64,000 bases of DNA from Spirometra erinaceieuropaei (taxonomy: Eukaryota > Platyhelminthes > Cestoda > Diphyllobothriidea > Diphyllobothriidae), in assembly GCA_902702965.1 (NCBI GenBank), contig CACRXP010000153.1:549408-613407 (forward strand), given 5' to 3'. Shown one piece after another: positions 1 through 64,000 of the stretch. Within the stretch, counting starts at the first letter, position 1, and each line of letters opens with the position of its first letter. The notes beneath the pieces were generated by a model, which saw only the letters and a list, made by a program, of their open reading frames with translations, was not told the origin of the DNA and ran no database searches. A program made the translations under genes and the position numbers.

Positions 1-345
1 CAACAGCTCAAACGGGCACACATCATCGAGCTCCTAGAACTGTGTCTTAAGACCTTCTTTACATTCAACGGCCAAGTCGACGAGCAAAAGAAGGGGACAC
101 CGATGGGCTCGCCTCTGTCTGGACTAATTGCCGAAGCAGTTTTGCAGAGACTCGAGCAGCAGGTCTTTAGCTCGTACCCCCCGAAGTTCTGGGCCAGATA
201 CGTCGACGACACGTTCGTTGTAATCAAGAGGAGCGAGGTGAAGGCTTTCAAGGCATTGTTGAACTCCATCTTTCCCGATATTCAGTTTACTATGGAAGAG
301 GAAGTCAACAATCAGTTGCCATTCCTGGACGTACAATTTTGCAGC
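1..345 (+). pseudogene. Penelope-like element RT fragment
   Basis: The frame is open from the window edge and encodes part of a reverse transcriptase of the Penelope-like (PLE) class. Visible motifs are LIELLELCLKTFFTFNG, KKGTPMGSPLSG and the catalytic box FWARYVDDTFVVI (Asp-Asp near 200-205), then LPFLDVQF. These are typical PLE palm motifs, and the Y-V-D-D box is intact. Coding similarity stops near 345 where a foldback terminal repeat begins; the frame runs on to a stop at 414 only by chance. The 5' part lies outside the window and the thumb and GIY-YIG domains are missing, so this is a truncated copy. It matches the fragment at 36.1 kb closely in motif order. The class is confident; the subfamily is not assigned. 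Confidence 0.85.
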
Positions 346-440
346 ACGATGATTACTTTAAGACTTTACTTTAGTATTTTTTTTTCGAAACGAAAACGCA
401 TTTCGGAATTTTAGTTGACCTTTCATAAGTAAGCCCACCT
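340..440 (-). repeat. Foldback element, solitary terminal repeat
   Basis: The segment carrying TTCGAAACGAAAACGCATTTC and the following GTTGACCTTTCATAAGTAAG resembles the outer terminal repeat at 61.04-61.13 kb, in the orientation of the right-hand repeat. Only one arm is present. It abuts the broken PLE reading frame, so insertion of, or recombination at, the foldback element may have cut the PLE. Confidence 0.5.
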
Positions 441-1094
441 ACGGTATGCTGCAAACGCCTGTCCGCAGATTGGAAAATTAAAATTGCGCTTAATTTGGTC
501 GTGCATAATAAAAGGCATGTTCGCCGTTTAAATTTCCTTTATTTAACACAGCAAACATATAGACGGGATAACATGACACTTATGAGATTGAGGGCTGTTG
601 CGTGACCACGTAGAAGACGGAGTATGAAATCTCGATACCGAGGCGTTCCATTGATTACTTTTGCTTTCTACTCCTTGCGTATTTGACGGACGTGTAGACC
701 CCCAAAAATATCGTCAACGACTGTAAGGAAACATAAGATGCATATTTCATTTAGAGATATAGATGTCGTTTAGTGTGACCCCTTCAGGCTAGGAAAACAC
801 TTGGTCGTGCGTGGCATACGCATATAAGCAAGTCATATTTGATGTTTACTGTGATAACCACACCTCCTTCCGTCTTGACACTGTTTAAGGAGGGGTACGT
901 GAGACAGATATAGCTCAAATCCTCTACCCAGTGCACCAAAAAATGCGCTATCTCCGTCGATGACCACAATATATAAGGCAACGATGCGACAAATCTCAGT
1001 CAGTTTAACACTTATTATATCTTCCACCGCCACGTACAGAATGCTAGACTAGCACACATTGGCTATTTTTTCAAAATTATTTTAGTTCGGCTAT
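441..1094. other. Non-coding stretch
   Basis: AT-rich with no convincing coding exon; short overlapping antisense frames at 784-1033 have no recognisable motif. It lies between a solitary foldback arm and a complete foldback element. Confidence 0.5.
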
Positions 1095-1124
1095 TCGAGT
1101 CGGTTATGAAGGTCAAAGCCTTAT

Positions 1125-2072
1125 ATTTCCGGCTGCATGTCGGCTGAAATTCTGAAATGCGTTTTTGATTAGGAAGGATGGCCTGAGCGTTTTGGTAATA
1201 CAGGTTATCTTGCAGCATAATCCTTTAATATTTCGCACTAAGCAGGATATCAGCTTTGTATACATTACTTTCCAATCCTCTGTTGAAACCGTCCTCTGCA
1301 AAAATGACTATTTAATTAGCATGTACTTTTTTCACTGATTTTAAATGGTCTTGGGAATTTAAATATATCTTATATAAACCGTCAACAAAAACATGCCTTT
1401 CAACATGTTAATAGAGAATGACGGCATCTTTATATTTAGTACTTGAAGAAGGAGTACAATTACGTTTTAAAGAAGTTATCTAATTACCGAATAATTTAGA
1501 GACCGAACATTTGTTGTATTAGAGCTTATTGATTTCAGTCTACAAGGTGTATTCGTTCAGCTTAATAAAAAACATATATGTTTATATGCCTTTAAAAAGA
1601 TATCATACAGAGTTCATATACTTTTGTAATGGATGCGGACCATGTTGTACATTTCATGAGGAGCTGTGCTTAACGTCCATTTACGATGCTATGCGAATGG
1701 CCATTGTGTGTTCATAAAAAATCGCATAATTGGGAACATTTTAAAAACCCTATTATACTGCTTCCTAGAGCAGAAACTATAAAGAGGGCGTATATTTATA
1801 CTAAACTGCTGAAAGATTGCATGTGTGTTTGGTTTATATAAGATATATTTAAAAGTGTAAGACCACTGAAAATCAATGGGAAAAGTGCATGGAATTTAAG
1901 TAGTCATTTTTACCGAGTATGGTTTCAACAGAAGATTGAAAAGCAGTGTATTAAAAAGCTGATATCCTACTTGGTCCGAAATATCATAGGATTATGACGC
2001 AGGACAATAAGTATTAGAACCGCGCCTAGGTAAATGAAAACGCACTTCACAATTTCAGGCATTATTTCCAGA
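1125..2072. mobile_element. Foldback (long inverted repeat) element, copy A
   Basis: The left arm (about 1130-1400) and the right arm (about 1840-2070) are diverged inverted copies. The left reads GAAATTCTGAAATGCGTTT and the right ends in the matching inverse, AAAACGCACTTCACAATTTC. The internal part resembles that of the copy at 18.6-19.6 kb, including an ACATTTCATGAG/CCATTTCATGAG segment. No transposase frame is visible, so this is a non-autonomous element with arms of roughly 230-270 bp. Target-site duplications could not be defined by eye. Confidence 0.65.
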
Positions 2073-2079
2073 GATCGGT

Positions 2080-3980
2080 CACTCACTGTATGTCTAAGGA
2101 TACCATTGCGGCTAAAGTGCATTTAATGATGTTTAGTGCACGTCTTTACGCAGAAGCGAAAACAAGTGATTTAAATTCTGCGTTAATTTGTATTTCAGCA
2201 TTGGGCAAATCGGTAACAGTCGCATCAGTACAGCTTGGGATAATTCCGGCACGAATAAATTTGTACTTCGCGCAACAATGGGACGTTAGTGTCAGAATAA
2301 AGCAAGGTGCGAATTGAGAAATAATTGAAACGCATTCACTGTGAATAAAATGAAACCTTGGATATCTCTTACGTTATCACAAGAAAAAGAAATATATTTG
2401 CGGCAGACAGGTGATATACTAAGGTGTTTTTAACAGAGCACTGAAAATCGAAATGAACATAAGGACCGGCCAAATGAAAACACGGACATTATCAACTTTA
2501 GGAGTAATGTGTCCCCATCAATGATTTGACCCTGACCTCTGACAGGTAGGCAACAACTTTTAATCGCAAACCACATAAATTTCCACACTAACATAGTATT
2601 GAAAATGAGGAGGGTGAGAAACAGTACTTGAGTGAAAAACGCGATCGAATATATCTATCGAAACGCGCATCAGACTTCGATATATGTGACCTGTTTATGA
2701 CTATTTCAGTATGCATGCGTGTATTAAATTTAACTCTGCTATTTAAGAACTTACCCAGGCCGCCAAAAAAATCAAACCCGCTATCAGAAAGACTGGCCAG
2801 CGTCTCAATATTACATCGAGCGTAACTAGGGGAAGAGAGAACATGCATGTATTTTGCAATGCATATTACAAGGCATAAATGAATATTCTGATGTAAGAAT
2901 GGAAACCGAGCAGAATTTAGCCTACTTGGATAACATAGGCAATTTATCCTCAATGTATTATTCTAGGATTGCGTGCTTGGGACAATCTGAGGAAAACTAT
3001 CATATGAAACTATAGTTACATTGCAAAACGTCATCAAACAGGTAATTTAGCCCCCTATTATGAGCTGGGCAGTCAGTGACACCAGAAGTTGGCCAATCCG
3101 TTATTTTACACTGACGGATCGTCTTCCGTCCATCAACTTACGTTTATGCAACACGTGCATTTTTTTGAAAAAAATAGCATTTCAAAGGGACGATTCAGGT
3201 AGAGGTGTTTGTTATGTTGTTAATGTTGGGCGGATGCCAAACAAAGCCAAGTTGTTGCGTCCAGTTAAGCTTGTACTCATCCTTAGAGAATTGCATATGA
3301 GGTAAATCACATGGCTACTCATCTAATTGCCATTTGTAATCGTTCCGACGTTCATAAAGACTCCAAGCGTAAACGCTTTGTTAAAATCATCTAGCGCGTG
3401 CCTTATAATGTCTTTATAGGTAGATGGAATATGTTTGAAAAGATGGGCTTGGCAGGATAATTGCTACAAAGTTTTGTAATATATTCACGAATTAGACTAT
3501 GCTGTGTGATTGCTTATGAAGACTAATGTTGACTTCTGCAAATCTCAGCAGTTGATTCAGCATTATTCGGGCTTAAAGGGGCTGCGGATAAAGTGAGGTT
3601 TAGAATGCATATTTAAGGTTGATTGCCAATTGATATGATACCTATTTGTGGCAATACTCTGTGGAGAATCCAATCACGAAAACAACTGTGCATAAATTTG
3701 TCAGACCGATAGGGGACGCTGCAAATCCTACCAAAGTATTTTAAATGAAGACGCTGTATTTCTAATGTAGCAATTTTTAACTCCTGAATAAGGGCAATTA
3801 CTCAGTGTCTGTATTCGGACACATATAGAAGCGGATATGTGAATTGCACGTTATTATTCAAACAATACAATGAACGCGCGATCAACAAAACTCAGTATAA
3901 TCGCGAACATCAACCCGTCCAACACTTCCTCCTCCATTTCTTCCCTCTGACTAGACTACCTGTTCATTTGACGTAGCATT
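2080..3980. other. Non-coding stretch
   Basis: No recognisable gene. The overlapping frames at 2588-2953 (-) and 2628-2825 (+) cover each other and show no known motif, so I treat them as chance. The segment ends at a PLE-tail-like tract near 3.9 kb. Confidence 0.45.
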
Positions 3981-3985
3981 CTCTC

Positions 3986-4026
3986 AGTCTCTGAGGATGG
4001 ACTCCTATAGGAGACCTGAAATGATC
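3986..4026 (+). ncRNA. Hammerhead-like motif (degenerate)
   Basis: CTGAGGA (3991-3997) is followed by a hairpin with GGACTCC against GGAGACC (one mismatch, four-base loop), then TGAAATG (4017-4023). The order CTGANGA, hairpin, GAAA is the hammerhead core layout, and GTCTCTG just before it matches the PLE-tail motif at 40.0 kb. The residue before GAAA and the cleavage triplet are not canonical, so activity is doubtful. Probably the remnant of a PLE tail. Confidence 0.35.
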
Positions 4027-4029
4027 ATG

Positions 4030-4830
4030 CGGTCATCTTCTTTATAGATAAGTATATGCCTAATCCTGCTATGCCTGGATGGCTATTTTTTTGCAACGGT
4101 TGGTCGATTTGGGTTTAATCCAAGCTAACTAGCTGTAATACTATAAGCCCGATCACTTAAGCATACTCAACATTATTAGCAAGGAAATGTACACAAGGTG
4201 ATAATGAAATATACTTGTTGGTCCGTATGACGAGCTAGCAGAGACGCGGGGTTGAAGATGAACATGGATGTTGGATGTGTTAATGCCAGTATAAATGGCT
4301 TCCCCAGACGGCGAGCTGTGCGAAAGTTTGGCATCAGAAGAAACATAGTAGTCCGCGAGGGGCTTAACACGCACGTTGGTTGACGTCAAGATTTCAAGAT
4401 TGGAGGTAAAATTCAAAACCCAGGAACTCGTGTAGGTTCGGTTGTGATCGACAAGCGCTGTTATGAGGAAGGAATTAAAATGATCATGACTTGTGTCTTT
4501 GCAGCTCTCTTCATTACATATGCATGAATTACGGGACTAAGTATTCTCACATGCTTTTGGGTTAAATTGTGTTTTTTATTTTGTACCAGCAGGCGAGAAA
4601 ACAAAATATGGGCTCTATTTCTGAATGTGTGTTAGATTTTTATAATAAATGTATTAAGGTATGCTTTATCGTCAAATATAAAATAATAGTCGTTTTTATG
4701 TAATACAATTAGTCTCTAATATTGTCAAACTGTCTAAAAACACAGCGAGCTCAAATTTGCAGGGAACTTTACGTGTGCACAAACCAATAATGAGCCTCAT
4801 TGTATTTGTTTTGCCTTGATTATTATTATT
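4030..4830. other. Non-coding stretch with ATT microsatellite
   Basis: No supported gene. A short ATT run lies at about 4821-4838. Antisense frames at 4153-4416 overlap each other and lack motifs. Confidence 0.45.
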
Positions 4831-4831
4831 A

Positions 4832-5215
4832 TTATTAAGGTGTAGCTATTGTTGACTCATTTTGGAAGAATAACGGCAGTTTAAGACTCTTTTGAAATCC
4901 ACACAGTACGCTTATCTTCATTCCTCCGTCCTGAACAATTTGCAGTTGGCCCATTGGGCAGTAGTGAAGTAAAGGACCCCACTTAACTGCCAGTAGGTTG
5001 TACATGGTGTCATACGAGGATGGCGGTAATGGGGGTTTTATAGGTGGAACAGCATGCCAGACAGTAGAATACGAAGTACAAGAAAGCACAGGAATTATTT
5101 GAGTTTGTGCCGGAAGTCTTGTCCAATCCTTTCCAAGGACAACGGACGATGGCGGGATAATTGAAAAATAACCAGGAGGCAAATTCCAAAAGGAACATAA
5201 TTTTTATAACGATTC
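4832..5215 (-). CDS. Candidate terminal exon, unknown protein
   Basis: A minus-strand frame of about 120 codons ends at a TAA in 4835-4837. Its composition looks protein-like (Pro, Ser and Gly rich, with sensible codon third positions), with segments PPGYFSIIPPSSVVLGKDW and MGQLQIVQDGGMKISVLCGF. It begins after an in-frame TAA with no clear ATG. A splice acceptor would be needed but none is obvious just upstream, although the tract before it is T-rich. I recognise no domain. It could be the last exon of a host gene, a fragment of an unknown element, or chance. Confidence 0.28.
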
Positions 5216-6055
5216 GAGTTCGCGTATACTAATTTTCGTCATAAGAGATGGAACGGTTTGCAAAATGATTTCAACATAAAGCCCCATATGGCACAATTCC
5301 CGATCCACCGACTGTTACGTTTGGTCACGTACCTTACCGTCGCCGTCACCTATTTCATTTCAACGACCAGCGTTTTAACGGCACGGATGGCAGATTCTAT
5401 ATGACCGCATAACGGCAAACAACGTAGTATAAAAATAAGCAGTGCCGATTTGCCAGAGTGCACCTAATCATGGCACTTGCTTGAAGATTTGTAGACGTAT
5501 TCCGCGGAAGCGTTGTGTTTGTCAGGCATTGTCCGAGTGCGCAGACTGGGGGTTTCAGCGCTCCTTTACTTCTCAGACAGTTTCGACCGAGCGGCCTCTT
5601 GCTCTATCTGTACTACGCTACATGCGCGATAAAACTTGCTTCCTTGTCAATAAACACCTCGTACACCTTGTGAACGGATTAAGCCAGTGAATCCTATATG
5701 ATTGCCTATGCATTCAAAAAGCAAGGTAGATAAAGTTTTTTTTGCTCCAGCGATTGCAACTCCTTCTCTCACATATTGCAAGTGTGTCTGAGAAATGAGA
5801 AATAACCTGCATGCAAGGATTTTGTAATTGTATGCTTAGATAAATAAAATAAATGTTTTCCTGGTTCTTGATATGCTGCTCATTGATCGATTGTTGGATA
5901 GACGGTCAGAACCAATCCAAATCTTTTTTTGAATTTTTCTAATCGTTTCCAATCCATACCTTGTTCAAGACTAAAATGGGCTACTTTCACGGTCCAGAAG
6001 AAAATATGTTTACGAAAACTCTTCACTTTTACGCCAGTTGCCTTGAGTCGGATTT
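5216..6055. other. Non-coding stretch
   Basis: No gene recognised. Short frames at 5442-5690 and 5929-6114 lack motifs. Confidence 0.45.
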
Positions 6056-6255
6056 TGCAGCCATTAGATAATCAACATCGATATTATCATAAATCGTTTT
6101 TAAATTATTTTTAAAGAAGGCATAACTATTAAAATTACATAATGGCAAGCTAAAAACCTCCCGAAAACGTACGCATAATTTTCGGACATCCGCGCATAAT
6201 GTAGATAACAACGAAGATATACAAGGTGCGGAACATATTGGGCTGAGAGAACACT
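6055..6255 (-). repeat. Interspersed repeat, copy 1 (inverted)
   Basis: The reverse complement matches 10540-10700 on the plus strand. Shared blocks include GCGCGGATGTCCGAAAATTAT (here) against GCGCGGAGGTCCGAAAGTTAT (there), and both copies yield the similar spurious peptide VRKL. The shared peptide arises from a DNA repeat, not from a gene. Confidence 0.55.
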
Positions 6256-7430
6256 GTTGGTGGGAGGAAGCTGCAAGTATTGATATAAGTGTCAATGAAC
6301 ACGCAAAACTACAATCGTCGTTCATTTAAATCTGTGATGATTGGTTCCCTACTCTCAGGCTGGAGACCCTCCAATTCCTGATCGTGGTTTTGCACGTGGC
6401 ACTTAACAACAAATATAAAGTCCGTGGACTTGCATCTAACGCCCACACCAACAGCCTCCTCTTAAGACCAAAGATCTAAGCGTACAGAGAATTACTCACT
6501 GGAACACTCCAATAAAATAACTGTGAATTTAGGGGAGGAATTGCCTTGGTGGCGAGAACTGATAAGGATTCTTACGAAATATCAAAACTACTCAGGGTAG
6601 GTAAATGTCCTTTTCATTTTATCCCTGCCACTGTATTTGAGGATTGGTTTGAGCTAGGATCCGACACGCCAGGCGAATAAAGCTCTTGTTACAACTATCT
6701 CATCTGCTTCTTATCAACTAATTCCTGGGACTTGCACTTTCGCTTGTATCGGCAAATCTAAAGTCGTTTATACGAGAGTGAATATGCGATGGGAGGCTAC
6801 AGTCAGCCGCATGTCGTGATGAATGGTTTTCGACACGATAGTAAACAATTTATATTTACGGTGTAAGTTGCATTGAATGTAATAAAACTGCTTGCATCTA
6901 ACTTAACACGGTTAAGTGCGAATAGGTAAGACTGAAAAGAAGAGTTCAGTTTCCAAAACGCAAACACCAATACAGACACTAACGGCAATGCGGACTGCAG
7001 GTCAGTGAAAGTATGCACAGCTTCCTTGACAATGGGTGCGATATTGCCAGTCCTTGTGATATTGAAAATAACAAAGCTAAATCTAGTATGCACATACCTG
7101 ATTCGTAAGAACGCTTCTTCATGATGAAGACAACTTAACTGTTCGTGCACATTAGACATTATACTGGAGCCTTTGGTTATAATTCCTACTGTGTTATAAG
7201 CTGATGGCGGTAATAATCTATGCATGAATACTGGCAGCACGCGCACAACGGAAAAAACAAATGCGAAATTGTTGCTATTCATATATGCGTAAATAGTCGA
7301 CTTCAAGATATCATACTGCGTTAATCATATCACAAAGAAGACACAGATGAGGAGAAGGCGAGTTCATGAGTCAAATTACATTTTTCTTAGAGTTTCAGAC
7401 TCTCACTATCGTCATCAAAGTTCCTTGATG
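6256..7430. other. No supported gene; long antisense frame at 6803-7306
   Basis: The minus strand carries a 167-codon open frame at 6803-7306 with no recognisable domain. A few frames of this length are expected by chance in 64 kb of AT-rich DNA. It shows no splice or promoter support, so I do not call a gene. Confidence 0.4.
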
Positions 7431-7453
7431 GCTGCTGCTGCTGCTGCTGCTGC
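7431..7453. repeat. (GCT)n microsatellite
   Basis: Seven to eight perfect GCT units. No surrounding open frame supports a translated homopolymer. Confidence 0.9.
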
Positions 7454-9350
7454 ATCTGCTGGTCCCGACGCCTACGTCGTAATTTAGCTGTGCACAGAGC
7501 GCGAGCCCTGAAGTTCTTATTTGTTGCATATAGACTTTGTATATAATCTTACTCATGGAGCACAAATACGGTGACAGATAGGACAATTCCAGAATTTGTA
7601 AATGCTGAGATCCGCGTCGCTCGCTCAGTGTCTTCTAGTGGATGTCAGTATTATGGATAGATTTTTTGTGCAAGCAATATTGTCAGGCAAAGCGTTTATA
7701 CATTTGAGCGGATATAGACGCTAGTCTTTTTGCGGACGATTTTCTAAATTTACAAACGTACTAAATTTAATTTGTCGGTTTTTACAGAAGATTAGTGAAT
7801 TTCGCGAGTTTTAATAAACTACACATTTTAAATTCGAAAATTCGCAGTTTTGTGATCAAAAGCATGACAACGTAATAGCGAGCACTGATTTTATGAATCG
7901 ACAGCAGTATGTAATATTGGTTTTTAAAGTCAGACTTGTAAACATGGGCGGCCTCATACTTAAAACCGCAGCAACAGTCCCCACCGGCGACTTCTTAACT
8001 TAGCATGCTAACATTGCCCTGCATTTCACAAAACCGTCAATGGTGACCGTCAGAATAACCATAATCACTTGGCCATTTTACATTTATTACACATGGAAGT
8101 ATGCATTTTGCGGTGCAACTAATTTTTATACCTAATTCAGAAACGTGATGAGCAACGCATAACGCGTTTACTTGATTTTTAGTATTTGCATGACAATTAT
8201 TCTGCGTATTCTTAATCGTAGTACTGGTACTGCGAGCAAACAAAATTGAAAAAACGGCTGTCGACGATCTTCATTATCCTGGCGGCGGCCCTTTCATATG
8301 GATATACTGAAACAGGGCTCGAACATGTGCCGACCATTTTTCACAATTTTCCCAATGAAATACCAGGTGGAAATATTCTAAGCGACAAAAGGAATGTCCG
8401 GGACGCAATATGCAAACAAACGAAATGCGTCCCGTTTAATGTGACCTTTTTAATTTAGTCGCCACGTTTCGTGAATTGCTTCGACTGGTGCATTGAGTTG
8501 GCTCTTGGGAGCCGTTAGCATGATTCCATTAAAGTCATTAAAGTCAGCAAGTTTAACTAAAGGGACATTTCGCATGTACTCACTTGTCATTAAAGATGCA
8601 TCCGTCTATCTACACAGTTTCGACCAAAAGTCGCAATTTTTGTGCTTTTACCTCATCTTACTAGACAGTTGCCAGATTGCACCTCTATACTACTCTAACA
8701 ATATAGACATACGCATCAATGTACGAGCAACAAGATCGTCGAATATTGCCCTTCTTCTAACAGCGTAATTCTTCTGTAAATTGAACATAAGCAATAAGCT
8801 TTTTCCGTCTATTCGTAATAATTAATTTTGCCATGCGAAATCAACGATTTATTTATTGATTGACTGGTAATACTTTTGGCTAATATTGGTAGCTGAGAAA
8901 ATAATACTGTAAAAGTCGGCAAACTACATTCCAACTGTCATTCTACCTGAGGATTATTACTCTTTTTCTCAAAATGAACACCTGGATGTAGAGGGGGAAA
9001 TAGTAGGACCTCAAGTCAAAGCGGACAGTTCAAAAACGTCAAACATCAATGCGACTGATTAAATGTAAGATGTACAGTAAGACGTCCATAAAAATCCGGA
9101 TAAGTAAACAAGAATAGGAAGGATGTCGGCCGAAAATCATGTTGTGAGTCTTGCACTTCAATTGTAATGCCAAGTATGATAGTCAGTCAACCGGCCGGAG
9201 TTTTTGCAAATTTTTCAATATGGTTGCAAACGAAGTGACTGTAGTTTTGCGTTTTTAAATTATCTGGGGTGTGTTTGAAAAAAGCAGGCAGGATTATCAG
9301 GAAAGTAATGCATTTTGTAAGGTCACATGCTGACTGACTGTTCAATAACG
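7454..9350. other. Mostly non-coding; weak signal-like frame at 8246-8458
   Basis: No gene is supported. One frame (8246-8458, +) starts at TTG, not ATG, with a hydrophobic stretch STIFIILAAALSYG resembling a signal peptide, and ends after 70 codons. Without an ATG or splice evidence it may be chance or a dead exon. Confidence 0.4.
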
Positions 9351-9354
9351 AGTG

Positions 9355-9640
9355 AACTTTAATAGAATTAGTAGGTGTAGTCGTAAACATACTGATTTGC
9401 GTTCATTAAGAGAACGTTCCTTTCATGATATGCTTTTGTGGTTTCGTCTGCTACTGGGGTACAAGTAATTTCAAATCATCCTTAAAATTAAAGCGGATAC
9501 ATGCCAATTTTCAGTATTTTAAAGGCGTTACGCATGTAGATTAGGTGCGTAATTTATGTTAATTAAGACCTCCGAAATAAGATTTGTCTTTAAACCCTTG
9601 CAGACTTTGCGGGTTCTTGGACATTCTTTAGCATTAAAAT
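9355..9640 (+). repeat. Direct repeat, left copy
   Basis: Homologous to 10763-11040. Shared blocks include TTTGCGTTCATT(A)AGAGAAC, TTTCATGA..T.CTTTTG and GCAGACTTTGCGGGTTCTTGG. The two copies are about 1.4 kb apart in the same orientation and bracket a decayed Tc1-like transposase fragment. Confidence 0.65.
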
Positions 9641-9800
9641 GAGCGGAAAAACTTTTTAAAAGAGTACACTGGGCCGACGACAACATTCAGGAATTGTTGA
9701 CTGTTAGTGGTTTAAATGGCGATTAAATTCGGATAGCGGCCATTGTGGCGGTCGACTACGGAAACCATCAACAGCAAGGTGTTCGTCACCATTGTGAGAG

Positions 9801-10247
9801 GTGTTTTCGATTACAACCACATCCACCGACGCCGAATGGACACCCAAATTTTACACAACAATCCACCTGTCCAGCGTTTTAAAGACGTATGAATATAATA
9901 ACGCATTTAACCGCAATCTGAACTTTTGGACAACAGCCAGCCTAACCGCATGTGGACTTTCGTCGACTTTCAGCACTGCCAACAATCCCGATCTCAATCC
10001 CATCGAGATCCTTTTCGTAATTATCAAAGGCTGTCCATGCATGCACAACCTTATTCTGGACAATCACATTGAAAAGGTCACTGTAGACAGCCTGAAAGTC
10101 TCCACGCCTGAAAGACTTACAGCCGTGTTTGATGCAAATGGACAATCGATAAAGTACGGATTGTTTGAAGTTTTTATTAGTTTTCTTTATTTTGACCATT
10201 TCATGCGTTCGTCTTCATTTTGCTATTTTAAATTTAGCATAATTTAA
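9801..10247 (+). pseudogene. Tc1/mariner transposase C-terminal remnant
   Basis: The open frame contains NNPDLNPIEILFVIIK, which corresponds to the SPDLNPIE-LW-IK block holding the last catalytic acidic residue of Tc1-type DDE transposases. Near its end, PERLTAVFDANGQSIKYG resembles the family ending PRRL-AVI-AKGG-TKY. The N-terminal helix-turn-helix DNA-binding domain and the first two catalytic aspartates are not readable upstream, and the middle region is scrambled. Residues after the KYG motif are spurious. It sits between two direct repeats (9355-9640 and 10763-11040) that may belong to the same or a nesting element. A dead transposon fossil. Confidence 0.6.
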
Positions 10248-10539
10248 CCGACCTGTAACATGCCCATTTTCTGGAATTTTAATTTTGCAGTGACAATTAA
10301 TCATTTTTCGTTCTTAAATAATAATTTATAACCCCAACTATGTGTTCGTTTTTAAAAAGTGTCTTTTTAATGCCTTAGGGTTTTAGGGAACGCATATTGG
10401 TGGATTTCGCGTTATAGAGATTTCCTTGTGTTACCTCGTGACATTTTATGATTTAGCTTACCTACTCTGGTTCCAACGAAAGCAGTTTAATATCTATCCC
10501 AGCCTCTCCCTCCGTCAAGAGTGTTCTATCAACCCAGGA

Positions 10540-10700
10540 TGCTTTTCACCCTGTATACCTTTCTCGTCATGTACATTCTGCGCGGAGGTCCGAAAGTTAT
10601 ACGTATATCTTCGGTACTTGTTGGCCTTCCGTTGCATACCCTTAGAAAAAGTGCTCAATTTTGGAAATACGTTAATAACTATGATAGTTTATTTAATGAT
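10540..10700 (+). repeat. Interspersed repeat, copy 2
   Basis: Homologous to the reverse complement of 6055-6255. It overlaps a 154-codon open frame (10426-10890), which is therefore read as repeat DNA rather than a gene. Confidence 0.55.
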
Positions 10701-10762
10701 CCTCAAAAGTCAGAAAAAAATACCCGAGAGTCATATGCTAGCACACCGGTCAACGATGGGGG

Positions 10763-11040
10763 AATTGAGTAGACTAAGTAGGTTTAGTCGTAAATATACA
10801 ATTTTGCGTTCATTTAGAGAACCTTTTTTTCATGACATTTTTTGCGGTTTTGTCTGGTTGTGCGGTAAAATGATTTCAGGGCATCCTTAAAATAAAGCAA
10901 ATTTATTTCGAATGTCACCCTTATTAAAGGGTTAAGCATAGTGTTGTAATGTATTGTGTGTGTTTATTGAGTCATTCAAATTAAACTTGTAGTGAAAACA
11001 CTTGCAGACTTTGCGGGTTCTTGGAACTTCTTTAGGCTGA
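10763..11040 (+). repeat. Direct repeat, right copy
   Basis: Same family as 9355-9640; ends with the shared block GCAGACTTTGCGGGTTCTTGG near 11005-11025. Confidence 0.65.
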
Positions 11041-12110
11041 CAATTAACCTACTTATAATATCTGTAGACCCACCGAAACAGAAAACGCTATCACTTAAAA
11101 AATGAAACCTACAATGAACGCCGGCAACTAGTACACTCGAACTCAAAGCAAAACTGTCTTTAGTATTTTGCTTAATTGCAATGTGCTTTAACAATTTATG
11201 TCGCTGGTAAATGTCGACGTACTTGGCAATTTACCAAAATAAAATCAAACTCATTATACAATATAAGGTCTGTTTTTCGCTTTCTTGTCGATAAGGGACT
11301 CCCCCAAATATTTGCCATCATTTCATCACAGACAAACGTAAAACAATTTCGCTTAAATTTCTCAAATCTTACTAATGTGTAAAAAATCTATTTTTTAGAT
11401 TTTTACTTTTTCGTATGATACCCATCTCAGTATTAGACGTGCCGACCGCCGTCATAGAACATGCGTTCTTTGAGTTAAAATACGCCGACTTAACGTGCAA
11501 CTCTTTCATGATTTCATAAATAAGTATAAATAGGAAAGCTGATTTGACCACATAATAGGAAATTTCATGGTAAAGTCATACAGGCGATCGTAAAGGGCAG
11601 CAGTTTCGATGAGATGGCAATTTAAGTTCGCGATGCCTACAATTATGTTTTAAGGAAATTTCTGCAAATGCAGGCAGACGTCCACTATTTCGCTTGTTAA
11701 AAGAAGACGCTTGTGACTAACTCCACTGCAGGCCTTAAGGTCGGGTGAAAGTCTGGTGCGCAGAATGGTTTACAAGGTTATTAAAATAAGTCTTGAAGCT
11801 GGCAGCGTTTTAAACTCTCAGCGATGGGGCTTTATTACTATGGAATGGCAAACCGTGTAAGCAAGTGTCTGCGTTTGGAACTCAAATGTCTACATGCCGC
11901 AAATAAATATAAGAAAAGAACCGCCAAATATGAAGCAGCTCTATGCCATCTGACAGAACTGTGCACATAGTAATTTCTCTTCCAGAGAAACGTGACCAAC
12001 GACAAATAGCTACAGATGAATCGGAACTGACAATCTGGAGAAATAAAAGCAAATGGACATGCCCAATTAATTCTTCCGCAAGTTAATTCTCCGTCACACC
12101 GAACACTCAC
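11041..12110. other. Non-coding, probable decayed transposon body
   Basis: No intact frame. Around 11760-12100 the plus strand may hold scrambled upstream parts of the transposase whose tail is readable at 12116-12388, but I cannot align it with confidence. Confidence 0.4.
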
Positions 12111-12115
12111 GACCA

Positions 12116-12388
12116 GAACGGTGGATCGGACATGCATTTGATGGAGACAGTGTGATACCGAAATATTCCCTGCGCTCACCTGACTTGACGCCGTCTGATT
12201 TCCATCTGCGGGATTTTGTGAAAGAACAGGTTTTGTATTTTACAGTTTGACTCAGGAAACAAATCGCTGAGCCTTTGAAGGCTGTTACATAGAAATTACT
12301 GTTGCGACCGTGGCAGAACGCGACTACTGACTTAATGAGGTTTGCGTCACAAGCAACACATGCATTGGACGTTCGTAATTATTTCTGA
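12116..12388 (+). pseudogene. Mariner-type transposase C-terminal remnant
   Basis: A single frame of 91 codons with two internal stops (TGA and TAG) reads ERWIGHAF..., then LRSPDLTPSDFHL and DFVKEQV, and ends at a TGA. The RWIG, SPDLTP-DF-LW and F-KD-V blocks are the signature of the C-terminal half of mariner-like transposases of the RSPDLTPLDFFLWG type, including the last catalytic Asp. Trp of the LWG motif is replaced by Arg. Upstream domains are not recoverable. A dead fragment of a different family from the Tc1 remnant at 9.8 kb. Confidence 0.65.
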
Positions 12389-12642
12389 ACATTTTTAGAT
12401 GGCCATCTCGATTACGCCGTTGTAGGAATTGGTAAAATCAAATTTATTCTATTCGCAACCAAGCCTTTCATGTTCATCTATGTTCGGAAAGTGTTCACAC
12501 TTATGTAGACATCTCCAAGGATGTGAAATTTCTACAGACACGAGGTAGTAACAACATCTTTCTCTTTCGATTGGAACACCTTTCGCCATATTTGCTAAAT
12601 ATAAGCCTTGCTTTACGCATGTGACTGCACACGATAGTGGTT

Positions 12643-12948
12643 TTATTGATAGTAACAGAGTAAAAAGTTAGATTTTGATGAAATTGCCAACCCTCTGGTC
12701 ATTTCCTTTCTTTCTATCGCATTTAAATAATCAGCGAAAAATTTAACGGTTTTTTGCGGTTGATTATTGACTATTTGCTGAGGGCAAAAGCATGTTGAAA
12801 AGTCTTGAAAAGGATTTTCTGCACAAAATATCACTCCGCTTTTCGTCAGGAGATTAAACAAATCCGCCAATCTAAGACATAAAAAATGATTCTCGAGTGC
12901 GTCATATTCGCCTTGGTAAGCATCTCGTGTTAGGATCAATATCTTATC
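12643..12948 (-). CDS. Candidate terminal exon, unknown protein
   Basis: About 100 codons are open on the minus strand, ending in TAA. A good acceptor-like tract (GCATGTTTTTAG) lies at its 5' edge, so it could be a last exon starting near 12948; an ATG at 12963 would also give a 106-aa frame. Segments include HFLCLRLADLFNLLTKSG, FCPQQIVNNQ and LNAIERKEMTRGLAI. The composition is protein-like with many charged residues, unlike the Phe/Ile/Ser-rich chance frames nearby. I recognise no domain and found no upstream exon. Confidence 0.35.
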   Translation of the reverse strand, partial: DKILILTRDAYQGEYDALENHFLCLRLADLFNLLTKSGVIFCAENPFQDFSTCFCPQQIVNNQPQKTVKFFADYLNAIERKEMTRGLAISSKSNFLLCYYQ

Positions 12949-12964
12949 ACTAAAAACATGCAAG

Positions 12965-14390
12965 GGCCAAGAAAATTAGCCTACGTCATCTGTAAGCATA
13001 CAAGTCTGTTCGGATGCAAGGTTACGTAGATATTAACAAGCAATTTTAAATATTTGGACCGATAAAATTCTTCGCAGTCATATCCTGCATGCCAACTAAC
13101 GAACGTTATGCCATAGGACATATTCCACATATAATAGATAGGCAGCACTCAAAAATGTGCAATAGACCAGACACATACGTTTGCAAAAAGAGACCTGTGG
13201 TTAACTCCTCTTAATAAAGCACAAATACAAATTAGTGTGAGCGGTTTGGAGGACAATGCCATTGGTAACGATCCACAAAGGTCGGCGGAAAATAAAACTG
13301 CTGGTAAATATCAACAAAAACATATCCATTTTATCTTGTCACTTAATGCCAGGTAGCCCGGGTATAGTGTCATTTTTGCAAAATGAAAACGCTTGACTTT
13401 ATAGTGGGCACGGAGTGTACGACACTTTCAAACATTTTATTCCGAAATAAACCCTAACCGTCGTATCTACCAGGCATCCTTCATTATAATTACATTTGCT
13501 CAGTCAGCAGCAGGTAGGTCTGCCTAACACCACTGCAATAACTATACAGAAGTCAACAAATCAGATCGATTTATGGAAAGCCTATAATTATTGGCAATTA
13601 TTATACCACTGATTACATAGCTAGCGTATGAAATATATGAAAGGGTCTGAGGCGGTGGATTTACTCTACATTGGCGCACTGACATCCCCGGAAATTATAC
13701 AAGGCAAGGCGAAACTGGACATTTTATGTTAGAAAAACAAGGCAAAGCCAATGGGTCCACTGATGAGACGAAACTTTTGCAGCTGCGTCGATAATCGACG
13801 TAGAATAAAGAAATTAATCAAATCCGCGTTTTTAGCTAGTGGCTGTGATTTCATAACGTTGAATTATTACACAGTTGTGAAATACTGGCTGCTTTTTGGG
13901 GGTTTATGAACATTAACCAGTTATTCCGCGATTGCTGACAGATTTCAATCAAAATATACATATTAAATTTTAGATCATGCCCAACACGGTCTTATGCTTG
14001 AATAGATCTTCATTAGCGCATTAATTTCCTTGGAAATTAAACTAAGACAATACTGATTAATACCGACAGCTAAATAGATAGAGCAAATATACTACAAGGC
14101 AGTTTGAAAATAAACAATTATTTCTGTCGCAAGTTGGTTACGACCTGTTTTTCTTCCCGAAATGTCCGTAGATTGTAACTCTTATGCCATAGGAACGTAA
14201 TATAAATTGTTGTTGAAAACATTAACACAGGGCATACATAAGTTTGACAACTGGTGCTGCACTCTGAATAAGCACGTCAACACGCACAGGTTCAGTCTGT
14301 TTGCCCTAGTCACAGACTCACCCAACACCTATCCAATGTCCGCGAGGCACATGGATTTCACATATTGATAGGTAACACATATTTAAGGGT
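12965..14390. other. Non-coding stretch upstream of family gene 1
   Basis: No frame of note and no repeat recognised. It ends at the core promoter of the gene starting at 14427. Confidence 0.45.
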
Positions 14391-14391
14391 G

Positions 14392-14426
14392 TATAACCTA
14401 AGCGCCCGCAATTGTTTGATGAAAGA
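14392..14426 (+). promoter_or_regulatory. TATA core promoter of family gene 1
   Basis: TATAACC at 14392 is followed by TAAGCG, ATTGTTTGATG and the start ATG 35 bp after the TATA start. The gene at 42.8 kb has TATAAAA, TAAGCG, ATTGAGTTTATG and its ATG at 36 bp. The shared order and spacing imply a real promoter with a leader of only a few bases. Function is inferred from conservation between the two copies. Confidence 0.55.
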
Positions 14427-15458
14427 ATGAAATCGCATGTTGCTGTTTCCTTTATGTTCTTTTACGTGCAATGTTGCTTTGTTTTAACTAGTGAGACTAA
14501 CGTATATAATCGTCAATTACCATTTCAATTTATGTGTATCATGTGACATAGAAATACGTATGCATCTAATGAATTCCATTTCTTATATCGTAAATTATTA
14601 AATGTGAAAGCTTATATTCTCACGTGTTTAATTCTTAAATCGTTATTTTAAATTGCTAAACTCCCTATATTTTTCGCACTGATTGTTTGTGGCTGGACGT
14701 TCGCGAAACAAGGGGGTGTTAATCAGTGCAAAAGCCGTTTTTTTTAAAGATACATATATAATATTTTGACTGCGGCAGTTTCGGTAACCGATTTAATCAT
14801 TAGGCACGCCAAAATGTCCTTGGAAGGATGGCAAAATTATCCTCGGTGACGTCGCAAAATTCTTTGAACGACATGCACTTCGCCTCCGTTTTGAGGACAC
14901 ATTACTAATTGGAGAAAAACACACAGACTTCAAGCTAATAATCAACCGAACATCCTCACGTTTTGAATGCACATTCTGGCGAGACATAGCGCCAGCAAAC
15001 TACATGCAGTTTACATGCATATCTCGGATTCGAACTACAAAAATTAACATAGAGCAACAAGTAAGACATACATCGATGAGTGTATGTGCAAATATTTTAC
15101 ACAGTTTTCCCACATTTATATCGCACTCATAAAACTGCATTTCTTTTTTTAATAGATTCAAATTTGGAATATATTTTATAAACTCTGGGGTAAAGCTCAA
15201 CGTGTATCCTTCAATCTAACTGGCCTTGCATTAAAGGCAATTGTCGATTTCACTTACTGGCAAAGGGAAAATTACTTGGCAAACTTAATTCGAATGTCCT
15301 CGATCGATCTTTGTGGCGTATTTACAAAGGTTGCAATATGCCCTTACATATCCACCAATGTCGATCTGTTAAATCTACTAGGTATGAATGCCAAGGAGTT
15401 CTATTTGTATCTACAACGAGCCATTTTTGATACTCGGTCCAGAGACTGCCTTCAGTGA
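14427..15458 (+). CDS. Three-exon secreted cysteine protein, family member 1 (intact)
   Basis: Exons are 14427-14490, 14804-15060 and 15156-15458, with introns A|GTGAGA...TAG (313 nt) and CAA|GTAAGA...TTTAATAG (95 nt), phases 1 and 0. The joined frame is 207 codons plus TGA without interruption. Residues 1-15 form a signal-peptide-like segment (MKSHVAVSFMFFYV) followed by Cys-Cys at 16-17. The mature part has cysteines at 26 (KCPW), 77 (FECTF), 93 (FTCIS), 160 (DLCG), 169 (ICPY) and 205 (RDCLQ), consistent with three disulfides. N-glycosylation sequons lie at N69 and N127. No known domain is recognised. The product is predicted to be secreted; its role is unknown. A sister pseudogene follows 0.9 kb downstream in the same orientation. 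Its intact frame and splice sites argue that it is live. Confidence 0.78.
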
Positions 15459-16364
15459 CACTGTGCAGCATACTAAATCAAAACCCACGAAAACGAAATT
15501 TTCGCTGTTACAACGAACCAACGCTGTTTTTAATTTATACGCCACCGTCTGTATGATCTTCCTTTCAATCAAATTATTTAAATTTGCTACGTACCTTATT
15601 TAGGCAACTGGAATTTCAGTAGGCTGTGTACAAAATTATGATCATTGTGAGTAAATTGTTAGGGTTGTTTTTGACAAATACGCATAACAAGAATTTCATA
15701 AGTGTTTTCGATTGGGGTGGATGCACCAGAAAATCATACTTCATTTTAACATGCCGGGATTTTGTTATTACTAGCATTTTGTACTTCTTAACGTTAAATT
15801 GGGGTAGTCAATCGATTTTTTTTTCCTAACACACGAGTAAAGTCTCCGTAACGTCTTCGAAAGCGACTGACTTAAAGACCTGGGAATACCGGCACCATTA
15901 CTGTGAAACACATTGTCCCAGTATTGCACAGGACATTATTTATTTTTCCAATGGGGTTGGCGAAATGTCTATAAATATGATCCTAGATAGCACGGTATTT
16001 TTTATAAATTGTAGTCGCGGCCAAGACTCAATCAGCCAGGAAAGTGATGGAGAAGGCACAGGAATGTACTTAGTTCACAAACAAGTGGTCACTATTTCGG
16101 TTTAGGTGCTTGCCGCCACCTTAATCTGTAAAAACAGTCAATTTGTACTTGTTCAACTATTTGTACCGTTTGAATACTAATATTATTTGTACCGAAGTTT
16201 TAAACTGACGATGACCCATGATTATATGTCGGTGTACTTATAGACCCCTGACGTCTTCGGATATACTTTAACACGGTTTATTGCATTTCCATGCGTAAAA
16301 TAATTATTTGGAGTGATAAATCAATAATAGAAAACAAAGATCTTGCAAATCAACCACGATCTGC
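15459..16364. other. Spacer between family members 1 and 2
   Basis: Presumed 3' untranslated region of member 1, then AT-rich DNA. No AATAAA was seen close to the stop; short frames at 15388-15829 have no motif. Confidence 0.45.
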
Positions 16365-17327
16365 ATCCCATAGCGATCTGCGCTTCACTTGAAACGGTTA
16401 TTTGCAGAATGTTGTTTCTATATAAATGGTAAGGCTATGCTTCTTTACTGGCATTGACCTTTACATTCTATGTATATAATGGAAGACAGGATTGTGCGCA
16501 TCCTTAATGAATTCCACTTCTTTCCTCTTGTACATTGATACAGCAAACAGTTTGCAGGTTGTTGCACTGTTAATGAGTACGTCTGCTGTTTGCTAATCGA
16601 TAAACATTTTGCAATGACATTTGTCATAATTCCATAAAGCGCTTCATTACTAGAAATACCAAAATATCCTCAAAATGACGTCGGCATTAGCCTCCGCGAA
16701 GTCGCGGAATACATCATACGACAATTGTTTCACCTCCGTTTTGAAGGCACACATGTGATTGGGGAAAACGCGTACGGATGTCAAAATAATAATAAATCGA
16801 ACATCCTCATTTTTCGACTGCACTTTCTTGAGAGACATATCACCTGCAAGTTATGTGCAATACATATGCTTAACTCTAATTCCTAAATTTAGGGTTCATA
16901 TATTGCGATAGGTAAGGCATATATAAAGTATGGATACTTAATGTGTCAGCAATGCTTAAGACAAATTGTTTGCCGGTATATTTCACTCAGATCCTCATTA
17001 ACGGCACATAATTTTTGAAAAGTAGATACAACCTTGGAACGATTACGATAACCAGTGCAGTAACCCCGGAAATGTTCCGTTCAGTCTACGTGACTAAGCA
17101 TTAGAGGCAACGACGAATTTACTTATAGGAAAGACGAAAACCGCTCACCAAATATGAATTGACTGTCCTTACTCGATATTTGCAGGGTATTTGCAAAAGG
17201 CATAATTCGCCCTTATGCATCCACCAATAGCGTTATATTAGATTTGTTAAGAATGAATGTCAGGGAATTCTATGCGTCTCTTGAACGAGCTATTTTGGAT
17301 GGTGAGACCACAGAGTGTCATCAGTGA
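16365..17327 (+). pseudogene. Secreted cysteine protein family member 2 (pseudogene)
   Basis: All three exons are recognisable: 16365-16428 (64 nt), 16654-16911 (258 nt) and 17026-17327 (302 nt). Exon 1 has lost its ATG (now ATC), has TAG as codon 3, but keeps AECCFYIN and a GTAAGG donor. Exon 2 starts IPKYPQ (Cys26 changed to Tyr), continues REVAEYIIRQL, then shifts frame near 16785 and resumes in FFDCTFLRDISPASYVQY, ending at a TAG next to a GTAAGG donor. Exon 3 has one-base indels and an in-frame TGA but preserves LLDICRVFAKG, RPYASTN and the ending TECHQ. An AATAAA lies at 17382. Certainly a dead paralogue of member 1; exon sizes stay within one base of the intact gene. Confidence 0.8.
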
Positions 17328-17381
17328 CTTTTAGCATGACAAAATAGCGAAAAATATGAAGTAGAGACTTTTTCATTGTTG

Positions 17382-17387
17382 AATAAA
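17382..17387 (+). promoter_or_regulatory. Polyadenylation signal AATAAA
   Basis: Lies 55 nt after the TGA of family member 2, a position comparable to the signals after the members at 24.6, 44.3 and 62.4 kb. Confidence 0.5.
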
Positions 17388-17389
17388 TG

Positions 17390-18039
17390 TGATTTCCGCT
17401 AAACATTCACCTTCCATTTGAATATGTTTCAAAAAGATTTATATGTCTTCATTTGAGACTGGACAGCATAATCAAGGATTCGGTCTTTAAGAGTGAATGT
17501 TTGGAATCAAAGAAATGTTTGGAAAATAGTGGGACCAGCTGACCACTGTTCGTTATTGCACGCCTAGTATTTATGTACCATTGTTCCCCTGGTCAGGATG
17601 CCTTCGTGGGCGTTAAGCATTATATGTTTCCAATCAGAGCAACGTCGGCCTTTTGGGTGCCTTTGCGAACGACTGAGATAGCGCCTAAATAAAAGGTCTA
17701 AGATATTGAACCCTTTAAAATAGCTCAGATTGGCTCAATAAGCACATTGTACGAATTATGCTTGTAATAACGGGGACTGGTTGGAGAGCGCTCACTTACT
17801 TCTTCACCGATACAACAATGTAGTCGCAATAAAGGAGAAAACTCGTGAAATAATATCTTTCCTATGCACGTTTCTCAAAATGCTAGGCACTTGCTAGAAC
17901 GTTTCTGGAAGTCCCTGTCGTGGAGTTAGCTAAAGTATAAAAGAGGTCTATCCCTCTGTTTTGTTCCCTGTATGAAGACGGTGACATTTTTCGCAAATGG
18001 CACCTACGCTCCATCTTCGTGTTTGGCGACGTTGCAATA
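17390..18039. other. Non-coding stretch
   Basis: No frame or repeat recognised before the interspersed repeat at 18.04 kb. Confidence 0.4.
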
Positions 18040-18450
18040 TTGCCGTCGAACTTTGCAAACATTTGAGCAAGCAGGAAACATCCTACAAAATGTAGGTTAG
18101 GAAAAACAAGGGATTTCTTACAAAAAGGCTGTCGGACAGGAAAACATGTTGCGGCGAGCCGGGCATATGTTTGTTTATAGAAAAAGGACTTGGTTTTTAT
18201 GATGCGAAAATGTTAGATTATGCAGCAAGAAACCGCAAAATGATTAGGCATACCATCAGTTCACGTGAACGTAATAGGAACCGTTTATCATAGACCAGCT
18301 GCTAAACCGTCTTTGTGAGCATGGTGTAATAAGCGTTTGTTGATACATAGTACTTGGTTGCCTTAAAGTAGGTTGTTCCACCACAGATTATGACCCAATT
18401 GCCTTTTTTCGCATATAGTGTTCAGTCCGCTATGGTGCTTATCTTGAAAG
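18040..18450 (+). repeat. About 400-bp interspersed repeat, copy 1
   Basis: Matches the reverse complement of 41210-41600 over several blocks: GCAAGCAGGAAACATCC, GGAAAAACAAGGGATTTCTT, GTGAGCATGGTGTAATAAGCG, GATACATAGTACTTGG and AGGTTGTTCCACCACA. There is no long open frame. Probably a non-autonomous element or an element end. Confidence 0.65.
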
Positions 18451-18619
18451 CCATCTCCTTCTACTTAATATTGTATTGTGTTTCGAAAATAAATACTACG
18501 AGCTCCGTTATGCATGGAGGTCTACTATCTTTAATACCCAAGAGTTAACATTGCATCTATAAATTGTTCCAAATTGTGAACTGTACCATTTACAGTGCGT
18601 CCCCGATTTCAGGAAACGT

Positions 18620-19556
18620 TGATCAAAATTCTGGAATGCGTTTCCGATTAGGAAGGATTACTCAAATGGGGTTGCTATACTAATTATCAAGCAGCATTAC
18701 CTTATTAAAATTAGGACATTCCAGGATGTCGGCTTTGGAATGCACTTCGTCTTGACCTCCTGCAGAAACCACACTCGGTATAAAATGACCACTTATATAG
18801 CATGCATTTTTCTTATTAGTTTTCAATGGTCTTATTAATTCAAGTATATTTTATTGAGAATTTGCACAAAAATATGCGTTCTTTTGCTCATTGGGAAGGA
18901 AATTACATCGCCTTCATATGTTATGCCCGAAAAAAGTGTGCATTTGGGTTTTAAACTGCTTTCCCAATTCCCAAATAATTTTGAGCCCGGTCTGCAATTG
19001 CATAAGCGTTTAACAATTTTCGTCACAAGATGCATGCTTTCAGCGTAAGGAAAATCATATATACCCCTAAAGCTTTAAGTAGATACCACATAGAGGCCAT
19101 GACATTTATTAATAGATCCGGACTCTGTTGTCCATTTCATGAGAAGCATAAGTAAATGGGCATGTGTGGTCTTGCATGCATGGTTATCGTACGGTTTTAA
19201 AAAATCTCAGCATCAAACACTGTTTTAGTACCTTAATACACATTTTGTTCGGGCATAACAAATGAAAACCAGGTTACATTCTTCCAAATAAGCAAACCGA
19301 CGCATATTTTACGCATGTTCTCAATAAAATATATTTGAATTTATAAGACAATCGAAAATCAATAGGACAAATACATGCTCCATAAGTAGTCACTTTTTAC
19401 TGAATGTGGTTTCTGTAGGAGGTCAAAACAATGTGCTTTCAAAAGTTGACATCGTGGCATGTCCGAAATGTTATAGGGTTATGCTGCATGAAAATCAGTA
19501 CAATAACCTCATTTAAGTAATTCTTCCTAATCGGAAACGCATTCCAGAATTTTAGC
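18620..19556. mobile_element. Foldback (long inverted repeat) element, copy B
   Basis: The best preserved copy. The left arm (18624-18870) begins AAAATTCTGGAATGCGTTTC and continues GATTAGGAAGGATTACT. The right arm (about 19318-19553) is its inverse, ending GAAACGCATTCCAGAATTTT. Arms of about 235-245 bp match with scattered differences. The roughly 450-bp centre has no transposase frame. It is homologous to the copies at 1.1-2.1 and 60.5-61.1 kb and single arms at 0.34, 37.6 and 63.3 kb. Confidence 0.8.
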
Positions 19557-21305
19557 CAATGTTTTGGCAATGTTTTGGCCAATGTCGTGACGATGGGATT
19601 ACCGACTGCTGGTCGATCTGTTAATTTTACCTGTCTGATAAGTCGTTATGGTGCTCAATAAGATAGTCAACTTGATGCGTCCCTTCCTTTTACTGTTTCA
19701 CATACGTTCCTGCATCGTCTGTTTTTCTGCCGAATGCAGGCAGCATTTGGAAGACCACAATAGTATTTGTTCAGAATGTGTGTATTGTATCCTTTTTGTT
19801 ATGGCCTGGCACATGTGTATGAAAAGCTGATGTTTTCAATAAACATCACGTTACGAACTATTATTATCTATGCAGGCCGTCTAATTGCGATGCCGATCGA
19901 GTGTGTATGAAACCAGATATCATCTAGCTGGATCACCTGTTGCAAATAAAGATGGCGTGCAGATCATACATCTGCAAGACAGTCCAGAGAGGAAACTGGC
20001 GCTGACGGGAGCATTCTGTGCAGACAATAAGACTTTATCGCAATTACCTCCTCAGTTCTCTGTTTATGTCTTACCTGCGGGGCGGATTAAAAGCACAATT
20101 CCGCTAAAGTCCTTTATCACACTGACATCTGCTATTCTGCATTAAGCGCTTTTTGACCGGATGAAGAATCTATAATCACTTTGAGAAAAACGGCTCTAGG
20201 GACATGCTTTGCAATTCCCTGCGACGTTCAGATATCTCTAACTAGAAGCTCGATATTAAGAGTAGGCTCTGTCATTTTTCACAGGATTTATTGAATTAAA
20301 AAGTTTGGCCACGCTGCGGCTGAAAGTTGGCGTTTCCAATATTGATGTCGTGGACTTCGGTATTTTGGAAAGACAAGCCCCCGTTATCGCCAATATCGCG
20401 GTATATATGGTATGACAGGGCACCTTTAAAACCTGAGGTCTAGCTTTACCTTCGTCGCCCGTTTTGTTTACGGCAAAGAGAATGACCTTTATTATCTACT
20501 AGTTTGCTTGTTATGGCCTTCGTTTTGCATTGTTAATATCGTCTTTATTCCTCATTTTCTATAGCCCAGCAGATTGTGGTTCATTCGGATTACCGTCCCT
20601 TGACTGCCTTCAGTATTACTGTGCGTTTTAATGAGTATTAGAACTGTATAACATTTCTTATTTATGACAGAGGTAAAGTTTTTTTATTTAATTGGACTTT
20701 ATTAGATGCTATCTGACCATGGGCAACAACTGAGTTGCAGTGACACATTTGCCTTCACCCATACAGAATTGCCAAGAAATTCTAAATCTAATTAACGCGT
20801 AGTTAACGATAGCTATTATGTTCTCAAGGCAGATTTGTAGGCATATGTACGACAACTCCCAAAGTCATTTGGCCGATTGTGTACGCGTTATGCATGCTGA
20901 TCCTAAACAATCACCGAAGTATAGCAAAACAAAGCTAGCCTGTTTGTCCGTCCGAGAGCGTACGCGCCATTCGCTTCTCCATTCGGTATCGGGAAATAAA
21001 CTGACAATGTTTACTTATATTTGTTTTAACAAAAGATAATCCTACTCACAGGTGCCGGTCTGGTGAAGTAATAACTGCAGTGCAGCGATTGTCGCGATTC
21101 TCAGCAGGACTGCTTGTTCACGACCATAGAAGTGCTTTCTTAGTTCCGTATCATTTGAAGTGACGACAAAAAAAACTACTGTACGCTAGCTGGATCGTAA
21201 ACTGGAGGCTTAACTGCATTCAGAATTAGATGAGATATTAAAAGAATTTCAAAGTCTCTTAAGCACCTTACTGTAAAAACAAACTCAATGTAATTAATTC
21301 CTGGG
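19557..21305. other. Mostly non-coding; two weak frames
   Basis: A frame at 19648-19830 contains a hydrophobic start (MRPFLLLF) followed by CFSAEC, faintly like family exon 1, but no exon 2 follows. A frame at 19885-20145 is protein-like but is bounded by a TAA and has no clear acceptor. Neither is called as a gene. Confidence 0.35.
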
Positions 21306-21309
21306 GCAT

Positions 21310-22071
21310 TCGGAAACCAGGTTTATCGCAAAGAACATCGCCAAACGACCCATCAAAGCCGCCACACCGACCGCCGAAAAAAACTGTGTTCCTCAAAACC
21401 TTTTTCAAGGTGACGCTGCGCGCAAAGTCCTGAGGAGATGCCTTGATCAAGCTGTCTTGAGAACCTTCCCAGCAGTAAGTGCTCAAATATCATTCTCTGC
21501 TTACCCTATTTTATGCGGAGAAGTTAAGCATAAGTTGCCAAAGCAGACCACCTCGATGTGCATATATTCCTTCACCTGTTCCAGTGGAGCAGACTATATG
21601 TGTCGCACAGGCCGGCGCTTGTTCAAAAGCATACGGAAACACCTCCCGTCATGGCTGGGAAATGGCGAAACGAGGAGCATGAGCATCGCCATTCTCGCTC
21701 ATCTTGTCGGTTCCGGGCATCGCGTGGATCCCAATGAAGTTTTTCGTGTGATTTATGTAGTCCCATTGACCTACCCTAAGCTACGTGGCCAGCGCCTGTT
21801 AGCGACAGCGGAAGCGGCCGTCATTAGGCTACAAAAGCCAACCATGTGCGTACAGAAGATCCACGTTCAGGCTCTGAGCCTACAGTGGTCGAAGGTCGAC
21901 GAATGCTGCAACTGTTCCCGCGTCCCTTTCGCTCTCACTCCACCCCTGACAGTAACTGCCATAACCCCCTCCCCTCCCCCACATTCCCCCACTCTGCCTG
22001 TGTTTCGGGGAGAACTTTTATCGATTTCTCTTATCGCTGATATGTTTTACGTCGACCTCTTTCCCATATAA
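21310..22071 (+). pseudogene. PLE C-terminal GIY-YIG endonuclease region
   Basis: The sequence begins in the thumb/linker (PGLSQRTSPND, then KTVFLKTFF), shifts frame near 21407 and continues KVLRRCLDQAVLRTFPAVSAQ. It then enters the endonuclease domain: SMCIYSFTC, DYMCRTGRRLFKSIRKHLPSW, ILAHLVGSGHRVDPNEVFRVI and the C-terminal block LLATAEAAVIRLQKPTMCVQK. The usual GIY-Tyr-IGET signature is degenerate here (DYMCRTG), so cleavage activity is unlikely. The upstream RT domain is missing. The related tails at 46.3-46.7 kb share the VDPNE-FR-IY, VRLQ-P-MC-QK and Pro-rich blocks, and the 53 kb copy shares SMCIYSFTC; all appear to be one PLE subfamily. Confidence 0.8.
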
Positions 22072-22883
22072 CTGCCCTGGCCCGCCGAGAGTTTAATGAA
22101 AGCTACGTATACTTTCCACCTCATTTTATTTACAAACTTGTCGAAATTGTAATAATCTCAAAGAACAACTATGTTAGTTCTTTGTACTTGATCCCATATC
22201 TTATAGGACATCGCTATGTAAGCAGTTATCCTACTTTACTCTGTTCGATTTTTAATTTGAGATACTTTGATAGACGAAAGACTTCCGTAGAAGAAATCAG
22301 TAATTCGACACTTACTTTTATCCAAAACAAATAAACAAATAAACAGCTTCACTAGTCTTCTGTTAGTTATTTATCTACACCTTGAAGAATTAGGGGAATT
22401 CGAGACCTATTTACGAAAATGGAAACGCAAAACACCCTAGCAGTAAAACATTGGGCATTAGTATCCCCTGAACAATCAGCTGAGTGTTTTAAGAAACAAA
22501 TGAATAATAAACGACAGTCAGTACCACGAACTATAATTGATGAATTAGGACAAGTTTCAACAAATAACAACGAAATAGCAAACGCATTCAACAAATACTT
22601 TTCAACCAACTACACAGTCGATGTTGGAGTGACTCCCCAACTGACCGAAATGACAGATAACTTATTCACACCAGAATATTTTCCAAAATGACGCGAACAT
22701 AACCATACTACTTGGGACATATTGAATAATATATAAAAATGCAGAATGCCAGTCGTATCATAAATTTTAATGGGGGATTTAGAACCGTTCCGCCCAAATG
22801 ACGTCTGGCATTAATTAAATGAATAACCCGACATCCAGACATCCTCTAATTCCAGACATTTTCTTTTCTCTCTCCGCATCCAG

Positions 22884-23152
22884 TCCTATCTGTCCAATCG
22901 ATATCAGGCTGTGATGGTTGGTAAACGCTACGCAGTACTTCACTCAATCACAAGTGGTGTTCTTTAAGGCACAGTTCCGTGTCTGTTATCCCTCCTTCTG
23001 TACACCAATTATATTTCGTTGGAAGTCAGAAATTCGCAAACTTCGATCTATGACGATGAACTCAAGTGTGTTTACTCATTTTCTAAGGACATCGCGAATG
23101 TTTATGTTGAAAAAATTAATGCCAATATACCACGCTCAAGCAGATGGAATTC
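22884..23152 (+). repeat. RT-core duplication, left copy
   Basis: Starts TCCTATCTGTCCAATCGATA and matches 23479-23747 almost base for base at an offset of about 595. It includes the GVL-GTVP motif and the YDDELKCVYS segment. Confidence 0.85.
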
Positions 23153-23478
23153 AACATGACAGATGGAGTTTTCGCCGTTCAAGTGTAGTTTCGTGTAGTT
23201 TGGTCCTGCACAACTTTGTGGTCCCATAAGTTTTCGGAATAACCCACTCGCAGAATGCTTCACCATAAAGGACCTAGTTTTCAGTTGTATAAAAAGACTT
23301 GCTTTAATGCCTCACGCAGGTAAAATCTCCGCCAAAGCCGCGCAGATATGCGGGTTAAAATCGCATATTTTTCTCTTTGCGCAAATGAAGCTAAGACTTT
23401 ATCAAATGTATTTTCTTTCTATTCTCGAGTTCTGTTATGCTTTCTTTAGTTTACTGAACGCCTGCGACCGTAATAAAA

Positions 23479-23747
23479 TCCTATCTATCCAATCGATATC
23501 AGAAAGATATGATTGGTAATAGCTACGCAATACTTCACTCGATCACAAGTGGTGTTCTTCAAGGCACGGTTCCGGGTCTGTTATGCCTCCTTCTTTACAC
23601 CAATTATATTTCGTTGGAAGTCGGAAATTCGCAAACTTCGATCTATGACGATGAACTCAAGTGCGTTTACTCATATTCTAAGGACACCGCGAATGTTTAT
23701 GTTGAAAAAATTAATGCCGATATACCACGCTTAAGCAGACGGAGTTC
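23479..23747 (+). repeat. RT-core duplication, right copy
   Basis: Second copy of the LINE RT core. After it, TTTCTTTAGTTTAATGAACG repeats the block at about 23440-23460, so a longer tandem duplication lost the thumb region in its second unit. Confidence 0.85.
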
Positions 23748-23860
23748 TGCTATCCTTTCTTTAGTTTAATGAACGCCTGCGACCGTAATAAAATCGAAAA
23801 TCTCCAGGGACGTTTTACCCGGAAACTGTTCTCTCACGCTTCGTTCAATATTTATAATAC

Positions 23861-24586
23861 TTAAATATGTACGCTGGTGTGTTGTAAAACTCGAAGCTGG
23901 CCTTTGCTTCATTTTTCGCATTAACTCCAGCTCCAATCTTCCGCTCGTTGGCGGTCACACTCCGGGAGATCGGTCTTATGCCACGCGCAACACCTCCCTG
24001 GTGATTCCGCTGCCTGTATGAAATCCAGCTAAAGACTCTCTCTTTTTGCCTCCTAATATGCATCCCTTTGGAATACTCTTGCGTCAGAAATAAGGTCATC
24101 GTTTAATTTATCCGTATTTAAGTTGAAATAACGTCAACACTTTGCACCGTAAGGTATAAAAGGCACTTTTGACCATCTTATTCCCGAACGCTCAGCTTCT
24201 GGACATTGTAGAGGGTCATCCTGAAATTTGGCGGTCGATCGATGGGAACAAACAGGTAATGTGGTTGAGCAGTTGTGTGCTAGAGAAAAGCTATATAGAA
24301 AGCGCGGTTACACTTTGAACGGTTGAGAAATAGGTGCCCTAACTCCTAAACCTAACCACTCACTCTTACACCCAATCAAAACCCCTAAACCAAACGCCAA
24401 CAGCAATGTGTTAAACAGGGGAAACTACATAAACCAAATTAATCGAAAAATATTTATACCTCATTTATCTAAAATGATCCACTTTCGACGTTAAAATACT
24501 ATATGCAATTAAAGGGATACAAGAAATACAGTTCAGCCCACTTAAGACGGCAAAGTCAAGACATCAGATGTTAAAATGAAGGATTC
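23861..24586. other. Non-coding stretch
   Basis: No supported gene. A short tract near 24330-24405 is rich in CCTAAA/CCTAAC-like words, too irregular to call telomeric repeat. Confidence 0.4.
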
Positions 24587-24587
24587 G

Positions 24588-24593
24588 TTTATT
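24588..24593 (-). promoter_or_regulatory. Polyadenylation signal AATAAA (minus)
   Basis: On the minus strand, 59 nt after the terminal TAA of family member 3. The signal survives although the gene is broken. Confidence 0.5.
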
Positions 24594-24651
24594 GGGACTT
24601 TTTTTCAAATTCACCCCCTCTGTTGCTCATACTGCTTCTCCTCACTGGTAG

Positions 24652-25345
24652 TTACTGATGACAGTAAGCGGACGGCGCATTCTGAAACCCTCCTTTAAAC
24701 ACCACATTGAAATCTCCGGCACTCATTTTCACCAGGTCCAGTAAGACAGTGTGAACAGATACTTTAGAGCATGTTGACGCATTGTTGCATGCATTGCATT
24801 AGTCAAGGGAAGACAGTCGAATCAAATTTGGCTGACTGTTGCCGTTTTTCCTGTAGGTAATATCAACAGTTGCGTTCAATGCTAGGCCCCTCAGTTTAAA
24901 CGCAAAATATTTCATGAAACTATGGATGAGCCAAATGATTCCATGTTGACATTCAATAATAAAAATGGTAATGAGTATTTCAGAAATGTCCCCAGATTTG
25001 CACACAAAGATGGCAAATACACAAGCACAGAACACTGCGCGTAACGTGTGCTGTTATAGTTAGCAATTATTCTTCTACCCCATCCTGCCTTTTTTATTAT
25101 CCGAAGTCGAGTTTCAGGAATCGGAGAAATGCATGTGAACTGAAAGTATTCTGCAAAGGATACGCCTCCTAAAAACGTACAATCAAAGACGAATGACGTC
25201 TGTTTGATTATCATTCTGAGATTCAAACTCCATTCTTCCTGTCTTATCACTTTGTCAAAGCTGAAGTGATCCGCTTGTCGCACCAAGTATTCAGTAACAT
25301 CGCTGAGGATGATTTCATAGTCACTTCGTGAACATTTGGGTATTT
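24652..25345 (-). pseudogene. Secreted cysteine protein family member 3 (pseudogene)
   Basis: On the minus strand, exon 2 is 25345-25089 (257 nt) and exon 3 is 24954-24652 (303 nt), exactly the sizes of the intact gene. Exon 2 is fully open: IPKCSRSDYEIILSDV, TEYLVRQADHFSFDKV, FVFDCTFLGG and FQFTCISPIPE. Exon 3 keeps LRGLALNATVDITY and NLIRLSSLD, then has a TAA, then continues CNACNN to SAYCHQ and TAA. The splice sites are damaged: acceptor 1 reads CGG, donor 2 reads AAG|GCAGGA (a GC donor) and acceptor 2 reads ATT. No signal exon was found upstream. Cysteines 26, 77, 93, 160 and 205 persist. Exon 2 alone would look like a plausible 147-aa protein if read through into the intron. Confidence 0.78.
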
Positions 25346-25978
25346 CCGAAAACAAAACTGCCTGCGGAGTTACTATTGGTTAGCAAAAAGGACTCAAGAC
25401 CGTACTTGACGTGAACAATGTATCCTATAGGTGGCAAAGCGGGAGTTGCGCACGAAGGATACTTCGGTCAGATAGCTTTCGAAAACTGCTGTTCGTGCGC
25501 GGTTTGATTTTTGTGTTGCAAGAAGGAATTTTTTCAATCGAGTCTCCTCACTGAAATCGACTGTTCTTCATCAAAAATTGGATTATAATACGCGTTTCTG
25601 ACTACGATCCTCCAGCTAGCTCCATCGATACTCTTATCGTTCGATCAGAACAAAATTCAGCAAAAACGGTCTTTCTGTCGAAAATCTCGGCTTGTCTATA
25701 GGCTTACCATCTAATACACCGTCTCCAATTGCTCACCGAAGTTAGGAGCAACATCTACGAAAAAGTTGCGTCGATATTTCTACACTACTTGCTGTGCTGC
25801 TTAAATTCAGACAACTCGAGTTGTGTTACTTTACCAAACATAGGTTTACCTGAAAAAGAAGCGTTCCTGGAAATTTTCAGTGTACCCAGCATAAGTGTAG
25901 ACAATGTCTACAGTTGTGCCTTAGGAAAAGGCTTGTTATTCCTGCAGATTTTTCCGTTTTCCATATGTCCACTACATA
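25346..25978. other. Spacer before LINE A
   Basis: No signal-peptide exon for member 3 was found here on the minus strand. The frame at 25729-26019 (+) overlaps the LINE start and lacks motifs. Confidence 0.4.
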
Positions 25979-26939
25979 ATGAAGATTTGCGCAGCCTCCC
26001 AAAACAACACCTTACATGACGGGGTCGATCCACGAACCATCGACATTTCAGTCGCGCACGGTAACCCCTCAGCCACCGCGGCACGACGGCGAACGAGCTC
26101 GCAAAGTTTACTTGATAGTACATGCGTGCCGAATACCGATCGATTTTGCAGCGGATGCCAGATATTGGCCGGCAAAATCAACCGCCTTGAGGAAGAAAAT
26201 AAAAAGATGAAAACTCTTCTACAATGTAGACTAGACACAGTTGACGATGCGAATGTTCTTCTTGAATAAATAGAAGTAGGGCCAAAGGACGTTGCACAAT
26301 AGATACGCGATCAACACCTTGTGCACCTGTCACGGCAGACCCAGCACAAGCACATAAAATACAAGACGACAACAACCAGCGAACCAACAAAAAAGAACCA
26401 GAGGAAAAAAGGAAATCGTGCAGAAAAAGGTTGAAGGACATGGACAGCAGATTCCAAGGAATGCCTCCGAAGAACTTAAACCAGGCACGTCGGTGACCGT
26501 GTCGTCCATCACGGGAAATGGCGTGGGCCCTATAACCCTCAGCCTATCGCAAAAAAACTTCCGACTTTGATGTAAATTCAAACAAAATAGAGACGAATGA
26601 GGATCTTAATCGACCACGGCTTATATCATCGTCAGATCATGGCAACCACATATTGCCTTTGTCGGAGCACGAAACCACTGTGATGTCGAAAGAGTCGCCG
26701 GGCAGAGGGCAATGTGTGCTCATTCCGGGACTTCCGGAATCCACAGCTACTGCCTCCAAATGCGGGGCTCGGCAGACCTGCAAATGTTCCAATGCCTACT
26801 CAACGAACTTCTGCGCCCCAATGAGGAAGTTTCGGTTCTAAAGCCTTATATGCTTGGAAAGCGCTCAATCGACATCTCAGAGTACTCATGTCCCCGACCA
26901 CTCAAGATTCTGTTAGCCAACCAATAACAAGAAGGACTT
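25979..26939 (+). pseudogene. LINE A ORF1 (RRM-type) remnant
   Basis: It begins with an ATG at 25979. The first 96 codons contain CPxxC-like residues (TDRFCSGCQ) and a predicted coiled coil (INRLEEENKKMKTLL). After frame changes the plus strand reads QCVLIPGLPES (26700-26735) and later LLRPNEEVSVL and CPRPLKILLANQ (26810-26925), which correspond to the GLPE-S and R-RPLKV-L blocks of LINE ORF1p RRM domains. Further on, PDYTPSERI is the C-terminal domain motif. ORF1p normally coats LINE RNA and acts as a chaperone. Stops at several points make this copy dead. Confidence 0.7.
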
Positions 26940-27190
26940 ATTCTCTCACAACTATTCCGAATCAAATACACCAACCGCGGCTTTTTTCAGCCGGACTACA
27001 CACCGTCTGAGAGAATAAAACGTTACAATTAGTTTTGGAACCGAGAACAAGGTTGCAGAATGGCGAGACGGATCTCGTGATCTACAGCGATCAGAAAGTT
27101 CAGGGCCCTCCCTTATCCGTTGCACCGAACCGGTCCGGATGAGGGCACAATAGGTTCCTTAAATGAGATCTCAAGCGGCACCATAATCAA

Positions 27191-27925
27191 ATGCCCCAAA
27201 AGTATGAAACTAACATTGTTTACACCAACGTACAGAGTATACTGTCCAAGTTATACAAACTGCAGATCCACATCTGCGAACTTTCCTTTTGCGTTGTCTC
27301 TTTGACAGAATCCTGGCTGTCTGAAAACGTGGATGACCGTGAATTAATGCTACCAGGATTTCACTTGTTTCGAAGAGACAGGAGGGAGCGTCAGGGAGGA
27401 GGGGTCGTCACGTAAGTAAAACACGGCCTGCTCGTATCAGAAAAAAACAGAACAGTTTGCATGCAGCGCCGAGACTATCTGTCTCACTATAAGGGTACCA
27501 GGATCACATAGCCTTGCAGTTCTGGCCATCTATCGACCACGGAGCAGTAACCCCGAGGCTGACGCTCGTCTGTTAGAGGAGCTAGGACGATTTGCCCTCT
27601 GGCCTGACGTCCTAATCATGGGCGACATTAATGCACCGCTCATTGACTGAAGTTCACTATACGCGCGTGGCCCAGAACTAGCTTTCGACCGACGCTTCTT
27701 GGACATGGCACTGAGGTCATTTCTCATCCAGCACGTCCTGTTTCCATCGAGGGTGCGTGAGGGGCAGCAGTCAAACTACTTTGACCTCGAGCTCACAAAA
27801 TGGATGGGCAGAATAGATGAGGTGCAATGTCTGACTCGTCTAGGTCGAAGCCATCAAGTCGTACTTCAATGGGACAATTCAATCTTTTCCGTGCCTGAAC
27901 AGCCCACCAAAATTAGCAGAAATAT
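27191..27925 (+). pseudogene. LINE A apurinic-type endonuclease remnant
   Basis: The frame at 27191-27415 encodes NIVYTNVQSILSKLYKL, SLTESWLSENVDD, FRRDRRERQGGGVV, matching the N-terminal endonuclease blocks (N-R-S catalytic Asn region, T/E-TWL with the metal-binding Glu, and DR---GGGV). The frame then shifts; later parts (LAIYRPRSSNPEAD, VLIMGDINAPLID) correspond to the YRPP and GDFN-P-I-W blocks with the catalytic Asp. A stop replaces the Trp after LID. The enzyme would nick target DNA to prime reverse transcription; this copy cannot. Confidence 0.8.
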
Positions 27926-28489
27926 TTGACGTGGGGACTTCGATCAAATGAAGGCCGAAATCAACAATACGGACTGGGAATTAGCATTTTCCGGAAAGTA
28001 GCGGTGGATTGGAAATTGTTCAGTGAATTATTGCATGTTATCTTGACAAACCACTGCCCGTTCTCACGGAAGGGTCTAAACAATCGACCCCGGTGGCTGA
28101 CCCTGGCGTTAGAACTGGTGGTAAATAAAAAGCGGAGATTGTGGTAGAAGTCTCTTACCGATGGGAATCCTGTATCCATAAACGCATACAAACCGCAGAA
28201 GAACTCATTCAAGCGACTTCCTTTCAGGACACGGCACACATTTGAAAAAGACATACTTAATCGTGCTGTGGAAAATCCGAAATTATTCTACAGCTACATA
28301 AGAAGCAGCACATGTAACAGAGATCCAATCCCCCTCCTGAAGACAAGCGGAGACGTAGAGATTAGTGAGTATGGAGTAAAACTGAGCAGTTTTTCACAAT
28401 TTTTCAAATTCATCTTTACTAGTGAAAGTGCATTTCCTCCTCCCGATTAGGACTTCGATGAGGGTCCAAAAATTGAGTCTGTATCTATT

Positions 28490-29040
28490 AATGACGCGAC
28501 GGTTCGCAAAGGGCTAGCGATGCTGACTGAGTCGAAATCACCAGGTTCACACGATATACCACCTAAGTTGCTGAAGCAGCTCGCTGCTGAACTAGCCAGA
28601 CCAGTGTCTACGCTTTTTCAAGCCTCATTCGAAGCCGACTGCTTGCCCACCGACTGGAAATCTGCGCAGATCACTGCATAAAGGAGGCTGCAAGGCATCT
28701 CCAAACAATTGTAGGCCAATTAGCCTCATTTCATCTGCTGCAAACTCATGGAAAAAATAATCAAGCGAAAGCTAATGCGCTTCCTAGAGCAGCATAATTT
28801 ATTATCTAATGCGCAGCATGGGTTTCGTAGTGGCAGGTCTTGCGTGACTAACTTGCTCAACTGTTTGGAACGATGGACTCGGTCAGTTTATGAAGGCAAT
28901 GCACTGCATGTAGTCTATGTCGACCTTAAAAAGGCATTTGACAGTGTCCCACATCAGCGACTCCTCCACAAACTTAGCCCAACAGGCGTTAGGGGTAACC
29001 TCTTAAAATGGATTCAAAGATTTCTATTTGTCCATTTTCA
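28490..29040 (+). pseudogene. LINE A reverse transcriptase, N-terminal part
   Basis: Reads AMLTESKSPGSHDIPPKLLK (RT 0 region), then DCLPTDWKSAQITA, a stop and a shift, and from 28748 KIIKRKLMRFLEQHNLLSNAQHGFRSGRSC followed by VVYVDLKKAFDSVPHQRLL with the first catalytic Asp. QHGFR-G-S and D-KAFD are standard non-LTR RT motifs. The frame continues to 29095 but homology ends near 29040 after GNLLKWIQRFL. Confidence 0.85.
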
Positions 29041-29099
29041 ACGCCATTCCGACTGCGTATTCTGTGCTGCGTTTTTGCTACAACCGGAGAGTTAGGCGA

Positions 29100-29940
29100 A
29101 ACACGTAGACAGATTGCGACATAACATTTTCCTCCTACCTACATATAAGTTTGTGTTTTACTTTTGGTTAGGTAAGAGGACATGTTACCAACGTGCAAAA
29201 TATTTTACATGTCGAGTTCCTGCGGCAGGAAATTGGGCGTGGTTCATAGTCAGGTTCCCGTGAGGACTGACCGAGACGGTAAACGGTTTTGTATTCTATC
29301 GAACGCTTAAAGTGGGCTACTTACAGCATAATCAGGCTAGAAGCGATGTCGAAGAGCCGTATGCACTAAATTTAGAATAAACATGAAATTACAGACTTCT
29401 GAAAGCCTAAATCACCCTCTCAGCTGGTTCTATGTGTACATTGTCAATGACTGCATTGTTATGCAGAATTGATATCAACATGACATTGTCTGGTTTCCTG
29501 AATGGAATGTCATGACGATTTTATACACTTTTCTCTTGTCAATAGCAAGTTTGAATAACGCTTTTAAAAGAAGCTAAAGAATACGTAAAGTCAAGGCGGC
29601 TAGAAGAGTCAATTCAGCAACTGGCGCTACGACCGCATAGGTAAACAATTATATTTAGTAACATGGTAAGTCGGAATTAATTTATTTGTATCGCTGACAG
29701 CTACAAACCAGTAAGCCTGGAATTGATATTGCATTGCCTTTATTACTTGACGGCATTACTTCAAAGCGGCTGCTTAGTTTCACCTTAGACAGTAATCACA
29801 TTCAACTGTACTAAATCTTTGTCACGGGACCATGTTATTTTCTGATGATTAAAAGAAATGTTAACATCAATGAATGCTCATTCTGGTGCTAGGTTTTGCT
29901 TTTGAAATTCGGACGCGTCTGATAATTTGTATGGCAAAGA
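29100..29940. other. Non-coding stretch
   Basis: No frame above 60 codons and no repeat recognised. Confidence 0.45.
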
Positions 29941-29944
29941 GTAA

Positions 29945-30025
29945 TTGACGTGCGGAGAGACCGAGACCTGTGACTAGACTGCCTATGCGGAGAGCGTATG
30001 GTCAGTGCTCTGCGAGGTTGAACTA
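29945..30025 (-). repeat. tRNA-like SINE head (degenerate)
   Basis: The minus strand reads TAGTTCAACCTCGCAGAGCACTG... and then CAGGTCTCGGTCTCTCCGC. These resemble pol III A and B boxes with tRNA-like spacing, but the B box lacks GGTTCGAATC. Probably an old tRNA-derived SINE head rather than a tRNA gene. Confidence 0.35.
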
Positions 30026-30029
30026 CAAA

Positions 30030-31914
30030 GGTAACAAGCGTCATTTTATAGAGGGTTCAAAGTAAACTTATTGCCCTGTAATCGATCTGATCGTCTCGTA
30101 AACGATTCCACTAAGCTAAAACCAACGTAAGTGTATTCCGAGGACTCTGCGAACACTAGCCCTACTCGCAAACTACGCTGTAATGCCAGAAGGAAATTGA
30201 CTTGCCACAAACCCAGCTCCCCTGCCAGACAACTGTAGAAACGCATATAGGCAATTTGCACAGGACATTTCATTCACGCATGGCCATACATGAACAATCA
30301 TGCATATTCCAAAATTTGATATGATGTGCCACCCGTGCTCTGTGAAAATCTGAGTGTTTGGACTAAATTGGAGTTGTGACAATTCCTAACAAATAATTCG
30401 AAGGATGCTTAATCTTGTTTAAATCGAATATCATATTCAAATAGATAATGAAGTAATATGAACCAAGAATCGGTCATATGGCAATGCCACCGACATTATA
30501 GGATAATAAGACCAACCCGTAATACTGTTTGTTGTTGCGTTAAATTCTGACAACAATACATTTAGGATTAAATTCAATGATAAAACTAAGCTTACAGTTG
30601 CAATACATGACGCAATAGGTTAAAATTTTATGTTAGATTTGATGTTGTTTTTGGGTTGAGTACCACTTGTGGAACCTAAATTAAGGCCACCTATGCTTTC
30701 TGGGAATGTCACTTTCCTTCTTCCCTGACAACCACAATATAGTCTTTAGTCTCCCAAAATGTGTGTGCGCTAGCTCATACATTGTTAAAAATATTCGCCC
30801 ATTTTGCAATAAGATTATTTTCATAAAACCTAAATGCATTTCGCAAACGGCAGATTAGATGAAGTGTGTGTCTGTTACAGCCTCCTTCCTTCTGAATGTG
30901 CAAAACAAGTATTTTAAGAAGACTACGTGTCAACGCCAATTTATTTCTTCTGTTATCATCTCATCTTCTCTCAGTAAAAAATGACCTGAAGTAGCATGGA
31001 TTTAAAATGCACAAAATAACCGATTGGCTGTCTAATACAGCATTGAATTTGGTCAAGAGTTCAGCGACATGTAGAGCAGAAACGTATTTCTGGGTTGTCT
31101 GTCATATGAACCGTGAAGACTAGGGACGTTTTCTGGCGACCGGAGTTTTTTAAGAGATGCAAACCTGAGTGACATGCTGAGTTGACTTGGGTGTTGGTAG
31201 GCCTGTCCACGGTCGGCGTAGACTACTACGGTGTAGTGTTGAACTGTCGTCGTCTTTTAGCGCGGATTCTTGCCACTACAATCCCGACGATGTCAAGATT
31301 ACCTCCGCTCTCGGTATCTGTCCAAGGTGTCTTCTATATTTTCGGCGCTGGCATGTTCGCACCTCAAACTGTTTATCACCAGCCACTTACAGGAACCTCT
31401 TTACAGACAACGGCAGTGGACGATTGTTGATCCTCACTCACATCAACTGCCTCTCCCAAATTACGCTGACTGACGCGAAATGTTCATGTATCTATGTCAA
31501 AAAGATGCGTCAAAGTTGAAACTGCGGACAGCATTTAAGGATCATTTGCTATTTAGCTTGTTACATATTGCCGTGGCCGAAACTGAATTTTCAGATTTGA
31601 CATGGCGTATGTGACTGGAAACGGATTCGCATTATTGAGGAAACACTTGCATCTCATCCAGTATATTGACTTAAATTGTTGTCACACCCGCATGAGTATT
31701 TGTCACTGAGCGTTCATGACAAATTTTAGCAGGTGAATGTTGTGCTTTATTAGCACCTCTTTCACAAGTGCAAGAAAGCTGTAAACGCGAGAAGTAGCAG
31801 TCACTCTCAGTTTAATTTGGATTCCTGGGCGTTAAGTTAGTGACATTACTTCAAGCCACGCATACACTCAAATTGATGAAGATAGCGGTATACGACGTTG
31901 GAAAGTATGTTGTC
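30030..31914. other. Mostly non-coding; GC-richer tract at 31.2-31.5 kb
   Basis: No gene is supported. Around 31180-31500 three overlapping frames are open in a locally GC-richer tract, which suggests an old element fragment that I do not recognise. Confidence 0.4.
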
Positions 31915-32078
31915 CGACATGGCCCGTGGCTCAATGGTAGAGCGTTCAACTCCATGACCAAAGATCCCGGGTTCGAATCTCAAGTGATCCACACTTGGGG
32001 TTGGGTATGACTGGCTGATGACGGCTAATAAGCCAGAAATGGCCATTCCGGTCTCCCTTGTCTTTGTCGGTATCATCT
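31915..32078 (+). mobile_element. tRNA-derived SINE
   Basis: It begins GGCCCGTGGCTCAATGGTAG (A box) and has GGGTTCGAATCTC (B box) about 38 bp on, the internal pol III promoter of a tRNA gene. The body GCTGATGACGGCTAATAAGC, CAGAAATGGCCATTCC and TCTCCCTTGTCTTTGTCGGT is shared with the minus-strand SINE at 63.6-63.9 kb. Homology ends at TTGTCGGTA; no poly(A) tail is evident. Confidence 0.8.
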
Positions 32079-32309
32079 TCTTAACATAACCATATCTATT
32101 TGCAGCTCTTGGTGTAAAACCACATCAGCTGACATGTTAGTAATATGATAAAAGGAGCATTATTCCTCACGGCTAAACAATAAAGCCGTTTATTCATACT
32201 AGGAAAACTGTTCCAAAATGAGTCCATTGTTCACATGAAGAACACGTTTGTTTATCTTCATTGAAAAATACCCAGTTGTACAGGCTCCTCAGTTTTTATC
32301 TGTCGATAA

Positions 32310-32612
32310 TTCCTGCTGGCACTCTATGGACTTGGCATTTACCATCTCGTGTTGCAGAAGGTCGTTTAAGTCACTGTTAGGAATGCTTAGCATCTTTGAT
32401 TAGTAGGGGTTGACGCGTTCATATGAACTTTCAGAAGAATTTGTGTATACACTGCAGAGGTTCAGAGAGCAAATTCCAATCACATTTGGCGGACTGTTAT
32501 CCACTTTCCAGTAAGTTAAATCAACAATTGCCTTCAGTGCTAAATTGTGTAACATGAATGTGAAATATCCGACGCCATTTGGTGGATCTTTTCGCATTTC
32601 TGTTTGTAATGT
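32310..32612 (-). pseudogene. Secreted cysteine protein family member 4 (exon 3 only)
   Basis: On the minus strand, a 303-nt unit starts right after an AG acceptor (AACAACAG) and ends where the family stop should be. It reads TLQTEMRK, YFTFMLHNLALKAIVDLTYW, SLNLCSVYTN and SIECQQ. A TAA interrupts it after VNPY, and the terminal stop codon is GAA. The closest relative is member 5, which begins SLQSEK and also ends SIECQQ. No exon 2 or exon 1 was found; the position where intron 2 and exon 2 should lie holds a transposon-like coding fragment. AATAAA-like sequence occurs farther downstream near 32.19 kb (minus). Confidence 0.75.
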
Positions 32613-32800
32613 CTGTTGTTTGGTTTTGTATATAAGGTCTTTACAAAACGCTTTTACGTTTGGTGGCTTGCCGTTCCTACAGTACATGGAAACAGCAAAT
32701 ACGTTACTAACAAATGGCTTCATGATACGACCTAGAATGGGCCACAGTTCAGCCCTCGTCTTGCGGTAAGGAGGCAAACCATCTGACAGTTCGACCATCG
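32613..32800 (-). pseudogene. Transposon-protein fragment with DGLP...WPIL motif
   Basis: About 60 codons are open and in frame with the family exon downstream: SDGLPPYRKTRAELWPILGR, then VSMYCRNGKPPNVKAFCKDL. This resembles a conserved block of an animal transposon-associated protein family (DGLPLFKSS--WPIL, followed by G-SKP--FL-DF). The family name is uncertain. The frame reads straight through to the exon-3 unit, which is why a single 132-codon ORF appears. Either a transposon inserted into intron 2, or two fragments were joined by rearrangement. Confidence 0.45.
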
Positions 32801-32829
32801 GTTTCGATGATGTTCACCGTGTGCCCCAC

Positions 32830-33650
32830 AGTTGCAGCACCCATGGGAGCAGCGACGGTGACTTACGCAGGGGTTTTTAGTGCCGGTTGACTTGCGTAGC
32901 ATCTACCTACACTCTCTCCTCCCTCGACCTAGCCCGGTGTCAAGACAGAGTCAAGAAGACCGGAGACGAGGGAGGCCGCAGGTGGATGGCTCGGACGGAT
33001 CCTCACCTTGGCGTCCACCACACCCCCTGGTCCACACAACAAATGACCAGGATTTCAACCAACACAACAGAGACTTGGAGGCTGGCACGGCCGAAGCCGC
33101 ACCTGGGCGTGCCGCCAACACCTGGCTCGGATCCCACACTGTGATGGGAGTGTCATAAAGGCCACATTAAAAAGGAGCCATAGCAGCCTGAATCTCAGAC
33201 CGCCTACAGTCAAGGAGGATGTCCAAGTTACCCCGTCAGTTTACAACCTTCCAAGCCACGGCTTTTAGCACTCCGTGATAGCTTCAAGCGCGTCAGATTG
33301 TTTATAGTGAGAGGGAAGTGCACTGAGTCGACGTCCTCACTCTCCCTTCCCACTCCCACACCCCAGCCGCTGTCCGAGCCGGTCAGCAGACTGGAATGGG
33401 GAGTGGGCGCGGTGGCTGTCATGGTCGACTGACCATAACTGCGCGCGCCACGGCACGACCTGGACCCCCATACCCATAACACCAGGATTTCACACATCGG
33501 GGGTTGAACGGCGTGTCTCTCACTTGCGTGAGAGTGCCGCCGAAGGTGCTGTTTCAGCCCGTTTCCAGCCCACCGCTCCGCCACTCCACACAACACACAC
33601 ACAACGCGACGAAATGCGTGAACCGAGACCGGGCGTCAATAAGCAAACTT
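32830..33650 (-). repeat. GC-rich tail/neighbour of the RTE element
   Basis: Base composition rises sharply at about 32.83 kb and stays high to 35.4 kb. All six frames are partly open because of composition, giving overlapping spurious ORFs on both strands. It is probably the 3' tail of the RTE/zinc-finger element or a second GC-rich element fused to it. No motif supports a protein here. Confidence 0.45.
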
Positions 33651-33651
33651 C

Positions 33652-35420
33652 CTATCCACGACGCTTGACGTTTCGGGATAATCTCAGACTCGAGTCGTTC
33701 GCACAGCCGGAGCCGCATGGGGACCGAGTCGAGATGTGGACTGCCCACTTGCGTGGGAGGTGACAGTTGGATGCATGATGTGTGTGACTGTTGATTTCTG
33801 GTGGGGTGATGATGGTGGTGGTGGTGGAGGGGGTACGGAGTGAGTGAATGTGTGGTGTGACCGGCGGTTGTCTACCGAAGGCCGTCGTGGATGCGCATGT
33901 GGCGGAATAGGCCCATGCGATGCGTGAATGTGAGAGGGCAGTGTGGGGAGTTGAGAAGAGCTTGGTGGGTATAGGTGGGTGCTCCAGGCACTGGTTCGCC
34001 AGTCTCTGACCGACCAGGCCGATGCGCGAGGTGAATGTGCGTGGACAGTGTGGGCATGAGAAGTCGGCGGTGTCAGTGTCAGCCACAGAGGAGGCGGTGG
34101 TGGTGCAGACGGATGGAGCGAGGGCGGGGGTGTGCACGGTTGATGTGTTGGATGTGGTGGGTGTGTCGAGAGTGCGGTGAAGGCCGCTCTTGTGGATGCG
34201 CATGTGGCCGAAAAGGCCCATGCGAAGCCTGAAGGTTCGAGGGCAGTGTGGGCAGTGGAGGCGAGTGCGGCGGGTGAAGGTTGGTGCTTCAGGCAGCGGT
34301 TCGTCAGTCTCTGTGCGATGGATTCGCAAGTGACCGACCAGGCCGATGTGTTAGGTGAAGGTGCGGTCACAGTGAGGGCAGGTTTAGTCCAGATCCTCAT
34401 CGCTAGATTTGAAGCAGGTGGTGATAGTGTCGGCTGTTGCGCGCGGCACAGTCGCCTGAGCGGCCGTCGTTGGAGCAGTGGGCGAGGAGGAGGAGGAGGA
34501 GGAGGAGATGGCGTGGAAGGAAGTGGTGGGTCAGAAGAATTTTTAGAGATAGTTGGCGTCAGAGTGGAGGAGGAGGAAGAGGCGGGCGGGGGTACGATGG
34601 TTGGTGCAGTTCGAGAGGCGCAGTTAATCCGAAGATGTCCAAAAAGTCAGATTCGAGCCCGGAATGTCCGTCGACATCGAGGACACGTTGGAAGCGGTTG
34701 TGCGGCGGCGTTGCGTACTGGGCTTAGTTGTGATTTGCGGGCCTTCCGTTTCGCTTTGGCGGCAGCGATGCGGTTGGCTTCGTAGATCGCAGCGCCTTTC
34801 TTCACTGTCCTCCTCCAGGTCAGTCGATCGAGTGCTAGCTCCTTCCAGTTGCTGGGGTTGATTTGCAGGCGTTTCAGGGAGGACTTCAGGGTATCCCTGC
34901 AACGGCGAATCCGGCCTCCTGGACGGCGAGAACCCGGCGCGACGTCTCCGTAGAAGAGTCGTTTGGGTAGTCGCTCGTCGTCCATTCGCACCAAGTGGCC
35001 GCTCCAGCGCAGCTGCAGTTGCCTTAGTATGGCGTAGATGCTGAGGATTCCCGTCTGTTCCAGCACATCAGTGTCGGAGATTCGATCGCGCAAGTTCAGC
35101 CTCAGGATGCGACGAAGACAATTGAAGTGGAACTGATTCAGACTGCGTGCCTGCTTTGCGTACACCGTCCAAGTCTCCGCTCCATACAGTAGTGTCGGCA
35201 GGATGACGGCCCCGTAAATCTTCAGCTTCGTGCTCAGTTGGAGACCATGACGATTCCAAACTGTGCTTTGGAGGTGACCGAAGACTTGACTGGCTTTTAA
35301 AATCCTGTTGGCGATGCTTACCCCTTTGAGTTTCTCCAGGAATTGTGCTGACGTAGAGACCGTGGTGTGTGACCCAGCGGTCACGAACTTGAGACGACCG
35401 AAGAGTCACTTAGCCAGTCC
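33652..35420 (-). pseudogene. RTE-type RT C-terminus with C2H2 zinc-finger tail
   Basis: From 35384 down, the minus strand reads the post-RT domain of an RTE-like retrotransposon: [79 protein letters not shown], then [19 protein letters not shown]. It continues into a CCHH array: [13 protein letters not shown] (34.69 kb, then a stop and LFGHLRINC), TCPHCDRTFT-stop-HIGLVGHLRIH (34.38 kb), HCPHCPRTFRLRMGLFGHMRIH (34.25 kb), SCPHCPRTFTSRIGLVG (34.07 kb) and, after a frameshift, NSPHCPLTFTHRMGLFRHMRIH (33.94 kb, first Cys lost). Catalytic RT motifs lie outside or are missing. A Ser-rich linker comes from a GAG repeat. This RT-plus-finger arrangement is one I associate with tapeworms. Dead by stops and frameshifts. 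Confidence 0.85.
34484..34508. repeat. (GAG)n microsatellite
   Basis: A run of GAG units; on the minus strand it encodes a poly-Ser stretch in the linker between zinc fingers 1 and 2 of the RTE element. Confidence 0.85.
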
Positions 35421-35748
35421 GTACTTTGGTGTCCCTGTGCCGAAGCGCCATACTATCTTGCCTTTTGCTATCTGTTCTTCATTCGTGAACTTACTGTTTG
35501 TTGAAATGAATGGACGGAACACAAATCAACGCGACGCGCTTGCCACGAGTTGGATTGTCAGGTCGTTTGACATTTGATTGTTAATTCTTTCATAAATCTG
35601 GTCTTATCCTGATATTCATATTCTGGGCATGACGAGCCTGTCTTTAGCGCTCTCTACAGTTGTGACCCTTTAACGTTCGCGCTTATACCTTGGATTTTTT
35701 GACTTTCTATTTGCATACCGTCCGTTTGCCTTTATTCAATCTACGATC
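35421..35748. other. Junction between RTE element and gag fragment
   Basis: No gene recognised. It could be LTR or leader sequence of the gag fragment that starts at 35749, but only one copy is present in the window. Confidence 0.35.
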
Positions 35749-36000
35749 ATGACCTCTACGAATTCCAACGATCCCACTACTTTTCTCAGTGGACTTGTTT
35801 CTTTTCTCCCAGACTTTTGGCAACGTGCGCCAGAGCTTTATTTTTTCCGCATTGAGGCGACTTGTCACTCTGCCAAGATAGCACGTGAAACCGACAAGTA
35901 TTATAAGTTGGTCGAGGCACTTCTTCCCACCATTGTTTCTTAAGTGCAGACGCATCTGAGAGATCCCCCGACTGATGCTCCCTACACCAAGTTAAAGGCT
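35749..36000 (+). pseudogene. Ty3/gypsy-like gag (capsid) fragment
   Basis: It starts at an ATG; after about 22 residues it reads PDFWQRAPELYFFRIEATCH, ARETDKYYKLVEALLPTIVS, a TAA at 35941, and then VQTHLRDPPTDAPYTKLK. The PE-WF-Q-E, T-KY--V--L and PP---PY--LK blocks are typical of the retrotransposon gag/capsid region of LTR elements. About 85 residues survive. The following sequence changes abruptly and a PLE RT begins near 36164. No LTRs, protease or integrase are seen. Capsid proteins of such elements assemble virus-like particles; this fragment cannot. Confidence 0.65.
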
Positions 36001-36163
36001 GTGGGCTGGCCATCAACCTCCTGGGAATTCTGGCGTAGCAGGTCACTGAACGTCTCAACCGTAAGGACCTGTAGGATGGACGTGAAGAGTGAGAGGACGT
36101 CCAATGACACCATCCACTTATTCCGTTCGATCGTGACTGCCCTTATTTTTTCGAGGAATTTTC

Positions 36164-37140
36164 GTCGCCCAGGGTCTCATAGAATTCATGGGGCACTGCC
36201 TTAAGAGATTTTTTACTTTCGAGGGGATCACTAATCAGCAAATTAAGGGCACTCCGATGGGTTCAACGATATCCGGAATCATTGCCATGATGGTTCTGCT
36301 AAAACTAGAGAAACGACTGTTCGATTAATAAAAACCCAGGTTTTGGGCGCGCAACGGTGATGATACCTTCGTAATCATCAATCAAGATAAAATTAACTGC
36401 TATGAAGAGCTGCTGAACTCAATCATTCATGACCTACAGTTGGAGATTAAAAAAGGACTGGAGAGCAAACTTCCATATTTGGATGTTCTTGTTTGCCGTC
36501 AACCAGACGGCAAACTGGCGACGCCAGTCTACACAAAACCGACGAACTCGCTGCAAATGATCAGTTACAACAGCAACCACCCACTGCAACACAAACGAAA
36601 CTGTATACGCACGCTAGACCGACGAGCTGAAACTTTTTTCAGCACTCCAGTCGCCAAACTGGACGAGATGAACCTCCTCCAAGAACTATTCAGAGCCAAC
36701 GGCTATCCGCAAACATTCGTTGAACGGAGCCGAAAGCAACCAATGAAACGGAATGAAGAACGCAGTCAGCAGAAATCGTGGCGGAGCATTCCATATGTGA
36801 AAGGGGTCTCCGACGCCGCATCCAGATCCCTCGCGCCGCTGGGGATAGGCGTTGCCCACAGGCCAGACTCAACAATCCGCCGGCAAGTGATGCGGTCAAA
36901 AAACACGATCCCTTAGCAGATGTCGGCTGTTGTCTACCGACTTCAGTGCAGCTGCGGAATGTGCAACTACGTTGGAGAAACCGGCCGGCGGCTGCAAACG
37001 CGCATGCACGAGCATAAGTTGGTCGTGCGAAGTTTGGACCCTTGCCGCCCAAATGGGACACGTCTTCAACTTTGACGCCGTTGAAAATGTTGGCCGCTGG
37101 GATGATCATACGGCAAGGCAGGTGCAAGAAGCCTGAACGT
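36164..37140 (+). pseudogene. PLE RT-GIY-YIG gene remnant
   Basis: In one frame from 36164: VAQGLIEFMGHCLKRFFTFEG, IKGTPMGSTISGIIAMMVLL, two stops, then FWARNGDDTFVII (the Y-V of the YVDD box changed to N-G). It continues in the ORF at 36440-36916: LPYLDVLVCRQPDGK, PVYTKPTNSLQMI, HPLQHKRNCIRTLDRRAE and FRANGYPQTFVERS. Past a stop the endonuclease appears: VYRLQCSCGMCNYVGETGRR, followed by RMHEHKL. The C-x-C-x4-YVGETGR motif is a good GIY-YIG core. The N-terminal third of the RT is missing, replaced by an LTR gag fragment. A hammerhead-like motif lies 250-400 bp after the endonuclease, as expected for a PLE tail. Confidence 0.88.
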
Positions 37141-37385
37141 CTACCGACTGGTTTGTCAACCGCCTCATCAATTTGCCTCCTCCTTTCTGGTTTTACTGAC
37201 ATTCTTGACGGGGGACAGTCACGACGCGGGAAAATCGGGACCGTCAATTATTGCCGCAACCAACGAAGAATGGCGGTATTCAGGTCACGGTGACATGCGG
37301 GTCGAATGCAGCTACAGAGGCGGTATTGGCGGGCCAAGAATCAAACAATGTGCGCTATATAAGGAAAGCTGTGTGCAAGACTTTT

Positions 37386-37430
37386 CACTCTCTGAAGATG
37401 GGCAGAAGAAACGTCTACTCGAAACGTCAG
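37386..37430 (+). ncRNA. Hammerhead-like motif in PLE tail
   Basis: CTGAAGA (37392-37398) is followed by GGGCAG, a loop, CTACTC and then GAAACGTC (37421-37428). The paired arms have one mismatch and one G-U pair, and an extra T follows the CTGANGA box. PLEs are known to carry hammerhead ribozymes in their terminal repeats (Cervera and De la Pena). The core residues fit, but the element is old, so self-cleavage is uncertain. Confidence 0.5.
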
Positions 37431-37589
37431 ACATTCAATACACTTCTCCCAGTGAACGCCTCTTTTTCGGTTGCTTACAATATTGCTCAGAGCATTAAAG
37501 GTTAGCTGTACCTAGTTCGAATGCAGCCATAGAGAGTACCTGAGTGCTCATAGGGAAGCCCACATGACGGTTCAATTGCGGTACCCGAC

Positions 37590-37735
37590 AGTAGATGGGC
37601 GAACTTTTGAAATCTCGACCGAAATTCCGACATGCGTTTTCGTCTCCAATAAAGCTGATTAATAAGTTGTGTAAAACTAATTATCATGCAACATATTTCC
37701 ATAATAATTCAGTAACTTCTGGATGCCCCTACACG
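37590..37735 (+). repeat. Foldback element, single arm
   Basis: GAAATCTCGACCGAAATTCC, ATGCGTTTTCGTCTCC and TAAAGCTGATTAATAAG match the left arm at 60.47 kb and the inverse of the right arm at 61.1 kb. No clear partner arm is seen; a related internal block (CAAGGGTATTAG) recurs at about 37800 and 38600. Confidence 0.55.
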
Positions 37736-39970
37736 TTCATACAGTGTCTCCAAACCAAAAGCCGTATATTTTCCGCATGTGAATAACCATATATTTCTCA
37801 AGGGTATTAGGAGGAGGCATATGTAGTTCATAAAAATTATTTTATCAAGGCGGCTGTTTAAATGAGATCTTGCAGCTATGCATTAGATGAAGAGCATAAT
37901 CTGCACAGGACATCGTTGTGAGTAATCAGCGTCTCGGATAACAATAGCTTACTGCCAATTTTCAAGTTATGGTGTATAAGAAAAAACAGCCAAAAATAAT
38001 ACCTTCAGCGTCCCTTTATAAAGATAAACATCTCACTGGAACAGACTTTTAATATCGATTGGGACTCGAAGAACCTACTTGATATTTTATACTCAGTAAT
38101 ACAGGTAATCTGTTTCGCCTGAAAACTGCTTACTATCATAATATCATATACGAATCGTTTATTATGTCAAGATGATGCTAGTACAGACAACTGCTCTCAT
38201 GATCGACCTCAATTAAACATCAGTGAAATATATTACTTCGCCTCCTGCCTCATTATAGGAGAATTCTCTTTGGTTACGAAGAAGGGCCCATGTGGAAAAA
38301 TACCATTAAACATGCATCCCATGTCGATACGACTGGTAGATAACTCACCGTTCAATGCCCGCATCAATTATCAAGGCACAACTTATAGTCTTGTGTCATC
38401 GAGGGCTAATTTGCCACAGAAAAACCGGAGTTTATTATCTTCATATAGAGGCTCTTACGATTGCAAAGCAACAATCCTATCCTAATGTTGACAACCAATC
38501 AATTAAAGCAATCATATATTCGCAAAACAATGTTTTCAAACACGTTATTAGTGTCTATCATTTACAAATTGTATAGACGCATATATGCTTTCAAGGGTAT
38601 TAGTATTATATTTCCTGGATAGTTTGATGAGAGATTACTGAATAGGTCATATAGGCAAATGTAAACATAGGCCTTTTATTCACGGGGCAAGCACATTTGG
38701 ACTTCTTCAGTTTTTACTATTGCTGGCTGAGTCTTTGACGTCATTTGACATTTTATTATGAATCGCTATTAACCGTATTTTCTTCGTTTTCAACATTCAT
38801 ACCTTGAAAAACAGTTGCTACGTCTTAAATTTTGAACATGTATCCAAGGCAGGACTCCAAAAACTACTACAATAATGTTATAATTGTTAATTTGAAATGT
38901 GTACGTTCCTAAAAATGCATTTGTAGAAAAATCATGTTTATGAAAAGTATAAGCGTTGGCCATCAAGGATCTTTCTTTACTGGATCAGTGAAATGAAACA
39001 GTGTCCTCAGGATCGGATAGATTCTGCCGACGAGGACGCATCGTAGTGAACCGGACTGGCAGTTTAACAGATTCTGGCGGACAAAAACGCCTAACCTGTT
39101 TCATATCTATTGGAGTTCGGAGTTGATTTTTGAGTGCAGGAACCAAATGATGTCATTGGCTCTCTTTGCATTTAAAGGTAGATACAATATAAAAAGGCAC
39201 GAGGCACAGTACATATCTCCTAAAAACGGATACATTATTAATTTCAGCCATTTGGCTGAAACTTTAAGCTGCAGGCCCGTCTTTTTAAAGACTGTTTGAA
39301 GATTCATTATGCAACGGAACTGAAAATCTATCACAAATTTTAAACAGGCGCGATGATACAGTACTGTGCTTTTAAGGCACATAGGCTGTGTAGCACCGCC
39401 CTATAAATAAGCAATACTTTTTGAAATTTCAGTTAACATTTTAGGATTATGTTGGGAGTGCCTAAAGTCGTTGCTTATAGTAATTCTAGACAGAAGCTTG
39501 CAGCCAGCCCAAAAGTTTGCTGGATTAGCAGATTTGAGACACAAATTTATAAACGATTTTGTATGTTGCCATTAGACGACGTGAGATGAGAATTGAGATT
39601 GACATTATATTTTGAATGCTCTCTCACCGATTTTGTGTCTTAGCATTAGAAGACTAGAGATGGGAATTGCGATTGATATTATATTACCAAGGGTTTATTT
39701 TAAATATTCCTGAATTGCAGGTGGTTAGTGTGCGCACACGACTAAACAGTTGTGTTTTTACAAACATTAATAATCGACATTCATTTGGACAGCGGATGGT
39801 ATGTTTCACATTACGACTTTTTTACCCAGAAAAGATTATAGCTACACATTTCGGCAACGATTACTAGTCCCCCAAAATAATGACGACAACAAACTGACTA
39901 ATAGAAGCAAAAAGGCGACTCCTAGGAAGCAGTCTTTAGGAAGGAGACACGATCGGTGGAACAAGAGCTT
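37736..39970. other. Non-coding stretch
   Basis: No gene recognised. Two frames at 38270-38576 overlap and lack motifs; the antisense frame at 39107-39382 is also unsupported. Confidence 0.4.
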
Positions 39971-39977
39971 TATAAGC

Positions 39978-40016
39978 CTGACGTTTCGGATTCCCGCTCA
40001 AACCCACCATCAGAGA
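39978..40016 (-). ncRNA. Hammerhead-like motif, distal copy
   Basis: The minus strand reads CTGATGG, a GGTTTGAGCGGGAATCC hairpin and GAAACGTC. The GTCTCTG prefix and the GAAACGTCAGGC suffix match the motifs at 37.39 and 3.99 kb. The last A of CTGANGA is G here. Confidence 0.45.
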
Positions 40017-40097
40017 CAAAGCAGACACGAGTTGTTCATGCATGAGGGGCTGCCGTATTTATAGGATGCGGTAGCCATGCCATCGCATACCTAGGAA

Positions 40098-40124
40098 TGT
40101 TCACGGCTCCCACCTTCATCAGGG
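40098..40124 (-). ncRNA. Hammerhead-like motif, proximal copy
   Basis: The minus strand reads CTGATGA followed by AGGTGGGAGCCGT and then GAACATTCC. The CTGATGA box is perfect, but GAAA is replaced by GAAC. It pairs with the distal copy about 110 nt away, like the dual motifs of PLE terminal repeats. Confidence 0.35.
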
Positions 40125-40480
40125 ATCGTTGCACGTGGTGTGATGGCCGACATTTGCGTCGTTAATTGCTGCAATTTCATCACGTGCGTTGGATGTTGGT
40201 GTGATGATTGCTCGACCATCTAACGCTCTGACCCTGGTGTTATGAAAAGTGTTCACCATTGCGTTCCCCGCGTGGCCAATTACTCCGCCCAGGCAAAGTT
40301 ACAGCAGAGAGTATGAAATGGAAAGTTGACTGCACTTGTTAATTGACTGGGGGCCAGTAAACCATGACTCAAGCAGCTTCCAGCTCACGCAGCTGTCACC
40401 TCGTTAAATTTAAATGTATGGCCAGATCTCGTCGAATGAGACGCAACTTGAGAGCTAGCGTCATTACAGAAATTACCCGT

Positions 40481-41209
40481 ATTGTGTCATTGTCACTAGA
40501 GGTTTCGATAAACTGCAAATTCATCAGTTTTATCTCTGCACTGTCATAAACATAGGTAATCTGTACGCCGTCCTAATCTGCAACATGTGATTCAGCAGCG
40601 TGAATTCCGATTTCACACACACTCGACAGACATTGCTTTGAGTGTCTGAGTATATAATAATAATGTGTAAGATGATGTATATTTGGAACAAAAGCTTTTC
40701 ATACAGTCGTACCACGCCCCATCGAAAGTGATTTAATCAACATTTACCGAGTACATAATATTGTAGTATTTTAAATACTGTTTGCATTAAGTAGAAAAAC
40801 ATACGATGCAGAAATATATGCGCAGAAAGGACGCATCGCGTTGACAGTTGCATCGAGGACCATCATGACATACCAGAAGTGCAAGGCTTTCTGTTCTGAC
40901 AGATTATTAGCTCAACTAGCAGCCCTTATTCCCATCAAGGCGACCACAAAAGCTATTGTTGGGCAAAAAGCTCTATGTCTTTTACTGGTCACTTTTAGAA
41001 ACTAAGAGGAACTGTTCTGACTTTGAACAAGTTATGGATACACCGTACGTACTTCAACTGTCCATAAAAACACATGTCAATTGTCGCGTCGGTGCGATGG
41101 CAGATATAATTGTACAGTGTGACACTTTGCTCCTGGTTCTAAAAATAGCTTTGGTGAGGATGATGGTATATTACGCGTTCAAGTATGAAAAAATCGAATA
41201 CTGAACACT
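40481..41209. other. Non-coding stretch
   Basis: No supported gene; a frame at 40956-41204 lacks motifs and adjoins the interspersed repeat. Confidence 0.4.
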
Positions 41210-41600
41210 ATAGACGGAAACGGCGTTTATGACATAACTTGTGGTGGAACAACCTATTTAAGGGGCGACAAATACTATGTATAAACGCGCGCTTATTACA
41301 GCATGCTCACAAGAATTTTCGGCGGCCGGTCTGACACCAACTGTTCCCTTTTCGTGCGCACCTGAACCAATGGTATATTTAGCCAAAGTGAGGTTCTTTG
41401 CTGCATAGACTGAATTTTATACATCACATAAAACAGGTTTTCTACATAAAAATCAAAGTTCCATTTCGTCGCAGCATACTTTCCTTTCTGACAGCTTTTT
41501 CGAAAAAAATCTTTTGTTTTTCATAACCAGCGTGTTGTTGGATGCTTCCTGCTTTCTCGTGTTTTTGGGAGGATAGCTGACAATAACTCAACGTCGGTAA
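41210..41600 (-). repeat. About 400-bp interspersed repeat, copy 2 (inverted)
   Basis: The reverse complement matches 18040-18450 in order: AAGCAGGAAGCATCC, GAAAAACAAAAGATTT, GTGAGCATGCTGTAATAAGCG, TATACATAGTATTTG and AGGTTGTTCCACCACA. Confidence 0.65.
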
Positions 41601-42771
41601 GCGCTAAGAGAGACGGTATCACTTATTAAAAGTGCCGTAGGAGAGCAAACAGAAGAAAACACTAACTCACCACTTCAACTAACAACATACAGGGTGATAT
41701 AGAAACGTCCTATAAGAGGCTTAGAATTTTAAGAGAAATGATAATAATCCGTGTCCCTTGCTTCTGAAGAGAAGAAATAAAATCGTGCACCGGACTTATG
41801 AAATGAATAAAAAGTATACTGCATAAATCCAATAAGAGAACCAGAGCCCCTGATATCTGCCTTCGTAAAGGGCGCATGTCAGACTCATTGAAAGTGTAAG
41901 TTGTATATACGAAGCTTAATAAGCTGATCTCTCTGTGAAAGCGCGTTGAGATATTATTACCATCAAATAGTCCACATTTACACTTGTATCACCATCATCT
42001 TCCAGGAATCCAGACATCTCTGATAGTAAACGATCTTAAAAAAATAATGCATTTACAACCATCGAATAGTTGCTTTTGGGGAAATGGCTGAAATGAATGT
42101 AGAAGACTGAACGAAATTACAAATTTAAAGAAATTGAAATGCCACCAGAAATTGCACTTGGTGAAGACTTACAGACGTATGTCCCTTTTAGAATATTTCC
42201 GTAGCATTGTTTGTATGATAGCTTTTCCTTTTTAATCGTATGCATCACTTTCAATTTTACAGCAAGAACTGTTGTTTCCTTTCCACTTCGCTCATGCTTT
42301 ACACTTCAAAAATCTGTGCTCGCATTCCCTTCTAGAGGTCGTGCCTTTGCTTATCACTTCAATACACGTCAGAGAACCAAGCTGAAAGTGTTGTCTTGTC
42401 CTGGTCTAGAATGAGGATGTTAATAAAGTCAGACGGATAGCGGTGTACCACGTTTCCTGCTACTTGACCGAAACGCAGACGACTTGTAACAAGGTAATTA
42501 ATATCCAGCACATTTCAAAACGGCATCCTTTAAGTCGCCTTATTTGACCTTACCACCTAAACATTGGGAGGTCAAAAGGTCAGCCTCGCTTTAAAAAAAG
42601 GCAAGGCTTTTATGCTTCAGTCGGTCGTCCTTGTAGTCTGGACATCAATAGGTTACTTTAATTGCGCATACGTATCTCCTGTTTGATCGCTCAAATCTAC
42701 CTGTAATAAGAGAATATAGAGAGAATAATGTTGAACGAATCATATCGCTGTCTTTTGAATCTCCAGTGGTC
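41601..42771. other. Non-coding stretch upstream of family gene 5
   Basis: No gene or repeat recognised; ends at the TATA box of the gene starting at 42808. Confidence 0.4.
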
Positions 42772-42807
42772 TATAAAATAAGCGGTAGGTATTGAGTTTA
42801 TGCGAGA
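42772..42807 (+). promoter_or_regulatory. TATA core promoter of family gene 5
   Basis: TATAAAA at 42772-42778, TAAGCGG directly after it, ATTGAGTTTATG, then AGAATG with the ATG 36 bp after the TATA start. It aligns block by block with the promoter of member 1. Confidence 0.6.
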
Positions 42808-44280
42808 ATGAAATTACTAGTGGCAATTCCTTTCTTGTTTTACTCTGCAGAATGCTGCTTATTTAATAGAGGTACATTTTCTTTTTCGTACGTCTGTTAA
42901 ATCTGCTGGCCTCTAGTAAATGAAATGGATTGCAGTACGAAAAATGCCTGAGAATTTTAATTGCATTTTTATGTAGTTTTGTCCAAGAAAGCGCATATAT
43001 GCTTCCTACAAATAGCCTAACGTCTTTGGTATGAGCAAGTCGTTGACGTACAAATAGCTTTTCTTAGAAAATCTTTTTATTACAACAGTATATCGTTTCA
43101 TGATAAACGAACTCGATGGTCACATTTCCGTTAAATAGTTTGATACATCTTATTAACAAAATAGTGTTAAACAGACTGCGTAGTTTTTCTAAAAGCTGTA
43201 GACATTTACAAAATCATTGTATTTCACTTGTCATATTACGATTTCCTGTAAACATCGCTCGTCATGCATATTAATTTTGCAGCTATTTAAAGGAATGAAA
43301 ATAACCAAATTTAGGTGGTTTCTCTGAAAAAAGGTAACATTGTTAAACTACATACTTCAAAAATTCGCTGATGTGTGCAGCGGACGCCTTAGGCTTTAGA
43401 CAAGGAGCCCATGCAAGTCCCTCGATCCGGTGAGCTCTTCGTTTTCCTCATACCCCATTTCGGATGTCTACTACTGCATCCATACGACGACCATCGACTG
43501 ATAACGTTTGTTGTACAAACAGCATTGGCATGCTATCATCTTCAATTATGTGCTTACAAATAATTTTAAAGGTTATCTTACTGAACGTAAATAATGACGA
43601 GATTGTTTATGCTTTCAGCTAAAACAAGATGCCCGCGTTCTAGCTATGGCTTTAGTCTCAGTGAAGTGGCTGCACACTTGGTTGGACAAGCAGATTACCG
43701 TCACTTTGAGAAAATATTAGAAAATCAATACTGGCGTTACTACATCACAATTACAGCCCATAAGGAACGCTTAACTTTTGACTGCACATTCTTACGGGAC
43801 GAATGGACAGACAGATACTGGCAATACTCATGCATGGCTCCGATTTCTAACGCCAAAGTTCATGTAGCAAGACAGGTAACATAAAGATAGAAGTTTAATT
43901 GTCGACACGTTAGCAGTATGTTAGTCGTGCAATTTCTTCTACTTTTTATAATTCATGCGCACTTCAAACACCAACAGAGCCTACAATCCGAAAAGCTGAA
44001 AATTCCACGCTATAGTGCCGGATATTCCGAGTTTATGTTAGACAGTTTAGCTCTGAATGCAACTGTCGATTTTACTTACTGGAAAGTGGATAATCAACAG
44101 CCAAATATGATTCGACTGTCCTCTCTGAAGCTCTGCAATGCAAGTATAAACGTTTCGGAGAGGCCATATGGACCCATCAACAAATTTTTATTAAAATTTC
44201 CACGTATGCATGCCACTATTTTTAATGTCTTTCTGCAGGAAGAAATTTTGATTGGCCAGTCCATAGAGTGCCAGCAGTAA
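42808..44280 (+). CDS. Three-exon secreted cysteine protein, family member 5 (intact)
   Basis: Exons are 42808-42871 (64 nt), 43619-43875 (257 nt) and 43978-44280 (303 nt). Intron 1 is G|GTACAT...CTTTCAG (747 nt) and intron 2 is CAG|GTAACA...CAACAG (102 nt), in phases 1 and 0. The frame is uninterrupted over 207 codons plus TAA. Exon 1 encodes a signal peptide (MKLLVAIPFLFYSAECC). The mature part has Cys at 26 (TRCPR), 77 (FDCTF), 93 (YSCMA), 160 (KLCNA) and 205 (IECQQ); position 169, Cys in members 1 and 8, is Arg here. Sequons lie at N134, N161 and N165. A TATA promoter precedes it and AATAAA follows 116 nt after the stop. A predicted secreted or surface-released protein of unknown function. 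This is the best-supported gene in the window. Confidence 0.82.
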
Positions 44281-44395
44281 GTATCGGCATTTCAATACTG
44301 CTAGCCTACAACACTGGAAATTTTCCAATGAAGGCGAACAAACGTTTTCTTCACATGGACAGATCACTTCTATATGCCACAGTTTTCGTTTTGTG

Positions 44396-44401
44396 AATAA
44401 A
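44396..44401 (+). promoter_or_regulatory. Polyadenylation signal AATAAA
   Basis: Lies 116 nt after the stop of family member 5. Confidence 0.6.
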
Positions 44402-46019
44402 ATATTGTTTTGGTTTTCTGCAGAGGTCATTACTCCCTAGTCTATTTTCTTCTGTAAGACTGGTGGGAAAAATCGATTCAGGTAACAGAGTAAGTTTGGA
44501 TAAGACAGCCTACTCTCTTATATGATATATTTTCATGTTTGCCGGGGTAAATATATACGTTCCCTAAAGTAATGTCAGCTGTTGAACGCCGGGATATACA
44601 GATTAAAATGAAGGTGTCTTCTAATACCACTTATTTGGTTCCTGCGCGTTTCCACCCAGGATGTTAAATAAACGCTATAAGCGGTGGTTGAATCTTGTTA
44701 GAAACGCGCCAAGACAAATAGGTATGGGGTACTGATTCCAATTCATGATGATAAACTCGACGAGACGTAAGGACGTGCTGAAAAACCAGATCAAATTTAC
44801 TATGTACGCTATGTCAAATCTAAAAAATAGACTTTCTTCGCAGAAAAATAAAAATAAACGAAAAACAATGACTTTTGCATATTGCGTATACATAGATTTG
44901 CTACATTTTTACATAGGACGCACACCTTTGATATGTGCTGTTACGAACTTGAGTGCCGTGCATGTACGGGCTTGGGGCTTAGTCTCGCACAAAAAGGACC
45001 CTGTGTAAGACATGAGACCAGAGCTGAATACGATGAGCTTTTTAGAAACTGCAACCGGCATCAAGATATATAGTCATTAAGGAGTGCTACATTTACTGCG
45101 ATAATAGCTACGACAATTTGAATGTTTTGAACCCACCAAGATGATCCTGGATGACGCGTCAAGCATTCAAACTTGCATTTAAAAATGTTGTACGGCAGCT
45201 GGAGCACGTTTGGACATTAGGTTTTTATGGGAGTCGCGGATAGTGTAAGATAAACAAGTCTGAAGCAGGCGAATGTTTCGTGGCGGCGTGCTTCAAAGGA
45301 CGTAAATAAACGCATTCTCCCCGTGAAGAGTTAAATTCCATGTAACGAGGTTTTCGTGGCATGAATAAAATGAAAATTAGATTTTGTGTAGATTACTCAC
45401 TTATTTCCTACTCTGCTATTGCCCATGGAACTGACGAAGGAAAGAACGATTTAGGTTAATAAGTAGAGTTGGGCCAGCTAACCTACTGTCAAATTTAGTG
45501 ATTTAAGTGTTTTCGCGGCCTGAAGCAAGACCAGTCGCTTAACACCAGGTAGTTAAGACCGAAAATTAAAGGCCTTTCCTGTATGAATCAGGATGCAATA
45601 TACTACTGTTCGTATGATTTAGATTGTGATGATACTTAGGTTAGACTTAGGTCAGATGCACTACCTATGGTCATCGGCAGGAATTTACCACTTCCACTAT
45701 AATAAATAACCCCTAGAGCGGTTAGCAAATCATTTATTGAGTTTTTTTAGGTCTGGAATATACTTCATCAGTATTTACTTTCATTATTAACGGATTGTGC
45801 ACTTTCGAATTTTGTAAACAGTTCTAACGGACCATCACTATTTCCAGTCGGCTGTAAAACGAGGGCATAATGCATTTTTTCACTCATTCGCGAGCGGTTA
45901 ACACTGTTATTTTTAAGGTTGTAAAAGTTCCCATGGAACAGTCCAGAAGAACACTTGGCGAGCCTACACGTACTTTCGATAAACTATATTTGGACCTGCA
46001 TATTTATATTGGAACGAGG
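44402..46019. other. Non-coding stretch
   Basis: No supported gene. Overlapping opposite-strand frames at 44675-45073 lack motifs. Confidence 0.4.
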
Positions 46020-46330
46020 TGCAAAGCAAAAACGTGTGAGGGCTAAGAGCAATAGATTGAGTTCGACCTTTTCTGCAAACGCGACTTGTGAATAGTGTGG
46101 ATTGGTGGGGAATAGGAGGCAGTCAGTGACATTGAGGGTTGGGTTGAGCCTCGTCTGGAGGGAGAGGGAAGGAGGTGAGGGGCGCGGACACAGGCATACA
46201 GTTAATCAATCCTTGCCCACGGTAGACGCTGAGCTTGCAAGGCTGCATTGGCCGTAGTAGTCGGCACCTATGCGTAAGAATACGAAGAAGTCTGCCGGCA
46301 TGTTTGAGGAAGGATAAAGTCAAGAGCATA
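46020..46330 (-). mobile_element. PLE 3' tail, inverted copy
   Basis: The reverse complement reads GTCTACCGTGGGCAAGGATT, GATTAACTGTATGCCTGTGT, CGAGGCTCAACCCAACCCTC and GCTCTTAGCCCTCACACG. It matches the plus-strand tail at 46480-46705 in the same order. The Pro-rich 3' end of the PLE endonuclease gene and its flank are thus duplicated in inverse orientation. Confidence 0.7.
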
Positions 46331-46332
46331 AA

Positions 46333-46710
46333 CAGCTCCATCCGCGTGGATCCCAACGAAACCTTCCGTGCGATTTACTAGGTCCCACCTAAATATCCCA
46401 AGTGACTGAGTCAGCACCTATTACCAACAGCAGGGGCAACTGCCGTCAGGCTACAGAGGCCGGTCATGTGCGCGCAGAAGAACCTCTTGCACCCTGCAGG
46501 TCTATCGTGGCCAAAGGTCGATTAACTGCATACATGTCTCCGCGTTCCCGTTCACCCCTCCCCTCCCCCCTGCGACAGGGCTCAACCTAACCCTCCCTGT
46601 CCCTGACTGCCTCTCCTCTCCCCCCCACACCCACTATTTCACATACCCGTTTGTATATAAGGCGAACCGTGATCGATTGCTCTTATTACTCACACGTTTG
46701 GGTTAATACC
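46333..46710 (+). pseudogene. PLE GIY-YIG C-terminal fragment and tail
   Basis: Reads SIRVDPNETFRAIY, a stop, VPPKYPK, another stop, then LLPTAGATAVRLQRPVMCAQK and a Pro-rich tail. Residues align with VDPNEVFRVIY, LLATAEAAVIRLQKPTMCVQK of the element at 21.3-22.1 kb. Three stops and the lack of the catalytic core make it a fossil. It faces away from the inverted tail at 46020-46330, with the 5' cut ends of the two fragments meeting at about 46331. Confidence 0.8.
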
Positions 46711-46985
46711 TCGTTCTAATACAAATGTGCAGGCTGGATGATGATTTATCGAAACTTCGCGTAAACTCGCCAAATGCTCTTCTGAACAGCCACTTTTACG
46801 AGCTATGTTAGTCAATTATCACATGACATTCGAAATTGAAAATTTGCCTTCTGTAGCGCTACCTCAGAGCCTGGCGCGTTCGCGCTCACAAATGTTAGTC
46901 ATAAATTAACCTTCTCAATTGACCCATTTCATTTATTAGCTGCATCATCCTATAACATACATTAAACCCGACATAAAAAACGTCA
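46711..46985. other. Non-coding stretch
   Basis: No gene or repeat recognised between the PLE tail and the candidate exon. Confidence 0.4.
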
Positions 46986-47345
46986 TCAATACGTTAAGTA
47001 TAATTGAGGACGTTTCGTTAACAAAGCAATTTTGGAGGGTTTGCTTCGTAGCTCGAATATGTAGCTGAAATGTTCGATAAATTTAGTGAGATTTGCCGTC
47101 AGGTGGACCTTGGGATTCTTGGACAAAGTCTGCGTCTCGGTCGTTTCTGGCTGCAGAATTACTACGCGAAATACAACAGGGAATTTTAAGTTTACTTCGA
47201 TTTTGAGTTCATTCAAGAGATTCAGGCATTGAATTGCAAAGTCACCAGAAATCATGTATCGCATCTCCATGTGGTTGTTCGAGATGCAAATACAAATCCT
47301 TCGCGTCATGTTTGGGTTGGACTTGAATTTCACCTGTGGAGGCCA
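46984..47345 (-). CDS. Candidate terminal exon, unknown protein
   Basis: About 115-120 minus-strand codons end in TGA. An acceptor-like CTCCACAG precedes GTG AAA TTC, and an in-frame TGA lies about ten codons farther upstream. Segments include NMTRRICICISNNHMEMRYM, LNELKIEVNLKFPVVFRVVI and LTKFIEHFSYIFELRS. The composition is balanced and charged, more protein-like than the surrounding chance frames. No domain is recognised and no upstream exon was joined. Confidence 0.3.
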
Positions 47346-50190
47346 TTTAAGACCTCATATTCAACAAAATTCTGCAGACCTCCCAAAAAACATTAACTGT
47401 TCTATGAAATATTTGAAGTGACAAATTAATGCCATTTACGTTGTGGGGTAAAACCATGGAATACCTTCCCTATAGTAACTTGTGTCTTCTTAGTCTAGGG
47501 AAACGTTCAGACATCGCTTAGACAGACACGTTTTGCATCAAAACCTGTGCTATGATTTGTGCAATTAACGGTTCGACGTGCACAATTACTGAGACCCTGA
47601 TATTAATCACAGTCATTATATCTTCCTTCTACTGCGATATTTACGATCCCATTTCCTCCGTCAATATAAAGCCATGGAATCAAATATTTTGTGACTTATT
47701 CTTTTCACAATGGAATGGAAAGTTGACTACTTCAGAAGAGCAAAGTTAGTGATGTTGCCTTGTTAGTCTCAGAGATCGCTAATTTATCTGAAATCTATGT
47801 TCTCGAACGCAGGCAGCTGACAACTAGTCTGAATACACAGCGTTCGAAACATCGAAACTACATTTTGGCATCCTACTTAGATTTCTTATTCTTAGCATCG
47901 GAAAAAGGCACTCTGATGTCAGAGAAAAACGCCATTAGATAAAAATCATGCGCGACCGTCGAGGCGACAAGCCAGCTCTTAGGCACCTTACTGTAGTCAC
48001 ACTGCCAGCAGTGAGTTCTGCACATTTGCTAGGAGGATTAGGCTAAGTTGCATCTTTACAAGGACATTATGGGTATTGATCCGAAATGTCAGGCATTAGT
48101 TGATTGCCATGCCGCGTCTTCAGTGAAGGCCTGGTTTACAGGTGAAGTCCTCAACTGACCGCAATAAAGGCCAACTGCTTTTTGGAGTAAGCAAAATTAC
48201 TTGGTCTTGTTTGCATAGTGTGTGTAAGCATAGTATGGTTTTTGGCATCAATGAAATTTCTATGATTTGTACTTCTAATTGTGTTTTGTTTGATGGTTAA
48301 AACTGTCAAGCCTCCGAGCTCTATTTGTTTATATCTCCCATTATTTCTATCATTTCAAGCGTTCGTAACTTTGCAAGCAATATGGTTTACAAAAATACTA
48401 TGCCCATGACCCACTAGTCCTGCTCTGTGTCACAACTATTTCATTCCCTGCAATGATAGTCCCACATAAAAATATTTAGCCGGTAGGTCTATTTTTTCCT
48501 AGAAGGAGCACAACTTAACATTAAGTGTTTGACTTTCTGCCCATATTTATCTCTACTGATGCTACCCGTAAACGCGCGCATATTTTACCATTCAGTCACG
48601 CAGAGTGCTTTTGTAATAATAGGAATTTATCGTTCTTTTAGAGACAGCAATTTATTTCAAAGTAGTTTCACGCGTTATCAAAAATAATTGGTATTTCACT
48701 GCCGAACGTAGGCGAACATGAGTGGATACTTACCAGTATGCATGTGGCATTTACAACACGCCGTAATTTCAAGGATAAAACAATCATTTTTCGACCTGTG
48801 ATCACACACTGCAACCACAATGAAATTCGAATACTGACAAGGATCCATATATGGGAAAATGCGAGCATACTTGTTATAAATGCGGCATTCATTCGATGCG
48901 GCATCCGAGGAGGCTTGCTTATGTTTTCAGAAGATGAACACACGCTACTGGATATATTTTGACGGACTTGCACAACGGTCACTTAACCTAAAATATCACT
49001 CGAACCGCAAGTTGAACCGGATTAAATGCTGTGTATACGTCTAAGATCTGATTGAGCGATCAAGGTTACTTGCTCGGAGTGCTGGGCTGAGGTATGCAGA
49101 GATGCGTTTGAAGTATAATAACATGACAGAAGTTCCTCAGAATAGCTAGGTGGTCATTAAATATCTGAGGTCACGTAACGGCAGTGAGCACTTTTTTGGG
49201 AGAGGATTGATATCATAAAATATAGCTCGGACGCTTCAAGAGGCATAAGGTGTTATGTTTATGCTATAAGCCGACAAAGAGATGACTTATATGGGCGTAA
49301 ATAATATTAGTGAATAGAAGACTATGACAATATCTTATATAGATATTTGAACTAAACCTTAAAACCTCAAACAAATCGCGGTAAATTAATCCCCAAGAAG
49401 AAACCGATACCTACTTTGTTATTAAGTTTCGTTTACTCCAATAAATGTCAGAGGTTACACTGTAGGTCAGGTTTCTTCGTAATGTATACGTATACCTGCT
49501 AGTCTATGAAGATATGAGTACAATCCTTCTCTTCACATCATGTAGCATTTAGCACCAAAACCCCCAATACATAACAAGCGGCGATCAACTCAAGATAAAC
49601 GGCATGCGTCTTTGTTGGAACGACAGTAGCGGTCGCTGAAATCAATTAGTAAATGACAATCCTGCCCAGCCTCAGAGTGTCAGGAATATAAACACGCATC
49701 TGACACATACATTCCGGTTTTAGACTATATGTGTTTGAACACTCGTCGACTATTTTCAGCGATTTCGAATATACATTTCTGAAGACTCAGTTATTTCTGC
49801 AACCAACTATGTTAGGTTTTAAAGTTGGTTTTCCATCAAGTAAACGTTCATTCTCTGCATTTTGACGATAATGGGCCGCAGAATATGATCCTTAGCACCG
49901 CAGTGGCATGGAGATCAAAAGGTTCATTTGACGGACGGCAGTGCGTATAGGTGATTTAATGGCTCTACTAGTGTATTTGCAAGTAACCGGCAACAACTGG
50001 TTTATAAGCCTGCGTAATTCGAAAAGAATGCCCGACACAAAATCGTGGAACGTTTCTCTTCGGCAACTAGATAATGATATCACCGGAATTTCTTCTTATA
50101 AGTGTTTAACGGCTTATTAATTTGGTTTTTGTTCCAAACATTAGTAACCTGAGAATAGAAACATTAATCATGCTTGCGATCATTGCGTAG
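47346..50190. other. Mostly non-coding; weak exon-like frames at 48.67-48.98 kb
   Basis: Opposite-strand frames at 48668-48982 (-) and 48738-48962 (+) overlap. The minus one runs into a perfect GTAAGT donor at 48734-48729 and contains a hydrophobic stretch; the plus one follows CTTACCAG. Both cannot be coding and neither can be linked to other exons. A short block near 47948-48000 resembles 59816-59870 (CATGCGCG, CAGCTCT-AGGC). Confidence 0.35.
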
Positions 50191-50390
50191 TGGACCAAGG
50201 TATGTGGACAAACAGCCCTGTGCTTTGGTTGTTTCAAAGCGATATACTATAAGCGGATATGCGCTGTCAGGCGACGCGTGTCAGCCCACATGTTCACGTG
50301 CGACCAATGGTGGTGCGGCAGTTTGACTGCCTCCGTGGTTGGTTACTTAAACCGCTATAGTATATTAGTAATGAATCTGCCTTGGTCTGA
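50191..50390. repeat. Small inverted-repeat element upstream of family member 6
   Basis: The ends are GGACCAAGG (50192-50200) and CCTTGGTCT (50380-50388). Inner inverted blocks are ATATACTATAAGCGG (50242-50256) and CCGCTATAGTATAT (50352-50365). About 200 bp, with no frame. It ends 8-10 bp before the ATG of the 50.4-kb family copy, so it either replaced or contains that copy's promoter. Confidence 0.5.
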
Positions 50391-50397
50391 CAAATAA

Positions 50398-51348
50398 ATG
50401 AATCCTCTAATCGTTGTTCTCATCTTGTTTCATTGTGCAGAATGCTGTTTTTTCAAAAAGGATGAGTCATTTTGAAGAACTACATATTTTTTCAACCCAT
50501 AAGAACTATAACATAGAAGATTGAGAAAATAATTTGGCTTTGCTATATCCTAACTATACTGATCGTTTACTGTTTAGCGATTGCATATTAGTGATTCCTG
50601 AAGCATTATTTTAACAAAAGTCGTTTACCTCATAATGTTCACTTATTAAATGTTTTTGTCAAAATTTCACAGTCATTTATATCCTCAGGAATACCGAAAT
50701 GTCCACGAAATCACGAAGATATCATTCCCGATGAAGTCGCTGAATATCTGGCACGTCTGGCCTACCGTCATGGCTTTGAAAAAATAATTTCCCTGGCCGA
50801 TAATTCACAGTTAAAACTCAAAGTGCTCATACTTTAGACATCCCTACATTTCGACTGCACATTCTTAAGGGATGTAGCACCCGCAAAATACCTACGGTAC
50901 ACATGCCGATCGCAATTTCCTGATGCCGAAATACATATCAAACATCAAGTAAGATAGTGAAGATGAGATGTATTCGTATTTTATAACTACTTTCTAGTAA
51001 TTGGCACAACATAATAATAATTATGAATTGCATGATTTTTCTTAGGAACGACCCCAGAAAATAGCTACAAACCTCTGGAGAGATATCGGATGTTTTAACT
51101 TCATTCTACCCGGCTTGTATTTAAAGGCGACCCTCGATATCACTTATTGGAAAAGGGAATTTGACTCGCTAAATAGGATTCGACTGTCCTCTGTTGAGAT
51201 TTGCAGTTCTCATACAAGTGCTCATAAATGCACTTATGAACCCATCAACTCCAGTTTATTAGGCTTGTTAGATAAGTGGTCTCCTGACGTTTAAGTATTG
51301 TTGAGCTGGGGCTTTTTGGATGTTCACTACAAAGAATGCCTTCAGTAA
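50398..51348 (+). pseudogene. Secreted cysteine protein family member 6 (pseudogene)
   Basis: Exons are 50398-50461 (64 nt), 50689-50948 (260 nt) and 51046-51348 (303 nt). Exon 1 is intact (MNPLIVVLILFHCAECCFFKK), but its donor is G|ATGAGT instead of GTGAGT. Exon 2 follows ATCCTCAG and reads IPKCPRNHEDIIPDEVAEYL, then a TAG, then LHFDCTFLRDVAPAKYLRYT, with a GTAAGA donor. Exon 3 follows TTTTTCTTAG and reads IGCFNFILPGLYLKATLDIT, SVEICSSHTS and KCTYEPIN, has a TAA after SPDV, and ends KECLQ-TAA. Cys26, 77, 93, 160, 169 and 205 are all still present. The two nonsense codons and the donor change are single-base-type lesions, so inactivation looks recent relative to members 2 and 7. Confidence 0.82.
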
Positions 51349-51870
51349 CCATGGACATGGTTTAACTGTCTAAGAAGCGGAACTGACTGTTTTTTTATAT
51401 TTTGACATATGATTTCCATACGCTTGGATTTTGATACTCATTATGTCTATCCCGCTGGCAAGTCAGAATACCGAAAGCCATTTGTACACTCGATTTTAGC
51501 CCGTAATTTATTTTGGGGTTTAACGCAGACTGTCATCGGTTATAATGAATGGAATCCATAAACATCAAGATGCGCGGATGAAACTGATAAATGTTATCTG
51601 TTCTAGGACATCTAGTCGTAAAACGTCAGCTCACAAAAAATACGTGGCAGAAGATTCGTCGAGAAATAGTCGGTGTGCTGTCCTTATTTCAAATTCGACC
51701 TGAAACAGGGCAAAGTTTAAGGACCGTTCGTAATCGTCAATATATTATCATTTCATCAAGGCAATGATGATTTAGCATTTATTAAACAAGGCGTCAAGTT
51801 CCAACAATGTTCCCTGCCATTGCAACCAGTTAGGCACTATTGAAAACAAATGTTCGCATGCTAAATCCCT
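51349..51870. other. Non-coding stretch
   Basis: No gene or repeat recognised between family member 6 and the PLE. Confidence 0.4.
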
Positions 51871-51873
51871 GTC

Positions 51874-51940
51874 GGGTCAGTATATTTTAATGGTATCGAT
51901 TTAATTGTGAGACATGAATACGACAAGAAAAATCGATTTT
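51874..51940 (+). repeat. PLE flanking direct repeat, left
   Basis: GGGTCAGTATATTTTAATGG, TATCGATTTAATTGTGAGAC and AGAAAAATCGATTT match 53870-53934. Same orientation at both ends of the PLE coding region, as in PLE pseudo-LTRs. Confidence 0.65.
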
Positions 51941-51954
51941 ATACCAGGTAAGGG

Positions 51955-53735
51955 TTCAGGAGTAGTACTGAAGAATAGAACAGACGATGCGGCGAAACTA
52001 GGGTAATACTGTCGGATCTTTCCAAGTTTTCGAAATCCGAAAAGGTTGAGGACCACACAGAGTCTGCCGAGGGTCCGTTGACGATTATTCTCAGAGATCT
52101 CTGCAAAAGAAGGTTATTTGTCTGGTAAAGAGTACAAGCGAGTGAGTCTGGTGGGCACGACAATACCAAGAATGCATTGCCTTCCTAAAATCCACATACA
52201 AGGGCTGCCCCTACGTCTAATGTTGGATATGAGGAATTCGCCCTATCGCACCGTTGCAAAATGGTTAGTGGATAGACTGAAGTCACAGCAAGGCCATCTG
52301 TATCGTCGAAATCTGAAAGACTCTTTGAGTTCGTTGAAGCTATTAAAAATATTAACGTTGGCGGACGGAAGATGCCATTACTGAATGTATGGTCGCTGTT
52401 TACCAACGTACCCGTGACGGAAACAGTAAATTATCTTTATGATGTTATTCGTGAGTCGAATTACCTATAGGCATTCCAGCAAAAACTCTAAAAGAACTAC
52501 TGACGTGCATAAACTGTCTAGTTTTTGTGCAATATTCAACTATACAGACAAATAAATGACGTGGCAATGCGATCACATCTTGGAACGTTCCTTTCAATTT
52601 ATGTCATGGGCAAATTAGAGAAGAAAATATTACAAGATGCCATTAATGACCTTGTCTTCTACGGTAGTACGGGGACGATATCTTCTATCTGGCGGATGGT
52701 ACCACCGATATGAACGACCTTATCCGAAATTTCAACAGTCTTGCACACCTGGCTAATGTTCACTGCTGAGTCTGAGGCAGATAACAAAATTGCGTTTCTT
52801 GATGTCCTTCTACACAGGCAGGATGATGGGCCTAACCAGCGCTAGGTGTTCCGAAAGAAAACCTGGAAGGGACAATGGATTAATTTCCACAGTTTTGTTC
52901 CCTTCAACATCAAACGAAATCCAGGCCAGGGATAGGCAGCTAGAGTAAAGCGCATCTGTTCAACTGAAGCTACTGAATCAGAGCTCCAACAGCTGCGAAA
53001 TAAATTTCGCGAGAACGGATACCCAGATAGATTTATTTTCCGAAATATTACGGAGCACATTTAAAAGCCTAATGTCGTGACTGCAGAAAAGAAAGGTGTA
53101 TTCATAAGACTGCCTTTTGTAGGGGACGCAGAAGGCGGACTAGTCAGACGGCGCGTAACTACAGCTCTCACGAGAGCAGTCCCCTCGGCAAATTTACGCG
53201 TATGTTGCACAAACTCTCCCCACCTACGTTTTGGAGGTAAATACACACTACCGTTGGAAGCCACATCAATGTGCATCTACTCATTCACTTGCTACTGTGG
53301 AGCGGGATCCATCGGCCGTACGAAAATACACCCGGTAAAACGGGGTGAGTAAACTTGTGCCGGCCTCTTTAGTAAGAGGTGATATCCGATTGATTTCGAG
53401 TTCTATTCTCGCACATATAATCGGTACGGACCACCGAGTCGATACCGAGGAAGCATTTCAGGTTGTTTATTGGACACCAACAATCTTCTCTAAAGACCTA
53501 CGTCAACAGACGAGGCAGTGGCTAGACGGTTAGCGAATCCGATTTCATGCTGTCTGAAAACGCATACACTATCGCACTCTCTGCCGTGGCCAACGCCAAC
53601 CTCAAGTAATGACGACATGCCGCCTCAAATCCCTTATCACAGTGATGCGTACTCCGTGAACTGGATACAAGAATATCACTTAAAGACTCGCTTACTCCCC
53701 TCCCCCAGCTGAAAGGGCCAAAACCCACCGACTTC
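51955..53735 (+). pseudogene. Near-full-length PLE gene (RT + GIY-YIG), inactive
   Basis: It begins GVVLKNRTDDAAKLG, followed by RVSLVGTTIPRMHCLPKIHI and LDMRNSPYRTVAKWLVDRL (finger motifs). After a shift come FEFVEAIKNINVGGRK and LFTNVPVTETVNYLYD, then a gap, a palm box reading YGDDIFYLAD (52668-52697) and ADNKIAFLDVLLHRQDDG. The thumb reads FRKKTWKGQWINFHSFVPFN and LRNKFRENGYPDRFIF. The linker and endonuclease follow: SMCIYSFTC-CGAGSIGRTK, ILAHIIGTDHRVDTEEAFQV. The YVDD box is YGDD and the GIY-YIG core is GSIGRT. At least six stops or frameshifts kill it. It is bracketed by direct repeats at 51.87 and 53.87 kb. Confidence 0.88.
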
Positions 53736-53869
53736 GTCATGCGGGCGGCCTGGGTAAGATGAGTGTTAATGAATTAATTGTTCTTGAGGTGCCTATAAAC
53801 ATTTTTAAATTTGTTCATTTTCATTCCTTCATGTAACTATTTAGGCTTGCGTAGAATTACCGAAAACAC

Positions 53870-53934
53870 GGGTCAGTATATATAATGGTATCGATTTAAG
53901 TGTGAGACGCAAAAACGACTAGACAAATCAATTT
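53870..53934 (+). repeat. PLE flanking direct repeat, right
   Basis: GGGTCAGTATATATAATGG, TATCGATTTAAGTGTGAGAC and CAAATCAATTTCT; partner of 51874-51940. Confidence 0.65.
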
Positions 53935-55800
53935 CTGTTTGTCTTTATATGCAAATGGTCTGTTGGATTTAGGCGAGAATTGGGAAAATAAGACATGGGG
54001 ATTCCGGAGACAGCGAGGATTACGGGGGTAGGAGGGGAAGCGTGAAATAGATCTTTTATTTAACCGGTCTTTCGCGATATCAGGATAGTGTGGAGCGAAT
54101 TCGTTTGTGCGATTAAGGCCAGCTTTCTTTTATTAATGGACTTAAAACCTTTTTCTGGCTAACATATGTTGGCCTCGTGGTTGGCCCTTGTAAATTACAA
54201 CAATTCCTCTGGAAAGGCTGTTAATTAAAAAGGGAACGGAAACACCTCTTGACATGGTTGAAAAATCGACAACAGAGCCATTCTGTTGATTCGAAAAATT
54301 CGGAGGACCTGGTAACTCCAACCATTGTGTATACTATGTCCCTGCGAACCGCTGCAGGGCGACTGCCAAACGATTCGAAAATCCTCTCTTGTGCGTCCAG
54401 AAAAAACCGGTGCAGTTTACCTAACAACCGTCGTTAGAGCTCGGTTGACCGCGTGCAGTCCTATTTATGTCACATGACACGGTGTAAATCCGGGGATGTG
54501 AGGCCCAAGAACAAACAAAACAAGCATTCGACCAACTAACCTTGGGCAATCTGGATCCCAATTTTGCTGAGCTGGCCACGCACGAAGAATAAGGATTTGA
54601 CGCATCAAAATGGGCGATCTGGACTCGAACTGGGTGAGAATGCCATAGATGCCATATTATGAAGGAATCTTTACAGCGGCAAATTCGTCTACAGCGACAT
54701 AAAACAGCTATTAGTCGTGGCCACATTTCGAAATGTGTCTACCGTTAACGAATCTGCGTTAACGCTTCAATCACCTAGACGTAAATGGGCACGTTTTATC
54801 TTCATCCTTGGCCAGAAGCCTAAGAACAGTGCACAAATTTCTGCAGGGGCATATGACTGCAGACTGATGATGGATTTATTTGAGCATGCTTGTGGTGGAG
54901 TGGTGTGGTGGAACATCTGGGTGAGTGTTTTCGGTGTGGTAGTCACCACCGCCCTAGCTCACCTCTGTTTGCCTTGGCTCAATCTTGATACCGGGCTCAG
55001 GTGGGGTAGGGGAGGAAAACGTAGCAAATGCTGTGCACTTCTGCTTCGCAATAAACAAAATCACGCATAAGTTACCCAGCTGTGGATAACACTGTGGACA
55101 TCACCAGTCACGGCTATTAGACGTTCATGTTAAGACTACCTTAGGCGACATCTCTTCGTTATTTCCGCGAGGCAACAGTATAAAAATACTAATGGAGTCC
55201 GTCTTTCTTATCTCTCACATATTTTACATTTAAACCGTAACAACATAAATATTCTAGCGCAACCACAAATTATCGAAACCGCGTAAATTTCGGTTCGCGT
55301 CTAGATGTTGAAAAAGATGAGAAAACAAAATGGAGCAGACTGCTGCGTCTATAAATCATTGAATTATCTTCGTATTATTTAAACTGATCAATACATTGGT
55401 GTGAACGAACATTTTTTAATGTCTACTCTATTTTCAATCTTATTTGAAATAAGGTGAGCAAACGGAATATGTGTTCGCAAATCATCTATGGTTTATTTGC
55501 TCCTAAGTGAGTTTTAGCACTTGAATACCTTAAATCCTGCGTAATTCATCAGTAGCAGTCCAATGCCTTAGCTGTCAAGAGATTACACATTAGCCAGGCC
55601 AATGACTCATACATGAAGATCAAGTTTATATCAGTAGCGTTCGCCTGACTGACTTGCCAACGGATCAAGTGTAGTGCATACGGATTATCTGCCTAAAAAA
55701 GAGAAGCATGCAGAAGTCAAATGTAAAAACACAAAAAGTTTTTATATATCTTTGTTGCAAAACAGTTGGCTATATACCCCTGACTGTTTCTCTAGGCTCA
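53935..55800. other. Mostly non-coding; GC-richer block at 54.4-55.07 kb
   Basis: No gene is supported. Frames at 54421-54726 (-) and 54717-55070 (+) lie in a GC-richer block with near-inverted GGTGGTG/CACCAC words. This looks like an old repeat rather than a gene. Confidence 0.4.
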
Positions 55801-55803
55801 CAT

Positions 55804-56740
55804 TCATTGCTGACATTCTTTGTAGTGAGCATCCAGCAGACCCCTTTTCAGAAATGAGTAATATTCAGTAGGAGGCGCCTTTAGAAATCCCGACAATATG
55901 GTATCCACGCCTTTTTACAGCACGTGCAGTAACATTTGCAGATGTAGAGCAAAACCGACGGGAGGACAGTCCAATCATATTCGTCGTGTTGGTGTCCTTT
56001 CCCCGATAAGTTATATCGAGACTGGCCTATAATGTCGTCGGAAAGATCAACCAAGTATCCGATTGTATACCGCAGGTTATAAATCATTTGTAATCGTTGT
56101 TCCTAATATAAAACCAAGAAAATTTTTATAATGTATGTGTGTGCTTTATACCAAGTACTATTAAGATAAAATATAACAGGAAAGCGTTTTATGCTTGCTA
56201 TCTTGCCTGCATTCCGTTATGTAATTTGGCTTAAGGAAATACTGATCGGCATATGTATTGTCGGTATTTTGCGGGTGCTGCGTCCCAAAAGAATGTGCAA
56301 TCAAAATGCAGGGATGTCCGGTCTACGATAGCTTTGATTTTTAAACGCCAATTAACTTGAAGAAAAACTTTTGCAAAACTTAAACTTCAAGCCCTGTGTA
56401 CCAAATAACCAGCGACTTCGTCGAGGGTAATGACGTAGCCATTTCATGGACATTTGTGTATTTCTTGGAGTAGAGATGTTCGAGGAATTAATAAAATGAA
56501 AAAGAACAAATGATTTCTTTCGAGTTTGTGACTGCCACTGAAATGCTAGTCACTCAGTCAGTTCACATTAAACACATTGTCTTGTAATAAAATGTGCAAA
56601 TTCAAGTCATCCCTAAAGCCTCCTATACTATGTCTTTTATGGATTAATGCATTGTGTAAATGTGAAGTGCTTATTACTGTATATAAAAAACAGGTTTCAG
56701 AGCAATACGGCAAAATGCGAAACATTATCAAATGATTCAT
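55804..56740 (-). pseudogene. Secreted cysteine protein family member 7 (pseudogene)
   Basis: On the minus strand, exon 1 is 56740-56677 (64 nt), exon 2 is 56463-56207 (257 nt) and exon 3 is 56102-55804 (299 nt). Exon 1 encodes MNHLIMFRILPYCSETCFLYT; its donor has lost the initial G (ACAG|TAATAA). Exon 2 has three stops (TGA, TGA, TAA) but retains HKCP, TLDEVAGYLVHRA, LHFDCTFFWDAAPAKYRQY and a CAG|GCAAGA donor, a GC-AG type intron end. Exon 3 starts after ATATTAG, carries net deletions and shifts, and keeps DITYRGKD, MIGLSSRRFC and the ending DAHYKECQQ-TGA. It is closest to member 6 (shared LHFDCTF, APAKY, HYKEC). Confidence 0.78.
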
Positions 56741-56759
56741 TCCTTTGCCCGACCAACGT

Positions 56760-59700
56760 GTATTTCCAATTAATGTTATTGCAGCCTAAGTAACATACAA
56801 GGCGATTAGCTAAACTGCCGTACGATCATTGACCAGGCGAGTTAACAGGGGTGCCGGTCATGAAAAGTCTGCTAATAGAACTCTGCCCCTCTGTGTTCTA
56901 AAGTCCACTATGAAATTACTGCAAATGATTACAAACACTGCTCTCACGGCTTCTGACAGTCAGTTAAATGGCCATATTTTATTTGCGATTTTTATAAGAG
57001 GCAAACAACAGCCTGTTCGACGCATTAGAAACTGCACTTCATTTTCACATAAACTACGCAGTTTATAATAAAAAGCAACTGCTGATATCTTCTACGGAAT
57101 GGAAAAAAATAACCCACCTTATGTGCGTTGATTGTCCTCCTAGGAGCTGGCCCACACAGGTCCAAGAAATTTAAGCAGTTCCCAAGAACTCGTCGACCTC
57201 GATTTATTGGACACAGCCAATACGGGCGAGAGCTACAACTACGTATTTCTCAAACGAGGCTACCTATAGGTCCTGTCCACAGATAATCATCAGTAGTTGT
57301 TCGCATATAAAAATCTGTGCAGTTTTAAAAATCAGATATTAATTTTTTCGGTAAAACAAACGTATGTTTATTTAAACATTGGTTTTGTAATCATCCAACT
57401 TAATCGAAAAAGCCACATTTTGTTTTGGACATATTTTCCTGTATTTTGAATGGTTGCCTTTGCTGCTACTGGCTGTTAGCAGATGATGAAATAACGCCGA
57501 AAAGATAACAGTCATTGACAAGTAATTCAAGGAGTTTCTGCTGAACGGTAAAACGAAGCATGGGTATGCCACTACTTTTGGGGAATGAAATAGGCGTAAA
57601 AATGTCTTCTCGGTTCTGTCTATTTCAAATGTTTGCGTTTTGAGTTGGAAACTGTTAGACGCCTTGCAAAAGCCACAAACAATTTCAGACGACGTTCTGC
57701 GCCCGCGGATTCTGGAGATCCAGCAGGGAGGTCAACGTACCGGTGTTACCTGACCGTTCACGGATATGGAATGTTGTCAAATCTTGTCTTTCAATAAGGG
57801 TGTAGGCCATCAAAAACACAAGGAATTGAAGGTGGTGGGATATTTATGTGCAGTAGTGGCATATAAGGTTAGAATCCGCAGAACCCATCGATATAGACCA
57901 TCGAAGTTCTCTGAGTTGAAATGTGTCAACAAGGATTAATTAAAGAGAAGTGTAAGGTATACGGGGCTCCAATGTCATTGATTGTAAATTATAAACCGAA
58001 ACCGTACACAGATAAGACAAATGCATGATCAGCTGTGCAAAATTCTTGTCCTGACAGTGCTGACCGATTTTGAATAACGATATGTGATCGCCAACCCAAG
58101 AGGCCTATTAGCCTGACGCTTTGGATTATATCAATTGTTTTTGAGTACGACAGAGGCACAAGGGGCGAATTATGCAAAGAACAGAGTTGTCACACCCCAT
58201 ACACCAGCTATAATTGACAACTCCCCCATTTGTAATGGCCGAGTAGTATTTTATGATACGATTCTCTGCTGGTCTGCGCTGGAGTCGTTAATAAGTGAAA
58301 TGGGTAACAATCGGGAGAGGGCACCCAAAAAAATACTGCCGGCCAAAGCAGCGATCCTATCGCAACTGTCCTAAGCTATGCAGCCATTGACTGAGCCGCA
58401 CACTGGCGACTGCGTTAGCTCCCGACCTCTGGAAATAATGGTAAAAATTGATAATCCAAGCTCTCGGTCAACGGCCATTGTAGTGCAATTGTCCGTAGGT
58501 AAGCTACTATAGAATAATCCGCATAGGGACCACTGCGGTCGCTTGTCAGCAGTGGAAGCTTATATTAAGGTTGTTTAACGTAGAGTGGGTCTAAGGCGAT
58601 CTTTTCTCAACTTTCCTAAGGTATGCAAGGGTAGATTAAGCCGCAACCGCACTACTGCTGTCACTATTCAGTCGTGTAAGCGTGGCTCAAGGTTAACTTA
58701 CTACGGCTCGGTCTGCAGCGGTTGCATCTCAACTGTTGGAGACTTCGATAACCTAAGTGAGGCAACATGGGCACCGCAGATCAGATAACATTGAGGTTGC
58801 ATGAAACAACAAATATGTAGAGCCGTAACCTACTCAAATAGGCATAGCATGTATTATGTCTAGGCAACGGATATTTGGGTGCCCTCTTCCGATTGTTACC
58901 GTGAAATTTAATCACCGTTGTAGATGTCTACCATTATCATTGCTCGCCAATCTGACTCACTGTCGCTGGAGCCGTCAGTTGTCCGGGCCATTCTGCGGGA
59001 CAACGTACCTTATTATGACAAAATCTCTTGAAGGCAATCTTGGAATACTAAACTTTCAAAACACCATATCGTGCAAAATCAATCTCTATTGACAGAAATA
59101 ATGTTCGACTCTATGAAATGGTTATTGGTTGTTGAATCTGTTTAACTCATCATCCGTGTTGATAATATTTGCTCATGTTTGCACGTGTACGAAAAAGCGC
59201 TCATGCCTTTTGATCGCGCCAGGCTAGTGGACGCTTCGTCTTGTTACAAGTCCTTGCTCATTTATATGTACACTAATTTCCTTCGTGGTCTATGTTTCTG
59301 TCCTTATTTACTAAGGAGTGTTACTGTCGACCGATGCTCGTCAGTGAAGTCGCAAATCAACGAAAAAACTGTTGATCAGGTACTACAAGAAAGGATGTAA
59401 AATATGCCGCATTAAACAATGATAGATTCCTTAGGTTGCTTAACAACGCCAGCTTGTCTCGACAGACTAATTTGACACGAGCTCTTTTAGGATCCACGTA
59501 TTCTAGCTCAAATTATACATTAATTTTAAGCGCTTTCATTACTTTGGCTTGCTTCCGTGAACTGATTTGATAACCGTAACCACCAACCTTGCCCATTGGG
59601 AAGAAAAACGTATTTCCATCAACTTTCTGTAGCGAGACTGAAAAGCCCATTTCGATGAATTTACTGCACGTTTGTGCGATGGTCCACTCATAAATAAAAA

Positions 59701-60460
59701 AGACAGACAAACATGTGTTTTTTAAGAAAATCTACCTCACAAGTGTCTTACAATTATTAGGGGTAAATTAGACGACGACAAAATGTGAGGTAAAAGATGC
59801 AATAATTTGAAAAACATGCGCGCCCGCTAAGGTAGCAAATCAGCTCTCAGGCCTTGCATTTTGGTCGATTTTCAATCAATAGAATTTTAAAGGAGATTAC
59901 GTGAAATGAATTGATCAAAATACAACCTAGCGACAACTTTTCGAGTTGTTCAAAGGTTTTTTGGGACACGTCAGACATCCAATAACCGCTGTGGTTTGAC
60001 ACCAGTGCAGGCATGTTATTACAGGCGGTCATTGACCGATCTCAGATAAACATGGGACTAATTGATGAGATTTGCAATGTCAAGTGTGATGATGTCCGAA
60101 TCATGTAAGAACCACTTAAGATCAACAATTGATATGCATGAATTTTTCCGTCTGATTTTCAGTTATGTTAAAAATGTAAATGTCTTATAATAAAAACAAA
60201 CAGAATCTATGCTGTCATTAAATACAGTCACTAAATGCATTCGAATAAATAAGTGGTTAACAGTTATTTGTAAAAATGACCAAAAAGTGTGCAACATGGT
60301 TTAACGATTACGGTCTTTGCAGGCGAAAAAAGTGTATTCAAGAGCCAGGATGAATTCACACCTGATATATTTTGGAAACGATGTTATGCGATGACCAGTA
60401 CAATAATTCTACTTAAGTAATTCAGAGTTTTAGCGGACATCTTTTAAAGCCGGACGTTCA
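56760..60460. other. Non-coding stretch
   Basis: No supported gene. A fragment at about 58105-58140 (minus) resembles the end of the hammerhead-like PLE tail (CGTCAGGCTAATAGG). Minus frames at 59513-59710 and 59847-60032 are protein-like but short and unlinked. A short block at 59816-59870 resembles 47948-48000. Confidence 0.4.
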
Positions 60461-60464
60461 TACC

Positions 60465-61130
60465 TGCAGCGTAGGTGGCTTATGTCATGAAATATTAACC
60501 AAAATTCAGAAATGTGTTTATATTTCTAAAATAATAATCAAGTAGTTTTGCAAAACTAATCAATATCCAGCATAATTCTATAATAAATCAGCTGCTCCAT
60601 GATGCAGGCTTTCAACCGAACCTATTTTTCCTGAAATATATGACCCTTTTGTATTTTTCTCTTAATACCGTCGATAAATGCGTAGTTTTCCGCACACAGA
60701 AAATATACGGCTTGTAGTTTGCGAAACGTGAATGCACGGATAACGTCAGGTCGGGCTGAAAATTATTCATGAGCAGGAAATATTTTAAAAACTGAGTTAT
60801 ATCCTTCCTTCGATTGTAGAATTAAAAGAATACTTAAGTTTCTACTGAATGAAAAATTGAATATTTTATGTGGGTTTTTCAAGAAATGTAATTGAATATT
60901 TAAAGGTATTAACAAACATTAAGACAAACGTATGCCAATTAAACAGTCATTTTTGCACAGCATATTTTTGCATGCTGACGGAAGGAAGTCCATTAGAAAA
61001 CCGACATCCTGAAGTTATCGATGTATTATAGAAATATGCTGGATCGTGAATAGTCCTACAACCTTACTTAATTAATCATTTCGAAAAGAAAACGCATCTC
61101 GAGATTTCGGTTGACATTTCATGAATAAGC
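60465..61130. mobile_element. Foldback (long inverted repeat) element, copy C
   Basis: The left arm begins GTGGCTTATGTCATGAAATA and includes AATATCCAGCATAATTCTATAATAA; the right arm, inverted, reads GAGCTTATTCATGAAATGTC and GATCCAGCATATTTCTATAATA. Arms are about 170-190 bp and the whole element about 660 bp, shorter than copies A and B because of a smaller centre. No transposase frame. Confidence 0.7.
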
Positions 61131-62340
61131 TCACTTTTGTACATTGATGTCAAAATATATGTTATTGCCATTCCGTGAATCTGTTTTGAGTGCATGTACT
61201 TGTACCAAGTAGTCTGCGATAAATCTCAAAAGAATGCCATTAAATTTTGAAACCCGCTAGTTACAAGGGCCAATTACTTATCGGACGGCATAAGTTCCTG
61301 ACATCTAATTCACACAGTGCTGAAAGCTTCATTAACTTTTTTCTGATGTATTAAGAACACAATTGAGAGGCATATTTTTCCTCACTGTATGTTCGTGCGC
61401 ACATAACTCTAAGTATATTTTTTGACCACATGCAAAAAATGTTCTCTCTTGTACTCATCCGTTATTAAATCACATCTTTAAATGCTAAAGATAAACCCCT
61501 TTCATTAGAAATCCCGATTAATTACGTCTATGGTTCATAGATCGCATTCATCACGCCACAGCCCATATCCTCGATCCTCGACGGAAGTTTAAGGTTTTTT
61601 ACTCGCTTCGCGTGACAAGAATATGTGCTAAGGAACGACATCGCTTTAAAGTTAAGCGAACTCAGTCTTGCTGACCTAAGAGATTGGCTTATCTAGAGTT
61701 TTGTCAACCCAAAAATGCACTTACTTGCATTTCCAAAAATTAGCTGGTCACCACGCAGATCATGGGCTCTTTGTGTGCATCCCATAAACATCAAACAACC
61801 CCGTCATATGCTTTCTTTTCACCATGTCATAATGACATTGCTGAATTCAATGTTTTCTAAGACTGAAAATTAGTTTATTTATATAGCCAAACTACTTACC
61901 ACACTAGATGCTTTCTGATGTTAGGAGGTATCGCTATGACTCAAGAAACAAATGACTGTCGACATGTGGTCTGCGCTGCATGCCTGAAAGAAAGATCTCA
62001 CAGGCTCGAAAGTAAGATACTTGTAACAAACAAACTAACACTACCTCTAAATTGCGATGATGTATGGGTAACATGGCCAGCTAGATCCCCAAATCACGTC
62101 CTGATTATGAAAATAATTCATGGCAAATAAGAACTCCACTGAGACCTTACTTTCTGGTCGGTCCACTCAAACAGTTTGATTGCATTCATGTAATGCGTAT
62201 TTACCTAAAACTAACTGCGAATTTAAGCGTAAAGACTGGACTTTTGAAAATTCCCCTCAATCCTTCAGCCCGCCAAAGCAATAGGCGCTGTGAGTTTAAA
62301 TAAAGCAATTATTAATAGAAATCTAAAAAAATTAAATCAA
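61131..62340. other. Non-coding stretch
   Basis: No gene recognised; a 70-codon frame at 61918-62130 has no motif. Confidence 0.4.
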
Positions 62341-62347
62341 AACCGCG

Positions 62348-62353
62348 TTTATT
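62348..62353 (-). promoter_or_regulatory. Polyadenylation signal AATAAA (minus)
   Basis: On the minus strand, 58 nt after the stop of family member 8. Confidence 0.55.
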
Positions 62354-62410
62354 CGTCTTCACTAGCAAATCCTCCATTTCGTGGTTTTTGGTGTTTCATT
62401 ATAGCTCCAG

Positions 62411-63073
62411 TCACTGGCGACAGTCTCTTTGCTGAACATCAAAAAGGCCTCTCTTGATATACGCATATAATTGTCTAGCATTCATTTTCATGTGGTTTAA
62501 TAATAAGGAGTCGGTGGACATATAAGGACATGTTGTATCCTGTGCCAATGTACCGCAGAGATCAAGCGAGGACAGTTGAATAAAATGTGGCGGGTGGTTT
62601 TCTTTATTCCAGTAGGTAAAATCAACAGTTGCTTTTAGCACTAGATTCTGCAGAACAACCGACAAATGTCCGAAGTCACTGCAGTGGTTATCAAAGTCAT
62701 TCCCATTTGCCTGCTAATTTAAAAGATACATACAGATTATGAAAGTCTGTGGGGCAAGCAACATGGGCAAGTTATCGCCGGCGAGTTTGACATATGATAT
62801 TTCATGTATATCTTACATTCTGCATTGCATAAACCACGGCTGTTAGAGGTTGACATAGGCACGTGAATTGCATATAGTTTGCAGGAGGTATGTCCCGGAA
62901 AAATGTGCAGCTGAAAATTAAAGATTTTTGATTGAATGTCATTTCGAAGTCTATACGAGCTGTTCCAATCAGTAGCATATCCTTAAAACTGTGGCGAAAC
63001 GCCTGTTGTACGAGGTATTTAGTGAGATTATGGAGAATAATGTAATCGCCATCCCAAGGACATTTTGGTATTC
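62411..63073 (-). CDS. Secreted cysteine protein family member 8 (exons 2 and 3 open)
   Basis: On the minus strand, exon 2 is 63073-62817 (257 nt) after an acceptor CCCTAG. It reads IPKCPWDGDYIILHNLTKYL, LIFSCTFFRDIPPANYMQFT and is followed by AAT|GTAAGA. Exon 3 is 62713-62411 (303 nt) after AAATTAG, open to its stop, with VLKATVDFTYWNKENHPPHF, SLDLCGTLAQD, TTCPYMSTD and the ending RDCRQ. Both match member 1 in exact length, and Cys26, 77, 93, 160, 169 and 205 are all present, with extra Cys at 95 and about 118. Introns have GT-AG ends. No convincing signal exon was found: a 64-nt exon-1-like remnant with ACG for ATG and an internal TAG may lie immediately upstream (63150-63087), leaving only 13 nt before exon 2. 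It may use another first exon or be newly dead. Confidence 0.68.
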
Positions 63074-63299
63074 CTAGGGATAAAACGGTTAATGAAATTA
63101 CAACAGTTGAAATTATTTAATGCCTATTTCTGTGGAAACGACCGATACGTAAATGATAATGAATGTATCCAGTGACAAACAACTCGCGCATTGTTTGTAT
63201 GAAAATATTCAGCGGTTTAATGACTAAAAGTTGCAAGACAAGGGAGTTGGAACTTATGAAGTGTGAACATACTTCCGTTTATCAAAATATGCGTAGGTT

Positions 63300-63470
63300 G
63301 CGTAGTTACAGTATTTAAGCTAACCGATGAAATGTCAACTGAAATCCTGAACTGTGTTTTCTTTTCGAAATGACAAAGTAAGTAGTTTTGTAGAAATATT
63401 CATCATCAAGCATGCTTTTATAATAAAGCAGCTTTCTCAGGATGCCGGCGTTTAAACGCAACCCTTTCCA
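63300..63470 (-). repeat. Foldback element, single arm
   Basis: GATGAAATGTCAACTGAAAT, GTTTTCTTTTCGAAATGAC and AAGCATGCTTTTATAATAA match the foldback arms at 60.5 and 61.1 kb. An ORF reads through it by chance (63315-63587). Confidence 0.55.
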
Positions 63471-63608
63471 TTTGCAAGCAGAAACTATACTGTCCAAATG
63501 ATGACTCCTTAATCTATTTGCATTTGTACTATTGATTTGCGATGCTGTTATATATCCAATGGTATTTTTTGAAGAAAACGCACACAAATATTCAGTTATT
63601 TATATAAT

Positions 63609-63905
63609 GTTAGGGGGCGCTCACTGATCGTTCTTACGGAACTCACTTGTCCCGTTGTGCCTTAAGGGCTCTCTCTCGAGCCCAACCAGCAGCCGCACAG
63701 CGGCGCATGATACATAGGCAGAATAACATTACCGACAAAGACAAGGGAGACTGGAATGGCCATTTCTGGCTTATTAGCCGTCGTCAGCCAGCCATACCCA
63801 AGCCTGAAGTGTGGAACACCCGAGCCTCGAACTCGCGACCTGTTGGTTTAGAAGTCAACGCCTCTACTCACCGGGCCACGAGCCCGTTGCCTTGTCGGTT
63901 TTCGA
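63609..63905 (-). mobile_element. tRNA-derived SINE (minus), complete
   Basis: On the minus strand the head GGCTCGTGGCCCGGTGAGTAG (A box) and CGAGTTCGAGGCTCG (B box) precede GGCTGACGACGGCTAATAAG, CAGAAATGGCCATTCC and TCTCCCTTGTCTTTGTCGGT, shared with the SINE at 31.9 kb. A 3' half follows (GGTTGGGCTCGAGAGAGAGC, AGCGCCCCCTAACA) that is missing from the 31.9-kb copy. A 92-codon plus-strand frame across it is spurious. Confidence 0.82.
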
Positions 63906-63920
63906 TCGGGAATATACAGT

Positions 63921-64000
63921 GGTAGGGGGCGCTCACCGATCGTTCATACGGAACTCACTCGTTCCGTTGTGCCTTAAGAGCTCTCTCTCGAGCCCAACCA
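63921..64000 (-). mobile_element. Second SINE copy in tandem, 3' end only
   Basis: GGTAGGGGGCGCTCACCGAT to the window edge repeats 63609-63690 nearly exactly, so another minus-strand SINE begins here and runs past the window. Confidence 0.8.

What the first reader, a model, noticed from the sequence alone, without database searches (positions are those of the whole stretch)
14427..63073. Undescribed family of three-exon secreted six-cysteine proteins, eight copies in 64 kb
Seen: eight loci share two homologous core exons (or one), and five (members 1, 2, 5, 6, 7) also have a recognisable signal-peptide exon. Complete copies encode 207 aa with Cys at 26, 77, 93, 160, 169 and 205 and a signal peptide ending near Cys-Cys. 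Blocks such as F-[DE]-C-T-F-x-R-D, LALKATVDFTYW and LSSLDLC recur. I recognise no known domain. Inference: a lineage-specific, expanding and decaying family of secreted proteins, as is common for parasite host-interface effectors. Function is not shown by the sequence.
Basis: partly seen in the sequence, partly recalled or inferred. Interest (0 to 1): 0.88.

Follow-up and report, generated by a model that had tools for sequence, protein, structure and literature searches.

The report
Giant secreted-protein gene family in tapeworm
This stretch of a Spirometra-like tapeworm genome is one small piece of an apparently undescribed family of more than two hundred related gene copies for small secreted proteins, many kept intact by natural selection, whose predicted shape weakly resembles proteins that carry fats outside cells.

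The parts
14427..14490 (+). member 1 exon 1 (leader)
14804..15060 (+). member 1 exon 2
15156..15458 (+). member 1 exon 3 with stop codon; complete 207-aa gene
16379..16432 (+). member 2 leader-exon match
   Evidence: nhmmer
16656..16908 (+). member 2 exon 2, frame broken
17067..17324 (+). member 2 exon 3 with in-frame stops
25089..25346 (-). member 3 exon 2 (open frame)
24655..24909 (-). member 3 exon 3 with one in-frame stop
32313..32612 (-). member 4, exon 3 only, one in-frame stop
42808..42871 (+). member 5 exon 1 (leader)
43619..43875 (+). member 5 exon 2
43978..44280 (+). member 5 exon 3 with stop codon; complete 207-aa gene
50338..50347 (+). GTTGGTTACT upstream of member 6, 60 bases before its leader ATG
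   Evidence: read from the sequence; family-wide count (member 6 itself was not in that set)
50397..50462 (+). member 6 leader-exon match
   Evidence: nhmmer
50688..50948 (+). member 6 exon 2, one in-frame stop
51046..51345 (+). member 6 exon 3, one in-frame stop
56207..56464 (-). member 7 exon 2, several stops
55807..56026 (-). member 7 exon 3, frame broken
   Evidence: (E 5.7e-7)
62817..63073 (-). member 8 exon 2 (open)
62411..62713 (-). member 8 exon 3 with stop codon (open)

Best explanation
A lineage-specific multigene family of at least 244 loci in a Spirometra-like tapeworm. Each full gene has a leader exon (probable signal peptide), an exon of about 85 codons and an exon of about 100 codons: one secreted domain of usually 184-192 aa, probably with two or three disulphides. 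The domain most likely folds as helix, strand meander, helix, i.e. a tubular lipid-binding (TULIP-like) roll with a hydrophobic interior. Proposed working: the worm secretes many sequence variants, each carrying a hydrophobic ligand (host, own or bacterial lipid) in extracellular fluid, for uptake or for masking. Copies arise by segmental duplication in long arrays; many are kept by purifying selection and others decay. Shown: gene structure, copy number (lower bound), selection, duplicated blocks. Inferred: signal-peptide function, fold, disulphides. Assumed: lipid binding and a role at the host.
Confidence: 0.5

Rival explanations
1. A real secreted family with another alpha+beta fold (cystatin-like, NTF2-like or new) that acts by binding proteins, for example as protease inhibitor or immune decoy.
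Against: They align fewer residues than the TULIP rows (127-160 in the first seven rows) and most of their model ranges end before the last helix. Cystatin inhibitory motifs were not searched for.
Confidence: 0.3
2. The copies are cargo or part of a mobile element and their spread has nothing to do with secretion into a host.
For: Hundreds of copies in a repeat-rich region; frames that look like transposon remnants lie between copies in the window (motifs recalled).
Against: 140 of 244 loci lie on 5 of 1932 contigs; a block with two copies recurs on another contig over 9.7 collinear kb at 94.3%, i.e. segmental duplication; introns, leader exons and frames are kept under purifying selection. 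Short terminal repeats and target-site duplications were not tested: one search looked only for repeats of 60 nt or more.
Confidence: 0.05
3. The count is inflated by separately assembled haplotypes (Spirometra has been reported as triploid), the number per haploid set being two- or threefold lower.
For: Spiro_Aus1 was assembled as three sets of nine chromosomes (PMC12249497, figure legend and section 2.5); the C153/C634 block is collinear over 9.7 kb.
Against: Among 41 unique cores only 3 of 820 pairs have dS<=0.02; member 1 and a close copy (L002, dS 0.086) lie on the same contig; the assembly of 758.7 Mb is near the 729 Mb that the percentages of section 2.5 imply for one representative set (my arithmetic).
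Confidence: 0.15
4. Secreted proteins for the worm's own life (eggshell, gland, lipid supply, antimicrobial) rather than for manipulation of a host.
For: Nothing in the sequence points at a host target; [quoted passage not shown]
Against: Large lineage-specific amplification and loss is often seen in host-facing families (general knowledge, no call); no direct evidence either way.
Confidence: 0.35

Closest known systems
TULIP superfamily: group 7 mite allergens (Der p 7/Der f 7), Takeout/JHBP, BPI/LBP/CETP, SPLUNC
   Same: secreted, single domain of about 185 aa (like Der p 7), helix-sheet-helix order in the model; first structural rows
   Different: no sequence or profile similarity found; moderate model; probably different disulphides; hundreds of copies; lipid binding not shown
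Expanded secreted families of unknown function in Sparganum proliferum (OG0000083 with P-ISF, OG0003096, OG0010117, OG0011363, OG0011373; PMC8166898, passages seen)
   Same: same tapeworm lineage, predicted secreted, lineage-expanded, unknown or little-known function
Cestode lipid-binding families (antigen B/HLBP, FABP)
   Same: tapeworm proteins; lipid carriage if the fold reading is right; multigene
   Different: Table 3 of PMC4265353 (passage seen) gives 0 for antigen B in S. erinaceieuropaei; antigen B is recalled as short and helical, so unlike this domain; no direct comparison was run
DUF1091 (PF06477)
   Same: weak match of member 8 over exon 3, E 0.13
   Different: 13.2 bits against a cut-off of 25; not listed for any of 13 proteins

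Membership tests
TULIP superfamily | core of at least 175 residues in six antiparallel elements, helix-four strands-helix (PMC5507252 section 3.1) | tested here: inconclusive
TULIP superfamily | hydrophobic tube that binds a lipid | not testable with these tools
   needs a ligand assay or a solved structure
TULIP superfamily | profile-profile similarity to a member (supporting, not strictly defining) | tested here: not met
   hhalign scores inside the shuffled range. Only five domains in two small profiles were tried. PMC5507252 says that fold similarity of its five examples was shown by structure, not PSI-BLAST, but also has a section on profile-profile searches that did find other TULIPs (heading seen), so this counts somewhat against
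LBP_BPI_CETP (PF01273) and the other Pfam families | score over Pfam's curated cut-off | tested here: not met
   3 window members: none over cut-off; 13 proteins: best E 0.033, to an unrelated family in one protein
DUF1091 (PF06477) | score over cut-off | tested here: not met
   1 of 3 window members at 13.2 bits, cut-off 25; 0 of 13 proteins listed
P-ISF orthogroup OG0000083 or the four other expanded S. proliferum orthogroups | sequence membership | not testable with these tools
Cystatin-like fold | helix packed on a sheet over the whole domain | tested here: inconclusive

The most novel reading that the evidence does not exclude
A metazoan parasite has turned the TULIP lipid-carrier fold into an arsenal of several hundred secreted variants in long arrays, many behind a similar promoter, largely missing from annotated proteomes, able to sequester or deliver many different host or microbial lipids and to change its repertoire by duplication and decay.
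Probability: 0.3. Interest if true: 0.87.

Novelty: new variant of a known kind. Interest (0 to 1): 0.7.

Why it matters
At least 244 loci, with 78 of the 94 loci paired in the first two searches free of stops in both core exons, would to my knowledge be one of the largest secreted families in a flatworm, yet only five relatives without named function were found in a database of 5.8 billion proteins. If expressed it would add greatly to the known Spirometra secretome, for which one gene set predicts 565 excretory/secretory genes (PMC12249497 section 2.5). It makes plain questions testable: are the genes expressed in plerocercoids, do they bind lipids, and are copies co-expressed or switched?

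Tried and rejected
Pfam: no family over cut-off for 3 window members, nothing better than E 0.033 for 13 proteins. PDB sequences: one meaningless match at E 0.91, none. Rfam on the window: no match. Protein database: member 1 alone none at E<=1; with alignments two and four proteins, five in all. DUF1091: not repeated. PF01273 in the genome: nothing, controls silent too. hhalign against TULIP profiles: no support. TATA-like words upstream: 11 observed, 8.3 expected, not convincing. Families not in the VIA lists are not thereby excluded. Papers: searches listed no description of this family that I could recognise from titles and abstract starts; four papers were looked into (PMC8166898, PMC12249497, PMC4265353, PMC5507252: passages, and one section each of the second and fourth). 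Open-licence PMC texts only; no supplements. Limits: the 43 core models come mostly from high-scoring places, so open copies are over-represented; of 65 exon-3 hits in 49 sequences 22 were left out as partial, broken or with an unresolved splice site. Pairs in dN/dS are not independent; 586 of 820 pairs with dS undefined or >=1 and 3 with dS<=0.02 were left out. The upstream motif was chosen after seeing the sequences, and its control shuffled single bases. Two stop flags were mistyped when I copied the lists: the scripts print 126, 126 and 137 stop-free matches, the listings show 126, 127 and 136; the union counts and 78 of 94 are not affected.

Full report
What is in the window. Nine loci carry homologous exons. 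Members 1 and 5 are complete: leader exon, exon 2, exon 3, 207 aa each. Member 8 has open exons 2 and 3; no leader exon was found for it in the window. Members 2, 3, 4, 6, 7 and a ninth, unreported exon 3 at 57030-57293 carry in-frame stops or frame breaks. Members 5 and 8 are 31% and 44% identical to member 1, and the three pairs have dS 0.83-1.12, so the window is not a fresh tandem array but a mixture of old subfamilies.

Which organism. The window is C153:549408-613407 of an unnamed assembly of 758.7 Mb in 1932 contigs. A database protein of Spirometra erinaceieuropaei (P0004) is by eye letter-identical over its leader, exon 2 and the start of exon 3 to a copy on contig C634 (L047-8852), so the genome is very probably of the S. 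erinaceieuropaei complex.

How large the family is. Three exon searches each scored the best 150 of 370, 359 and 406 candidates; 126, 127 and 136 of their 150 matches have no stop inside (read from the listings; my scripts, fed with typed lists, printed 126, 126 and 137). Pairing exons and removing duplicates leaves 241 loci, and 244 with three window copies that the searches missed. The searches found 6 of the 9 window copies, so the true number is probably larger. Thirty contigs hold copies; C471, C153, C453, C634 and C681 hold 140, at one per 15-18 kb over their occupied span, on both strands. On C153 the last copy found is at about 612 kb of 1182 kb, so the array may end near this window. 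Of 94 loci with both exons found in the first two searches, 78 show no stop.

Are they genes? From 49 sequences (the window and 48 fetched stretches) 65 exon-3 hits gave 43 complete core models, 41 of them unique. Exon 2 measures 257-260 nt (278 in three models), exon 3 300 nt (297 in two, 357 in one), with a GT-AG intron of 83-142 nt between. A leader exon with an open join lies upstream in 37 of the 43; one of these, L042+5565, has an implausible leader. In 34 of the 37 the leader holds a Cys-Cys pair. Of the other six, four have a leader match without an open join and two have none. Among 41 unique cores the six Cys columns are kept in 40, 41, 41, 38, 35 and 41, and P5, F54, C56, C72, L114, T126, W128 and C191 of the alignment never vary. 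dN/dS (NG86) has median 0.40 over 231 pairs with dS 0.02-1, none above 1; exons 2 and 3 give 0.34 and 0.39 over 56 close pairs, and no stretch of 20 alignment columns exceeds 0.51. So purifying selection, not neutral drift, among the sampled open copies; pervasive positive selection is not seen, but site models were not run. Two database gene models made by others, P0003 and P0004, join the same leader to exon 2. P0001, P0002 and P0005 look incomplete or chimeric.

A shared upstream element. In 23 of 35 unique upstream regions GTTGGTTACT occurs within two mismatches, 21 of them at -58 to -65 from the ATG; single-base shuffles give 3.4 on average and at most 9. CCAAT-like and TAT-A blocks are visible in the consensus. 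Twelve of the 35 lack it at this stringency, among them the member-1 type. It suggests, but does not show, common regulation.

How the family grows. The block with members 5 and 6 recurs on C634 over 9.7 collinear kb at 94.3% identity, and the block with members 1 and 2 recurs elsewhere on C153 (88-94%). In the C634 block the relative of member 6 is open, while member 6 in the window is not. Both member-2-type copies on C153 carry two TGA stops. So segmental duplication with unequal decay is seen directly. Divergent haplotypes could mimic the first case, because Spirometra has been reported as triploid (PMC12249497), but not the second, which is on one contig.

Function. If the fold is right, the simplest working is an extracellular carrier of hydrophobic ligands. 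Cestodes use lipid-binding proteins to capture lipids they cannot make (start of the abstract of PMC10982386), and TULIP proteins such as LBP and Der p 7 touch innate immunity (PMC5507252 passages), so nutrition and immune masking are both open.

Known or new. PMC8166898 (passages) reports five expanded families of predicted secreted proteins in S. proliferum, one of them with P-ISF; whether this family is one of them could not be tested. The literature searches listed no description of this family, its arrays or a TULIP-like tapeworm family that I could recognise; they cover open-licence full texts only.

Noticed in passing
window 50338-50347 and upstream regions of family copies: GTTGGTTACT element about 60 bases before the leader ATG in many copies, with CCAAT-like and TAT-A blocks.
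   Followed up: partly
window 27167-29095 and 34647-35405: Open frames that look, by recalled motifs, like endonuclease/reverse-transcriptase remnants of LINE-type retrotransposons between the family copies.
   Followed up: no
window 33600-34700 (-): G+C-rich stretch (51-54% in 32-36 kb against about 39% nearby) with overlapping frames holding C2H2 zinc-finger-like words.
   Followed up: no
window 63601-63688, 63913-64000, 63730-63804 and 31998-32072: An 88-nt repeat (91%) flanks about 225 bases at the window end; the stretch between has a 75-nt arm 95% complementary to 31998-32072. It looks like a SINE-type element upstream of exon 2 of member 8.
   Followed up: partly
window 22884-23152 and 23479-23747: Direct duplication of 269 nt, 91% identical, 595 nt apart.
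   Followed up: no
P0001, P0002, P0005 (database proteins): Gene models of this family look truncated or fused, so published gene sets may undercount it, perhaps because repeats are masked before annotation (guess).
   Followed up: partly
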